Below, piece after piece: positions 1-42,168 of a stretch of 42,168 nt of DNA. How positions within the stretch are numbered: the first letter of the stretch is position 1; each line of letters begins with the position of its first letter. This DNA is from a virus. The DNA is taken from IMG/VR virus record IMGVR_UViG_3300009695_000010, positions 1 through 42,168 of that record. One strand, given 5' to 3'. The position numbers and the translations under genes are program-made. The notes beneath the pieces are model-generated. The model had not been told where the DNA came from. It searched no databases and worked only from the letters and a program-made list of their open reading frames with translations.

Positions 1-465
1 AGTTTATATGAAATAGATTATACTGTATATGGTAATGAAATTTGTTCAGAATTAGAATGGGCATTGTATAATCTTTCTTTAGCAGTAAAGAAACTAGGAG
101 AAATTGAAAGAAGTTATAAGTTAGCAAAACAAGCATTAACTTTCAGTACAGAAGAAAATAGTAATAGAATATTAACATACTGGCTAATAGGAGAATGTTG
201 TAACTTAATGGGATCTGAATATAAAGAAGAAGGAATTAACGTATTTGAGAAATGTATATCTTTTTATAAAAGTGTTGGAGAGAAAAAATATGAAATACTA
301 TCACAGTTTAATAAAGCAAAACTATTAAAAGATATAAATAGCATGGAAGAATTAATTAAAGAATATGAAATGACACAATTTAAAAACGTGTTGCATACAT
401 TTGGAGATATGGAAAATGATGAAGTTCTTAAAGAATTGAAAATTGAATTAAATAATACTTTCTAA
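1..465 (+). CDS. TPR-repeat RRNPP-like regulator, 5' truncated
   Basis: The reading frame is open from base 1, so only the C-terminal 154 residues are in the window. The visible part is all helical with tetratricopeptide-like spacing (segments around 'YNLSLAVKKLGEIERSYKLA' and 'YWLIGECCNLMGSEYKEEG'), as in the peptide-binding C-terminal half of Rap/NprR/PlcR/AimR receptors. The N-terminal HTH expected of a DNA-binding member would lie outside the window and cannot be checked. The gene is followed at 70 bp by a small secreted-peptide gene (535-678), the usual receptor-pheromone order. The family call rests on the TPR pattern plus this context. Confidence 0.7.
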   Translation, partial: SLYEIDYTVYGNEICSELEWALYNLSLAVKKLGEIERSYKLAKQALTFSTEENSNRILTYWLIGECCNLMGSEYKEEGINVFEKCISFYKSVGEKKYEILSQFNKAKLLKDINSMEELIKEYEMTQFKNVLHTFGDMENDEVLKELKIELNNTF

Positions 466-474
466 GATTCAAAG

Positions 475-507
475 TGTGGGAGCGGATGTTTTTTAAACTC
501 TCCCACA
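475..507 (+). terminator. Hairpin between receptor and peptide genes
   Basis: A perfect 8-bp stem (TGTGGGAG at 475-482 with CTCCCACA at 500-507) surrounds a 17-nt loop that contains a run of T. No U-tract follows the stem, so it may be an attenuator or processing site, not a strong terminator. It separates the receptor gene from the peptide gene. Confidence 0.5.
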
Positions 508-534
508 AATAAAATAATAGGAGGTAATCTCAAG

Positions 535-678
535 ATGAAGATTACAAAACGTACAAAGAACATAGTAATGGCAATGTGTCTTATTGCTATACTAACAGCA
601 GGTGTAAGCACAACTAAAGGAACAGTTGTTACAGGGGGCACAGTAACAACACAGGGAATAGATCCACCAATAAACTAA
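535..678 (+). CDS. Secreted signalling-peptide precursor, 47 aa (arbitrium/Phr-like)
   Basis: The ATG at 535 follows an AGGAGG at 519-524. The 47-residue product begins MKITKRTKN, then has a hydrophobic core (IVMAMCLIAILTAGV, about residues 10-24), then a Thr/Gly-rich tail ending in GIDPPIN. This is the classic layout of an exported pro-peptide whose C-terminal 5-10 residues are cut off and re-imported. It lies directly downstream of a TPR receptor gene and directly upstream of a strong hairpin, as Phr, PapR and AimP precursors do. The exact mature peptide cannot be read from sequence; the C-terminal GIDPPIN region is my best guess. It is not similar in sequence to the SPbeta AimP peptides I know. 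Confidence 0.7.
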   Translation: MKITKRTKNIVMAMCLIAILTAGVSTTKGTVVTGGTVTTQGIDPPIN

Positions 679-690
679 CCAAGTGCAGTC

Positions 691-723
691 TTAGTCTTTC
701 CTGCAATATCAAAGAAAGACTAA
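691..723 (+). terminator. Terminator hairpin after peptide gene
   Basis: A perfect 10-bp stem (TTAGTCTTTC at 691-700 with GAAAGACTAA at 714-723) has a 13-nt loop and is followed by AATTTTAAAA. It would end the receptor-peptide transcript. In SPbeta, a terminator just after aimP is the point where AimR controls aimX, so this position may be regulatory; that is inference. Confidence 0.65.
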
Positions 724-745
724 AATTTTAAAAGGGGTGAAAAAA

Positions 746-1063
746 TTGAATAAAGAAGTGTTGGAGAAATTATGTAAAGAATATGGGTTTTCTTTTTCTA
801 TTATGGGTAAATATATTCAAATTGTAAGTAAGAGAGACACATATTATATATTGGATATGAATCATGAAGGAAGAAGAATTAAATTGTTTCACCAGAATAT
901 ATATGCAAGCGCTGGATTCCACAAACATGGAGAACATGAAAGTCTTAAAAATATATTTGCTAGTATTTTTAGCCATGATAATATCTACAATGTTGGTAGC
1001 AGAAACAATAAATTAACTAGAATGACAGAATTATTTAATCAACTTCACAACACTCCAGCATAA
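746..1063 (+). CDS. Hypothetical protein, 105 aa
   Basis: TTG at 746 is preferred over the in-frame GTG at 737, because the GTG is part of the ribosome binding site AAAGGGGTG (731-739), which is 6 nt from the TTG. The product is basic and soluble, with no membrane segment and no motif I recognise. It lies between the peptide cassette hairpin and the small membrane protein gene. If the upstream cassette works like arbitrium, this is the first gene whose expression would depend on read-through past the hairpin. Confidence 0.6.
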   Translation: MNKEVLEKLCKEYGFSFSIMGKYIQIVSKRDTYYILDMNHEGRRIKLFHQNIYASAGFHKHGEHESLKNIFASIFSHDNIYNVGSRNNKLTRMTELFNQLHNTPA

Positions 1064-1153
1064 ATAAATAATAATTGTAGCAAACAATCGAATAATAATG
1101 TATAATATAAGATAAAGAGGGCACAATATTAATATACAAGAGGTGAGAACATA

Positions 1154-1336
1154 ATGGAAGATCATTTTCTACTATTCCCAATACTGATTTTAGTAGGTAT
1201 ACTTTATGTAGCATGGTACATTATAAAATTGATATGGATTACGTTAGGATTAATATTTATACTAATAAGAAAAATATATCGAAAAATTATGAATAAAAAT
1301 GTAGAAGGAGTGAATAATAACAATGTTATTAGATGA
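1154..1336 (+). CDS. Small membrane protein, 60 aa
   Basis: ATG follows AGAGGTGAGAAC. Residues about 5-42 are almost continuously hydrophobic (LLFPILILVGILYVAWYI, then IWITLGLIFILI), consistent with two transmembrane helices or one long one, followed by a basic tail RKIYRKIMNKN. The end overlaps the start of the recombinase gene by 14 bp, so the two are probably translationally coupled. Function unknown. Confidence 0.6.
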   Translation: MEDHFLLFPILILVGILYVAWYIIKLIWITLGLIFILIRKIYRKIMNKNVEGVNNNNVIR

Positions 1337-2207
1337 GTATCTTGAATATCTAAAATCTACAGAAGGTAAGAGCTCTGGAACAATTACACAATATCACAAC
1401 AGCATGAAGCTATTTATGAATTATATGAAAGAAGATAAATACAGCATCACCAGAGAATCAATCAAAAAAATTAAAATATCTGATATTTATGGATTTTTAG
1501 CTACAATATCAGAATCTAATTCAGGAAGCTCCAGAAGAAATAAGATATCAGCATTAAAATCATTCTTTGAGTATTGTAAAGAGATTGAATTAGTAAAGCA
1601 TAATATAATTGTAGACATAAAGAAGCAACCAAAAACTCCAAGACGAATTCCTAAATATTTCAACCTAGATGAATGTAAATTATTAATAAGTTCAGTAGGC
1701 AAAAGAAATCTAATTAGAGATAAAATGATAATAATATTATTTCTATCTACTGGATTAAGATTAACAGAATTAATTAACCTAGATATAAATTGTGTGATTG
1801 ACAACAACTTAACAATAATCGGCAAAGGAAATAAAGAGAGGCCAGTGTATTTGAATCAAAAAATAATAACATTGTTAAAAGAATATCTATTAGAAAGAGG
1901 AGAATCAGATTCAAACGCATTATTCCTTAGTGAGCGAAATAACAGAATTTCTAAGAGTGCAGTACAGAATTTATTAAGAAATGCAATAGACAGAGCTGGA
2001 TTGAAATTAGAAGGTGAAACTGACGTCCTAGTGCATGTTTTAAGACACTCGTTTGCTACAAATGAATATCAGAATGGAACAGATATTAGACTCCTCCAGG
2101 AAGTGCTAGGACATGAAGATATAGGAACGACTCAAATTTATACACACGTTAATAAGAAGCAAATGGAAAATCAAGCAGAAAATTCTATAATGAGTAGTAT
2201 AATATAA
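1323..2207 (+). CDS. Tyrosine recombinase (XerC/XerD-like integrase)
   Basis: The 294-residue protein has an N-terminal SAM-like core-binding domain (about 1-90) and a C-terminal catalytic domain. The catalytic set is visible: Arg146 in STGLRLTEL, Lys168 in GKGNKERPVY, His238 and Arg241 in VHVLRHSFAT, His264 in VLGHED, and the nucleophile Tyr273 in TQIYTHV. Length and motifs fit XerC/XerD proteins and integrases of that type. Roles could be integration/excision or dimer resolution of a plasmid-like prophage; a palindromic candidate site follows at 2240-2260. The start at 1323 overlaps the upstream membrane-protein gene and has GAAGGAG upstream. Confidence 0.93.
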   Translation: MLLDEYLEYLKSTEGKSSGTITQYHNSMKLFMNYMKEDKYSITRESIKKIKISDIYGFLATISESNSGSSRRNKISALKSFFEYCKEIELVKHNIIVDIKKQPKTPRRIPKYFNLDECKLLISSVGKRNLIRDKMIIILFLSTGLRLTELINLDINCVIDNNLTIIGKGNKERPVYLNQKIITLLKEYLLERGESDSNALFLSERNNRISKSAVQNLLRNAIDRAGLKLEGETDVLVHVLRHSFATNEYQNGTDIRLLQEVLGHEDIGTTQIYTHVNKKQMENQAENSIMSSII

Positions 2208-2239
2208 TGTAAAAAATTGGTATAATCAAGTCGAACGAA

Positions 2240-2260
2240 TTTATGTTAATATTACGTAAA
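2240..2260. other. Imperfect palindrome, candidate recombinase core site
   Basis: The 21-bp sequence has outer arms TTTA-GT and AC-TAAA in inverted symmetry around position 2250, and contains TTATGTTAATA, which resembles the XerD-binding half of E. coli dif as I recall it (TTATGTTAAAT). It lies 32 bp after the Xer-like gene. A recombination site (att or dif/res-like) is plausible but unproven. Confidence 0.3.
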
Positions 2261-2265
2261 ATAGA

Positions 2266-2294
2266 TTGACAAAGTAACAATTAAATAATAAAAT
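2266..2294 (+). promoter_or_regulatory. Promoter upstream of coiled-coil gene
   Basis: TTGACA at 2266-2271, a 17-bp spacer and TAAAAT at 2289-2294. A near copy of the 16-bp repeat begins at 2278, offset from its position in the other repeat-containing promoters. It would drive 2318-3897. Confidence 0.5.
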
Positions 2295-2317
2295 AATAAA
2301 GAGGATGTGTTAATAAA

Positions 2318-2953
2318 ATGAATGAGAAAATAGAATTATTAAAAGAATTAATTGAGAAATCTGAATTAACCGTACAACAAAAGATAAACAAAATCATCCA
2401 GACACTAATAAGAACAGAAGATCCAATTAAAGCTAGAATATTGAGTAATGAGATATTAGATGGTAAATTTGATAAGTTAGAAAATCAAAGTATTTTAAAT
2501 TTGGTAACAGCATTTAATGATAACGAATCAATAGTAGTAAGCAATCAAACAGAATACAATGATGTTAAAGAAGATACCCTATTTAATAAAAATGATTCAA
2601 ACGAAAACAAAGCAATCAAGACATTAGAGTATCAATTGAAAGTAATGCAATCTCAGATGGAATCCTTAGAATACAATAATAATAAAAAGATGAAAGAACT
2701 AGAAGAATTAAACAATAAACGAATAGACGAACTAACTAAATCAAATAATGAATTGTCTGGATTAAATAGTAGATTAGTTGCAAGATTAAGTTTAACTAAA
2801 AATTCTAAACTGATTGAAGTATCAGATGAAAGTATTAACGAATTATATATTAGAAACTTAGAAACAGCAGTAACTGAATATGAAGAAGCGTTTATCGTAA
2901 AAGGAATAGTTCCAAAGACTTATTACAAATTAAATAATAGAGAGGGAGAATAA
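2318..2953 (+). CDS. Coiled-coil protein, 211 aa
   Basis: A highly charged Glu/Lys/Asn-rich protein. Residues about 95-155 form a predicted coiled coil (heptad pattern around YNNNKKMKELEELNNKRIDE). The N-terminal 60 residues look like a helical bundle. No catalytic motif is visible. It ends 5 bp before the inactive recombinase-like gene at 2959, so the two probably act together, perhaps in partition, replication control or as a recombination accessory pair. Function not recognised. Confidence 0.6.
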   Translation: MNEKIELLKELIEKSELTVQQKINKIIQTLIRTEDPIKARILSNEILDGKFDKLENQSILNLVTAFNDNESIVVSNQTEYNDVKEDTLFNKNDSNENKAIKTLEYQLKVMQSQMESLEYNNNKKMKELEELNNKRIDELTKSNNELSGLNSRLVARLSLTKNSKLIEVSDESINELYIRNLETAVTEYEEAFIVKGIVPKTYYKLNNREGE

Positions 2954-2958
2954 AAATT

Positions 2959-3897
2959 ATGAGAACTCAAAAATATTCTAAATTATATATTACTATTTAT
3001 GACGAATTAAATAATAAGGGAAATGTTATTAAAAACATTCTAAAAACTGAAAAGGAATTAGATATTGAATTATTAGATTGGAAAGATGAACAGTTAGTTA
3101 TTTTCTTAAAGAAATTTGAATCAATATCTCCAGTAAGTTTAAGAAAAAATTTAACGATATTAAGAGAGTTTGCTAATTATATTTGTAAAGAAGAAAATCT
3201 TGAATGTCCTATATTTACATTAGAAGAATCTGTTTTTATGAGTTTGATTGATACAGATAAATTGTTATCCGTAACATTATCTTATGAACAGTTTCAGAAC
3301 ATCAGAGGACAGCTAGGAATGGCAGGTATAGGAGAAACAGTAAACTACAGAGATAAGCTTATTTTTGAACTCGCATGGTTTGGCGTTACTGAAGATGAAA
3401 TGAGAATGTTAAAAGAGTCTGATATAGAATATGTTGATAATAAAGGAATGGAAGTTGCTATATTAAATCTAAATACTGGTAAAACTGTAAGAATTGATGA
3501 TCCAGAAGTTATTGATGATATTAAAAAATGTATAGTAACAGATTCAATTACTAGAGTCGCTAAAGATGGCAGATTTAAAACTACTGGATACAGAGATTCA
3601 GAGTACCTACTAAGAGCTGGAAAATCAGGTGGAACATCTCCTAATTCATTCTTTGGTAAACCTGCTACAGCACTAAAAGGAGCTTTTGTTAAACAAGAAA
3701 TAACTTGTGATGGAATTAATGTCTTTGATTTGAGCTTAGACGATATTAGGAGGAGCAGACTGGTGCTGTTACTAAATAAAAAGAATGAAGAGTATTTTAA
3801 CTTTGAAACTGTTGCAGCAATATATAATCTTAAGACAATTTCTGCGATTAGATGGTACCGAGAAATAGCTGCAATGAAATATCCAGAGGTAAAATAA
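2959..3897 (+). CDS. Tyrosine recombinase-fold protein lacking catalytic residues
   Basis: The 312-residue protein has the two-domain outline of a phage integrase: a SAM-like N-terminal domain (LRKNLTILREFANYICKEE, about 60-80) and a C-terminal domain starting near YRDKLIFELAWFGVTEDEM. That segment aligns with the usual 'LLLATGLRxSEL' box, but the catalytic Arg position is Thr (GVT). The H-x-x-R box is represented by LDDIRRSRLVLL, without the His. No Tyr nucleophile in the usual GHxxxxxTxxYxH context is visible. It is therefore probably a DNA-binding or structural paralogue, not an active recombinase. It is co-transcribed with the coiled-coil gene. Confidence 0.6.
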   Translation: MRTQKYSKLYITIYDELNNKGNVIKNILKTEKELDIELLDWKDEQLVIFLKKFESISPVSLRKNLTILREFANYICKEENLECPIFTLEESVFMSLIDTDKLLSVTLSYEQFQNIRGQLGMAGIGETVNYRDKLIFELAWFGVTEDEMRMLKESDIEYVDNKGMEVAILNLNTGKTVRIDDPEVIDDIKKCIVTDSITRVAKDGRFKTTGYRDSEYLLRAGKSGGTSPNSFFGKPATALKGAFVKQEITCDGINVFDLSLDDIRRSRLVLLLNKKNEEYFNFETVAAIYNLKTISAIRWYREIAAMKYPEVK

Positions 3898-3906
3898 TGA
3901 AGCCTG

Positions 3907-3941
3907 GAACAACACTAATATTATTAAGTTTAGTGTTGTTC
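3907..3941 (+). terminator. Hairpin after inactive recombinase gene
   Basis: A 12-bp stem (GAACAACACTAA at 3907-3918 with TTAGTGTTGTTC at 3930-3941) and an 11-nt loop. The following bases are TTAGTCAGC, not a T-run, so termination strength is uncertain. It lies 10 bp after the stop codon. Confidence 0.6.
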
Positions 3942-3985
3942 TTAGTCAGCATCAACAATCAAATAATAATAAGGGATGGGGATAA

Positions 3986-4378
3986 ATGATGAAAGAATTT
4001 AATAATAAAGATTTTGTTAAAACTGAAAAATACGTAGCTATAACAGGAGACAATTTTGACTCAGATAGACAATTTGAAATAGAAGTTGATGGAGTACAAA
4101 TAACGTTATGTATGGATGAACAGAATAGGCTCATTCAGATACTCTCAGCCGATGGAGAAGTTATTAGTAGTAAGAATACCAATGTAGCTAAAAAGTGCCT
4201 ACAGAGAGTCGTTACAACGTCTAGAGAGGCTACATATACCGACAAGCAAGAAAGGTTCTGGTCGTTCTACCTAGATGATATAAGACCTAATTCAAAATGT
4301 CCTAAAGTAGATAATTCCACTATGTATGCGATTCAAGCTTTGGATTGGGAGACAATAAAGTTAGAATTAACCAAATGA
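3986..4378 (+). CDS. Hypothetical protein, about 130 aa
   Basis: Two adjacent ATG codons (3986, 3989) follow AAGGGATGGGG and either could be used. The product has a beta-rich N-terminal half (FEIEVDGVQITLCMDEQNRL) and a helical C-terminal part containing ERFWSFYLDDIRP. No family recognised. A near copy of the 16-bp repeat (3956-3971) sits just upstream of the RBS. It is the last gene before the promoter cluster at 4393-4545. Confidence 0.55.
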   Translation: MMKEFNNKDFVKTEKYVAITGDNFDSDRQFEIEVDGVQITLCMDEQNRLIQILSADGEVISSKNTNVAKKCLQRVVTTSREATYTDKQERFWSFYLDDIRPNSKCPKVDNSTMYAIQALDWETIKLELTK

Positions 4379-4392
4379 ATTATATCGGAATA

Positions 4393-4421
4393 TTGACAAT
4401 TAAATAATAAATTTGTAGAAT
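4393..4421 (+). promoter_or_regulatory. Repeat-spacer promoter (TTGACA-17-TAGAAT)
   Basis: -35 TTGACA at 4393-4398, 17-bp spacer ATTAAATAATAAATTTG, -10 TAGAAT at 4416-4421. The spacer is a copy of the dispersed repeat with one inserted A. It heads the run of small genes from 4581. Confidence 0.7.
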
Positions 4422-4487
4422 AAATAGTCAAGTAGGAAATTATTGTAAACATTATTATTATATTGTACCGATTGACTATAACAAATT
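4410..4487. promoter_or_regulatory. Interrupted inverted repeat in promoter cluster
   Basis: AATTTGT (4410-4416) and ATAGTCA (4424-4430) are complementary in inverted order to TGACTAT (4473-4479) and ACAAATT (4481-4487). It spans from the -10 of the first promoter to the -35 of the second, so it could be a paired operator or a leader-RNA stem. Confidence 0.35.
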
Positions 4488-4500
4488 TAGAATATATATT
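4472..4500 (+). promoter_or_regulatory. Second promoter (TTGACT-17-TATATT)
   Basis: -35 TTGACT at 4472-4477 and -10 TATATT at 4495-4500 with a 17-bp spacer. An extended -10 element, TGTTATAAT, follows at 4502-4510. Both would drive the small genes from 4581. Confidence 0.45.
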
Positions 4501-4536
4501 ATGTTATAATAAAATATAAAGTTTATCAGACGTGCA

Positions 4537-4545
4537 TGGTATAAT
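4537..4545 (+). promoter_or_regulatory. Extended -10 promoter TGGTATAAT
   Basis: A perfect TGn-TATAAT element lies 35 bp before the ATG at 4581, giving a short leader. No clear -35 box is seen, which is acceptable for extended -10 promoters. Confidence 0.45.
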
Positions 4546-4580
4546 AAAGAAAATAATTTATATGAAAGAAGGAATTAATA

Positions 4581-4760
4581 ATGGATCACACAATATTAGC
4601 AACATATTTTAATGGAGATAATTATAGTTTTGATTGGTTAGAAAATGATGAAGATACAGCAGAATGGTTAGATGAAAGTAAAGACAAGTATACTCAGATA
4701 GAAATTATTAAAGTTAATGTTATGGAAGTAATATATCAGTCTAAAGATATGGAGGAATAA
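4581..4760 (+). CDS. Hypothetical acidic protein, 59 aa
   Basis: ATG at 4581 follows GAAAGAAGGAATT. The product begins MDHTILATYFNGDNYSF and is rich in Asp and Glu (DWLENDEDTAEWLDESKD); no motif is recognised. Its last codons (ATGGAGGAATAA) supply the ribosome binding site of the next gene 1 bp downstream, implying tight coupling. It is the first gene after the promoter cluster. Confidence 0.6.
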   Translation: MDHTILATYFNGDNYSFDWLENDEDTAEWLDESKDKYTQIEIIKVNVMEVIYQSKDMEE

Positions 4761-4761
4761 T

Positions 4762-4953
4762 ATGAAAAGTATAATTAATTATGTTTCTAATTTTATTAAA
4801 ATGATAAAAGATTTACCAGATGAAATGTTATATGTGCAACTAAATAATGCGGGGTTAGTGACTCCGACTGTAAAAATGAGTAATAAGGAGCCATTTCTTA
4901 CTAAAGAAGAAATTATAAAAGTTAAAAGTATAAAAAATATAACCATATTATAA
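4762..4953 (+). CDS. Hypothetical protein, 63 aa
   Basis: A small protein whose first 20 residues are helical (MKSIINYVSNFIKMIKDLPD). No recognised family. The RBS GGAGG lies inside the end of the preceding gene, so the two are translated together. Confidence 0.55.
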   Translation: MKSIINYVSNFIKMIKDLPDEMLYVQLNNAGLVTPTVKMSNKEPFLTKEEIIKVKSIKNITIL

Positions 4954-4994
4954 AAGTAGTTTTCAAGTTAAATTATAAGGAGGTAAATAATATA

Positions 4995-5327
4995 ATGGAA
5001 GAATCGGGAACATCTTTAAATTGGAAGAAAATAAGAGCTGAAGAATTATCGAGGAAAGGTTATTCCCCGGAAGATATGGGATTATTAGAATTACTTAAAG
5101 AAGATTGTTTAAATGTAGATATATTAAAAATGTACCTTGAAAGATATATCCATAATAAAGTTATGTATGAGAATGATAGTAAAAAGTTAAGAGATAAAAT
5201 ACACATCAAATGCAAAATTATGAATGAATGGATTACAGAATGGAGCGATTTTGATTCTGTATCATGGTATCAGGAAGGACTAGATGAATTAAGTAAAATG
5301 ATTGGATCATTACAGAGATTAACTTAA
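4995..5327 (+). CDS. Hypothetical helical protein, 110 aa
   Basis: A strong AAGGAGG precedes the ATG. The product is acidic and mostly helical, with a Trp-rich C-terminal stretch (MNEWITEWSDFDSVSWYQEG). No catalytic or metal-binding pattern is seen. It is part of the small-gene run; function unknown. Confidence 0.6.
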   Translation: MEESGTSLNWKKIRAEELSRKGYSPEDMGLLELLKEDCLNVDILKMYLERYIHNKVMYENDSKKLRDKIHIKCKIMNEWITEWSDFDSVSWYQEGLDELSKMIGSLQRLT

Positions 5328-5343
5328 AAATGAGGAGGACTAA

Positions 5344-5565
5344 ATGATAATTAAATGTGGTAGAGAAGAGTTTGATTTAAATGAAAAAGATGTAATTTTA
5401 GATAATGGATGTTGCTTTCAGATATTAACCAGAGAGACAGGAAAAGGATGGAATAAGTATGCTCCTATAATAGCTAAACGCCTCGCAAATAAACTGATTA
5501 AGAATGGTGATTTATGTTTAAAAGAAGCTAAGGCAAATAGAAATCTATATTATAGAATAAGTTAA
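5344..5565 (+). CDS. Hypothetical protein, 73 aa
   Basis: ATG follows GAGGAC. The N-terminal half looks like a small beta sheet (IIKCGREEFDLNEKDVILDN) and the C-terminal half is basic and helical (IIAKRLANKLIKNG). Similar small early proteins are common in clostridial phages, but I cannot assign a function. Confidence 0.55.
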   Translation: MIIKCGREEFDLNEKDVILDNGCCFQILTRETGKGWNKYAPIIAKRLANKLIKNGDLCLKEAKANRNLYYRIS

Positions 5566-5584
5566 AAGAGAGAGGAGGATATTA

Positions 5585-5788
5585 ATGAATAAAAGTGAAG
5601 CATATATTTCGATGGAACAAGGTAAAAAGATTACACATATATATTTTGATAGTGACGAGTTTCTATATATAAAAGATGGAATTATGTATACAGAAGATAA
5701 TTACAGATTTGATAATAGAGATGATGGTTATGATGGTTGGAAAGATAGAAATAGCGAATCATTTCAAAGAGATTGGAATATCTATTAA
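5585..5788 (+). CDS. Small phage protein, possible Tad2/DUF2829-like
   Basis: The 67-residue product begins MNKSEAYISMEQGKKITH and ends FQRDWNIY. That outline (short helix with 'EA...M..GKK', beta strands with a DEFLYIKDG segment, C-terminal 'DWxI') resembles small phage proteins of the DUF2829 group, which includes the Thoeris anti-defence protein Tad2 that sequesters cyclic ADP-ribose signals. It is shorter than the typical 80-90 residues and the similarity is by eye, so the functional suggestion is weak. It lies in a run of small genes behind strong promoters, where anti-defence genes are often found. Confidence 0.4.
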   Translation: MNKSEAYISMEQGKKITHIYFDSDEFLYIKDGIMYTEDNYRFDNRDDGYDGWKDRNSESFQRDWNIY

Positions 5789-5821
5789 AAGAGAATTTTT
5801 ATAAGAAAGGAGAAAAAACAA

Positions 5822-6379
5822 ATGTTTTTAAACTTATTTAATAGTTCAAAAAGAGATCAAAATATTCAAAATGAAAGAAGTAAAATATATAATGAAATAT
5901 CTATTATAAATAAACAACTTCATGATATATATAATCCTTCCCCAAAAATAAAACCTTGGAGATATAGATTAAATGCAGTACCTACTGATTATGAAGAATT
6001 TACTATAAGATATCTTGAGAATTTAAAAATGAATGAAGTTTTGCACAATAAACCAGAGTATAAAGAATATGGATTGATGAATGATAGTAAAATGAATTTT
6101 GAAGAATTAGATAATAAATTACAATTAGACACTGATAATAAATATAAGTTATTTGAAATTATAAATGAGCATCAATTAGACGATTTTGAAACTCAAATGT
6201 GGGCTGAATCTGCAATTAAAGATATTCATGTTATAAAGATAAGTGAGCAAGAAAAAGATGAATGTAGGCATAAGTATGGATTAGCTAAAATAGATGATAA
6301 GCAACTAGAAACCATCAAACAATTAAATTCAGAGAAAGAAAATTTAGAAAAACAATTAAACTTGTTACGTAAATTATAA
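5822..6379 (+). CDS. Hypothetical coiled-coil protein, 185 aa
   Basis: Both ends are helical: residues about 12-40 (RDQNIQNERSKIYNEISIIN) and 155-185 (a heptad-rich stretch ending KENLEKQLNLLRKL). The middle contains a Tyr/Trp-rich segment (KPWRYRLNAVPTDYEEF). No enzyme motif seen. Strong RBS AAAGGAG. Confidence 0.55.
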   Translation: MFLNLFNSSKRDQNIQNERSKIYNEISIINKQLHDIYNPSPKIKPWRYRLNAVPTDYEEFTIRYLENLKMNEVLHNKPEYKEYGLMNDSKMNFEELDNKLQLDTDNKYKLFEIINEHQLDDFETQMWAESAIKDIHVIKISEQEKDECRHKYGLAKIDDKQLETIKQLNSEKENLEKQLNLLRKL

Positions 6380-6417
6380 TTATAAAACAGGTATTTTATA
6401 TTAAGGAGGATGAGAAA

Positions 6418-6615
6418 ATGAAATATAAAGTATTAATAGAAATTCAAGGAGAAAAAGATTGCTATAATTGTCCCATAAATGAATCAGTCGGTGGATATGG
6501 AAATACAAAATGTAATTTGCAAGGTGATATGATATTTGATTATGATAGTAAAAATTATGGTAAATCAGATAAGGCTAAACAATTAGAAAAATGTCCATTA
6601 AAAGAAATAGAATAA
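6418..6615 (+). CDS. Small Cys-containing protein, 65 aa
   Basis: Four Cys residues in the pattern C-x2-C (CYNCP), a single Cys (TKCNLQG) and a C-terminal CPL suggest a small metal site. RBS AAGGAGG. Function unknown. Confidence 0.5.
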   Translation: MKYKVLIEIQGEKDCYNCPINESVGGYGNTKCNLQGDMIFDYDSKNYGKSDKAKQLEKCPLKEIE

Positions 6616-6677
6616 TTTAAAATGTTAATTTTATGGTATGAATAATAAAACTAAAATAAAAATTAGGAGGGGTTTAA

Positions 6678-6923
6678 ATGTCAATTTATGAAATGGTTAA
6701 AAAGTTAATAGGAAGTATAGAACCGTATGGAGATTCAGGTATTGATGAAAAACGTTCAACTAATCTTGAGGAACACATAGACCTTGTTTTTGGTTTAGTT
6801 ACTGACTTAATTAAAACGGCAGATTTTAAAAATAGAGGTGAAGCTAGTATACAGAAATTAGGAATAGCAGCTAACGATGCCCTATTGGAAATAAAAAATT
6901 CGATTGATAATAATATTGGATAA
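6678..6923 (+). CDS. Hypothetical helical protein, 81 aa
   Basis: Preceded by TAGGAGGGG. The product contains EEHIDLVFGLVTDLIKTADF and looks like a small helical bundle, similar in outline to many phage early proteins. Function not recognised. Confidence 0.5.
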   Translation: MSIYEMVKKLIGSIEPYGDSGIDEKRSTNLEEHIDLVFGLVTDLIKTADFKNRGEASIQKLGIAANDALLEIKNSIDNNIG

Positions 6924-6959
6924 AACTATTATTTTAATATAGGAAGGAGTTGTTAATGA

Positions 6960-7163
6960 ATGGAGTATCAATGTCCTCTGTGTAAGGAAATGTTAATTAA
7001 AACAAATGATGACTATAAATGTACTAATGAAGATTGCAATATGAAAAGAGCTGGAAAAATAAAGATAAGAGAAGATTATCAAGATATTTTTATTGAAGAT
7101 AAATTGACTAATAGAATTACGAAAGAAAACAAATTATGTACCATATTTAAAATAACAAATTAA
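6960..7163 (+). CDS. Zinc-ribbon protein, 67 aa
   Basis: Begins MEYQCPLCKEML and has C-x2-C followed by CTNEDC (C-x4-C) about 14 residues later, a typical small zinc ribbon. The ATG at 6960 is used because the nearby ATG at 6956 opens only a 9-codon frame. The rest is charged with no further motif. Confidence 0.6.
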   Translation: MEYQCPLCKEMLIKTNDDYKCTNEDCNMKRAGKIKIREDYQDIFIEDKLTNRITKENKLCTIFKITN

Positions 7164-7176
7164 TTTTAAATAACAT

Positions 7177-7206
7177 TTGACAAATGAATAATACTTATGG
7201 TAAACT
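7177..7206 (+). promoter_or_regulatory. Variant repeat-spacer promoter (TTGACA-18-TAAACT)
   Basis: TTGACA at 7177-7182, spacer AATGAATAATACTTATGG and TAAACT at 7201-7206. The spacer is a diverged copy of the dispersed repeat. A second near copy (7216-7231) follows directly, before the RBS of the 7248 gene. Confidence 0.55.
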
Positions 7207-7247
7207 AAGGATAACGAATTAAATAATAATTGAAAGGAGATAAAAAA

Positions 7248-7406
7248 ATGAAAGAAAGAGTAATGTGTATGGCAGGAGAACTTGGATTTAATATAGAGCA
7301 GAATGTTTGCCACGTATATTTAATAAAAGATGAAAATAGAAGACACTATAAAGGATATACAAAAGCATATATGTTTTTATATAGAAGATTAAAAGCAATT
7401 AAATAA
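7248..7406 (+). CDS. Hypothetical protein, 52 aa
   Basis: ATG at 7248 follows GAAAGGAGATAAAAAA. The product begins MKERVMCMAGELGFNIEQN and ends in a basic stretch YRRLKAIK. The stop codon lies inside a near copy of the dispersed repeat (7396-7411). It is the first gene behind the promoter at 7177 and immediately precedes the antirepressor. Function unknown. Confidence 0.55.
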   Translation: MKERVMCMAGELGFNIEQNVCHVYLIKDENRRHYKGYTKAYMFLYRRLKAIK

Positions 7407-7428
7407 TAATAAAGGAGAGGAGAATATT

Positions 7429-8148
7429 ATGGAAAACGATCAATTACAAATATTTAATAATGAGGAGTTCGGACAGATAAGAACTATTACAGAAAATGGA
7501 GACACTTGGTTTTTAGGAAAGGACATTGCTGGAACTTTAGCATATAAAGATACATCAGATGCATTAAAGAAACATGTTGATGAAGAGGATAAAATGGGTA
7601 GGCAAATCGCCGACTCATTAGGAAGACAGCAAAACACTATCTTTATAAACGAGAGTGGAATGTATAGTTTGATATTTAAGAGCAAACAACCTAAAGCTAA
7701 AGAATTTAAAAGATGGGTAACTTCAGAAGTATTACCATCTATTCGTAAAACCGGTGGATATGTAGCTCCCAGCATTGCAAGCAAAGACACTTATATATTA
7801 GACTTAGCCAAGTCAATGCAATTAACTAATCAAGTTGTACAAGGAATATTGACATCAGTAACTAAGATGGAAGAGTTTGTTAAAGATAGTCTTAATGCAA
7901 AAGATATTCAAATAGATAGAGCATCAGAGTTAATTGGATTAAGAAGTAAGAACACAATGATGTTATCTGGTGCATTAAAAGAGAAATTAGAAGACCTCAC
8001 AGGGGCATATGTTTCTGCTACGTCTGAATTATATAAGAAGATTAAGAAATTAGTATTTAAAGAGTTTCATGTATTTAAATGGGAAGAAATTGCAATAGGA
8101 AAATATAATAGAGTTTATGCATTTATAGATTCTATAGAAGAAATATAA
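7429..8148 (+). CDS. Phage antirepressor, BRO-N domain
   Basis: The 239-residue protein has a BRO-N domain over residues about 5-115: FNNEEFGQIRTITENGDTWF, GKDIAGTLAYKDTSDALKKH, the FINESGMYSLIFKSKQP box and the RWVTSEVLPSIRKTGGY box, all characteristic. The C-terminal part (about 150-239) is helical, with an ORF6C-like outline. Proteins of this type in temperate phages bind or displace repressors to promote lytic growth. It lies downstream of its own promoter at 7177. Confidence 0.92.
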   Translation: MENDQLQIFNNEEFGQIRTITENGDTWFLGKDIAGTLAYKDTSDALKKHVDEEDKMGRQIADSLGRQQNTIFINESGMYSLIFKSKQPKAKEFKRWVTSEVLPSIRKTGGYVAPSIASKDTYILDLAKSMQLTNQVVQGILTSVTKMEEFVKDSLNAKDIQIDRASELIGLRSKNTMMLSGALKEKLEDLTGAYVSATSELYKKIKKLVFKEFHVFKWEEIAIGKYNRVYAFIDSIEEI

Positions 8149-8164
8149 CAATTAAATAATAATT
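8149..8164 (+). repeat. 16-bp dispersed repeat, exact copy
   Basis: CAATTAAATAATAATT starts at the base after the antirepressor stop codon and runs into the RBS of the next gene. Confidence 0.8.
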
Positions 8165-8178
8165 AGGGGGAGAATATT

Positions 8179-8400
8179 ATGATAAAGAATAACTGTAGAG
8201 ACTGCATGACCAGAGAACTCGGATGTCATTCAAATTGCATTACATATAATAACTTTACTGCTGCACTCCAGGAGAAGAAAGAACATAAGCTAGATCAATT
8301 TGATAGCTACAAAAGAGATAGACTTATTCAAGAGAATGAGTACAGAATTAAAATAGGTAAGGCTACATTAGGCAATAGTAAAAATTTTGCAAACTGTTAA
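8179..8400 (+). CDS. Small Cys/His phage protein, 73 aa
   Basis: The N-terminus carries C-x2-C, then GCHSNC followed by TYNNF, a pattern repeated in small early proteins of many Firmicutes phages (C..C..R..GCH..C..Y). The rest is basic and helical. Probably a small metal-binding protein; function unknown. Confidence 0.6.
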   Translation: MIKNNCRDCMTRELGCHSNCITYNNFTAALQEKKEHKLDQFDSYKRDRLIQENEYRIKIGKATLGNSKNFANC

Positions 8401-8416
8401 CAACTAAATAATAATT
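8401..8416 (+). repeat. 16-bp dispersed repeat, exact copy
   Basis: CAACTAAATAATAATT begins at the base after the stop codon of the 8179 gene and is followed by GAGGAGG, the RBS of the 8433 gene. The bases before it read TTAACA, one change from a -35 box, but no -10 follows. Confidence 0.8.
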
Positions 8417-8432
8417 GAGGAGGTAATATATT

Positions 8433-8795
8433 ATGAAAGATAAATGGATGTATAATTTAGATGGTGGAGATATATGGTATGGCGAAGAGTTTGATACAAA
8501 AGAAGAAGCAATTAAAATTGGTAGAGAAGAATCGGAAGATGATACTTTTAGAATAGGACAGATTAAAGAAGTTAAGCCAAGTGGGGTAGATGTTGATTAT
8601 ATATTAGAAAATGTAGCTGAGAATACAACAGATGATGTTGGAGAAATTGGAGAAGATTATCTGTGTGATGTTACTAAAGAAGATAGAGTAGAATTAGAAG
8701 AAAAGTTAAATGTAGTATTATTTACATGGATGAAAAAATATGGGTATGAGCCTACATTTTTTCTAATTGATAATGAAGAGGTAATCATATGTTAA
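8433..8795 (+). CDS. Conserved phage protein, 120 aa, unknown function
   Basis: An acidic protein with an N-terminal W-MYNLDGGDIWYGEEF-DTKEEA segment and a C-terminal EELNVVLFTWMKKYG-like helix. This layout is familiar from small staphylococcal and clostridial phage proteins of unknown function. The end overlaps the next gene by 7 bp. Confidence 0.55.
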   Translation: MKDKWMYNLDGGDIWYGEEFDTKEEAIKIGREESEDDTFRIGQIKEVKPSGVDVDYILENVAENTTDDVGEIGEDYLCDVTKEDRVELEEKLNVVLFTWMKKYGYEPTFFLIDNEEVIIC

Positions 8796-9034
8796 AGGAC
8801 TCTATTAATAAATCTGCTAAGAAACATGGAATTAATCCATATGTGTTAGCACAAATTATTCAATCAGAATCAAGTTGGGTAATTCCATACGAAAATAAGT
8901 CCATGTGGAATAAGATCAAATTATTCTTTAGTAAGATATTTAAAATTAATAAGGAAGTTAAATCACAGGAGACTTTTGGTCTTGGACAATTTTCTAGAAG
9001 TCAAATAGATAAAAATAATGATTTTAGGAGGTAA
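8789..9034 (+). CDS. Truncated lytic transglycosylase (SLT-like) domain, 81 aa
   Basis: Residues 12-30 (KHGINPYVLAQIIQSESSW) match the first helices of an SLT/goose-lysozyme fold, with Glu27 at the catalytic position. ETFGLGQFS (61-69) matches the following G-[LI]-x-Q box. The protein stops soon after, inside the RBS (AGGAGGTAA) of the next gene, so the second half of the usual 120-150 residue domain is missing. There is no signal peptide. It may be a degraded gene or a small cytoplasmic remnant. It overlaps the preceding gene. Confidence 0.5.
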   Translation: MLKDSINKSAKKHGINPYVLAQIIQSESSWVIPYENKSMWNKIKLFFSKIFKINKEVKSQETFGLGQFSRSQIDKNNDFRR

Positions 9035-9042
9035 TATTTATT

Positions 9043-9339
9043 ATGAGTGAATCAAATAATGAAGTAAGAGGACACTTATGTGAGGGATTAAAGAGATTCC
9101 AGGAGAACTCCACTTATTCGTGTATACCTAAATTTAATAAAGAGGGTGAAGTTGAGGGGTGTGATGCGACAAATGAAATTAGAATTATATTTTGTCCATT
9201 CTGTGGTGAGAAATTAATTGAATCGAAAGAATATAAATATACTTGTGTTGAATGTAAAGATACATGGAAATCATATGATAAAAATATAATATGTTGTGAC
9301 GAATGTTATAGTGGTGATTTAACAATAGAAGTGATATAA
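9043..9339 (+). CDS. Double zinc-ribbon protein, 98 aa
   Basis: Contains FCPFCGEKL (C-x2-C) and YTCVECKDTW (C-x2-C) followed by ICCDECYSGDL, so two zinc ribbons are likely. A further Cys pair lies near the N-terminus (HLCEG, YSCIP). The RBS AGGAGG overlaps the end of the upstream SLT fragment. Probably nucleic-acid or protein binding. Confidence 0.6.
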   Translation: MSESNNEVRGHLCEGLKRFQENSTYSCIPKFNKEGEVEGCDATNEIRIIFCPFCGEKLIESKEYKYTCVECKDTWKSYDKNIICCDECYSGDLTIEVI

Positions 9340-9370
9340 AACATGTCTTTTAAAAGAAGGAGGAAATGGT

Positions 9371-9532
9371 ATGTTAAATAGTGAGTTAATTACAAAGTTA
9401 GAAGAATTAGATCCAAATGCAGAGATTATTGTTTGGGAAGGCTATGATGCTGGATGTACTACTAGAGAATTTCAAATTAGTTCAGGTATATTCTTTGATA
9501 CAAATCAAAAATATTATTTATTGGAGGCATAG
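9371..9532 (+). CDS. Small hypothetical protein, 53 aa
   Basis: ATG at 9371 follows AAGGAGGAAATGGT. The product begins MLNSELITKLEELDPNAEI and continues with IVWEGYDAGCTTREFQI. It is an acidic phage protein of unknown role and stops 1 bp before the ligase start, supplying the ligase RBS (GGAGG in TTATTGGAGGCATAG). Confidence 0.6.
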   Translation: MLNSELITKLEELDPNAEIIVWEGYDAGCTTREFQISSGIFFDTNQKYYLLEA

Positions 9533-9533
9533 T

Positions 9534-11483
9534 ATGAATAGATTAATTGAATTAACAGACTTATTAAAACAAGCCTCGGCAGCCTATTATAATTCTGATA
9601 CTAGTTTTTACACTGACAAACAGTTTGACGCCCTCCTTGACGAGCTGAAGGCACTAGAAACATCATCAGGAGTAGTATTATCAGGTAGTCCAACAAGTAA
9701 TGTAGGATATGAAGTCAAGTCAAAACTAACTAAAGTTTCTCATTCAATTCCACTCCGTTCACTTGGTAAAACTAAAACAATTAAAGATTTAGAATACTTT
9801 CAAGGCAGTCAAGATTGTGAGTTAATGCTTAAGGGGGATGGACTTACAAATGAAATTATATATGACAATGGAATATTAATTCAGGGTAGCACCAGAGGAA
9901 ATGGAGAGATAGGAGAAGATATAACTCATAATGTAAAAACTTACAACAAAATACCTTTAACTATTGATTTCAAAGGATATTTAAAAGTTGTAGGTGAGGC
10001 CGTAATATTTGATGAGGATTTTACAATAGTGAATGAAAAAGCTGGAGGAAAGTATTCTAATTCAAGAAATCTAGTAGCAGGAAGTGTGAGACAATTAGAT
10101 TCTAAAATATGTGCTGCTAGAAATGTAAACTTTATGGCTTTTGGAATATTAGAAATGAAAATTGATGGAGTAGACAAAAACTATAATAAGTTTCATAAGC
10201 AATTAGAATTTTTAGGTGACTTAGGTTTTTATGTTGTACCTCATGTTATGACTGAGAAGAAAGATGATTTAGAAGTTATTATAGATAGTATGAAAGAATT
10301 AGCAAAACAAATAGGAGTTCCTATTGATGGAATGGTATTGAAGTTTAATGATATTTCTTATGGAGAAAGTTTAGGATCAACTTCACATCATCCATTAAAT
10401 GCTATTGCTTTTAAGTTTTATGATGAAGAATCTGAAACTGAATATATTACTACAGAATGGAATACTTCACGTACAGGACAGTTAAACCCAGTAGCTATAT
10501 TTCAACCTACAGAAATAGAATCTTCTATAGTGGAAAGAGCTACACTTCATAATGTAGATTATTTTAGAGAGTTACAATTAGGTAAAGGAGATATTATCAC
10601 ATTGATAAAAGCTAATCAAGTTATTCCTAAAGTAACAGGGAACTTAACGAGAAGTAATACTGAATTAATTCCTGAAGAATGTCCGGTATGTAATAGTAAA
10701 ACAGAAGTAAGATTATTAAAAACTGCTCATGTATTATTTTGCACAAATGAAGATTGTCCATCTAAAAAAGTAGCTCAGTTTGAACATTTTTGTAGCAGAG
10801 ATGCTATGAATATTTTAGGACTTGGAGAGGCAATAATCGAAACATTTATAAATATGGGGCTCCTAAGTAATTTGCCAGATATTTATAGATTGCAAGATTA
10901 TAGATTTAGGATAATTGCTCTTGAAGGATTTGGAGAGAAATCATATAACAAGATAATTCAAGCTGTTGAAAATTCAAGAGTATGTAAGTTAGAAAATTTT
11001 ATATATGCTTTAGGAATCCCAAATGTTGGTAAAGGTACTGCAAAAGATTTGTGTAATTATTTTAAAGGCTCTTTTAATAATTTTATAGAGGCTATAGAAA
11101 GCAATTTTGATTTTTCTAATATAAAAGATATAGGAGAAATTACAAGTGAATCTATCTATTTATGGTTTACTGAAGATGTTAAAGATGATCTCTTTGAGTT
11201 AGTTCAGTATATTGAATTCAGCAAAGAGAAAATTGCAGAAGTAAACACTAAAGGAATATTTGCAGATAAGAAGATTTATTGTACCGGAAGTTTTGCTTCA
11301 CATAAGAAAGACGAATTAAAAGTTATTGTAGAAAGTTTAGGAGGAGAGTTTGCTTCAGGATACGCTAAGTCTCTTGATTATTTAGTAGTTGGTTCCTTAA
11401 AAGGTAGTGGTAAAGTTGCAAAGGCCGAGAAAGATGGAGTTAAAGTATTAACCGAGGAACAATTTTTAGAAATGATTAAATAA
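9534..11483 (+). CDS. ligA: NAD-dependent DNA ligase
   Basis: The 649-residue protein is full length for LigA. ATG at 9534 is chosen because it follows GGAGG and the protein then begins at the usual Ia domain (LTDLLKQASAAYYN). The adenylation motif is KGDG at 100-103 (the KxDG lysine), later segments include STRGNGEIGEDITHN and the OB-domain box ATLHN. A four-Cys zinc finger (CPVC ... CTNEDC), helix-hairpin-helix repeats (ALEGFGEKSYNKII, LGIPNVGKGTA) and a C-terminal BRCT domain (KIYCTGSFASHKKDELK) follow. It seals nicks using NAD+ and would join Okazaki fragments of the phage replisome. Confidence 0.96.
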   Translation: MNRLIELTDLLKQASAAYYNSDTSFYTDKQFDALLDELKALETSSGVVLSGSPTSNVGYEVKSKLTKVSHSIPLRSLGKTKTIKDLEYFQGSQDCELMLKGDGLTNEIIYDNGILIQGSTRGNGEIGEDITHNVKTYNKIPLTIDFKGYLKVVGEAVIFDEDFTIVNEKAGGKYSNSRNLVAGSVRQLDSKICAARNVNFMAFGILEMKIDGVDKNYNKFHKQLEFLGDLGFYVVPHVMTEKKDDLEVIIDSMKELAKQIGVPIDGMVLKFNDISYGESLGSTSHHPLNAIAFKFYDEESETEYITTEWNTSRTGQLNPVAIFQPTEIESSIVERATLHNVDYFRELQLGKGDIITLIKANQVIPKVTGNLTRSNTELIPEECPVCNSKTEVRLLKTAHVLFCTNEDCPSKKVAQFEHFCSRDAMNILGLGEAIIETFINMGLLSNLPDIYRLQDYRFRIIALEGFGEKSYNKIIQAVENSRVCKLENFIYALGIPNVGKGTAKDLCNYFKGSFNNFIEAIESNFDFSNIKDIGEITSESIYLWFTEDVKDDLFELVQYIEFSKEKIAEVNTKGIFADKKIYCTGSFASHKKDELKVIVESLGGEFASGYAKSLDYLVVGSLKGSGKVAKAEKDGVKVLTEEQFLEMIK

Positions 11484-11494
11484 AGGAGGCCATT

Positions 11495-11722
11495 ATGGTA
11501 AAGAAAGTAATAATAGAAAAAGATGATGAACGGAAAATGTTAAAGTGGGATGAGGAAAGACTTAGTGTTTTCAGGGAAAGATATAATACTCTTGGTGCTG
11601 AAGAAACAGAATATGTTATAGGTTTAGATATTGCTAGTACGGATTCTGTAGATTGCAGTGGAATGTGTCATTTCAAGATCGTTGATGGAGAATATATTTT
11701 TGATGGGGTTGTTACATTATGA
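11495..11722 (+). CDS. Hypothetical protein, 75 aa
   Basis: Has an acidic helical N-terminus and a central EYVIGLDIASTDSVDCS stretch. The 'GLDIAST' strand resembles the first strand of RuvC/RNase H-like or actin-like folds, but the remainder is too short to be such an enzyme. It overlaps the next gene by 4 bp (ATGA). Confidence 0.5.
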   Translation: MVKKVIIEKDDERKMLKWDEERLSVFRERYNTLGAEETEYVIGLDIASTDSVDCSGMCHFKIVDGEYIFDGVVTL

Positions 11723-11904
11723 TTTACACGCATAATTGCAGAAATAAGGAATGTGATAATTTCGGAGATTTTGACTTAGATTTAGCTATGAGGGAGATTC
11801 CATTGAAGGAATGCCCAAAGTGTCACCAGAGCGTCATTAGAGTGTATAAATCAGTTAATGTAGATTTATCATTTAAAGGATCGTACAATTCCACTAGGAA
11901 GTAA
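11719..11904 (+). CDS. FmdB-type zinc-ribbon protein, 61 aa
   Basis: C-x4-C near the N-terminus (CRNKEC) and C-x2-C (CPKC) 24-28 residues later, then a C-terminal DLSFKGSYNSTRK segment. This matches the small FmdB-like zinc-ribbon family, which usually ends with 'FKGSGFYxTD'. Function in phages unknown. It starts inside the stop codon of 11495. Confidence 0.65.
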   Translation: MIYTHNCRNKECDNFGDFDLDLAMREIPLKECPKCHQSVIRVYKSVNVDLSFKGSYNSTRK

Positions 11905-11960
11905 AAGTTAGTACGTCATCCTATGAGAATATGATGAATTAAATTAAAGGAGAAAAAATT

Positions 11961-12230
11961 ATGCAAGAAAGTATTTTAAATGAAACTACAGATACAGAAA
12001 AATATTGGTGTGTAATTAGACTAACCGACAAAGATGGAAATATAACATATAGATGTGATGAGCATGACACACCATTTTGCAAAGAATTAATAAATGCAAA
12101 ACAGTATGAATATTTCTTAGAGGATGAGCTTGAGGCATCAATGCAAAGTTTTTCTTATGGATTAGATTTAAATAATTTTAAAATAGAGATTAAAAAAATC
12201 AGAATTAAATATGAGATTATAGAATTTTAG
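11961..12230 (+). CDS. Hypothetical protein, 89 aa
   Basis: Has an N-terminal WCVIRLTDKDGNITYRC strand pair and an acidic helical centre (EYFLEDELEASMQSF). No family recognised. RBS AAAGGAG. Confidence 0.5.
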   Translation: MQESILNETTDTEKYWCVIRLTDKDGNITYRCDEHDTPFCKELINAKQYEYFLEDELEASMQSFSYGLDLNNFKIEIKKIRIKYEIIEF

Positions 12231-12322
12231 TTACGTAATACAAATATAGATGATAAAACATCTTATAAAATTTATGTTTTAAAAGAATATAAAATAAATA
12301 CCAAATTATTTCAATTATTCTA

Positions 12323-12351
12323 TTGACAATTAAATGATAATTTAGTATTCT
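12323..12351 (+). promoter_or_regulatory. Repeat-spacer promoter (TTGACA-17-TATTCT)
   Basis: TTGACA at 12323-12328 with spacer ATTAAATGATAATTTAG; the -10 at 12346-12351 is TATTCT, weaker than the others. The spacer is the dispersed repeat with one change (G for A). It would drive 12395-14334. Confidence 0.6.
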
Positions 12352-12394
12352 TAATACAAGGGAATAATTACTAATAAAGTTGAGGAGGAAAGGA

Positions 12395-12622
12395 ATGAGA
12401 ATTGTAGTCGGTGAAAGTTATAAGGTGGCAAAGAATAGACACACATATTACGGTAGCTGCGATGATATAAAAGCTCTGGAGGGTAAAGCAGTTAAAGTGG
12501 TTAAGATATATGATTATCCAGAGGAAGAATCTCCTTATGATATTGAAGATCTAAATGGAGAAGTACATACTGTTGAAGCTTGTAATTTACAAGAATTAAA
12601 TAATAATTTAACGGAGGTATAA
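12395..12622 (+). CDS. SH3-like small protein, 75 aa
   Basis: ATG at 12395 is the start because GAGGAGG lies 8 bp before it; an upstream in-frame TTG falls before the RBS. The sequence MRIVVGESYKVAKNRHTYYG ... VEACNLQELNNN is a small beta-barrel type, closely related to the first 70 residues of the next gene, so the two arose by tandem duplication. The C-terminal LNNN is encoded by a near copy of the dispersed repeat (12593-12608). Confidence 0.6.
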   Translation: MRIVVGESYKVAKNRHTYYGSCDDIKALEGKAVKVVKIYDYPEEESPYDIEDLNGEVHTVEACNLQELNNNLTEV

Positions 12623-12624
12623 AA

Positions 12625-14334
12625 ATGAATATTATAGTAGGAAATAGTTACAGGGTAGTAAAAAATAGAGATAGTCAATATGGCGGATGTAATGATATAA
12701 AATTAATAGAAGGCATGATTGTCAAGGTAACAAATTCTGATACTAATTTCCGAAGAGAAGGTTCTTTTGATATTACAGATGAAAAAGGAGGAGAACACTG
12801 TTGCGAGGCATGTAATTTAACAGAAATAAATAATAATGAGGAGAAAAAAGTTATGAAGAAAATATTAAAAGTATTATGTGTGAATAATGGTTTCTACAAT
12901 TTAAGTAATAGACAATTTTGTACAGAGGGAAGAGAGTATAAAGTAATCGAAGAAACAGACAAAACTCTTACAATCCTGGATGATGGAGAATATGAAAATG
13001 AAGTAGAGTTTAGAAGTAATAAATGGTTTGAGTTACTATATGAAGAAAAGGAGAATGTTGTTGTGAAAATGTTTAAAATAGGAGATAAAGTAAAAATAGT
13101 AAATAAGGAAATAATGCTATCAAGTATTGTAGAAGTAAATATAGGAGATACAGCAGTAATTGAAAAAACTTTAGGCTTTGACAATGAGTATAAAATAATA
13201 ATGGATAAAGATAATGATTGGTGGTATGCAAAAGCTGAAGAGTTAGAATTAATTATAAATAATCCTAAGTTTGAAATAATAATTGAAGGGGATACAACTA
13301 CAGTAAGGTTAGATGATGGTGTTGAAGGCGTAGCAAGACGTTACTACAAGGATGAATATAGTAGAGGGTTTGGAATAGTTGCAGCTCTATCAAAAGCTTT
13401 AGACATAGATTTAGTAGCTGAAGTACTAAAAGTTGTTAAGTCGTATGATAAACCTACAGTGGAAGAAATTAAGGCATTTGCAGATAGAACTGCATTTAGA
13501 TACAATAAATTTAAAGTAGGGGATATTGTAACAGGGTTAGATGATGGTACAGAATGGGGTATTACAAATATAAATATGACTAAGGGAAAAGTTATACAGG
13601 CTAGATTAAGATTTGTTTGTATTGAAGTATTAGAACATAAAGATAAAAGTCAAATAGGATATATAAGTGGAGAAATTGAATCTAAATACTTTAAATTAGT
13701 AGAAACGAAAAAAGATCCTAAATTTGGAATTGGAGATATTACTATTAGTAATAAAACTACTGGAGAAGTAATATATAAAGGTAAAGGAAATATAACTTCA
13801 GACGTATCGTTTAAAAAGACAATTTTAAAGGAAGGAGTTAAGATAGAGCCAATAACATTTAAAAAGGGTGACAAGGTAAGGATTTGGGAAGGAATAGTGG
13901 TTGATCAGAAATATGATGGGGAATGTCAAGTTACATCGGATATGAGAAGGTATATCAACAAAGAAACAATAATAGTTGGAGAAAAATATCATAACACTAG
14001 ATTTGAATTAGAAATAGATGGTGGTGATTGGTCATGGAGTCCTAGTATGCTTGAGTTAGTTAAAGAGAAAGAGTTAAAAGTTGGAGACAGAGTTTACTAT
14101 AAGAGTATGAATGGAACATATGCTGTGTGTGAAATCAACAGAATAAAAGGAAAAGAGGTATGGGGAAAATGGTCTGGTAAATACTTTGATACTATAGAAG
14201 AGTTGCCTAAGACAATAAATGAATTTGAAGAGGTCAGAAAGAATTCAGGTAAAACATTTGTGCAGTTGTTTCAAGTTAAAAAGCTCATTTTAATAGATGA
14301 TACTAAACCAAAAAATCCAGTAATAAGATGGTAA
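12625..14334 (+). CDS. Multi-domain SH3-like repeat protein, 569 aa
   Basis: The first 70 residues duplicate the preceding gene (RVVKNRDSQYG ... CEACNLTEI). At least four further barrel-like units follow, each opening with a 'F/L-K-x-G-D-x-V' strand: FKIGDKVKIVN (about 149), FKVGDIVTGLDDG (about 296), FKKGDKVRIWEG (about 412) and LKVGDRVYYKS (about 484). One unit ends EIDGGDWSWSPSMLELV, matching the protein at 25589. A helical insert (PTVEEIKAFADRTAFRYN) lies near 275-292. Repeated KOW/SH3-like barrels usually bind proteins or nucleic acid; the role here is unknown. Confidence 0.6.
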   Translation: MNIIVGNSYRVVKNRDSQYGGCNDIKLIEGMIVKVTNSDTNFRREGSFDITDEKGGEHCCEACNLTEINNNEEKKVMKKILKVLCVNNGFYNLSNRQFCTEGREYKVIEETDKTLTILDDGEYENEVEFRSNKWFELLYEEKENVVVKMFKIGDKVKIVNKEIMLSSIVEVNIGDTAVIEKTLGFDNEYKIIMDKDNDWWYAKAEELELIINNPKFEIIIEGDTTTVRLDDGVEGVARRYYKDEYSRGFGIVAALSKALDIDLVAEVLKVVKSYDKPTVEEIKAFADRTAFRYNKFKVGDIVTGLDDGTEWGITNINMTKGKVIQARLRFVCIEVLEHKDKSQIGYISGEIESKYFKLVETKKDPKFGIGDITISNKTTGEVIYKGKGNITSDVSFKKTILKEGVKIEPITFKKGDKVRIWEGIVVDQKYDGECQVTSDMRRYINKETIIVGEKYHNTRFELEIDGGDWSWSPSMLELVKEKELKVGDRVYYKSMNGTYAVCEINRIKGKEVWGKWSGKYFDTIEELPKTINEFEEVRKNSGKTFVQLFQVKKLILIDDTKPKNPVIRW

Positions 14335-14350
14335 CAATTGAATAATAATT
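14335..14350 (+). repeat. 16-bp dispersed repeat, exact copy
   Basis: CAATTGAATAATAATT begins right after the stop codon of the SH3-like protein gene and just before the hairpin at 14355. Confidence 0.8.
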
Positions 14351-14354
14351 AAAG

Positions 14355-14388
14355 TTTGAGGGAATATCGATTAATATATCTCCTCAAA
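14355..14388 (+). terminator. Hairpin after SH3-repeat gene
   Basis: TTTGAGG (14355-14361) pairs with CCTCAAA (14382-14388); ATAT at 14364-14367 and 14376-14379 extends the stem past a two-base mismatch. The tail is TAAATAAAAA, a weak terminator. Confidence 0.5.
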
Positions 14389-14421
14389 TAAATAAAAATA
14401 AATTAGAACTGATGTTCTGTT

Positions 14422-14454
14422 TCGACAAATTATTACTTAAATTAGGTATATAAT
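14422..14454 (+). promoter_or_regulatory. Weak promoter candidate before 14495 gene
   Basis: TCGACA at 14422-14427 and TATAAT at 14449-14454 with a long 21-bp spacer; TATATA at 14447 would give 19 bp. The -10 is good but the spacing is poor. Confidence 0.3.
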
Positions 14455-14494
14455 ATAATTATAACTAATAAATAATATCTTAGGAGGAATGATT

Positions 14495-14719
14495 ATGATA
14501 ATAAAAGATCTGGTAGAATCTGATTATGAGGAAAAGTATAGTAGGCTAAGTGCAAGTAGACAGTTAAAATATCAAATAATTGACAATGAAATAGAAAAGG
14601 AAGATCAGGAATACATAGTTGCTATTGATATGGATGAAGAGAATGAGGTAGGGCATATCATAAAAATGCACTATGATGATAGAGGATATTTAATTACAGA
14701 TGGTGCAGAGATGTTCTAA
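14495..14719 (+). CDS. Hypothetical acidic protein, 74 aa
   Basis: The ATG at 14495 is 7 nt after GGAGG, while the earlier in-frame ATG at 14489 is only 1 nt from it, so 14495 is preferred. The product is acidic and contains EDQEYIVAIDMDEENEVGH and a YDDRGYLITDG strand pair. Unknown function. Confidence 0.55.
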   Translation: MIIKDLVESDYEEKYSRLSASRQLKYQIIDNEIEKEDQEYIVAIDMDEENEVGHIIKMHYDDRGYLITDGAEMF

Positions 14720-14725
14720 TGTAGG

Positions 14726-14754
14726 GGCTGCTAGATGGGAGAAGTTTAGCAGCC
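14726..14754 (+). terminator. GC-rich hairpin after 14495 gene
   Basis: A perfect 8-bp stem (GGCTGCTA at 14726-14733 with TAGCAGCC at 14747-14754) and a 13-nt loop, starting 7 bp after the stop codon. No T-run follows (AGATTGTAAC), so it may stabilise or process RNA. Confidence 0.5.
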
Positions 14755-14804
14755 AGATTGTAACAATAGTTTGAGAAATAAATAATAATTAAGGAGGTGA
14801 CTAT

Positions 14805-14978
14805 ATGTGTGAACATAAATGGGTATTTCAAGAATCATCATATGCTCATAGCTTTGGAAGTTATAATGATGTATTTGACAGGGTAGATACTTATTATTGT
14901 GAAAAATGTTTAGAGATGAAGGAAGTTAATGCTAAACATGAAAATGCCAGAAGTGCGCCATATTGGTATAAGAAATAA
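14805..14978 (+). CDS. Small Cys/His protein, 57 aa
   Basis: ATG at 14805 follows AAGGAGGTGA. The sequence begins MCEHKWVFQESSYAHSFGSY and contains YYCEKCLEM, so Cys2, His4 and the C-x2-C pair could form one zinc site. The pattern is that of short phage zinc-ribbon proteins. Function unknown. Confidence 0.6.
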   Translation: MCEHKWVFQESSYAHSFGSYNDVFDRVDTYYCEKCLEMKEVNAKHENARSAPYWYKK

Positions 14979-15029
14979 TATCTTATCAAATGAAGATTTT
15001 AAAAGATTAATAAAGGAGGGAACATTACA

Positions 15030-15233
15030 ATGAAATATTATGTGAAAGATTTAGAAGAAAAGAGCAATCCATATCCTTGTACAAATTGTAGTCATGGAAG
15101 TGGAAGTTATAGTAATGGAGAAGATAAAAATGGAAAGTACATTGAATCTAAGAGTTGTAGGGATGATGGAAAATGTTCGGAATATAAAGAATACAACGAG
15201 AGAAAAGCTCTTAATCAAAATATTCTACTTTAA
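15030..15233 (+). CDS. Cys-rich small protein, 67 aa
   Basis: Contains PCTNCSHGSG (C-x2-C) and a later SCRDDGKCSEY pair, again a likely metal site. The middle is Gly/Ser/Asn rich. RBS AAGGAGG. No known family. Confidence 0.5.
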   Translation: MKYYVKDLEEKSNPYPCTNCSHGSGSYSNGEDKNGKYIESKSCRDDGKCSEYKEYNERKALNQNILL

Positions 15234-15285
15234 AAGTTGAGTTTTATTGTATATAAAAATAATTTAAAATATCTTTAGGAAACTG

Positions 15286-15314
15286 TTGACAACTAAACAA
15301 TAATTTAGTATTAT
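15286..15314 (+). promoter_or_regulatory. Repeat-spacer promoter (TTGACA-17-TATTAT), replication block
   Basis: TTGACA at 15286-15291, spacer ACTAAACAATAATTTAG containing an exact dispersed repeat (15290-15305), and TATTAT at 15309-15314. It has a leader of about 130 nt and would drive the ssDNA-binding candidate and ATPase genes. Confidence 0.75.
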
Positions 15315-15349
15315 ATAGGTAAGGGTTTATTTTGTAAGGGAGGGATTGC

Positions 15350-15394
15350 ATGGTAATGGTAAGAGGATCACCTGGAGGGTTGAAGTACAATTAG
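15350..15394 (+). CDS. Possible leader peptide, 14 aa
   Basis: ATG at 15350 follows AAGGGAGGGATTGC and encodes MVMVRGSPGGLKYN before a stop. It lies in the leader of the replication promoter. Whether it is translated is unknown. I see no other feature in the rest of the leader (15395-15453). Confidence 0.25.
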   Translation: MVMVRGSPGGLKYN

Positions 15395-15453
15395 ATAATA
15401 CTTGATGAATTAAAATATAGGGTAGCAACCTCATAGCTGAAGGAGTAAAGGAT

Positions 15454-16674
15454 ATGAATAATACATTCGAAGTTACAGGATTAATTACGATGGGGAAAGA
15501 GTCAGAAAAATTTAAACCTTATTCAACTACAACATCTGTAAAAGGATGGACTACAGAAGTATTTCAACCTACTTTAGTAGCTGGATGCAATCGACACTTC
15601 ACAAGAATAAAAGGATTCCATAAAGCAGATGGCACTGGAAAAGTATTTACACTCTCTAAAGGTGAGTTTGATGAAAAGACAAAAGAAAAAGTTAAAGGAA
15701 CAAAATTACAAATTACATGGGCAGATAGAAACTTGCCTGAAGTAGTAGAGCAAGTTGCAGAATTTAAGAAATTTGTAGTTGATCTTGAGGAACCAAATAG
15801 AAGATATCTACTAGAAAAAGCTTTAGAGAAAGTTAAAGATGGAACTATAACAGAAGAAGAACTTATATCAGCAGATGCCCAGGATGCAGAAGATGTTGAA
15901 AAAGAATTAATAGCAAGTAAGAAAAAAAGAAAAGAGTTTATCCATGAGGCAGATTTTATAAATCTTGTTAAGCAAATAATAGAGTCTGGTAAATATTCTC
16001 AGAGATTATTCAAGACGATGGGAGAACTTCAATTCACAGAGTATCAAGGTAAGTTCAGAGAGAATATGGTTCCTTCAAGAATATATCTAGCAGAAGAAGA
16101 CGCAGTTCCAAGCTCTATAGGAAATATAACAATATTCTTCAAAGAAGATGCTGTAGTAGATGCCAAAGATGGATACTTAATCAATGGATTTGTAAGAAAC
16201 TATGATAATGACAGAAAAGAAGAAATAGGAGCTCCTATAGAATTATGGTTAGATACAACTAATGATGATACAGATATTAAGAGAGAGAAATTACATAAAC
16301 TCTTAGTAAGTCAATTTACAGTTAATGATGAAAGCTATAAAGAAATAGGATGTAGAGTTCATATATTAGATGGTTCTCAGAAAGTGGATATTACTGAAGA
16401 TATGCTAAATGATTTTCAGAAAGAAATGATTGAACTTGGAGTTATGACATTTGATGATGTTAGAGCAGAATTAGGTGGAGATTTATATGGAGATAAAGTT
16501 AAGAAAATGGTCGTCGATACAGTCTCTAAGGGATATTCAAAAGGTAGAAAAGATACTCTATATAAAGATTCTGATTTCATTGTAAAAGCTATTGAATTAA
16601 AAGAAGATCCTAAGCCAGCAGAAAAGAAAGATGATGAAGATGGTTCCGGAGATATATTTGAAGGTCTATATTAA
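15454..16674 (+). CDS. Candidate ssDNA-binding replication protein, 406 aa
   Basis: The N-terminal part (MNNTFEVTGLITMGKESEKF) and the segment around GNITIFFKEDAVVDAKDGYL look like OB-fold strand groups. A charged helical region (about 115-165) separates them. The C-terminus is a long acidic tail ending GSGDIFEGLY, similar in style to the acidic tails of SSB proteins that recruit replication partners. The gene starts the replication block, directly upstream of the RecA-like ATPase, which is where phage SSBs often sit. No definite family match by eye, so the call is an inference from fold hints and context. Confidence 0.5.
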   Translation: MNNTFEVTGLITMGKESEKFKPYSTTTSVKGWTTEVFQPTLVAGCNRHFTRIKGFHKADGTGKVFTLSKGEFDEKTKEKVKGTKLQITWADRNLPEVVEQVAEFKKFVVDLEEPNRRYLLEKALEKVKDGTITEEELISADAQDAEDVEKELIASKKKRKEFIHEADFINLVKQIIESGKYSQRLFKTMGELQFTEYQGKFRENMVPSRIYLAEEDAVPSSIGNITIFFKEDAVVDAKDGYLINGFVRNYDNDRKEEIGAPIELWLDTTNDDTDIKREKLHKLLVSQFTVNDESYKEIGCRVHILDGSQKVDITEDMLNDFQKEMIELGVMTFDDVRAELGGDLYGDKVKKMVVDTVSKGYSKGRKDTLYKDSDFIVKAIELKEDPKPAEKKDDEDGSGDIFEGLY

Positions 16675-16694
16675 AAAAATTATAAACTAAACGA

Positions 16695-16710
16695 CAATTA
16701 AATAATAATT
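16695..16710 (+). repeat. 16-bp dispersed repeat, exact copy
   Basis: CAATTAAATAATAATT lies in the gap between the ssDNA-binding candidate and the ATPase gene, preceded by ACGA and not by a full -35 box. Confidence 0.8.
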
Positions 16711-16730
16711 ATGAAAGAAGGTATTTATTA

Positions 16731-17894
16731 ATGGCAGAAAGAAGAAAAATAGGTTCAGTAACTAAGGTGGCTACAGATTTTGCAGATTATAGTTATATGC
16801 TTAACGGTACAGCAGGTATAGGTAAAACTACCACAGCAGTAGAGATAGGGCAAAAATTATATGGAGGAGATGGTGTTCTTCTCCTTACCATAGGAGAGGA
16901 GCCTAAACCTGAACATATGGGAAATGTATTAAATGAAGTTGCTAAGGATTGGGCAGATTTCGCTGAAATACTCAAACTACTTATTAAGTATAAGAAAGAA
17001 GATTATCCAAACTTAAGAATGGTGGCATTTGATACTACAAACGAGATATTCAGATTAGCTGAAGCTTTCATTGTAGATAAATATAACAATGCTAATCCTA
17101 CTAAAAAAGTGGGAAGTATAAAAGGAGCATATGGTGGATTTCAAGCTGGAGAAAATATGGTAGTTGATTTAGTTGTAAGAGCTGTGTTCCCTCTAAGAAA
17201 TGTTGGAATTTGTCCTTTCTTTATTGGACACACAAAGAAAAAGAGCATTAAGGATATTCAAACAGATATAGAATATGAGGTAACAACATCAGATTTAGAC
17301 TCTAAATACTATAATGCAATTAAAGATAGAGTATCTATTGTTGGATGTGCTTATGTTGAAAGGGTAATGAATGATGTAAAAACTGTAGAAGATGCTTTCT
17401 CCAAGAAAAACAAGCAAGTGGGTAGGATTGAAAGTGAAAAGAGAGTAATTGCTTTTAGAGATGAAGAACATTCAATAGATAATAAATCTCATCTTAAATT
17501 TATTGAAGCAAAAGTAGATTTTACCTCTGACGATATTATAAAAGGAATTGAAGTTGCAATAGAAAAACAAGTAGCATTCTACAAAAATCCAGTAGATAAA
17601 ATAGAAACTCCTAAAAAGGAATCTGTAGCTACTAAGGAACCTATTGTTGAAACAACTACAAATGATTTAATAGGATCAGAGGCTGAAATACCAACAAAGG
17701 ATATGACCGTAGATTCTGCTAAAAACAAAGAATTACTAAAAGAAATAACAGTAATATTAAAAGCTTTGGGAGCTAAAAAAGATCAATCTAAAATGCCAGG
17801 AGTAAAAGATATATTTACAGAATATGGAGCAAGTAAATTAGATCCTGCTGCACCAACAGAGATGTTTGTAAAAGTATTGGAATATATTCAATAA
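16731..17894 (+). CDS. RecA/Sak4-like P-loop ATPase
   Basis: The 387-residue protein has Walker A NGTAGIGKTTT (Gly26-Thr35) and Walker B LRMVAFDTT (Asp101). The overall layout (P-loop close to the N-terminus, a conserved PFFIGHTKKK segment, a compact core of about 260 residues) fits the phage AAA_24/Sak4 recombinase ATPases. The C-terminal 110 residues are an acidic linker followed by a small helical domain. Such proteins work with a phage SSB in single-strand annealing and recombination, matching its position directly after the SSB candidate. Confidence 0.75.
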   Translation: MAERRKIGSVTKVATDFADYSYMLNGTAGIGKTTTAVEIGQKLYGGDGVLLLTIGEEPKPEHMGNVLNEVAKDWADFAEILKLLIKYKKEDYPNLRMVAFDTTNEIFRLAEAFIVDKYNNANPTKKVGSIKGAYGGFQAGENMVVDLVVRAVFPLRNVGICPFFIGHTKKKSIKDIQTDIEYEVTTSDLDSKYYNAIKDRVSIVGCAYVERVMNDVKTVEDAFSKKNKQVGRIESEKRVIAFRDEEHSIDNKSHLKFIEAKVDFTSDDIIKGIEVAIEKQVAFYKNPVDKIETPKKESVATKEPIVETTTNDLIGSEAEIPTKDMTVDSAKNKELLKEITVILKALGAKKDQSKMPGVKDIFTEYGASKLDPAAPTEMFVKVLEYIQ

Positions 17895-17900
17895 TTGAAT

Positions 17901-17930
17901 AGGGGATTAATTTCCCCTTTATTTATTTAA
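17901..17930 (+). terminator. Rho-independent terminator after ATPase gene
   Basis: AGGGGA (17901-17906) pairs with TCCCCT (17913-17918) across a 6-nt loop, followed by TTATTTATTT. It would end the SSB-ATPase transcript; no new promoter is seen before 17945, so partial read-through is expected. Confidence 0.75.
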
Positions 17931-17944
17931 AAAGAGGTGAGTAA

Positions 17945-18421
17945 ATGTTAGTAATTTGTAGAGCATGTAAGAAAAAGAATGATAGAGATATTTCCTATAA
18001 GGTAATTATTAACGGTAAAAATCATTATTACTGTAATGAAAAAGAATATTTAGATGAAATTGTAGCAAGAAAAGCAAAACTAGAAGTATTTGAATTATGT
18101 ACAGAAATATTAGGAAGTACGACAAATACAATTTTATTTAAAGAAATAACTGAAATAGCCAATATTCATACATATGTAAAAATACTGGGATATCTTACGG
18201 ATAATATTGAAAAAATAAATGGATTTATGTCAAAATCTTTTAGTTCAGAATACGGAAAGATAAAATATTTCACAACTATTTTAAAAAATAATATTGGAGA
18301 TTATGTAGTTGAGACAAAAATAGAAAGATTCATAGAAGCAGAAACAACTGAAGTTAATTATAAAAGGAGAGATAGAAAGAAAAGTTTAAGCCAATATATA
18401 GACGAATATGAGGGGGAATAA
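17945..18421 (+). CDS. Zinc-containing protein upstream of helicase, 158 aa
   Basis: The N-terminus has C-x2-C (ICRACKKKN) and a later HYYCNEKEY, a small zinc site, followed by a helical domain and a basic tail (YKRRDRKKSLSQ). It lies 2 bp before the helicase gene in the replication block, so it may be an accessory such as a helicase loader. That is inference; no loader motif is visible. Confidence 0.5.
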   Translation: MLVICRACKKKNDRDISYKVIINGKNHYYCNEKEYLDEIVARKAKLEVFELCTEILGSTTNTILFKEITEIANIHTYVKILGYLTDNIEKINGFMSKSFSSEYGKIKYFTTILKNNIGDYVVETKIERFIEAETTEVNYKRRDRKKSLSQYIDEYEGE

Positions 18422-18423
18422 AT

Positions 18424-19983
18424 TTGAGTGATATTTTTATTACAGGAGTTGAAGAAAGGTATCCAAAGGAGTTATTAGAGAATAGAGCAATGCATGAGGG
18501 TAATTGTATAGCAATCATTTTTAAGGATATTTTAACACTTGATGAAATAAGTTTAAAATCTACTGACTTCATTACTCAGGATGGCAAGTTTTACTTTGAA
18601 ATAGCCAGTAATGTCCGTAAGAAAGGGTTTAACGTTATAGACGATGTTACAATCTTCTCAGAATGTGGAGATGTAATTACTAATGGATATGAAAAAAGAG
18701 GTGGGTGGCAGTCTATTCAGGATATTGTAGATGTTGTGAATGACAAGAATGCTGAGAGCTATTTAGATACTCTAGATAGAGAAAATGTAATGTTAAAATT
18801 ACATGATCTAGGAATGAATTTATTAAAACCTATTCAAGATAGTGGAAAAGAAATAATTCCTTATAAGTTGTTTAGAAAAATGGATAGTGAGAGTGTCGTG
18901 GAATGGTACGAAAGTAAAATCAATGAATTTTCTACAAGCAATAGCACTAAGGTTATTGAAGAAGGTAATTTAGAGATAACAGACGAATACTTAGAGGGGT
19001 TGCAACAAGGACTAGAAAGTGGTGTCCCATTCGATATCTGTGGAAAAGACATTAATGGAGAAGACATTAAATGTTTCCCTTATATGAGCAATGAAATAGG
19101 TGGATTAATGGATGAAACATTAAATATGTTATCAGGATTCAGTTCAAGTGGTAAAACCACAGCATGGACTACAATCATGATGGGATTGCAATATAGAGGA
19201 AGGAAAATAATAATTATATCAAATGAACAAAAATCAAGCGTATTTAAAATGCAATTTCTGACATGGCTACTTTCAAAGTATTTTAAGTATTTTAAAGTAA
19301 CAAAGAAAAAAATAAAGAATAAGAGTGAACTAACTCAAGAAGATAAAATTATGATTAAAAAGGCTCAAATACTATGGAATGAGAAATATCAAAGTAGTTT
19401 TAAATTTGTTAGAATTACTGACGCAGATATGTCAGTAGTAAAAAAGAAGGTAAGAAAATATGCGCTTAATGATGGATTTGATACATTCTTGTACGATACT
19501 TTTAAAGTTGAATTAGATGGTGGAAATGGTGATAATAATCATTTAAAATTAATAAAAGATTCAAGAACTTTAGATATTTTATGTAAGAAGTATAAATTAC
19601 TTGGTCTTGCAAGTATGCAGTTAGCTGAAGGAATGGTAGGAACATTATTTTTAAATGCTGGAGTATTATCTCAAAGCAAACAAGTAAAGGAAATATTAGA
19701 AAGTCTAACTATGATGAGGCCTACGTTCCTAGAAGAATTAGACTCCACGAATAAAAAGTTTTATTGTAAACCATTCAGAAGAAAACAAATTAATGGGAAA
19801 TGGATTCAAGAAGATTATACTCCAGATCCGACAGGAGTATATAGGACTATATTCTTTGAGAAAACAAGAAATGGAGTAAGTTCTAATGATACCGGAGTTT
19901 GTATGTTATGGAAGTTCAATGGGAATAATGGAACCTTTGTAGAGTCTGCATATTGCATGCCCAAGCATGGGCGAATAGGTTAA
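18424..19983 (+). CDS. DnaB-type replicative helicase
   Basis: The 519-residue protein starts at TTG 18424 after GAGGGGGAA. The N-terminal region (about 1-170) is helical, like DnaB N-domains. The RecA-like core starts near 205, with Walker A LSGFSSSGKTTAWTT (Gly238-Thr246) and a later NEQKSSVFKMQFLTWLLS segment. DTFLYDTFKVE fits the Walker B strand. As a hexameric 5'-3' helicase it would unwind the phage origin together with the primase and polymerase encoded downstream. The end is followed by a homing endonuclease gene. Confidence 0.85.
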   Translation: MSDIFITGVEERYPKELLENRAMHEGNCIAIIFKDILTLDEISLKSTDFITQDGKFYFEIASNVRKKGFNVIDDVTIFSECGDVITNGYEKRGGWQSIQDIVDVVNDKNAESYLDTLDRENVMLKLHDLGMNLLKPIQDSGKEIIPYKLFRKMDSESVVEWYESKINEFSTSNSTKVIEEGNLEITDEYLEGLQQGLESGVPFDICGKDINGEDIKCFPYMSNEIGGLMDETLNMLSGFSSSGKTTAWTTIMMGLQYRGRKIIIISNEQKSSVFKMQFLTWLLSKYFKYFKVTKKKIKNKSELTQEDKIMIKKAQILWNEKYQSSFKFVRITDADMSVVKKKVRKYALNDGFDTFLYDTFKVELDGGNGDNNHLKLIKDSRTLDILCKKYKLLGLASMQLAEGMVGTLFLNAGVLSQSKQVKEILESLTMMRPTFLEELDSTNKKFYCKPFRRKQINGKWIQEDYTPDPTGVYRTIFFEKTRNGVSSNDTGVCMLWKFNGNNGTFVESAYCMPKHGRIG

Positions 19984-19997
19984 AGAAAGGAGAATAT

Positions 19998-20555
19998 ATG
20001 AGTAAAAAACTTAATGAATATAATTTAAGTGGTGAATATGGGATAGGATATACCTCAAAAGGAACTGAATTTTATTTTGATATAGAAGATTATAATAAAA
20101 TTAAAAATTTTACGTGGTATATTGGCAAAGATGGGTACGTAGTTGAAAAATATAAAAAGATAATGACTAGAATGCATAGATTAGTTATGAAACTAAATAA
20201 AGATAATCCTATTAAGGTGGATCATATTGATAGAAAACGAAATGATAACAGAAAAATGAATCTAAGATTTGCAACATCTAGTAAAAATGGCATGAATAAA
20301 GGATTACAAAGTAACAATAGCACTGGATTTGTTGGAGTTTCATGGGATAAAAAGAATAATAAGTGGTATACTGCAATTAAAATAAATCAAAAAGTTGTTT
20401 TCATAGGAAGATTTAGTGATATAGATATTGCTATAACAGAAAGACTTAAAGCAGAAATAAAATACTTTGGAAAAGAATTTGCACCACAAAGAAATTTATT
20501 TGAAGAATATGGAATTGCTCAAGAGAAACAATTAAACAATAATTTAGTTTGCTAA
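19998..20555 (+). CDS. HNH homing endonuclease with AP2 domain
   Basis: ATG at 19998 follows AAAGGAG; upstream in-frame codons overlap the helicase end and are unlikely. The 185-residue protein starts NEYNLSGEYGIGYTSKGTEF. The HNH box is MHRLVMKL ... VDHIDRKRNDNRKMNLR, followed by a C-terminal AP2-type DNA-binding segment (STGFVGVSWDKKNNKWY). It inserts between helicase and primase genes, a typical location for freestanding homing endonucleases. The C-terminal QLNNN is encoded by an exact copy of the dispersed repeat. It is the same family as 30814. Confidence 0.9.
   Translation: MSKKLNEYNLSGEYGIGYTSKGTEFYFDIEDYNKIKNFTWYIGKDGYVVEKYKKIMTRMHRLVMKLNKDNPIKVDHIDRKRNDNRKMNLRFATSSKNGMNKGLQSNNSTGFVGVSWDKKNNKWYTAIKINQKVVFIGRFSDIDIAITERLKAEIKYFGKEFAPQRNLFEEYGIAQEKQLNNNLVC
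20529..20544 (+). repeat. 16-bp dispersed repeat inside HNH gene 3' end
   Basis: CAATTAAACAATAATT encodes Gln-Leu-Asn-Asn-Asn of the HNH protein. This is the only one of the three frames of the repeat without a stop codon. Confidence 0.8.
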
Positions 20556-20582
20556 TAATCTCAAAAAGTTAGGTGAATATAA

Positions 20583-21602
20583 ATGAAAGAAATTAAGGAA
20601 CTTTTATTATCTAATCCAGAACATATAGAAAATATACTCGTAACTCTTGGGTTTTATAAAGTTCATAAATATAAACAAGAAATCATGTGCTGCAACTCAG
20701 AAAAAGGAACAGGAGCTTCTATCCATATTAAACTTAATGATAGCATATCATGTAAGGACTATAAATATGGTGAGAAAGGTGATATATTCTCATTTCTTAT
20801 GAAGAAAAGGCAAATAGAATTGGTAGATGTTCTAAATATAATTAAACAAGAACTTGGAATAGATTCTTTTACTTTCTCAGAAAAGCCAACAAATAATGTA
20901 TTTGGAGGAGCCTACCGTAAGATAAAGAGAAATTCTCCGGATGAAAATAAAGATATAATTCTTCCGGAAGATACTTTAATTCCTTATTCTAATAAACTTA
21001 ATATGAGATTTCTAAGAGATGGCATAAGCTTTGAGACACAAAGGAAATTTCAGATAGGGTTAGATCCATTTACACAGAGAATAACAATTCCTTGGAGAAA
21101 TTTACAAGGAGAATTAATAGGAATTATGGGTAGGTATGCAGGTAATGAGGAAGAAATACCTAGGTGGATGCCAGTAATACCTTTTCCTAAATTAAATGCT
21201 TTGTATGGATATTCAAGTAATTATAAATACCTTGTAGATTGTGATGTTTTATATCTCGGAGAAAGTGAAAAATTCGTACTTTTTTTGGACTCGGTAGGTA
21301 TAAATACTTGTTTAGCAATAGGAAGAAGTGAAATATCTTCAGGACAAATTAAAAGAATAATATCTCTTAATCCTAAAGAAATAATATACTGCATGGATGA
21401 AGGACTTCCAGAGGAAATAAATATTAAGAACGTTAAGTTAACGCAACAGTTTTTGAAGTATCATAATATAAAAATAGGATACGTCTATGATGAAAATAAT
21501 GAACTATTGCCAAAGGACTCAAAGGCATCACCTACAGATTTTAATAAAGATATATTCTTGAGATTAGTTACAGAAAAAGTTAAGGAGGTGTTAGTATCTT
21601 AG
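20583..21602 (+). CDS. DnaG-type primase
   Basis: The 339-residue protein contains a zinc-domain-like N-terminus with poor Cys conservation (KQEIMCCNSEKGTG ... GDIFSFLMK, a helix found after CHC2 domains). A central DnaG catalytic part follows (RFLRDGISFETQRKFQIGLD, ITIPWRNLQGELIGIMGRY). A TOPRIM-like core has LYLGESEKF (Glu227) and IIYCMDEG (Asp272). It is short, lacking the C-terminal helicase-binding domain of full-length DnaG. It lies between helicase and polymerase and overlaps the proposed start of the polymerase. Confidence 0.85.
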   Translation: MKEIKELLLSNPEHIENILVTLGFYKVHKYKQEIMCCNSEKGTGASIHIKLNDSISCKDYKYGEKGDIFSFLMKKRQIELVDVLNIIKQELGIDSFTFSEKPTNNVFGGAYRKIKRNSPDENKDIILPEDTLIPYSNKLNMRFLRDGISFETQRKFQIGLDPFTQRITIPWRNLQGELIGIMGRYAGNEEEIPRWMPVIPFPKLNALYGYSSNYKYLVDCDVLYLGESEKFVLFLDSVGINTCLAIGRSEISSGQIKRIISLNPKEIIYCMDEGLPEEINIKNVKLTQQFLKYHNIKIGYVYDENNELLPKDSKASPTDFNKDIFLRLVTEKVKEVLVS

Positions 21603-24600
21603 ATTTAATAAATAGAATAATGCCAACATTGAAATTTAAGTTTCCATATACAGCAGAAGAATACTTAGAAAATTTATTTGTGGAAAATTATCACAAACAT
21701 ACAGATTATAGTAATGTTTTTTCACCGGATAGTGCGGAGTCTATTGAAAACTATGCGAAAAATACAGTCTTGTATTCAGGAAAGTGCCTTTTTAGTGGTG
21801 AGCATGGTAGTCAAGGCAATGTATTTCTTACATATAAGGTGGCTCAAGAGAATGGTTTGAAATACAGACATTCGACAGAGGCATATTGGGTAAAAGATAG
21901 AGTAAAAGAATATCCTGAAATTGATAAGGAAACAGGAAAATACAAAGTAGATGCAAAAACAGGAGAGATTAAAACTCATAAAGACAGAGCTAATTGTCAT
22001 ATCGTCTTAGTTGCAAGGAATCAGGAAGGACAAGAAGATATAAATTTTGCTTTATCCCTTGCAAATGAGGAAGGATATTATTATAAACCTAGATTAGATT
22101 TAGAATTACTTTTAAATATTCCTAAAAATAATATTTATGTATCGAGTGCGTGTATTGCAGGTTGGAAATATGAAGATGCTGAAGAAATGTGGCTAAAGAT
22201 TCATAAACACTTTGGAGGTAATTTCTTCTTGGAGGTACAAACTCATAATACTCTTCCTCAGAAGGAATTAAATCAGAAAATATCAAGAATAGCAAAAGAA
22301 AATAATATTCAATTGATATGTGGTTTAGATAGTCACTTTACCAATCAAGAAAATAGTATTAAAAGAGATCAAATTCTTAAATATAAGGGTGTAACTTATG
22401 CAGAAGAAGAAGGTTGGTATCTTGATTATCCTAATGGAAAAGAGATATTTAAAAGGTTTAAGGAACAAGGAATTTTAAATAATACAGAAATTCTAACAGC
22501 TATGATGAACACGAATGTTTTTATTAATGAATGTGAAGAAACTTCTTTTGATAAGAGCTTTAAAATACCTTGTATATATCCAGGAACCACCTATGCAGAA
22601 AGAGCAATAATATTCAAAAAGATAATAAATGAGAGATATAAGCTTGAAAAACTTAAAACTCCTGAAAAAGTAAAAGGAATTATATATGAAGTTGAACAAA
22701 TTGTAGATAGTGGAGTTGTAGATTATTTCTTATTGAATGATAAAATTATTCAGAAAGCAGTAAATGATTATGAAGGGATATTAACTACTACATCCAGAGG
22801 AAGTTCTGCTTCATTTATAGTCAATAAACTCTTAGGATTTACTACAATTGATAGATTTAATTCAGAAATACCTATATATCCAGAAAGATTTTTAACAAAA
22901 GAAAGAGTTATGAGTGGACAAATGCCAGATATAGATATGAATATCGCAAAACAGGAACCATTTATTCAAGCTACCAGAGATTTACTTGGTGAACATAGTT
23001 GTTATCCTTTGGTTTCTATAGAAAAGCTCAAGAAGAAAGCAGCATGGCAACTATATGCTGGAGCAAATGACGTAGCTCCTGAAGATGCAAATGAAATATC
23101 TAAGTTTATATCAAAATATGATGAGAAAATGAAATATGCAGAAGAAATAGATAGAGAATTTATTCTAGTAGAAGATTTCATTCCAGAAGAGTATATGTCT
23201 TTATATGAACAGAGTTTAGAATATCAAGGAATTACTATTAATGCTAAAGCTCATCCTTGTGGATATTTATTGCTCGAAGGTGACATCCGCCGTAAGGTAG
23301 GATTAATAAGGACTACATCTGAAACAACAGGTAAGTTTGTATTATGTGCTAATATTGATGGAGCTTATCTTGACGAATTTGGATATGTAAAAAATGATTT
23401 TCTTATAGTAGACAGTGTTCATTTGGTTTATGAATTATTTAAAAGTATTGGCAGAGAAGTTCCTAGCTTTGACGAACTTAGAGAAATGATAAAAGGAGAT
23501 AAACCTACTTGGGATATTTATGCAAATGGAATAACTTGTTGTATAAATCAATGCGAAAAAGAATCTACAACTAAGAAAGTAATGCAATATAAACCACAAA
23601 ATTTAGCGGAGAGCTCAGCACTAATTGCCGGAATTCGTCCAGGTTTCAAATCTCTTCTTGGAAATTTCCTAGCGAGAGAACCTTATTCTACTGGAGAACC
23701 AGTAATAGATACTCTTTTAGAAGATACCTTTCATCAAATGCTGTATCAAGAAAATTTAATGAAGATACTTGCGTTCTTAGGAGTTCCTATGACAGACGCA
23801 TATAGTGTAATAAAAGCTATAAGTAAAAAGAAACTAAAAGGAGAAAAGCTTGAAAAATTAGAGAATACACTAAAAGAAAATTGGTTGAAAATTATAGGTA
23901 ATTTAGACAACTTTGAAAAGGTTTGGCAAGTATTTAATGATTCTGCCCGATATTCATTTAATGCACCCCATGCTTTGTCAATGGGAGGAGATAGTGCTTA
24001 TGAAGCTTGGTTTAAGGCTCATCATACAGCAAAATTCTATGAAGTATCAATTAATCACTATCAGGCTAAGAACAAGAAAGATAAGATAGATGCTCTTATC
24101 AAAGAATCTATGATTCACTTTGGATATAGATTAGGAGATTATGAATTTGAAAAAGATAATAGAAAAGTAAATGTGGATGAGGAAAACAAAATAATATATC
24201 CTAATTTATCTAGTATAAAAGGATTTGGAGAAGGGGTTTCTACTAAGCTATATGAAATGGGATTATCTAATTACACTGATTTTACTGTATTCCTAGATGA
24301 TTTAAAAGGTGGAAAGATAAATCGTACAGTAGTAAGCAAACTTATTAAACTAAACTACTTCAAGAAGTTTGGAGGAATAAATTATCTTTTAGAAGTTATG
24401 AATTGGTATGATACTTTAAAAGATACTAAGGAAATATTTAAAACAAAAGTAGTAGAATTAGGACTATCTTTAGAAGATGTATTGACATACGGAAATGAAA
24501 CTGCTAAAAAGGTAACGAAATTAAGAACCGATGATTTGCTTAAGGATATTATATCTAAAGTAAAAGATACTCCTTTAACTCTTCAAGAAACTATTAAAAA

Positions 24601-24949
24601 TCAAAAGGAAATACTTGGAATAATAACTCATGTTGATCCTTCCTATTCAGATAAAGTATTCTTTGTTTCAGAGTTAGAAGTTTTGAAGTCTATTACAAAT
24701 ATGAAACTCTACAGAATCAAAGACGGTAAGCTTATAGACTTAAAAATGTGGAGTAGCAAGTTTTCTAAAGATGAATTTGTATTGGGAGATTTTCTTTGCC
24801 TAACAAAAGTAGATAAGAAAAATCGTCAGACTCCAACAGGAGAGATTAATCTTGATACCGGGAAGAAAATATATATGGATGTAGAAGATGTTTTTGAGTT
24901 TTGGTTAAATAAATATAAAGTTATAACATATGAATTTAATGAGGATTAA
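21596..24949 (+). CDS. DNA polymerase III alpha-type (family C) replicase
   Basis: About 1117 residues. The N-terminal PHP-like segment has the NYHKHTDYSN motif (His33, His35). The catalytic motif is MPDIDMNI (Asp445, Asp447), with the third Asp at 601 in YVKNDFL; AHPCGYLLLEG is the downstream palm box. PDID-x-N resembles Gram-positive PolC more than typical DnaE, but there is no inserted exonuclease domain. The start is uncertain: the only good RBS (AAGGAGGTG, 21582-21590) lies 7 nt before ATC 21596, while the first in-frame ATG (21620) has no RBS. It would be the main replicase. Confidence 0.9.
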   Translation: MLDLINRIMPTLKFKFPYTAEEYLENLFVENYHKHTDYSNVFSPDSAESIENYAKNTVLYSGKCLFSGEHGSQGNVFLTYKVAQENGLKYRHSTEAYWVKDRVKEYPEIDKETGKYKVDAKTGEIKTHKDRANCHIVLVARNQEGQEDINFALSLANEEGYYYKPRLDLELLLNIPKNNIYVSSACIAGWKYEDAEEMWLKIHKHFGGNFFLEVQTHNTLPQKELNQKISRIAKENNIQLICGLDSHFTNQENSIKRDQILKYKGVTYAEEEGWYLDYPNGKEIFKRFKEQGILNNTEILTAMMNTNVFINECEETSFDKSFKIPCIYPGTTYAERAIIFKKIINERYKLEKLKTPEKVKGIIYEVEQIVDSGVVDYFLLNDKIIQKAVNDYEGILTTTSRGSSASFIVNKLLGFTTIDRFNSEIPIYPERFLTKERVMSGQMPDIDMNIAKQEPFIQATRDLLGEHSCYPLVSIEKLKKKAAWQLYAGANDVAPEDANEISKFISKYDEKMKYAEEIDREFILVEDFIPEEYMSLYEQSLEYQGITINAKAHPCGYLLLEGDIRRKVGLIRTTSETTGKFVLCANIDGAYLDEFGYVKNDFLIVDSVHLVYELFKSIGREVPSFDELREMIKGDKPTWDIYANGITCCINQCEKESTTKKVMQYKPQNLAESSALIAGIRPGFKSLLGNFLAREPYSTGEPVIDTLLEDTFHQMLYQENLMKILAFLGVPMTDAYSVIKAISKKKLKGEKLEKLENTLKENWLKIIGNLDNFEKVWQVFNDSARYSFNAPHALSMGGDSAYEAWFKAHHTAKFYEVSINHYQAKNKKDKIDALIKESMIHFGYRLGDYEFEKDNRKVNVDEENKIIYPNLSSIKGFGEGVSTKLYEMGLSNYTDFTVFLDDLKGGKINRTVVSKLIKLNYFKKFGGINYLLEVMNWYDTLKDTKEIFKTKVVELGLSLEDVLTYGNETAKKVTKLRTDDLLKDIISKVKDTPLTLQETIKNQKEILGIITHVDPSYSDKVFFVSELEVLKSITNMKLYRIKDGKLIDLKMWSSKFSKDEFVLGDFLCLTKVDKKNRQTPTGEINLDTGKKIYMDVEDVFEFWLNKYKVITYEFNED

Positions 24950-24973
24950 ATAATAACTAAGGAGCGTGGATAA

Positions 24974-25495
24974 ATGATTAAATTTCTTATATCAATGATG
25001 ATAGCATTTATTTTGCTCTATAATAATCCAACTATAATAATCCAAGAAGAACATAAGCCAGCTATAGAAACTGAAATAATAGAGAAAAAGGTAGAAGTTA
25101 AACCTAGAGTTGTAATAGTTAAAAAGAAACCAGTAGTAAAAAAGAAACCAACAGTAGTCAAGAAAGCTCCACAATTAATTAATATCATAATTTCCTATTA
25201 CACAAACTCCATTGAGAATTGTGGCAATACCAAAGGAATCTCTGCTAGTGGTAAGAACCTAACTTTGAGTAGAGGAGGAACATACGTAGCAGCTCCCAAG
25301 AACATTCCTTTTAAGACTAAGATAAATGTCAAAGGGATAGGAGTTGTTACCGTAGAGGACAGAGGAGGAGCCATTAAACATGTCTGGAAAGATGGTAAGC
25401 AATATATGAAGCTAGATGTATTTGTAAAAGGCGCAACTCAACATCAATTAGAGAAAATGGGAATTGTAAAAACTACAGGATATATAATAAAATAA
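24974..25495 (+). CDS. Membrane-anchored 3D-domain protein
   Basis: The 173-residue protein has an N-terminal hydrophobic segment (FLISMMIAFILLYN), a charged Lys/Pro linker (KKKPVVKKKPTVVKK) and a C-terminal 3D domain. That domain carries the motifs NTKGISASGKNLT, YVAAPKNIPF, TVEDRGGAIK and MKLDVFVK, with the Asp residues (Asp in EDRGG, Asp in LDVFV) of the double-psi-barrel 3D/MltA-like fold. 3D proteins act on peptidoglycan. It sits at the end of the replication block, separated from any visible lysis genes. Confidence 0.8.
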   Translation: MIKFLISMMIAFILLYNNPTIIIQEEHKPAIETEIIEKKVEVKPRVVIVKKKPVVKKKPTVVKKAPQLINIIISYYTNSIENCGNTKGISASGKNLTLSRGGTYVAAPKNIPFKTKINVKGIGVVTVEDRGGAIKHVWKDGKQYMKLDVFVKGATQHQLEKMGIVKTTGYIIK

Positions 25496-25519
25496 ATGTA
25501 AAATACTTTCAGTAGACTA

Positions 25520-25548
25520 TTGACAACTAAACAATAACTTGGTAGAAT
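25520..25548 (+). promoter_or_regulatory. Repeat-spacer promoter (TTGACA-17-TAGAAT)
   Basis: TTGACA at 25520-25525, spacer ACTAAACAATAACTTGG (a near copy of the repeat) and TAGAAT at 25543-25548. It heads the 25589 gene and those that follow. Confidence 0.75.
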
Positions 25549-25588
25549 ATAGGAAAGAGATTAATAATAATCCAGAGGAGGATATTAT

Positions 25589-25963
25589 ATGAAATTTCAA
25601 ATCGGATCAAGTTTAAAAGTTAAAGAGGGTTTAGTAGAAGGCCGGTATTACAATGGAATGAATGGAGTATATTTCAACCCAGATATGGAGAAGTATTGTG
25701 GCATGGAAGCAAATGTAGTAGAAATTGAAAATGATAAATATAAATTAGATATTGACGATGGAGATTGGAGCTGGAATAATGCTATGGTAGAGGAAGTAAT
25801 AGATTTTGAAGTAGGAAATTTTGTTAAAGTTACAGATGGTGAATATCTTGGAGTAATACAAAATATTATACCGGATGATAATGGTAATAAAATGTATAGT
25901 TTAGACAAAAACAATGTATATTTATTCAGTAAAGATCAATTAGAATTAATAAATAACAACTAA
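25589..25963 (+). CDS. SH3-like protein, 124 aa, paralogue of 12625 domains
   Basis: The 124-residue product has an N-terminal unit KFQIGSSLKVKEGLVEG, then a LDIDDGDWSWNNAMVEEV stretch that matches the IDGGDWSWSPSMLELV of the 569-aa protein at 12625, and a second barrel opening FEVGNFVKVTDG. The two loci are therefore paralogous. The gene ends in LINNN, whose stop lies inside a near copy of the repeat (25957-25972). Confidence 0.6.
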   Translation: MKFQIGSSLKVKEGLVEGRYYNGMNGVYFNPDMEKYCGMEANVVEIENDKYKLDIDDGDWSWNNAMVEEVIDFEVGNFVKVTDGEYLGVIQNIIPDDNGNKMYSLDKNNVYLFSKDQLELINNN

Positions 25964-25989
25964 ATAATAACTTTAAGGAGGATATGTTA

Positions 25990-26448
25990 ATGGATGGTAA
26001 AGAATTAATTTGGGTATCAACAGAATTAAAAGAAGTATGGGATAAAGCAGGTTCTGAGGAAGAACAAACGAAAGTGTTTCTAAGAGCTATAGAGGATAGA
26101 AAGATTGACGTAAAATGTCAGATAGAAGCTCTTGAGGAGGATGTACTTCTCTTTAAAGGTATCGGAATAAAGTATAAAACTGAACTTGAAAAAGTTTATA
26201 ATGAACAGTCGCTTCAACTTGAAAAGATTTGGGAAGATTTTAATTGTAGTGACAAGATTGCAAAACAAGCACAGAAAATAAAAAGTACGTTATCACCTGT
26301 AATTGAAACTATGAAGAGTATTAATAAAGAATTTGATAGTGTTTCTACTTATAAAGTTGAAAATCTTATCTCAGTTATTGAAAAATTTAATAATATGGGC
26401 ACAGAAGATAAAAGACTTCTAGAAATTTTATTAAATAGTCGAAAGTAA
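25990..26448 (+). CDS. Hypothetical coiled-coil protein, 152 aa
   Basis: ATG at 25990 is preferred over the in-frame ATG at 25984 because it is 8 nt after AAGGAGG. The product is mainly helical, with heptad-like segments (KCQIEALEEDVLLFKG, TELEKVYNEQSLQLEKI). No known motif. It may be a phage structural or regulatory factor; unknown. Confidence 0.5.
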   Translation: MDGKELIWVSTELKEVWDKAGSEEEQTKVFLRAIEDRKIDVKCQIEALEEDVLLFKGIGIKYKTELEKVYNEQSLQLEKIWEDFNCSDKIAKQAQKIKSTLSPVIETMKSINKEFDSVSTYKVENLISVIEKFNNMGTEDKRLLEILLNSRK

Positions 26449-26491
26449 TTAACAAATAATTTTGGGGTTAAAATGAAAGAAATATCAGAAC

Positions 26492-26551
26492 TTGAAACCT
26501 ACTCATAGCCCCATTCTAAATCTGTTAAAAGAGCCATTTTAATAGATGAAT
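26492..26551 (+). repeat. Duplicated intergenic block, copy A
   Basis: TTGAAAC, then CCCCAT, GTTAAAAG, ATTTTAA and GATGAAT occur in the same order and similar spacing as in 26934-26983. It lies before the 26590 gene. Near its start, GGGG (26464-26467) can pair with the CCCC. Confidence 0.45.
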
Positions 26552-26589
26552 AATATGAAAAAAATGTGTAACTAAAGGGAGTGATAAAA

Positions 26590-26814
26590 ATGTGTAAATA
26601 TTGTGAGGGCGGAGAATTACTTTATAAAGGAACTTGGTGGGAAGTTAGAATTTATAATGATTACGGTGAACGTGAATTATGTTCCGAGATTGATATACCA
26701 GGATATGCGGGTGTTTGTGATAATGTGACAGTAGATATTAAATTTTGTCCAATGTGTGGGAAAGAATTAACAAGTAAATCTAAATATCAAATAGAGGAAG
26801 AGAACTTAAAATAA
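26590..26814 (+). CDS. Small zinc-ribbon protein, 74 aa
   Basis: ATG at 26590 follows AAAGGGAGTG by 6-8 nt; an in-frame GTG (26581) overlaps the RBS. Contains MCKYCEGGEL (C-x2-C) and IKFCPMCGKEL (C-x2-C), a clear zinc-binding pair, with KGTWWEVRIYNDYGE between. Function unknown. Confidence 0.6.
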   Translation: MCKYCEGGELLYKGTWWEVRIYNDYGERELCSEIDIPGYAGVCDNVTVDIKFCPMCGKELTSKSKYQIEEENLK

Positions 26815-26876
26815 TTACGTCACACTTCAACCAAAGGATGTATTTTAAAAGGTCAATTTTATATTAATATTTATTA

Positions 26877-26892
26877 CAATTAAACAATAATT
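26877..26892 (+). repeat. 16-bp dispersed repeat, exact copy
   Basis: CAATTAAACAATAATT lies alone in the 210-bp gap before the C5 methyltransferase gene, with no adjacent -10 box. Confidence 0.8.
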
Positions 26893-26933
26893 TATAGGCT
26901 AGATTTAGCTAAATTATTAAAAGTTGAAACTGG

Positions 26934-26983
26934 CTTATATCCCCATAGTCAATGTTATAAAAGGAAAATTTTATAAGATGAAT
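26934..26983 (+). repeat. Duplicated intergenic block, copy B
   Basis: Shorter counterpart of copy A: TTGAAAC, CCCCAT, GTTATAAAAG, ATTTTAT and AGATGAAT in the same order. It ends just before the repeat copy at 26988 and the methyltransferase RBS. Confidence 0.45.
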
Positions 26984-26987
26984 GTAA

Positions 26988-27003
26988 CAACTAAATAATA
27001 ATT
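26988..27003 (+). repeat. 16-bp dispersed repeat, exact copy
   Basis: CAACTAAATAATAATT lies 7 bp before the RBS of the C5 methyltransferase, so the same gap holds two exact copies. Confidence 0.8.
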
Positions 27004-27024
27004 AAATTAGAGGAGGTTTTTGTT

Positions 27025-28269
27025 ATAAAAAAATTAAGAGTACGTACATTATTTAGTGGAATTGGTGCTCCAGAAATTGCATTAAGGGATGCTAAAATTC
27101 CTTATGAACTAGTTGATTTCTGTGAGTTTGATAAATATGCAGTTAAGAGTTATTGTGCAGTACATAATGAATTAGAAAGCAAGAATTTGGGAGATGTAAC
27201 AAAAGTTGATGGTAAAGAACTAGAATACGCAGATCTTATGGTATGGGGGTTTCCTTGTACAGATATTTCGGTAGCTGGACTTGTTAAAGGATTCATAGAT
27301 GAAGAAGGAAATGTAACTAGATCAGGATTATATTATGAAGGACTTAGAATACTCAGAGAAACTATGCCAAAATATTCTATAATTGAAAATGTAAAGAATT
27401 TAGTAGGAAAGAAATTTAAAGAACAGTTTGAGTCTATGTTAGAAGATATAAAAGGATTAGGCTATAATAATTATTGGAAAGTTCTCAATGCTAAAGATTT
27501 TGGTATCCCTCAAAATAGAGAAAGAGTATTTATAATTTCTATTAGAGAAGATGTTGATACTGGTAAGTTTGAATTCCCTAAAGCATTCGATAATGGATTA
27601 AGATTAAAAGATTTCTTAGAAAATAATATAGAACCTAAATATTATATATCTCAAGAGAAAACTGATAAATTAATTAGTCAATTAAAAGATAAAAATAATT
27701 TAATGCTAGATATGTGTCAATCTAAAAGAGAGGGACATCCAAGGGAATACACAGATTATTCGCCTACTCTAAGTGCAAGGGATTATAAGGAACCAAGATT
27801 AATAAATGAAGGGAGTCAAACTGAACCTAAAATAATTGCTTCAAGAGGAAGATATATTGATGGCAAAATAGAGCAACAATTTGAGCCTAGAAAAGATGAT
27901 ATAACTAACACTTTAACCACTGTCCAAAAAGATAATTTGTTATTAGAAAACAAATGTGTTCAGCTTGGGAATTTGGAACAACCAGGATATCATGAATCAT
28001 GCAATAGAGTATATTCCCCAGAAGGTATCGCAAGAACTCTTATGGGTGGCGGAGGAAATTTAAATGATAAAGCTGGACAGTATCTAATTGATTATAAAGT
28101 TAGAAGGTTAATACCACTTGAATGTTGGAAACTTATGGGATTTACAAATGAAGACTTTCAGAAAGCAAAAGATGTTGGGATTTCAGATAGTCAATTATAT
28201 AAACAAGCAGGAAATTCTATTGTAACAAATGTTTTGAAAGAAATATTTAAGAACTTATTTGACAATTAA
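27025..28269 (+). CDS. C5-cytosine DNA methyltransferase
   Basis: With an ATA start at 27025 (8 nt after GAGGAGG) the protein is 414 residues and begins M-KKLRVRTLFSGIGAPEIA. No ATG, GTG or TTG lies in frame between the RBS and motif I; the first such codon is at 27187, inside the fold. Motifs: I FSGIG (10-14), IV GFPCTDIS with catalytic Cys78, VI ENVKNL, VIII QNRERVF, X KQAGNSIV near the C-terminus, with a target-recognition region between. No restriction enzyme gene is adjacent, so it probably protects phage DNA or marks it. Confidence 0.9.
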   Translation: MKKLRVRTLFSGIGAPEIALRDAKIPYELVDFCEFDKYAVKSYCAVHNELESKNLGDVTKVDGKELEYADLMVWGFPCTDISVAGLVKGFIDEEGNVTRSGLYYEGLRILRETMPKYSIIENVKNLVGKKFKEQFESMLEDIKGLGYNNYWKVLNAKDFGIPQNRERVFIISIREDVDTGKFEFPKAFDNGLRLKDFLENNIEPKYYISQEKTDKLISQLKDKNNLMLDMCQSKREGHPREYTDYSPTLSARDYKEPRLINEGSQTEPKIIASRGRYIDGKIEQQFEPRKDDITNTLTTVQKDNLLLENKCVQLGNLEQPGYHESCNRVYSPEGIARTLMGGGGNLNDKAGQYLIDYKVRRLIPLECWKLMGFTNEDFQKAKDVGISDSQLYKQAGNSIVTNVLKEIFKNLFDN

Positions 28270-28278
28270 ATAATAATT
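28263..28278 (+). repeat. 16-bp dispersed repeat, exact copy, overlapping gene end
   Basis: CAATTAAATAATAATT covers the last codons and stop of the methyltransferase. The bases before complete a TTGACA at 28259-28264, but the -10 position (AAATTC, 28282-28287) is poor. Confidence 0.75.
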
Positions 28279-28328
28279 TAGAAATTCAGTTAAAACATTC
28301 ATTTTAAGATAAGAAAGGAGATAATATT

Positions 28329-29084
28329 ATTAAAAATTCAAGATTAGGAGAATCAAAAAAAATGAATTGTGGCGAAGTTGCAACAATAATTAAATACAAT
28401 AAAGCCACTGATATTATGATCAAATTTGAGGGAACCGGAGAACAAATCAACTGTGAATATGGAGATTTCAAAAAAGGTATGATTAAAAGCCATTTTTCAC
28501 CTTCTGTTTTTGGTATAGGGATAGTAGGATTAACACTTACAGTTGATGAAAAAGGAAAGCAATTAGATAGTTACCATAATTGGATAGGAATGATAGATAG
28601 ATGCTATAACAAAAAACATTCAATTAAAAGACCAACTTACGCAGAGTGTAAAGTATGCAATAAATGGTTAACCTACTCTACTTTTAAAAAGTGGTATGAT
28701 AACAATTATTATGAAATTGAAGAGGAAAAGATGTGCTTAGACAAAGATATCTTATTCAAAGGTAATAAAATTTACTCGCCAGAGACATGCATTTATGTGC
28801 CTAATAGAATAAATGTGTTGTTTACTAAAAGACAAAATGAGCGAGGTAAGTTTCCTATTGGAGTTGATTTTATAAAGAAAAATAATAACTATAGATCAAG
28901 ATGTAATTATGAAAAGAATGTTTCGGTTTATTTAGGATCATTTAGTACTCCAGAAGAAGCATTCATGCCTTATAAAATATACAAAGAACAATTGATTAAA
29001 TCTATTGCAGATATATACAAAAATAAAATACCAAAAAATCTATATAATGCTATGTATTATTATAAAATTGAAATGACAGATTAA
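28329..29084 (+). CDS. HNH homing endonuclease (RLGE-type N-terminal domain)
   Basis: The N-terminal domain RLGESKKMNCGEVATIIKYN ... NCEYGDFKKGMIKSHFSP is a known module of phage HNH proteins, and it extends upstream of the first ATG at 28362. Reading back, the frame reaches ATT at 28329, 8 nt after AAAGGAG, giving 251 residues. The central part (YHNWIGMIDRCYNKK, YAECKVCNKWLTYSTFKKWY, LDKDILFKGNKIYSPETC) is the HNH-type nuclease region, and the C-terminal part (YLGSFSTPEEAF) is AP2-like. It sits next to the C5 methyltransferase. Confidence 0.8.
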   Translation: MKNSRLGESKKMNCGEVATIIKYNKATDIMIKFEGTGEQINCEYGDFKKGMIKSHFSPSVFGIGIVGLTLTVDEKGKQLDSYHNWIGMIDRCYNKKHSIKRPTYAECKVCNKWLTYSTFKKWYDNNYYEIEEEKMCLDKDILFKGNKIYSPETCIYVPNRINVLFTKRQNERGKFPIGVDFIKKNNNYRSRCNYEKNVSVYLGSFSTPEEAFMPYKIYKEQLIKSIADIYKNKIPKNLYNAMYYYKIEMTD

Positions 29085-29110
29085 AAATAATATAAATAAG
29101 GAGATAAATT

Positions 29111-30214
29111 ATGAGTAGCAGCAACATTTTTATACCTAAGAAAATTAATGTGGGATTTCAAAGTAGAACCGACACATATACTAAGAAATTGGCTTATATT
29201 ATTTATTATGATAATAAGGGGATACTTAGAAAAGAAAATTCATGGAACAGTTGGAGAGATGAAAAAATTGACAATATTATATTTGAAAATGTGCCAACCA
29301 GCGGATTCGTTCTTAATAAAAAAGTAGGGGATTATTCATCTAATTGGAATCATCGTCAAGCTTATGTAAGAGTTTATGATTCTAGAGATTTTGAGTTTGA
29401 AATAACTATAGAAAATTTATTATATATTCTTGAAAATGCTTCATCAATAAAAGGCAAAGGATTAGAGGGTGACTTCATATATGGGTGGGATGGAAAGGAC
29501 TTATTATTAATTCCAGTTGAATCTCCAGACTATATTGAAATTTCTAAATTTAGTAAGATGCTCCAAACTAATTTACATGTTAAAGCCAAAGAATTAATAT
29601 TAGGAGCTACCTATAAAACTAAACAAAATGAAGAATGGATTTACATGGGTAGATTTGATTATTGGAATATCAAGTACGATAGAGTTCCAATAGAGTCAGC
29701 GAGAAATTTTTATGGCTACAGTAGTCAACAATATAAAAGTGTTTATAGCAATGTTAATAAGGGCAAGCATCATTATTTTGCTAGAGAATGTAAAAATACC
29801 TATAGTGAAGAAATATATCTTTCAACACTAAAAATCAAAAGTTTAGGAGATAAATTTATTGAAGTAATTTCAGAAGAATGTGTAGAAAACTATGCAGAAT
29901 TGTTTGATAAAATAGAATGTACTAGAGATTATTCTCCATATGATGAGAGTAAAGACGTATATACTCCGTATACATTTGAAGAATACTTTGAAAAAGTTAA
30001 TAGAAGTAATGGACTTTATTGTTATGACTCTCAGAAAAAAGATAGACATATAAGCAAAGTATATAACAAAGAAAATATGTATTATTATGAAGAGAGAAGT
30101 AATTATAATTCAGAACGAACAGAAGGAGATATTGAGACAATATATAATACAATACAACCAATGTATAAAGATGAATATTTACAAAATGGTAAATTATATA
30201 AGGAGGGTAAATAG
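29111..30214 (+). CDS. Conserved phage protein, 367 aa, unknown function
   Basis: Starts MSSSNIFIPKKINVGFQSR and continues TYTKKLAYIIYYDNKGILRK, a sequence style I recognise from conserved proteins of large Bacillus and Clostridium phages. The N-terminal half also has SWNSWRDEKIDN and a WNHRQAYVRVYD box. It lacks enzyme motifs I can name. The C-terminal third is Tyr/Glu-rich and low complexity. It is followed by a coupled small gene. Confidence 0.6.
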   Translation: MSSSNIFIPKKINVGFQSRTDTYTKKLAYIIYYDNKGILRKENSWNSWRDEKIDNIIFENVPTSGFVLNKKVGDYSSNWNHRQAYVRVYDSRDFEFEITIENLLYILENASSIKGKGLEGDFIYGWDGKDLLLIPVESPDYIEISKFSKMLQTNLHVKAKELILGATYKTKQNEEWIYMGRFDYWNIKYDRVPIESARNFYGYSSQQYKSVYSNVNKGKHHYFARECKNTYSEEIYLSTLKIKSLGDKFIEVISEECVENYAELFDKIECTRDYSPYDESKDVYTPYTFEEYFEKVNRSNGLYCYDSQKKDRHISKVYNKENMYYYEERSNYNSERTEGDIETIYNTIQPMYKDEYLQNGKLYKEGK

Positions 30215-30215
30215 T

Positions 30216-30629
30216 ATGAATAATACATCAAACGATTCAAAAATCATGACTTTAAAAACACAAATTATAAACAAGAGGAAACAATTAGACGGTGTTAAAA
30301 AGTTCTCTCCTATTACAAACTGCTCAATTGAGGTTGATGGAGTAAGATACAATATTAATGTATTAATAAAAGAACAACTTATCTCCCTCATGGTTAAATT
30401 AAACTCTTATATGATTTCTGCAAAGGAATTAAGATTGCTAGAGGAGTATATTATAAGTGGTTTTAATGTACAGGATTGGATCAGTGATATTAAAGCAAAA
30501 CTAGATGTAGTTTCTCGCAAAGATGAAGAAAGAAAACTTAAAACTATGGAAGATAAGCTAGATTATTTACTTTCCAATGATAAAAAAGTAGAACTTGAAA
30601 TTAGTGAAATTGAAGCGTTATTAAAATAA
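30216..30629 (+). CDS. Hypothetical protein, 137 aa
   Basis: ATG at 30216 follows AAGGAGGGTAAATAGT; the longer in-frame opening upstream overlaps the preceding gene and has no RBS. The product has helical ends with a small beta segment (CSIEVDGVRYNINVLIKEQL). The C-terminus (MEDKLDYLLSNDKKVELEI) is a probable coiled coil. Function unknown. Confidence 0.55.
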   Translation: MNNTSNDSKIMTLKTQIINKRKQLDGVKKFSPITNCSIEVDGVRYNINVLIKEQLISLMVKLNSYMISAKELRLLEEYIISGFNVQDWISDIKAKLDVVSRKDEERKLKTMEDKLDYLLSNDKKVELEISEIEALLK

Positions 30630-30645
30630 CAATTGAATAATAATT
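30630..30645 (+). repeat. 16-bp dispersed repeat, exact copy
   Basis: CAATTGAATAATAATT begins at the base after the stop codon of the 30216 gene and precedes the RBS (AAGGAG) of the 30662 gene. Confidence 0.8.
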
Positions 30646-30661
30646 AAGGAGATGTAGATAT

Positions 30662-30814
30662 ATGCCAGCTAAAGGAAGTTATTGTGAAATGTGTTCTCAT
30701 AGGGGAAAGAAAACAGATATGGTTATGGATAAAGGCAGATATTTCTGCTCAAAGGAATGTGCTACATGGTATGAAAATACATATCTTAAGGATGAGGAGG
30801 TAAAAAAGAAATAA
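30662..30814 (+). CDS. Small zinc-finger protein, 50 aa
   Basis: ATG at 30662 follows AAGGAGATGTAGAT. The 50-residue product carries YCEMCSHRGKKTD (C-x2-C) and YFCSKECATWYEN (C-x3-C), the outline of a TRASH/YHS-like or MYM-type zinc finger. The stop overlaps the start of the next HNH gene (TAATG). Confidence 0.6.
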   Translation: MPAKGSYCEMCSHRGKKTDMVMDKGRYFCSKECATWYENTYLKDEEVKKK

Positions 30815-31767
30815 TGGGGAAAGTTAAAGATGATTTGACAGGACAAAGGTTTGGTAAATTAACGGTCATAAATAAAGTAGAAGGTTATATAGCTACAAAT
30901 GGAAGTAAACCGACTATGTTACATTGTGAATGCGATTGTGGCAAAGAAAAAGATATCCTTAAAGATAGTTTAACTTCAAACAAAACTAAGAGTTGTGGGT
31001 GTTTAAAAAAAGAGAAAGGAGATATAGATAGGAAAAGTTTAATTGGGATGAAATTTGGTAGATTGACTGTTCTATATCAAACAGATTATTATTTCTTGCC
31101 TTCTGGAAAAAGGGTTGCTCAGTGGTATTGTCAATGTGATTGTAATTTAGATAATCCAAACTTTGCTACTGCTTCTAGTGGTAGTTTACAAAGTGGAAAT
31201 ACAGCATCGTGTGGTTGTTTTGCTAAAGAACAGATATATAAGGCACATAAAAAATATAATTCTTATAATTTAAATGGAGATTGTGGAATAGGGCATACCT
31301 TTAAAGATGAACCATTTTTATTTGACTTAGAAGACTTCAATAAAATTAAAGAATATTGTTGGTGTTATGATAAGGATGGATATGTTATTACAAATAGTAA
31401 CAATAAAACTATATGGATGCATAGGTTAATAATGAGTCCTAAAGAAAATGAGGATGTTGATCATATATACCATGTACATCATGATAATAGGAAAAATGAA
31501 TTAAGGTCAATTACTCGTTCTCAAAACCAAATGAATAAAGTTCTTTCAATTCATAATACAACTGGAATAAAAGGAGTACGATTTACAGGTAATCATAAAC
31601 CTTGGAAAGCGTCTATAACAATAGATGGTAAATGTGTACAAAAGGCTTTTAAAAATAGAGAAGATGCAATAGTTCATAGAATATATCTTGAAGAGAAATA
31701 TCATGGTGAATATGCACTTAAAGAAAAAGAACAACTGAACAATAATTTACAGGAGGTGACTATTTGA
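30814..31767 (+). CDS. Modular HNH homing endonuclease with two Cys-rich DNA-binding repeats
   Basis: The 317-residue protein has two N-terminal copies of the 'LTGQRFGKLTV ... CDCG ... SCGC' module (about 8-67 and 74-142; LTGQRFGKLTVINK and LIGMKFGRLTVLYQ), each with four Cys. A unit related to the 19998 endonuclease follows (SYNLNGDCGIGHTFKDEPF, MHRLIM, VDHIYHVHHDNRKNELR, TTGIKGVRF). This modular structure is typical of phage homing endonucleases. It is coupled to the preceding gene and overlaps the recJ-like gene start by 4 bp. Confidence 0.88.
   Translation: MGKVKDDLTGQRFGKLTVINKVEGYIATNGSKPTMLHCECDCGKEKDILKDSLTSNKTKSCGCLKKEKGDIDRKSLIGMKFGRLTVLYQTDYYFLPSGKRVAQWYCQCDCNLDNPNFATASSGSLQSGNTASCGCFAKEQIYKAHKKYNSYNLNGDCGIGHTFKDEPFLFDLEDFNKIKEYCWCYDKDGYVITNSNNKTIWMHRLIMSPKENEDVDHIYHVHHDNRKNELRSITRSQNQMNKVLSIHNTTGIKGVRFTGNHKPWKASITIDGKCVQKAFKNREDAIVHRIYLEEKYHGEYALKEKEQLNNNLQEVTI
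31732..31747 (+). repeat. 16-bp dispersed repeat inside HNH gene 3' end
   Basis: CAACTGAACAATAATT encodes Gln-Leu-Asn-Asn-Asn near the C-terminus of the modular HNH protein and lies just before the RBS (AGGAGGTGA) of the recJ-like gene. Confidence 0.8.
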
Positions 31768-33386
31768 AAAAGCAATGGAATATAATTAATAAATGTCCAT
31801 CAAGCGAAAACATGATTGAAAATATTTTGACTGCACGTGGAATATTAGATATTAAACATTTTCTAAATCCTATCCCCTCAGATTTAATACCTATTGATAA
31901 ATTAATAAACATGGATAAATCAGTGGAAATAATAACTGAAGGTATAAAAGATAATAAAAGATTTACAATATTTTATGACGCTGCCGATGTTGATGGAATT
32001 GCAAGTGGTACAATTATGAGAAAATATTTAGCGAACTTTACTGATAAAGTAGAATATGTTTTCGGGCTTGGTAAAAAACATGGTTTGAAATGTATAGACT
32101 TAGATAAAGTAATTGAGATAACAGATATTCTTATAATAGTAGATTCTTCTACAGGAGATCATGAGCAACAAAATTATCTTCAATCTAATGGAGTAACAGT
32201 AATTATATATGACCATCATCCAGAACCTATAAATCCTAATGTTTGTACAGTAAGTAGCCAGTATTTATATCCTAATAGTCAATTAAGTGGCTCAGGGGTT
32301 ACGTGGAAGGCTTGTTTAGCATTAGATAATGCTTTGGGTACAAATTATGCTCTTGATTATATTGATCTTGCAGCGATAGGAATATTAGCAGATGTATCAA
32401 GTATAGGAGAAAAATATATGGAAAACAGACTCCTTGTCAGCTTAGGCATGAAAAACTTAAAAAATACAGCAATCAAGATTATATTGGGATCCTACGATTT
32501 TAACTCTCAGAGTGTGTTATTCTCAATTGCACCATTAATCAATAGCTCGGCAAGGTTATCTAAAAATCAGCTAGTAATTGATTTTATGATGGAGGATGAT
32601 AAGAAAAAAGCCAAGAAATTATATAATCAATTGGTGGAAATAAAAGAGGAACAGAAAATTCTAGTTGATATAGCTACTAAAAGTCTTACTGAACAAATAG
32701 AAAAACAAGATTATGTAAACAATAAAGTAGTATATGGTTTTGTAAATGTAGGTGAGCTAACTGGGTTAATTGGTAGTAAGCTTTGTGAAGCATATGGCAA
32801 ACCTGCAATAATATTAAAAACTCCTATAGTTGGAGCTTCAAAGTTAACCGGCTCAATAAGGGCTGTTGGAATTGATAACTTTAAATCTCTCATCAACAAT
32901 TCAGGTTTAGGAAAGGCCTATGGTCACGAAAGTGCAGCAGGAGTATTTATTCAAGTTGACAGTCTTCAGCCTCTATTAGAAAAGTTGAATGAAGTTCTAA
33001 AAGATGTAGAATTTAAAACAGAAGAGGATATTGATATTCAACTCGAACCAGAAGAAATAACTACAGAGTTAATTAAACAAATGGAAAAGGTTAATAGATT
33101 AACAGGGAAAGACTTCAAGCCTATAACAGTTTATATAGAGGGTGTAGAGCCTCAAAATGTGAGCAATATGAAAGCTGGTCAACATACGAAATTCGATGCG
33201 GAGGATTTAGAGTGCATAAAATGGAATTCTCAGCTACATGAAGATTTAAAATATACAAAAGGGATATACAATCGAATGGATATATTTGGAACGTTAACTT
33301 TAGGTAATTTTCGTGGAGTTAAAACTAAACAAGTAATTATTCAGGATACAAGAAATTTGGAGCAGAATTTAGAATTCTTCAGATAA
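31764..33386 (+). CDS. RecJ-like single-strand exonuclease (DHH family)
   Basis: The 540-residue protein starts at TTG 31764, 7 nt after AGGAGG. DHH-family motifs are visible: motif I IFYDAADVDGIASG (72-80), motif II VDSSTGDHE (127-133), the DHH motif YDHHPEP (150-154) and a DHHA1-like GKAYGHESAAGVFI (about 378-391). Motif I has one extra residue compared with the usual DYDVDG. The C-terminal domain resembles the RecJ OB region. RecJ degrades 5' ssDNA ends in recombination and repair, fitting with the SSB, ATPase and ligase. Confidence 0.88.
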   Translation: MKKQWNIINKCPSSENMIENILTARGILDIKHFLNPIPSDLIPIDKLINMDKSVEIITEGIKDNKRFTIFYDAADVDGIASGTIMRKYLANFTDKVEYVFGLGKKHGLKCIDLDKVIEITDILIIVDSSTGDHEQQNYLQSNGVTVIIYDHHPEPINPNVCTVSSQYLYPNSQLSGSGVTWKACLALDNALGTNYALDYIDLAAIGILADVSSIGEKYMENRLLVSLGMKNLKNTAIKIILGSYDFNSQSVLFSIAPLINSSARLSKNQLVIDFMMEDDKKKAKKLYNQLVEIKEEQKILVDIATKSLTEQIEKQDYVNNKVVYGFVNVGELTGLIGSKLCEAYGKPAIILKTPIVGASKLTGSIRAVGIDNFKSLINNSGLGKAYGHESAAGVFIQVDSLQPLLEKLNEVLKDVEFKTEEDIDIQLEPEEITTELIKQMEKVNRLTGKDFKPITVYIEGVEPQNVSNMKAGQHTKFDAEDLECIKWNSQLHEDLKYTKGIYNRMDIFGTLTLGNFRGVKTKQVIIQDTRNLEQNLEFFR

Positions 33387-33410
33387 TAATTTATAGGAGG
33401 TAATAAAAAT

Positions 33411-33671
33411 ATGGATATTGAGAAACAATTATTTGAAATATTTCAAACTAAAAATAATAAATATGATTTATATATAACTCTTGTAAAGTTTTGCAAGAAT
33501 TTAGAAAATGATACTAGAGGAGAGGAAAATTCTGAATTTTATTTAAAAGTAACAGAATTACAAAATAGCATTAACAATGCAGGATGGGAAGAAAGGCATT
33601 CGGAACAAATAAGTTATTTAAATAAATTACAAGGTGAAATTTCAGATAAATATGAAGATTATTTGTACTAA
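33411..33671 (+). CDS. Hypothetical protein, 86 aa
   Basis: An acidic, fully helical protein (MDIEKQLFEIFQTKNNKYDL ... LNKLQGEISDKYEDYLY). No family recognised. RBS TAGGAGGT, preceded by a partial copy of the repeat (GATAATAATTTA). Confidence 0.5.
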   Translation: MDIEKQLFEIFQTKNNKYDLYITLVKFCKNLENDTRGEENSEFYLKVTELQNSINNAGWEERHSEQISYLNKLQGEISDKYEDYLY

Positions 33672-33731
33672 AACAGTAATAATTTAAAATAACCTTTTTA
33701 TAAGAATTAATAATAACAGAGGAGTGATATT

Positions 33732-34289
33732 GTGTCAGCAACAAATAGAGGAACAGTTCGAGCAACAGCAGATTTTTACGCTACACCAGAAAAAGTGATT
33801 CATAATTTATTAAATCATTATAAAATAAAAGATGGTGAAATACTAGAGCCATCCGCAGGTAATGGTAACTTTACTAAGGTGATAAAAGAAAGAGAAGGAG
33901 ATAAAGTGTTTATTACTTCGCTAGAATTAAGAGAAGAAGAATCTGAAAATCTTAAAGAATATAGTGATAATGTCATAATAACAGATTTCCTAAAATTCAA
34001 GACTAATAAAAAATACGGAACCATCATAGGTAATCCACCTTATAGTTTAGCAATGGAATTTATAGAACATTGTTTTGAAATAGGTGATGAGAATACAGAA
34101 ATAATTATGTTGCTCAGAACTGCATTTTTAGAAAGTAAAAAGAGATATGATTTCTGGCAGAAACATCCTGTTAACGGATTATATGTTCTAAGTCAAAGAC
34201 CATCATTTACTGGTCATGGTACAGATGCTACATCTTATGCATTCTTTGTATGGAATAATAGTGGGAAACAAGAAATAAAAGTTATATAA
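33732..34289 (+). CDS. N6-adenine DNA methyltransferase, 185 aa
   Basis: Starts at GTG 33732. Motif I EPSAGNGNF (39-47) binds SAM and motif IV NPPY (101-104) marks an amino-methyltransferase. The upstream DFYATPEKVIHNLL segment is typical of phage DNA adenine methyltransferases. It is short and carries no visible target-recognition insertion. No restriction enzyme is nearby, so self-protection against host restriction is likely. Confidence 0.8.
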   Translation: MSATNRGTVRATADFYATPEKVIHNLLNHYKIKDGEILEPSAGNGNFTKVIKEREGDKVFITSLELREEESENLKEYSDNVIITDFLKFKTNKKYGTIIGNPPYSLAMEFIEHCFEIGDENTEIIMLLRTAFLESKKRYDFWQKHPVNGLYVLSQRPSFTGHGTDATSYAFFVWNNSGKQEIKVI

Positions 34290-34292
34290 CTC

Positions 34293-34321
34293 TTGACAAC
34301 TAAATAATAATTTGGTAAGAT
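34293..34321 (+). promoter_or_regulatory. Repeat-spacer promoter (TTGACA-17-TAAGAT)
   Basis: TTGACA at 34293-34298 and TAAGAT at 34316-34321 around spacer ACTAAATAATAATTTGG, which contains an exact repeat copy (34297-34312). It starts 4 bp after the adenine methyltransferase stop and drives the nrd region. Confidence 0.75.
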
Positions 34322-34345
34322 ATACACAAGGAGTTAATCATAAGG

Positions 34346-34376
34346 AAAGGAGGATAAATATCCAATAAAATTTAAC
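34346..34376 (+). other. Orphan RBS in leader of nrd region
   Basis: GGAAAGGAGG is a perfect ribosome binding site, but every frame after it closes within a few codons. It may be a remnant of a lost gene or a regulatory leader. A near repeat copy (34387-34402) and the true RBS of the 34417 gene follow. Confidence 0.35.
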
Positions 34377-34416
34377 TTTTATATGATGATTAAATAATAA
34401 TTTTAGGAGGTCATGT

Positions 34417-34683
34417 ATGAGACTGATTAAAATAAATTCTAGATACACTTATGAAATTGAAAGTGACTATCAAATCGGAGAAAAAATTATATTCACAGAT
34501 AAATGTGGATTAAAGGGAGAGGAAGGAACTATAGTCGGAATCGTTGGATTTGAAGAACATTGTGAATATGTTATTTTATATAGCCACAAAATTAGAGGCG
34601 GGATAGGTCAAGCTTGTCTTTGTAAAATGGGAGATGAGAGTGCAATATTTTCATCGCCACAAATAATACCAAATAATAATTAA
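34417..34683 (+). CDS. Hypothetical SH3-like protein, 88 aa
   Basis: A beta-rich sequence with a YQIGEKIIFTDKCGLKGEEG segment that resembles a KOW/SH3 barrel. It ends IIPNNN within a partial repeat. Unknown function; first gene behind the promoter at 34293. Confidence 0.5.
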   Translation: MRLIKINSRYTYEIESDYQIGEKIIFTDKCGLKGEEGTIVGIVGFEEHCEYVILYSHKIRGGIGQACLCKMGDESAIFSSPQIIPNNN

Positions 34684-34697
34684 GGAGGGTTTATATT

Positions 34698-34877
34698 ATG
34701 AAAAGATTCGTTGTTGAAATGGCAATAGGATTTGGTGCAAGTTTAGAGGTAGAAGCAGAAAACTATGAAGATGCTGTTAGCAAGGCTAAACAAGAGGTAA
34801 GAGATAATCCATCAGAATATATGGATGAAGTAGAAATTGAAGGAATAAATTTTGTAAGAGAAATTGAGAGGAGGTAA
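34698..34877 (+). CDS. Hypothetical protein, 59 aa
   Basis: ATG at 34698 follows AAGGAGGG. The product begins MKRFVVEMAIGFGASLEVEA, continues ENYEDAVSKAKQEV and ends REIERR. The beta-strand/helix outline resembles small YrzD-like or phage 'DUF' proteins, but I cannot name it. Its final codons (GAGAGGAGGTAA) give the RBS of the next gene. Confidence 0.55.
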   Translation: MKRFVVEMAIGFGASLEVEAENYEDAVSKAKQEVRDNPSEYMDEVEIEGINFVREIERR

Positions 34878-34881
34878 TATT

Positions 34882-35154
34882 ATGTTAACAATGAAAGATT
34901 TAGAACAATGTTTTAGAGATGCGAGGTTTATGAATTCTCTATATGTTGGAATACAAATAGAAACAAGAGGTTCTGAAGGATTGGAAACAATTATTAATCC
35001 AAGTGAGAATTTTGATGCTAAACTGGAATATTATAAATCAGCTTATACAAATGAATTAGTATTAAATAAATTTGATGGAATCAAAATAGTAAACTTTGGA
35101 TTTGGAGACTGTTATGATGAACTCGAATGTCAATTTGAAAATATAGAGAACTAA
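34882..35154 (+). CDS. Hypothetical protein, 90 aa
   Basis: ATG at 34882 is preferred because GAGGAGG lies 7 nt before it; a TTG further upstream (34864) overlaps the previous gene. Contains MKDLEQCFRDARFMNSLYVG and a VNFGFGDCYDELEC tail. Unknown. Confidence 0.55.
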   Translation: MLTMKDLEQCFRDARFMNSLYVGIQIETRGSEGLETIINPSENFDAKLEYYKSAYTNELVLNKFDGIKIVNFGFGDCYDELECQFENIEN

Positions 35155-35178
35155 AAATAAAATATGACGGAGGTATTT

Positions 35179-38100
35179 ATGCAAATAGTTAAAAGAGATG
35201 GTAGAGAGATAGGGTTTCAAAAGGGTAAAATTGTTGAAGCAATAGTAAAATCTATGAATGAAACTAAGAAAGGAATAGATGTAGACTTAGCTAATAAAAT
35301 TTCAGAGTCTATATCTAAAATAAATAAAGAAAACTTATCTGTAGAAGATATTCAAGATTTAGTTGAACAAAAACTCATGAAGTCCAATCGTAAAGATGTA
35401 GCTAAACAATATATATCTTATAGAAGTGAAAGAACTAGAATGAGAGAAATTAATAATGAAATAAATACAAAGATAAAAAAAATAGTTGCCTGTTCAGATG
35501 TTCAAAATGCTAATGCAAATGTAGATGAACATTCTTTTGGTGGAAGAAAATTTGAAAGTGCTGGAGTAATTCATAAGAAAATAGGATTAGAAATGATGAG
35601 ACCAGAAACGGCATTAGCTCATAAAGAAAATAGGGTTTATCAACATGATTTAGATTCTTATGACATAGGAATGCATAATTGTTTGTTTTTAGACATGGAG
35701 AGAGTTTTGAATAATGGATTTGAAACTAGGAATGGAGATGTAAGACCTGCAAGTTCATATAGTACGGCTTGTCAACTAGTTGCAGTAGCTTTCCAGGTAC
35801 AAAGTCAAGTGCAATTTGGAGGTTGTGGATCTGCTCACATTGATTATGATTTAAAACCATTTGTTAAGAAATCATTTATAAAGCACTTTAAGGATGGACT
35901 TAAATATATAGACGAATTAGAACAATATGAGATTGATAATATAATAGAAACAAATGATGTACAATTATCTAATTTAGAATTAGAACAAAACTTTAAAAAA
36001 TCATTTAAATATGCCTTAGAAAAAACAGATAAGGAAGGATTACAAGCATCTCAAGGATTATATCATAATCTGAATACATTAGAATCAAGAGCTGGAAGCC
36101 AAGTACCTTTTACTTCAATTAACTTTGGAAGAGATAAAACTCCAGAAGGTAGAAAAGTTACAGAATGGATGTTGAAGTCATCAATTGATGGTATAGGTAA
36201 GAATCACAGAACAAGTATATTCCCTATATCTATATTCCAATATAAAAAAGGTGAAAATGATAAAGTAGGAACTCCTAATTACGATTTAAAAAAACTAGCG
36301 ATAAAGTCACTTACTAAGAGAATATATCCTAATATAGTTAACTGTGACTACACTCAAAATATAGAAGATATAAATAGTCCAGATACATCTATGGCAACAA
36401 TGGGGTGTGTAGATGGAGAAGAGATAATTACTTATAAATATAAAGACTTATTGTTTATAGAAAGTTTTAAAAGAATGTGGGATAGACTATCTAAAGATTT
36501 TGAGGTTAAAGAACAACAATTAAATAATAATTTTTATATAGATTTAAATAACGTATTGATTTACGACACGAATAAAGGATTTGTAGACACAAAGAGGATA
36601 ATCAAAAATCAAGATAAAGGAGATTGGAACAGAGTTAAATTCTCGAATGGAAGAAGTTTATTAGCTACATCAGATCATCCTTTGCCTATTGAAAAAAAGG
36701 GAAGAGTTTTTGTTAAAGATTTAATAGTTGGAGACAAAATACAAATTAATCAGAATCAATATAGTGAAACTAATATAGAATATTCTCAAGATAAAGCATG
36801 GTTACTTGGATTTCTATTATGCGATGGTTGTTATGATATGCAACTAAGTTCTTCAATTGCTTTGACCGGTGAGGATGACATAGAGGAAAATTATAGAAGA
36901 ATATTTAAAGAAATTTATGACTTAAATGTAGAAACAGTTGTTTGGAATAGGGGCGCAAGAGGAGATTATAAAGAATTAAAAGTTAGAACCGGAAACTATA
37001 AAGCAGTTGAATTAGAGCTGTTAGAAGTGTTTGGAGGAAAGCAAAAAATATATAGACAAATACCAAACGAAGTTTTTTCATGGAATAGAGAATCTAAATT
37101 GTCATTTCTAGCAGGAATGATTGATGCAGATGGATATATTAACAGCACTGGACATAGTGGAACAATAGTACAAATAGGTAGTACAAATAAAGAATTAGCA
37201 TTGCAGACTGCTGCATTATCCCAAAGTTTAGGAATACCTACAAAAACTTACTTAAACCATTATACTTCCAAAGATAAAAGTAAAATAAGATATAGAGTTG
37301 AGTTTTCTGCGACAATAGAATTATTAAATTATATGGCTTGTAATAAAAAAATCGACTGTTTTACTAGAGAGGCAAACACAACAAAAACTAATGTTGCAGT
37401 AGTTGTATCAGTAGAAATGTTAGGTAATTTAAATAAATATAGTTATGACGTTACTACTGAAAGTGATTTCTTTGAAGTTAGTGGAATATGCAACCATAAT
37501 TGTAGAACGATGATAGGAGCAGATAGACATGGATTAGGATACTCTAAAATAGGAAGAGGTAATGTAGCTCCTGTAACTATGGATTTACCTAAGATTGGTA
37601 TTAAACATGGTATATGTCTTGGAGAAAGAACTGAAGCTGATTTAGAAGGATTTTGGAAAGAATTTGATGAAGTATTGGGAATAGCATCTCAAAGTTTAGT
37701 TGATAGATTCTATCATATTTGTAGTCAAAATTATAGGTCAGCACCATTTATGTATACAAATGGAACAATAGCAGATTTCGATAAAGTAATAGATAAAGGA
37801 ATTTATGAAGCTATGAGACATGGAACTTTAGCTATGGGATACATTGGAATTGCAGAAATGTGTCAAGCTTTATTTGGTAAAAACCACGCAGAGGATAAAG
37901 AAGTTCATAAGTTTGCCTTAAGTGTAGTAAAATATATCTCTGAATACACTAAGAAGGTAAGTGAGGTATATAATTTAAACTTTAGTTGTTATGCTTCTCC
38001 AGCAGAAAATACCTGTAAAACAATGATGCAAGGACTACAAAAGGAATTTGGAATGATTGAGAATGTTACCTCAAGAGCTTATTTAACTAATTCACATCAT

Positions 38101-38487
38101 ATTCCAGTATGGCAAAAGGTTTCTATCTTTGAAAAGTTAAATCTTGAAGCTCCATTCTGTCGATATCCTACTGGTGGTTGCATTACATATGTTGAATTAG
38201 ATAGTGCAATAATTAAAAATGAGAAGGCAATAGAGGATATAATAGATTATGCTATGTCATTAGATATACCTTACTTAGCTTTTAACTTTCCAATAGATAC
38301 TTGCTTAGACTGTGGTTATCAAGGAGAATTTAATGACAAGTGTTTAGTATGTGGAAGTGCAAATATTCAGCAACTTAGAAGAGTAACAGGGTATTTGACA
38401 ACAGACTATAAGAATTTTAATGCAGGCAAAATTGCAGAAGTAGAAGATAGGATAAAACACAGTAAATATACCGATTTTGGAGAATAG
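35179..38487 (+). CDS. nrdD: Anaerobic ribonucleotide reductase NrdD, intein-containing
   Basis: ATG at 35179 follows GGAGG (35169-35173); an ATG at 35164 lies before the RBS. The precursor has 1102 residues, of which 365 are an intein, leaving a 737-residue NrdD. An N-terminal ATP-cone (VKRDGREIGFQKGKIVEAIV) is followed by the ten-strand barrel. The intein splits MATMG from CRTMIGADRHG, at the Cys that is the thiyl-radical residue in NrdD. Near the C-terminus are the zinc site CLDCGYQGEFNDKCLVCG and the glycyl-radical box RVTGYLTTDY (Gly1071, precursor numbering). It makes dNTPs from NTPs without oxygen and pairs with NrdG. Confidence 0.95.
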   Translation: MQIVKRDGREIGFQKGKIVEAIVKSMNETKKGIDVDLANKISESISKINKENLSVEDIQDLVEQKLMKSNRKDVAKQYISYRSERTRMREINNEINTKIKKIVACSDVQNANANVDEHSFGGRKFESAGVIHKKIGLEMMRPETALAHKENRVYQHDLDSYDIGMHNCLFLDMERVLNNGFETRNGDVRPASSYSTACQLVAVAFQVQSQVQFGGCGSAHIDYDLKPFVKKSFIKHFKDGLKYIDELEQYEIDNIIETNDVQLSNLELEQNFKKSFKYALEKTDKEGLQASQGLYHNLNTLESRAGSQVPFTSINFGRDKTPEGRKVTEWMLKSSIDGIGKNHRTSIFPISIFQYKKGENDKVGTPNYDLKKLAIKSLTKRIYPNIVNCDYTQNIEDINSPDTSMATMGCVDGEEIITYKYKDLLFIESFKRMWDRLSKDFEVKEQQLNNNFYIDLNNVLIYDTNKGFVDTKRIIKNQDKGDWNRVKFSNGRSLLATSDHPLPIEKKGRVFVKDLIVGDKIQINQNQYSETNIEYSQDKAWLLGFLLCDGCYDMQLSSSIALTGEDDIEENYRRIFKEIYDLNVETVVWNRGARGDYKELKVRTGNYKAVELELLEVFGGKQKIYRQIPNEVFSWNRESKLSFLAGMIDADGYINSTGHSGTIVQIGSTNKELALQTAALSQSLGIPTKTYLNHYTSKDKSKIRYRVEFSATIELLNYMACNKKIDCFTREANTTKTNVAVVVSVEMLGNLNKYSYDVTTESDFFEVSGICNHNCRTMIGADRHGLGYSKIGRGNVAPVTMDLPKIGIKHGICLGERTEADLEGFWKEFDEVLGIASQSLVDRFYHICSQNYRSAPFMYTNGTIADFDKVIDKGIYEAMRHGTLAMGYIGIAEMCQALFGKNHAEDKEVHKFALSVVKYISEYTKKVSEVYNLNFSCYASPAENTCKTMMQGLQKEFGMIENVTSRAYLTNSHHIPVWQKVSIFEKLNLEAPFCRYPTGGCITYVELDSAIIKNEKAIEDIIDYAMSLDIPYLAFNFPIDTCLDCGYQGEFNDKCLVCGSANIQQLRRVTGYLTTDYKNFNAGKIAEVEDRIKHSKYTDFGE
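36406..37500 (+). mobile_element. LAGLIDADG intein inside NrdD
   Basis: Intein of 365 residues. It begins with Cys (CVDGEEIITYKYKD) and ends FEVSGICNHN before Cys+1, the His-Asn-Cys end expected for splicing. Block B is ATSDHP. A homing endonuclease is present, with two dodecapeptide motifs: LLGFLLCDGCY and SFLAGMIDADGYI. All splicing residues look intact, so splicing and homing may both be active. It contains an exact dispersed repeat at 36517-36532. Confidence 0.93.
36517..36532 (+). repeat. 16-bp dispersed repeat inside intein
   Basis: CAATTAAATAATAATT encodes Gln-Leu-Asn-Asn-Asn in the intein, between the splicing N-block and block B, and not near any gene boundary. Confidence 0.8.
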
Positions 38488-38489
38488 TT

Positions 38490-38993
38490 ATGTATATCAG
38501 TGGAATACAATATGAAAGTATTGTAGATGGAGAAGGATTAAGACTAACAATGTTTGTAAGTGGATGTAAATGGAATTGTGAAGGTTGTCATAACCCTAAA
38601 ACTCATAGCTTTGTTAATGGTAAATGTTTTGATATAAAGTTACAAAATCATATTATAGATTATATTCAAAACAATCCTATGATAAAAGGTATTACATTAT
38701 CTGGTGGAGATCCAATGTTCTCAGCAAAAGAATTAATTGAATTTGTAAAAAAGTTAAAAATCAAAATACCTTCTATTAATATATGGTGTTATTCAGGATT
38801 TACATTTGAAGAAATATTAGAAGATTCTGATGAAAAGTTTGAATTATTAAAGCTATGTGATATTTTAGTCGATGGGAAGTTTAATATCGACAAAAGAAAT
38901 GTAACATTATCATATAGAGGAAGTGACAATCAAAGATTAGTTTTAGTTCAAGAAAGTTTAAAACAAAACGAATGTATTTTATATAACAATTAA
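38490..38993 (+). CDS. nrdG: Anaerobic ribonucleotide reductase activating protein NrdG
   Basis: The 167-residue radical-SAM protein has the iron-sulfur motif C-x3-C-x2-C in SGCKWNCEGCHNP (Cys26, Cys30, Cys33), then GITLSGGDPMFSAKEL, matching NrdG. It installs the glycyl radical on NrdD using S-adenosylmethionine. The ATG is 2 bp after the nrdD stop, so the pair is coupled. The stop codon falls inside an exact copy of the dispersed repeat. Confidence 0.94.
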   Translation: MYISGIQYESIVDGEGLRLTMFVSGCKWNCEGCHNPKTHSFVNGKCFDIKLQNHIIDYIQNNPMIKGITLSGGDPMFSAKELIEFVKKLKIKIPSINIWCYSGFTFEEILEDSDEKFELLKLCDILVDGKFNIDKRNVTLSYRGSDNQRLVLVQESLKQNECILYNN

Positions 38994-39002
38994 ACAATAA
39001 TT
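38987..39002 (+). repeat. 16-bp dispersed repeat, exact copy
   Basis: CAATTAAACAATAATT covers the nrdG stop codon. A small GGCA/TGCC hairpin and an RBS follow before the dUTPase gene. Confidence 0.8.
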
Positions 39003-39043
39003 TAAGGCTGGCATCCTAAACTGCCGAAAAGGAGAAAAGGATT

Positions 39044-39529
39044 ATGGGAAAAGTATATTTTGCAAAAGTAAATAAATATGCAACAATTCCTTCCAAAGCA
39101 GATGAGGATATGGGATATGATATTTATGCTTGTTTTGATCAAGTTGAAATAGCAATACAACCTGGAGAAATTAAACTGATTCCTACAGGTATTGCCTCTG
39201 CATGTAATGAAGATTACGGATTTATACTTAAAGAAAGAGGTTCTACAGGAACTAAGGGAATGTCACAACGATGTGGTGTTATAGATAGTGGATATAGAAA
39301 CGAGTGGTTTGTGCCTATAAATAACACAAGTAATAAAGTAATTATTATAACAAAAAATGAAGATAGAGCAATGGCAGATTATGAACAATATTATTCTTAT
39401 TCTAAAGCTATATGTCAAGCATTGTTAATACCAGTTCCCAAGACAGAAATTATTGAGTTAACTGCAACAGAACTTAAAAGAATACCATCTAAAAGAGGTA
39501 TGGGACATCTCGGATCAAGTGGAAAGTAG
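39044..39529 (+). CDS. dut: dUTPase
   Basis: The 161-residue trimeric dUTPase has all five motifs: 1 DMGYDIYA (22-29), 2 ERGSTGTKGM, 3 GVIDSGYRNEW, 4 SKAICQALLIPV and 5 KRGMGHLGSSGK. Motif 2 has a variant RGST in place of the usual RSS, seen in some phage enzymes. It hydrolyses dUTP to dUMP, keeping uracil out of phage DNA and feeding dTMP synthesis. Confidence 0.93.
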   Translation: MGKVYFAKVNKYATIPSKADEDMGYDIYACFDQVEIAIQPGEIKLIPTGIASACNEDYGFILKERGSTGTKGMSQRCGVIDSGYRNEWFVPINNTSNKVIIITKNEDRAMADYEQYYSYSKAICQALLIPVPKTEIIELTATELKRIPSKRGMGHLGSSGK

Positions 39530-39538
39530 AGGAGAAAT

Positions 39539-40165
39539 ATGGGTGGAATAGGGAGATTATTAAGAATTAGACAATGTAGTGTTTGTGGAAAAGACATTGA
39601 AATACACCATAAAATAAGAATGGAAAGTACTACTATTTATTGTAGCAGAAAATGTTATAAAGAAAAACTAATCGAAAAGCCAAAAGCAAATGTTAAATGT
39701 GCCTATTGCAATAAAGAGTTTTATTTAAAGCCTAGTCATTTGAGTAAAACAGATACGCATTGTTGTTCAGAAAAATGTTTGAGGAATCTAAGAAAAACAA
39801 CTTATTCAGGTAAAAATAATCCTCAATATGGATTAAAAGGTATACTCAATGATAGTTGGAAAAGTGATGTTAAAATAACCCATTATGGCTATAGAAAAAT
39901 TAGAGCACTAGATCATCCTTTTAAAGACATTGATGATTTTGTATTTGAGCATAGATTAATCGCAGAAAAATATCTGCTAACAAGTGAAAACAGTATAAAG
40001 GTAGGAGATAAAAGTTATTTAAAAGACACATATGTTGTTCATCATGAAGATTTTAATAGATTGAATAACAAAGTGAATAATTTGAAGGTCATGACTAAAT
40101 CAGATCACATAAAATGGCATTGGCAAATAAGAGAACAATGTAAAATATATAAATCAGTAATATAA
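39539..40165 (+). CDS. HNH endonuclease with zinc-binding N-terminus
   Basis: Starts ATG 39539, 3 nt after GAGGAG-like GTAGAGGAGAAAT. Residues 14-83 hold Cys pairs (QCSVCGKDIEIH, YCSRKCYKE, KCAYCNKEF, CCSEKCLRN) forming zinc modules. The C-terminal HNH part has FVFEHRLIAEKYL and VVHHEDFNRLNNKVNNLKVM. Probably a homing endonuclease inserted between dUTPase and the Gam-like gene. Confidence 0.85.
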   Translation: MGGIGRLLRIRQCSVCGKDIEIHHKIRMESTTIYCSRKCYKEKLIEKPKANVKCAYCNKEFYLKPSHLSKTDTHCCSEKCLRNLRKTTYSGKNNPQYGLKGILNDSWKSDVKITHYGYRKIRALDHPFKDIDDFVFEHRLIAEKYLLTSENSIKVGDKSYLKDTYVVHHEDFNRLNNKVNNLKVMTKSDHIKWHWQIREQCKIYKSVI

Positions 40166-40191
40166 AATAAAAATTAGGAGGTCATATATAA

Positions 40192-40752
40192 ATGGAAAGT
40201 AATAATTTAGAAGAATTGTTTGCATCATTATTTGGATCAGAAGAGGAACAGGAGGAGGCTAGTCAAAATTCATTTGATAGCGAATCAGGGATAGATGAAA
40301 GTATACAAAAAGTTAAAGATTTAGATTTAGAAATAGAGCGTTATAAATCATTATATAATGAAAAGTTAGAGAAATTAAAATATGATTTAGACAATAAAAC
40401 ATCCAAACTTAATAATCAAAAGGAATGGTTGTTATACAATCTTAAAAATTCGGTAATGGCTGCTCCAGATAAAAAAGATTTAAAGTCTATGTATAAAAAG
40501 GTATATTTCGCTGGTGAGGTTCAAGTTAAGAAATCAGTTGTTCAATTTATTGTTCCTGAATTTTCAGAGGAAGAAATTAATAAGAATTTCTCAGATTATA
40601 AAAAAGTTAAAACTGTTACTACACTCGATTGGAAATTATTGAAGTCGCATATCAAGATATTAAATGGCAACATAGTTAATGAAAAAACTGGTGAATTTCT
40701 TACAGATAAAATATCAACAGAAAAAACTCCAGAAACCGTAACTGTAAAATAG
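40192..40752 (+). CDS. Gam-like host-nuclease inhibitor / DNA-end protein
   Basis: The 186-residue protein has an acidic N-terminus, a long coiled coil (about 38-90) and a C-terminal segment YKKVYFAGEVQVKKSVVQFI followed by TLDWKLLKSHIKILNG and a TPETVTVK end. This pattern resembles Gam-like phage proteins, which cap dsDNA ends or inhibit RecBCD/AddAB nucleases. The match is by outline, not by exact motif. Confidence 0.6.
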   Translation: MESNNLEELFASLFGSEEEQEEASQNSFDSESGIDESIQKVKDLDLEIERYKSLYNEKLEKLKYDLDNKTSKLNNQKEWLLYNLKNSVMAAPDKKDLKSMYKKVYFAGEVQVKKSVVQFIVPEFSEEEINKNFSDYKKVKTVTTLDWKLLKSHIKILNGNIVNEKTGEFLTDKISTEKTPETVTVK

Positions 40753-40757
40753 CTTAA

Positions 40758-40773
40758 CAATTAAACAATAATT
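40758..40773 (+). repeat. 16-bp dispersed repeat, exact copy
   Basis: CAATTAAACAATAATT lies 5 bp after the Gam-like gene stop and directly abuts the terminator at 40774. Confidence 0.8.
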
Positions 40774-40794
40774 GAGGGATTAATTTCCCTCTTT
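40774..40794 (+). terminator. Rho-independent terminator after Gam-like gene
   Basis: GAGGGA (40774-40779) pairs with TCCCTC (40786-40791) across a 6-nt ATTAAT-type loop, followed by TTTAATAAG. Short, with a modest T-run. Confidence 0.6.
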
Positions 40795-40810
40795 AATAAG
40801 GAGTGATGGT

Positions 40811-41383
40811 ATGCTTATAGTGATTATGGGAGGCTCAAGCGTAGGAAAAGATTTAATCCTGTCTACAATTAATAAGCAATATGATATTCCAATCTGTGTT
40901 TCCTCCACATCGAGACCGATGAGAATTGGTGAAACGAATATGGTCGAGTATGATTTTATTACTAAAGATAAATTTCTTTCAGATTATGACAAAGGTAAAT
41001 TTGTAGAATATAGAGTATATGAAACTGCAAATGGTAAGTGGTACTATGGACTATCTAAAGATAGTGTGGATATAAATATAACTCAGATAGTAATTGTAGA
41101 TGAACAAGGTTATTATGCTCTAGTTAAAGAATACGGACAACAAAATGTATTAGGAATATATTTATATGCTCCAGAAAGAGTAAAAATAGATAGAGCACTA
41201 TCCAGGGAAGTTAGAATAGATAGAGAGTTTTTCAAAGAATTCTATAGGAGAATGGGTGACGATTTGAATGCCTTTAGTAAATGTGAAAAAGATCAGAACG
41301 TTATAAAAGTAGAAAATATTATTTTAGATAATGCTTTAGCTGATATAGTTAAAATATTAAATTATAAGGAGTTGGTATCTTGA
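40811..41383 (+). CDS. Guanylate kinase-like phage NMP kinase
   Basis: The 190-residue protein has a P-loop MGGSSVGKDLIL (7-14) and the guanylate-binding stretch SSTSRPMRIGETNMVEYDFI, followed by YETANGKWYYGLSKDS, typical of guanylate kinases. It would make GDP/dGDP and support phage dNTP supply alongside dUTPase and NrdD/NrdG. RBS AAGGAGTGA. It overlaps the next gene by 4 bp. Confidence 0.85.
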   Translation: MLIVIMGGSSVGKDLILSTINKQYDIPICVSSTSRPMRIGETNMVEYDFITKDKFLSDYDKGKFVEYRVYETANGKWYYGLSKDSVDINITQIVIVDEQGYYALVKEYGQQNVLGIYLYAPERVKIDRALSREVRIDREFFKEFYRRMGDDLNAFSKCEKDQNVIKVENIILDNALADIVKILNYKELVS

Positions 41384-41577
41384 AGATAGATTTCATTAAA
41401 AGTGGATATTGTTTTAAACTTGATGAAAAGTATTTAGATTTTAGATTTGTTGCAATGAATGTAATGGATGCTAAAAAATCATATTTAGAACGGATAGAAA
41501 ATGAAATTGATGAAGCTATAGATGACAATATGATTAAATTATATAAACTAGAACAAATAGTTAAGGAGGAATGTTGA
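41380..41577 (+). CDS. Hypothetical protein, 65 aa
   Basis: Starts with TTG 41380 after AAGGAG. A helical, charged product (MDAKKSYLERIENEIDEAID). Couples the guanylate kinase and the following gene. Unknown. Confidence 0.5.
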   Translation: MKIDFIKSGYCFKLDEKYLDFRFVAMNVMDAKKSYLERIENEIDEAIDDNMIKLYKLEQIVKEEC

Positions 41578-41835
41578 TTGGCTTCAGCAATCGTAGAAGA
41601 TAAGAAATATGAAGAAATTAAATATAGGCATAAAAAAGAAATAGTAGATACTTCTGATATAAAAATCACAATTGGTAATAAACTCATGGTAGACGGATTT
41701 TATTATGGAACGGTAGTCAGAGAGTCGGAATTATTCTACTATATTCATACAAAATATACAGATGAAGAGGTAGAATATCAGAAGTCATCCATCATTGATA
41801 AAGTAGCTAAGGAGCTAATTGTTATTGTGGACTAA
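41578..41835 (+). CDS. Hypothetical protein, 85 aa
   Basis: TTG at 41578 follows AAGGAGG and starts directly after the previous stop. A basic N-terminal helix is followed by beta strands (KITIGNKLMVDGFYYGTVV), with an SH3-like look. Unknown. The 109 bp after it (41836-41944) hold only a short ATACT/AGTAT hairpin at 41890-41904 and nothing else I can name. Confidence 0.5.
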   Translation: MASAIVEDKKYEEIKYRHKKEIVDTSDIKITIGNKLMVDGFYYGTVVRESELFYYIHTKYTDEEVEYQKSSIIDKVAKELIVIVD

Positions 41836-41944
41836 CAAGTATACTAAATCCAGTCTAAAGTCCTTGTATGGCTATACTAGGAAGGCTCAATACTATCACA
41901 GTATCATATTATAAAACTACATTTTTATTAGGAGGATTATATTA

Positions 41945-42168
41945 ATGAGTATTAAGCCGAAATATCTATTTTTATATACAAATGATGATGCAGTCGAGTG
42001 CTTAATGAATCAATCTCCATTTATGTTTGATAAACCAATATCTTTCAGAAAATCAAAACAAGAAGCTAGAATTGAATATGAACATTACAGTGTAGAATGT
42101 CATAAAGTAAAATCTAGTTTGGGAGATAACTTTAGAGGAATTAGAACTTGGCAAATATTAGTTGAGGA
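41945..42168 (+). CDS. Hypothetical protein, 3' end outside window
   Basis: ATG at 41945 follows AGGAGGATTATATTA and the frame stays open to the window end. The first 74 residues begin MSIKPKYLFLYTNDDAVECL and include RKSKQEARIEYEHYSVECHK. No family recognised from this part. Confidence 0.5.
   Translation, partial: MSIKPKYLFLYTNDDAVECLMNQSPFMFDKPISFRKSKQEARIEYEHYSVECHKVKSSLGDNFRGIRTWQILVE

What the first reader, a model, noticed from the sequence alone, without database searches (positions are those of the whole stretch)
1..723. Arbitrium-like receptor and peptide cassette in a clostridial phage
A TPR receptor C-terminus is followed by a 47-codon gene (535-678) with basic N-terminus, hydrophobic core and exportable C-terminal tail (GIDPPIN), then a perfect 10-bp hairpin (691-723), an unknown gene and a recombinase. 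Order and layout match receptor-pheromone systems such as AimR-AimP, but the peptide sequence is unlike the SPbeta-group ones I know. The peptide gene is easily missed because it is so short.
Basis: partly seen in the sequence, partly recalled or inferred. Interest (0 to 1): 0.8.

Follow-up and report, generated by a model that had tools for sequence, protein, structure and literature searches.

The report
Phage peptide receptor carrying MazF domain
Three phage sequences from anaerobic bacteria carry, in two cases at the exact place where Bacillus phages keep their 'arbitrium' peptide-messaging genes, a small exported peptide and a receptor whose front end is a MazF-type RNA-acting toxin fold instead of the usual DNA-binding part, which would mean that viruses can wire a chemical message straight to an RNA- or toxin-based switch.

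Summary
In detail: receptor C-terminus (1-465), 47-codon peptide gene (535-678) and a perfect 10-bp hairpin (691-723). A longer copy of the same phage gives the missing 5' part. The receptor is not HTH-TPR. It is a MazF/PemK domain (Pfam E=9e-20) fused to a TPR domain, and the closest TPR found in 399 genomes is an NprR-like pheromone receptor. Two more phages carry the same pair. Their peptides, 47-50 codons, end IDPPIN, IDPPTH and IDPPGH, with synonymous third-position changes. In two phages the pair is followed by integrase, coiled-coil and MrpR-like genes, exactly as aimR-aimP precede yopMNOPQR in SPbeta. One of these phages is collinear with SPbeta genome-wide. AimR models do not match, so this is arbitrium-like but not AimR. 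In Bacillus phi3T, arbitrium works by controlling host MazF; here a MazF fold is built into the receptor. Two MazF residues needed for cleavage (E20, R25) are replaced in all three, so RNA or antitoxin binding is at least as likely as cleavage. Two covarying RNA hairpins flank the receptor gene. I found no earlier report. Peptide binding and output direction are untested.

The parts
1..465 (+). C-terminal TPR part (residues 213-366) of the MazF-TPR receptor; the 5' part lies outside the window (L002:5365-6465)
   Evidence: 100% identical in L002
475..507 (+). conserved RNA hairpin HP2: 8-bp stem TGTGGGAG/CTCCCACA, loop ending TTAAACT, between receptor stop and peptide ribosome site; no U-run after it
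   Evidence: 7 core pairs formed in 3/3 phages, 3 pairs with changes on both sides
520..524 (+). ribosome-binding site (GGAGG) of the peptide gene
   Evidence: sequence
535..678 (+). propeptide gene, 47 codons, basic N-terminus, hydrophobic core, C-terminus GIDPPIN
   Evidence: homologues L010:4909-5052 and L036:7104-7256
658..675 (+). codons of the inferred mature signal IDPPIN (IDPPTH and IDPPGH in relatives)
   Evidence: mature length is inference by analogy with AimP
691..723 (+). perfect 10-bp hairpin after the peptide gene; same place as the stem-loop of SPbeta between aimP and yopM; L010 has a scored terminator here (5056-5071)
746..1063 (+). conserved 105-aa protein of unknown fold (58% identical in L010), position of yopN
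   Evidence: no homology to YopN detected
1154..1336 (+). conserved 60-aa membrane-type small protein, position of yopO
1323..2207 (+). tyrosine recombinase, position of yopP (60% identical in L010)
2266..2294 (+). promoter-like TTGACA-17-TAAAAT before the coiled-coil and MrpR genes, also present at L010:6928
   Evidence: consensus match only
2318..2953 (+). coiled-coil protein, position of yopQ
   Evidence: no homology to YopQ detected
2959..3897 (+). MrpR/YopR-like master repressor, position of yopR
   Evidence: phrog_5830 E=1e-9; SPbeta YopR hits the same family at 4e-117

Best explanation
The locus is an arbitrium-like cell-to-cell signalling switch of SPbeta-like phages of anaerobic Bacillota. 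The 47-codon product is exported and cut to a short C-terminal peptide (about IDPPIN), which accumulates as infections proceed, is taken up again, and binds the TPR domain of the receptor encoded just upstream. The receptor's output module is a MazF fold instead of an HTH. Binding of the peptide changes what the MazF fold does to RNA: it holds, or possibly cuts, specific single-stranded loops. Candidate targets are the two conserved hairpins that flank the receptor's own gene. This changes expression of the peptide/repressor region, and perhaps host or lytic transcripts, and so biases lysis versus lysogeny. Shown by sequence: the gene pair, the domain fusion, conservation of the peptide end, the hairpins and the locus position. 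Inferred: export, binding, RNA as target, and effect on lysogeny. The direction (peptide favours lysogeny) is by analogy only.
For: MazF domain in all three receptors: PF02452 E=9e-20, 9e-18 and 1e-14, all above the curated cut-off, and MazF structures in PDB to E=3e-13. TPR: confident helical repeats, pLDDT mostly 75-92. NprR and RapI are among the structural neighbours. Best TPR match in 399 genomes is an HTH-TPR protein that is itself NprR-like, hhalign 86.5%, E=4.5e-6. Propeptide conserved in place, length and ends. Locus order equals SPbeta yopK-yopR, with an MrpR homologue. G003 is collinear with SPbeta through tape measure, portal, terminase, yonJ, receptor locus, helicase, RecJ, polymerase and yotM. 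Two hairpins with compensatory changes and conserved loop. Published: phi3T arbitrium acts through MazF, and AimR is an antiterminator there (PMC10769878). YopM binds MazE (PMC10516654).
Against: Only three phages. No direct evidence of export, processing, peptide binding or RNA contact. The MazF half of the structure model has pLDDT below 50 because only two sequences were available. TPR repeats are common, and the top structural neighbours are kinesin light chain and MamA rather than RRNPP receptors. The hairpins could act without the receptor; with three sequences, shuffles reach the observed covariation in 33-55 of 500 trials. YopN, YopQ and AimR show no detectable homology. In L036 the pair is not followed by the integrase-MrpR operon.
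Confidence: 0.5

Rival explanations
1. Peptide-gated antitoxin sponge. The MazF fold no longer cuts RNA but still binds MazF partners. The receptor captures MazE, or a phage-encoded MazF inhibitor, and so frees or restrains host MazF, doing directly what YopM/phi3T_93 (MazE binders) and AimX/YosL (MazF binders) do in Bacillus phages.
For: Residues needed for cleavage are replaced: R25 is H in 3/3 and E20 is V or L in 3/3, against R in 38 of 39 and E in 35 of 38 free MazF relatives; G18, P26, N36 and T48 are kept. R25A, E20A and G18A abolish or nearly abolish cleavage in a MazF (PMC8634880). MazE and MazF are the published targets of SPbeta arbitrium proteins.
Against: No MazE or antitoxin gene seen at the locus. 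Host MazE not known. The binding interface was not modelled.
Confidence: 0.2
2. Peptide-gated RNase toxin. The MazF domain is an active endoribonuclease with an altered active site (His for Arg) that cleaves lytic or host transcripts when peptide is bound, giving lysogeny or abortive arrest.
For: MazF fold with the catalytic Thr kept in all three. MazF RNase activity promotes phi3T lysogeny, and a T48A mutant fails to (PMC10769878).
Against: Two positions needed for activity are changed in all three. No antitoxin gene beside it to protect a lysogen.
Confidence: 0.2
3. No signalling: a TPR-regulated MazF-like protein next to an unrelated small membrane peptide (for example a type I toxin or holin-like peptide).
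For: Short hydrophobic peptides are common in phages. Export and binding are untested.
Against: The hydrophobic core diverges while the C-terminal IDPP is fixed and its codons vary synonymously, the reverse of what a membrane toxin would show. The pair stays together in a different gene context (L036). The position is that of aimR-aimP.
Confidence: 0.1

Closest known systems
Arbitrium AimR-AimP of SPbeta/phi3T phages
   Same: Same genome position in an SPbeta-collinear phage; TPR receptor followed by a 41-50 codon propeptide with C-terminal signal; stem-loop after the peptide gene; MrpR-type repressor operon downstream; same MazF theme
   Different: N-terminal MazF fold instead of HTH; shorter TPR part (about 190 aa); no match to AimR profiles; peptide IDPPxx instead of xxxxGA; anaerobe phages instead of Bacillus
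NprR / Rap and other RRNPPA receptors
   Same: TPR domain of the NprR/Rap type, adjacent propeptide gene
   Different: Known N-terminal modules are HTH or a three-helix bundle (PMC9765709), not MazF
MazF/PemK type II toxins (EndoA, phrog_1936)
   Same: MazF fold, conserved Thr48, Pro26, Asn36 and Gly18 positions
   Different: Fused to TPR; E20, R25 and R85 positions replaced; no antitoxin partner gene; none of the 105 of 399 genomes with a close MazF relative has it in an ORF over 185 aa
MrpR (YopR) of SPbeta
   Same: Downstream gene is in the same PHROG family (phrog_5830), at the same position
   Different: Distant; Pfam MrpR_N_CB only at E=0.05, below cut-off

Membership tests
AimR (arbitrium receptor) | Match to AimR profiles PF22871 / NF038310 | tested here: not met
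   No match for the MazF-TPR proteins, nor anywhere in the phage records; SPbeta AimR control E=4e-109 and 7e-81
AimR (arbitrium receptor) | N-terminal HTH DNA-binding domain | tested here: not met
   N-terminus is PF02452 MazF/PemK
Arbitrium system | Receptor directly followed by a secreted propeptide gene | tested here: met
   3/3 phages; secretion inferred from sequence only
Arbitrium system | Locus upstream of the yopMNOPQR/MrpR repressor operon in an SPbeta-like phage | tested here: met
   Window and L010; not in L036
Arbitrium system | Peptide changes lysis-lysogeny | not testable with these tools
   Needs experiment
RRNPPA receptors | TPR domain of RRNPP type | tested here: inconclusive
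   hhalign to an NprR-like protein 86.5%, E=4.5e-6 over 78 columns; Foldseek E about 4e-3 to NprR and RapI, but other TPRs score as well
RRNPPA receptors | Binds the mature peptide | not testable with these tools
   Needs ITC or a structure
MazF/PemK | Match above curated cut-off | tested here: met
   PF02452 71, 65 and 55 bits against cut-off 23
MazF/PemK | Catalytic Arg25, Glu20 and Thr48 | tested here: not met
   R25 to H and E20 to V/L in 3/3; T48 kept
MazEF toxin-antitoxin system | Adjacent MazE antitoxin gene | tested here: inconclusive
   Neighbouring small ORFs hit no antitoxin family in Pfam or PADLOC, but such genes can be missed

The most novel reading that the evidence does not exclude
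A viral quorum-sensing receptor whose output is an RNA-acting MazF fold: the peptide signal gates RNA binding or cleavage directly, which merges the arbitrium receptor with the MazF axis that Bacillus phages control only through separate proteins.
Probability: 0.5. Interest if true: 0.93.

Novelty: new variant of a known kind. Interest (0 to 1): 0.85.

Why it matters
Known RRNPP/arbitrium receptors act through DNA-binding HTH or protein-binding helix bundles. A receptor with a MazF fold would add RNA (or toxin-antitoxin partners) as a direct output of peptide signalling. It would give independent evolutionary support to the recent claim that arbitrium works by steering MazF, extend arbitrium-like switching beyond Bacillus to phages of anaerobes, and make the question 'why is MazF in this switch' testable with one purified protein and a synthetic hexapeptide.

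Tried and rejected
HTH receptor: rejected, MazF fold instead. Membership in AimR: rejected by profile. Generic type II TA operon: no MazE-like neighbour seen. HP2 as terminator: no U-run and not scored. Homology of the 105-aa protein to YopN and of the coiled coil to YopQ: not detected; fold search of the 105-aa model gave nothing. GenBank phages and plasmids: only free MazF hits; MrpR-like protein no hit in phages; cassette DNA no hit in plasmids. Genome-contig scans: no receptor relative; the integrase scan found only distant recombinases. L019 keeps the MrpR-like gene but no receptor upstream. G101 keeps MrpR-like remnants without a receptor. Rfam: none. Psychrobacillus phage Perkons: free MazF, no TPR fusion. 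Host identification through the terminase gave only distant SPbeta-like phages, including Clostridioides phiCDIF1296T.

Full report
WHAT IS THERE. The window is a 42-kb virus record. Its first 465 bases are the end of a gene cut by the contig end. The 47-codon ORF at 535-678, the 10-bp hairpin at 691-723, the unknown gene and the recombinase are all present as described.

THE MISSING 5' PART. A 125.8-kb record of the same phage (L002, 100% identical over the receptor part) gives the full receptor, 366 aa with a GGAGG ribosome site. A second record, L003, ends inside the same gene. The N-terminus is a MazF/PemK domain (PF02452 E=9e-20, residues 7-109), confirmed against MazF structures and phage MazF families. 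The C-terminal part is TPR: pLDDT mostly 75-92 in the model of the L010 relative, while the MazF half is not confidently modelled from two sequences.

RELATIVES. L010 (IMGVR_UViG_2868238732_000001, 126 kb) has the whole cassette: a 312-aa MazF-TPR receptor (39% identical in the pairwise alignment with the gap-containing linker, 48% over aligned columns), a 47-codon peptide gene, homologues of the 105-aa and 60-aa proteins, integrase (60%), coiled coil (49%) and MrpR-like protein (51%). L036 (IMGVR_UViG_2868233026_000001, 42 kb) has a 308-aa receptor 65% identical to that of L010 and a 50-codon peptide gene, but then a different neighbourhood, so receptor and peptide travel as a unit. The insertion that makes the window receptor longer is a 58-residue linker between the two domains.

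THE PEPTIDE. The three propeptides share MKI.K at the start, a basic N-terminus and a hydrophobic core of a strength like that of SPbeta AimP, and end GIDPPIN, TIDPPTH and SIDPPGH. The middle is not conserved. The codons for I, D and the first P differ only synonymously (ATA GAT CCA CCA; ATC GAC CCA CCA; ATT GAT CCT CCA). That is selection on the protein sequence of the C-terminal end, as expected for a propeptide whose last residues are the signal. The exact mature length is inference.

THE POSITION. In SPbeta the order is yopK (aimR), yopL (aimP), stem-loop, yopM, N, O, P (integrase), Q, R (MrpR). In the window it is receptor, peptide, hairpin, 105-aa protein, 60-aa protein, integrase, coiled coil, MrpR-like. 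The last gene belongs to the YopR family phrog_5830 (E=1e-9; YopR itself 4e-117). L010 has one more small ORF (73 aa) at the place of yopM, behind a scored terminator and a perfect TTGACA/TATAAT promoter-like site. The L010 phage is collinear with SPbeta for tape measure, portal, terminase, yonJ, the receptor locus, yoqB, helicase, RecJ, DNA polymerase and yotM. So the MazF-TPR gene sits where aimR sits. No AimR-family protein is found elsewhere in these records.

THE TPR DOMAIN. AimR profiles do not match. In an open search of 399 genomes the only hit to the TPR profile was an HTH-TPR protein, which is NprR-like (PDB 4gpk E=1.9e-23). hhalign supports the relation (86.5%, E=4.5e-6, 78 columns). 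Foldseek lists NprR and RapI among many TPR proteins, not on top.

THE MAZF DOMAIN. Published mutants show that G18, E20 and R25 are needed for MazF cleavage (PMC8634880). In the three fused proteins G18, P26, N36 and T48 are kept, but R25 is His and E20 is Val or Leu. Among 39 free relatives R25 is Arg in 38, and E20 is Glu in 35 of the 38 aligned there. R85 is Gln in all three. Canonical cleavage is therefore doubtful, and RNA binding without cleavage or capture of MazE is equally open. No fused MazF occurs among the MazF relatives at E<=1e-9 in 399 genomes (105 genomes had one; longest open frame 185 aa).

RNA HAIRPINS. A hairpin between receptor stop and peptide ribosome site is kept in all three phages, with three pairs changed on both sides and a loop ending TAAACT. 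No other hairpin with that loop and a GC-rich stem (four or more G-C pairs) was found in the window, G003 or L036. A second one lies in the receptor's 5' leader, with two such pairs. Sliding controls are clearly lower for HP2, less so for HP1. With three sequences the shuffle control is reached in 33-55 of 500 trials, so this is good but not overwhelming support. Neither is followed by a U-run. They are natural candidates for the target of a MazF fold, but nothing shows that.

MECHANISM. Published work on phi3T shows that AimX and YosL bind and inactivate host MazF, that AimR is an antiterminator acting between aimP and aimX, and that MazF RNase activity promotes lysogeny (PMC10769878). In SPbeta, YopM binds MazE (PMC10516654). 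The present locus puts a MazF fold into the receptor itself. My preferred reading is a peptide-gated RNA-acting receptor. The two closest rivals are a peptide-gated MazE sponge and a peptide-gated RNase. All three predict peptide binding to the TPR domain and an effect on lysogeny.

NOVELTY. The reviewed RRNPPA receptors carry HTH or a three-helix bundle at the N-terminus (PMC9765709). Searches of the open literature for MazF with TPR, RRNPP or arbitrium gave no such fusion; subscription papers and preprints are not covered.

LIMITS. Three phages; host not identified (AT-rich, anaerobic NrdD, SPbeta-like relatives in Clostridioides); no biochemical evidence.

Noticed in passing
window 35164-38487: Anaerobic ribonucleotide reductase NrdD interrupted by a LAGLIDADG intein (about residues 450-779); SPbeta carries an intein in its aerobic nrdE, so an anaerobic counterpart holds one too.
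   Followed up: partly
window 16731-39529: Replication module like SPbeta: Sak4-like ATPase, DnaB-like helicase, primase-like YorJ homologue, PolC-like polymerase, 3D-domain-like protein, RecJ, NrdD/NrdG, dUTPase.
   Followed up: partly
L036:8030-11305: 1091-aa protein without Pfam or NCBIfam match, carrying a DKDGD motif like the DNDGD of YonO (SPbeta single-subunit RNA polymerase); possibly a divergent phage RNA polymerase next to the cassette.
   Followed up: partly
L049:11820-13110 (G101): Bacterial genome with an MrpR-like gene (E=1.6e-73) and a short coiled-coil gene left beside a CRISPR array; a prophage remnant without receptor.
   Followed up: partly
L019:9001-9879: 141-kb viral contig with an MrpR-like gene 61% identical to that of L010 but apparently broken at its 5' end, and no receptor-peptide pair upstream; a transposon-type (IS200/IS605 TnpB-like) gene lies nearby.
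   Followed up: no
window 19953-20555, 28362-29084, 30814-31767, 39539-40165: Several HNH-type homing-endonuclease-like ORFs inserted between replication genes; two of them have close relatives in G003.
   Followed up: no
L010:5185-5406: 73-aa ORF at the place of yopM, behind a terminator and a perfect promoter-like site; absent from the window phage. Candidate AimX/YopM counterpart.
   Followed up: partly

What the first reader, a model, noticed from the sequence alone, without database searches (positions are those of the whole stretch)
2278..40773. Dispersed, one-directional 16-bp repeat resembling a stoperator system
CAAYTRAAYAATAATT occurs exactly at 8149, 8401, 14335, 15290, 16695, 20529, 26877, 26988, 28263, 30630, 31732, 34297, 36517, 38987 and 40758. 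Near copies lie at 2278, 3956, 4397, 7216, 7396, 12327, 12593, 14775, 24943, 25524, 25957 and 34387. All are in the + orientation; I saw no reverse copy. Most lie in short gaps between a stop codon and an RBS, and some are promoter spacers. Cluster A mycobacteriophages have the same layout: asymmetric repressor sites at promoters and throughout the genome, oriented with transcription. Other explanations are a partition site, an antitermination signal or a translation enhancer.
Basis: partly seen in the sequence, partly recalled or inferred. Interest (0 to 1): 0.8.

Follow-up and report, generated by a model that had tools for sequence, protein, structure and literature searches.

The report
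Stoperator-like sites of an SPβ-type repressor
A bacterial virus carries dozens of copies of one short DNA word, all pointing the way its genes are read, and they are most likely docking sites for a repressor, descended from a recombinase, that keeps the virus silent inside its host.

Summary
The repeat is real: 15 exact copies of CAAYTRAAYAATAATT, all on +, none expected. The window is an identical piece of a 125,827-bp phage record, G001. G001 holds 82 matrix sites: 49, all +, on the + gene arm; 33, all -, on the - gene arm. Twelve of 82 lie inside ORFs, against 74% of AT-matched 16-mers; 17 of 82 are built into promoters, and many others lie between stop codon and ribosome site. Two related records have the same layout with their own variant words.

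The likeliest binder is window 2959-3897, a diverged relative of MrpR/YopR, the SPβ master repressor, a catalytically dead tyrosine recombinase that binds the SPBRE repeat (PMC10516654). PHROG 5830, YopR's family, is its only PHROG hit; Pfam's MrpR cut-off is not reached. Nine other MrpR phages scanned also carry phage-specific, mostly co-oriented repeats; a prediction for one further phage failed.

It works like a mycobacteriophage stoperator system, but by descent probably belongs with MrpR/SPBRE. Binding and blocking of transcription are inferred, not shown.

The parts
8149..8164 (+). exact site directly after a TAA stop, before a ribosome site
8401..8416 (+). exact site directly after a TAA stop, before a ribosome site
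14335..14350 (+). exact site directly after a TAA stop
15286..15314 (+). exact site (15290-15305) inside promoter TTGACA-N17-TATTAT
16695..16710 (+). exact site between two genes; the orthologous junction in G006 also has a site, in G006's own word
20529..20544 (+). exact site inside an ORF, in the frame QLNNN
26877..26892 (+). exact site between genes
26988..27003 (+). exact site between genes
28263..28278 (+). exact site holding the stop codon of the gene before it
30630..30645 (+). exact site directly after a TAA stop, before a ribosome site
31732..31747 (+). exact site near the end of an ORF, in the frame QLNNN
34293..34321 (+). exact site (34297-34312) inside promoter TTGACA-N17-TAAGAT
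36517..36532 (+). exact site inside the 1107-aa ORF, in the frame QLNNN
38987..39002 (+). exact site holding the stop codon of the gene before it
40758..40773 (+). exact site between two genes
4393..4421 (+). near site (4397) inside promoter TTGACA-N17-TAGAAT
7177..7206 (+). near site (7181) inside promoter TTGACA-N18-TAAACT
12323..12351 (+). near site (12327) inside promoter TTGACA-N17-TATTCT
25520..25548 (+). near site (25524) inside promoter TTGACA-N17-TAGAAT
2266..2294 (+). promoter-like TTGACA-N17-TAAAAT holding a weak site (2278), before the gene pair that ends with the repressor candidate; likely autoregulation (inferred)
2959..3897 (+). 312-aa MrpR/YopR-like protein, candidate repressor
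   Evidence: PHROG 5830 E 1e-9; profile comparison with 8 MrpR E 2.4e-10; reciprocal profile hits; against: Pfam below cut-off, no PDB sequence hit to MrpR
1323..2207 (+). tyrosine recombinase, in the place of SPβ yopP
   Evidence: gene order
2318..2953 (+). 211-aa protein in the place of yopQ, but no match to yopQ's DndB family
7429..8148 (+). antirepressor-family protein (PHROG 463, E 2.6e-52); SPβ has one (yoqD) downstream of yopR

Best explanation
The repeats are single, asymmetric binding sites for the phage's own lysogeny repressor, most likely the MrpR/YopR-type protein at 2959-3897. At about a fifth of the sites the word runs from the -35 hexamer into the promoter spacer, where the bound protein would block initiation. 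Most of the rest lie in gaps between genes, all facing the oncoming RNA polymerase the same way, and would act as roadblocks to elongation, as stoperators do. Together they would silence both arms of the prophage and give immunity against phages that use the same word. Shown here: sites, orientation, placement, a different word in each relative, and co-occurrence of full-length MrpR-family genes with such repeats. Inferred: binding by this protein, blocking of elongation, immunity.
For: Number and orientation: 82 sites in G001, 49 of 49 + on the + arm and 33 of 33 - on the - arm; at cut-off 15, 80 sites against a mean of 0.5 in 10 shuffles. Placement: 12 of 82 inside ORFs against 10,486 of 14,216 AT-matched 16-mers; 17 of 82 in promoters, TATAAT-like words peaking at one offset (12 of 82). 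Own words in G002 (32 sites) and G006 (72 sites, one misoriented) with little cross-recognition; 3 shared junctions of 21 (p = 0.042). Candidate repressor: PHROG 5830 only, 267-column profile match to MrpR, best three hits of its profile among 4,725 ORFs of ten MrpR phages are MrpR genes; 37% identical between G001 and G006 where polymerase is 82%. SPβ: the 11 strongest SPBRE matches all run along their gene. Nine other MrpR phages have 42 to 86 sites, mostly along the genes, also without chosen seeds.
Against: The membership of 2959-3897 rests on weak sequence signals: Pfam MrpR_N_CB 14.8 bits against a cut-off of 27 and no match to the C-terminal domain; no PDB sequence match to MrpR; poor match to YopR alone (hhalign probability 3.8%); the MrpR profile also finds ordinary recombinases at similar E-values, and PHROG 5830 rings in 8 of 14 control genomes. 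The structure model is poor (mean pLDDT 51). G002 has the repeat but no MrpR gene in its 58-kb fragment. phiCDIF1296T, with a partial PHROG 5830 match, lacks a large repeat family although I predicted one. Lytic Lactococcus phages WRP3 and 949 have 47 and 39 co-oriented intergenic copies of a promoter word, so intergenic co-orientation alone does not prove repressor sites. No binding or expression data.
Confidence: 0.7

Rival explanations
1. Same sites and much the same role, but another phage protein binds them, above all the 191-aa RepL-like winged-helix protein (G001 60236-60811).
For: Present in the three records with the repeat (61% identity) and not found in the three polymerase relatives without it; weak RepL and HTH domain matches. 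Unlike the MrpR-like gene it is seen in G002.
Against: No RepL match in 9 of the 10 named MrpR phages, which have comparable repeats, and only a weak one in the tenth. It is similarly conserved (61%) in phages whose words differ, whereas the MrpR-like protein is strongly diverged.
Confidence: 0.12
2. The word is part of a promoter class (site of a phage activator or sigma factor) that is switched on during infection; copies outside good promoters are weak or remnant promoters.
For: 31 of 82 sites start inside a TTGACA-like hexamer and 17 have a -10 at the right distance. In FADO 30 of 62 sites and in vB_BcoS-136 a second family with 53 of 58 sites embed promoters.
Against: 65 of 82 G001 sites lack a -10 in the expected place, and many lie between a stop codon and a ribosome site with no room for a promoter.
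Confidence: 0.08
3. The word acts in RNA: translation enhancer, antitermination or RNA-stability element in front of genes.
For: Strictly on the coding strand; a ribosome-site-like sequence within 30 bases downstream in 45 of 82.
Against: In 17 of 82 sites the word lies between -35 and -10 and would not be in the transcript of that promoter; some copies lie deep inside ORFs, such as 36517.
Confidence: 0.05
4. The word marks replication or packaging direction, like FtsK-guiding or partition sites; transcription merely runs the same way.
For: The polarity converges on one region and diverges in another; G001 encodes an FtsK/SpoIIIE-type protein and an actin-like partition protein.
Against: Avoidance of ORFs, embedding in promoters and abutment on stop codons have no evident role in guiding. 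The + gene block at 117-122 kb on the - arm has no sites, so it cannot decide.
Confidence: 0.03

Closest known systems
SPβ master repressor MrpR (YopR) and the SPβ repeated element SPBRE (PMC10516654: abstract, sections 27 and 36 and passages seen)
   Same: Dispersed asymmetric AT-rich sites, often at promoters; the 11 strongest in SPβ run along their gene and several lie between -35 and -10; the repressor is a monomeric, catalytically dead tyrosine recombinase; recombinase, a middle gene and the repressor stand in a row, as in 6 of the 10 named phages by their annotation.
   Different: Ten ChAP-seq peaks in SPβ against 82 sites here, most outside promoters; another word; the middle gene is not DndB-like; the repressor is very diverged.
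phi3T SroF, the MrpR homologue of phage phi3T (PDB 9rd5 and 9rgl titles; the sro-operon paper is recalled only)
   Same: Same protein family; phi3T has a repeat of its own with about 40 copies, mostly along the genes.
   Different: Word and middle gene differ; which DNA SroF was solved with could not be read here.
Cluster A mycobacteriophage repressor and stoperators, L5 and Bxb1 kin (PMC9283540 and PMC6550527, passages seen)
   Same: Asymmetric sites at promoters and in short intergenic spaces, oriented with transcription, a similar but not identical motif in each genome; the repressor binds as a monomer.
   Different: More than twenty 13-bp sites in L5 against 82 here; the Cluster A repressor uses an HTH and a second DNA-binding domain, not a recombinase-type protein; in Cluster A the block is shown to depend on orientation, here it is not tested.
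One-directional intergenic repeats of phages T1 and Stevie (PMC4319613, one passage seen)
   Same: Asymmetric, predominantly intergenic, one direction relative to transcription.
   Different: In lytic phages; role unknown according to that paper.

Membership tests
MrpR/YopR repressor family | sequence homology to MrpR over both domains | tested here: inconclusive
   For: only PHROG hit is 5830 (E 1e-9), hhalign to 8 MrpR E 2.4e-10 over 267 columns, reciprocal profile hits. Against: Pfam N-domain 14.8 bits under the cut-off of 27, no C-domain match; poor match to YopR alone; no PDB hit.
MrpR/YopR repressor family | tyrosine-recombinase fold | tested here: inconclusive
   Model mean pLDDT 51; Foldseek lists Cre (E 2.5e-4), YopR (0.024), SroF (0.028) and MrpR (0.23), TM about 0.25.
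MrpR/YopR repressor family | catalytic residues lost | tested here: met
   By eye only: FGVTEDEM stands where the active recombinase next door has TGLRLTEL, and LSLDDIRRS where it has HVLRHS (sequences, alignment).
MrpR/YopR repressor family | gene order recombinase, middle gene, repressor | tested here: met
   Window 1323-2207, 2318-2953, 2959-3897 and the same order in G006; the middle gene is not the SPβ type.
MrpR/YopR repressor family | binds the dispersed repeat and keeps the prophage silent | not testable with these tools
   needs binding and expression assays
SPBRE-type element | dispersed, asymmetric, co-oriented repeat found at promoters | tested here: met
   SPβ itself
SPBRE-type element | same sequence as the SPBRE | not tested
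   G001 was not scanned with the SPBRE pattern; the two consensus words differ by eye
Cluster A stoperator system | asymmetric sites at promoters and in intergenic spaces, oriented with transcription | tested here: met
Cluster A stoperator system | repressor homologous to the L5/Bxb1 repressor | not tested
   No direct comparison made; the candidate's only PHROG hit is the YopR family.
Cluster A stoperator system | orientation-dependent block of elongation | not testable with these tools
   needs a reporter assay

The most novel reading that the evidence does not exclude
Stoperator-type silencing arose a second time, in large temperate phages of Firmicutes, with catalytically dead tyrosine recombinases as monomeric repressors. 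The SPβ SPBRE, with about ten promoter sites, would be the small end of it; most relatives scanned, and this clade, carry about 40 to 90 oriented sites that block elongation along the whole prophage, and each lineage has its own word and hence its own immunity group.
Probability: 0.45. Interest if true: 0.8.

Novelty: new variant of a known kind. Interest (0 to 1): 0.62.

Why it matters
Kohm et al. (PMC10516654, section 36) ask what governs the DNA specificity of MrpR. A set of MrpR relatives, each paired with dozens of copies of its own word, makes that directly testable. If the non-promoter sites stop RNA polymerase, stoperators are not a speciality of actinobacterial phages but a convergent way to keep large prophages silent, and could explain immunity groups among SPβ-like phages. 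In the held papers I found no account of many co-oriented MrpR-linked copies outside promoters (search listings; passages); the phi3T sro-operon paper, which may overlap, is not held.

Tried and rejected
Peptide-level reading (QLNNN): the word reads QLNNN or ELNNN in four ORFs (window 12593, 20529, 31732, 36517), but its other two + frames contain stop codons, so this follows from the word itself. Rejected.

RepL-like 191-aa protein as binder: a perfect presence/absence pattern in six records, not in the wider set. Kept as a rival.

More relatives of the repressor: viral contigs gave only G001 and G006, genome contigs none, the named phages none for the window protein. A search with a protein that I take for the capsid protein (no family search run) found no host genome. 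The host is not known. The structure model was too poor to decide the fold.

Failed prediction: phiCDIF1296T should have had a large repeat family (written, before the scan); only 8 sites, 7 along and 1 against the genes, were found. Its PHROG 5830 match covers positions 108-292 of 318 only.

Controls: WRP3 and 949 gave co-oriented extended -10 promoter words (47 sites, 37 along and 10 against; 39 sites, 33 and 6). SPO1's most intergenic family had 22 sites (7 in ORFs, 15 along and 7 against). G004 and G007 gave ribosome-site-like or mainly coding words (largest 44 sites, 30 in ORFs; and 30 sites, 25 in ORFs). In the G005 fragment no seed qualified. G004 has a short local PHROG 5830 match and was counted as without MrpR. 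In some MrpR phages many sites are in ORFs (phi3T 17 of 39, KKP_3916 21 of 49, Sundance 24 of 64).

Limits: matrices were trained on the genomes they scan. The 82-site set used cut-off 13, for which no shuffle was run; at 15 there are 80 sites against 0.5. Other settings gave 89 sites, 84 along and 5 against. ORFs are mechanical. The SPβ motif was seeded from the ten published target promoters, so its promoter location is circular. Seeds were picked by me; one search picked them by rule. The MrpR alignment used 8 of 10 (vB_BcoS-136 cut at my fetch end, phi36 gene split). Read short: E3 140,000 of 141,298, KKP_3916 120,000 of 120,131, vB_BcoS-136 160,000 of 160,590, G005 60,000 of 61,117.
Full report
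WHAT WAS CLAIMED AND WHAT IS THERE. The word CAAYTRAAYAATAATT occurs 15 times in the window, all on +, with none expected; with up to two mismatches 35 occur against 2.55 expected, 33 of them on +. The window is base for base positions 10075-52242 of an IMG/VR record of 125,827 bp, G001. This made the strand test possible. A matrix built from the word finds 82 sites in G001. The 49 between 0.7 and 56.3 kb, where genes run +, are all +; the 33 between 68.2 and 125.0 kb, where most genes run -, are all -. The + gene block at 117-122 kb has no site, so it tests nothing. At cut-off 15 there are 80 sites against a mean of 0.5 in 10 dinucleotide shuffles. The pattern read backwards gives no match with up to one mismatch in nine records. 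Other settings gave 89 sites, 84 along and 5 against the genes.

PLACEMENT. Only 12 of 82 sites lie wholly inside an ORF, while 10,486 of 14,216 equally AT-rich 16-mers do; G002 and G006 give 4 of 32 and 12 of 72. Thirty-one of 82 sites start inside a TTGACA-like hexamer and 17 of these also have a -10 at the right distance; TATAAT-like words peak at one offset, 12 of 82. Of the others, many start directly after a stop codon or contain it, with the next ribosome site a few bases on, which leaves no room for a promoter. The word itself holds stop codons in two of its three + frames, so it fits at gene ends and reads QLNNN when it lies inside a gene.

RELATIVES CHANGE THE WORD BUT KEEP THE LAYOUT. 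Two records whose DNA polymerase is 84% (G002, 58 kb) and 82% (G006, 122 kb) identical to the window's have words of their own, about ACAATTMAATAATAATATT and ACAAWTCAAAWATAATAT. They have 32 sites (20 +, then 12 -) and 72 sites (20 + on the + arm, 51 - on the - arm, one misoriented at 32588). At cut-off 20 G001's matrix finds 9 sites in G002 and none in G006; G002's finds 3 in G001; G006's finds none in either. Of 21 colinear gene junctions in G001 and G006, both have a site at 3, G001 alone at 5, G006 alone at none, neither at 13 (one-sided p = 0.042). The records G004, G005 and G007 (polymerase 52 to 60%) show no such family. A change of the word throughout a genome is what a change of binding protein would force.

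THE CANDIDATE BINDER. Gene 2959-3897 is 37% identical between G001 and G006, where polymerase is 82%. Its single PHROG match at E up to 1 is 5830 (E 1e-9), the family that holds SPβ YopR (E 4e-117); the recombinases next to it, in the window, G006 and SPβ, hit phrog_1 and phrog_216 instead. A two-sequence profile aligns with eight MrpR proteins over 267 columns (E 2.4e-10, a one-against-one value, 15% identity). Against 4,725 ORFs of ten MrpR phages its three best hits are the MrpR genes of vB_BcoS-136, Perkons and E3 (E 4e-5 to 5e-4); the other MrpR genes are not significant. In reverse the MrpR profile ranks the window protein first of 2,563 ORFs (7e-8) and G006's second, but ordinary recombinases follow at 2e-6 and weaker. 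Results against: Pfam MrpR_N_CB 14.8 bits (cut-off 27) and no C-domain match, a poor match to YopR alone, no PDB sequence hit to MrpR, PHROG 5830 matches in 8 of 14 control genomes, a poor model. The gene stands two places after a recombinase gene, as in 6 of 10 named MrpR phages by their annotation. MrpR is a monomeric protein with the recombinase fold, has lost catalysis, and binds the SPBRE at ten ChAP-seq peaks (PMC10516654; abstract, sections 27 and 36 and passages seen).

THE WIDER PATTERN. In SPβ the 11 strongest SPBRE matches all run along their gene. In nine other MrpR phages, scans with seeds that I chose gave 42 to 86 sites, with 33 to 77 along and 3 to 18 against the genes. With seeds picked by rule the top motif gave: phi3T 39, E3 94, KKP_3916 49, Perkons 59, Sundance 64, vB_BcoS-136 39, phi36 83, Staphylococcus SPbeta-like 55, FADO 62, SPβ 18, G001 89, G006 79, G002 41. 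Controls without MrpR were less clear-cut than hoped: WRP3 and 949 have co-oriented promoter words, and SPO1 a 22-site family, though none like the non-promoter family here. phiCDIF1296T went against a written prediction. G002 has the repeat but no MrpR gene in its fragment. So the link holds for the full-length MrpR genes scanned and is unproven beyond.

MECHANISM. Best reading: a lysogeny repressor of MrpR type binds single oriented sites. At promoters it blocks initiation; between genes it blocks the approaching polymerase, which would explain why the sites face one way and lie where the coding cost is least. In Cluster A phages reversing the site abolishes the block (PMC9283540, passage); I found no such test for an MrpR phage. 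A weak site lies in the promoter-like sequence before the gene pair that ends with the repressor candidate (window 2266-2294); in G006 the site at that place is inverted. An antirepressor-family gene lies downstream (7429-8148), as yoqD does in SPβ.

KNOWN OR NEW. It works like a stoperator system and by descent is probably of the MrpR/SPBRE kind. New here, as far as the held papers show, are the scale (82 sites against ten peaks in SPβ), the non-promoter majority, the strict orientation on two arms and the spread over the MrpR phages scanned. The paper most likely to overlap, on the sro operon of phi3T and SPβ (recalled), is not held; PDB entries of phi3T SroF with DNA and with an antirepressor exist.

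Noticed in passing
window 64-465 (3' part of the gene) and 535-678; whole in G001 9430-10539 and 10609-10752: A PemK/MazF domain (Pfam E 9e-20) joined to a TPR-like C-terminal part (very weak Pfam signal), followed at once by a 47-aa ORF with ribosome site and signal-peptide-like start: looks like an arbitrium-type receptor and peptide, in the place of aimR-aimP in SPβ. G006 lacks it; one partial hit among the named phages.
   Followed up: partly
G001 115055-116267: Four sites within about 330 bases upstream of a 282-aa gene (PHROG 9501, unknown function), two of them in good promoters: the densest cluster seen by eye.
   Followed up: no
G001 117325-118956, 122776-123636, 60236-60811: FtsK/SpoIIIE-type protein, actin-like partition protein and RepL-like protein: the prophage may live as a plasmid.
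   Followed up: no
window 20529, 31732, 36517: Exact sites lie inside what I read by eye as two HNH-type genes and an intein in an anaerobic ribonucleotide reductase (no family search run): the site seems to have been gained in inserted elements.
   Followed up: no
G006 32588: The only misoriented G006 site lies before the middle gene of the repressor pair, in a promoter-like stretch.
   Followed up: partly
Sundance (W05), FADO (W07), KKP_3916 (W03) records: Second, palindromic dispersed words: AATACATGTATT (42 sites), CGTTGTCAACG (19) and CGCTTGACAAGCG (18).
   Followed up: no
phiCDIF1296T record (W13): Eight copies of a long word, about TCANCTCCGTACTTAACAAAAAATAGA, 7 along the genes and 1 in an ORF.
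   Followed up: no
G006, WRP3 and 949 records: GTTATCCACA-type words, like DnaA boxes (recalled): 8, 15 and 10 sites.
   Followed up: no
L017 (G008) and L010 (G002): G008 matches polymerase residues 1-28 and G002 residues 30-1109: probably neighbouring pieces of one phage.
   Followed up: no
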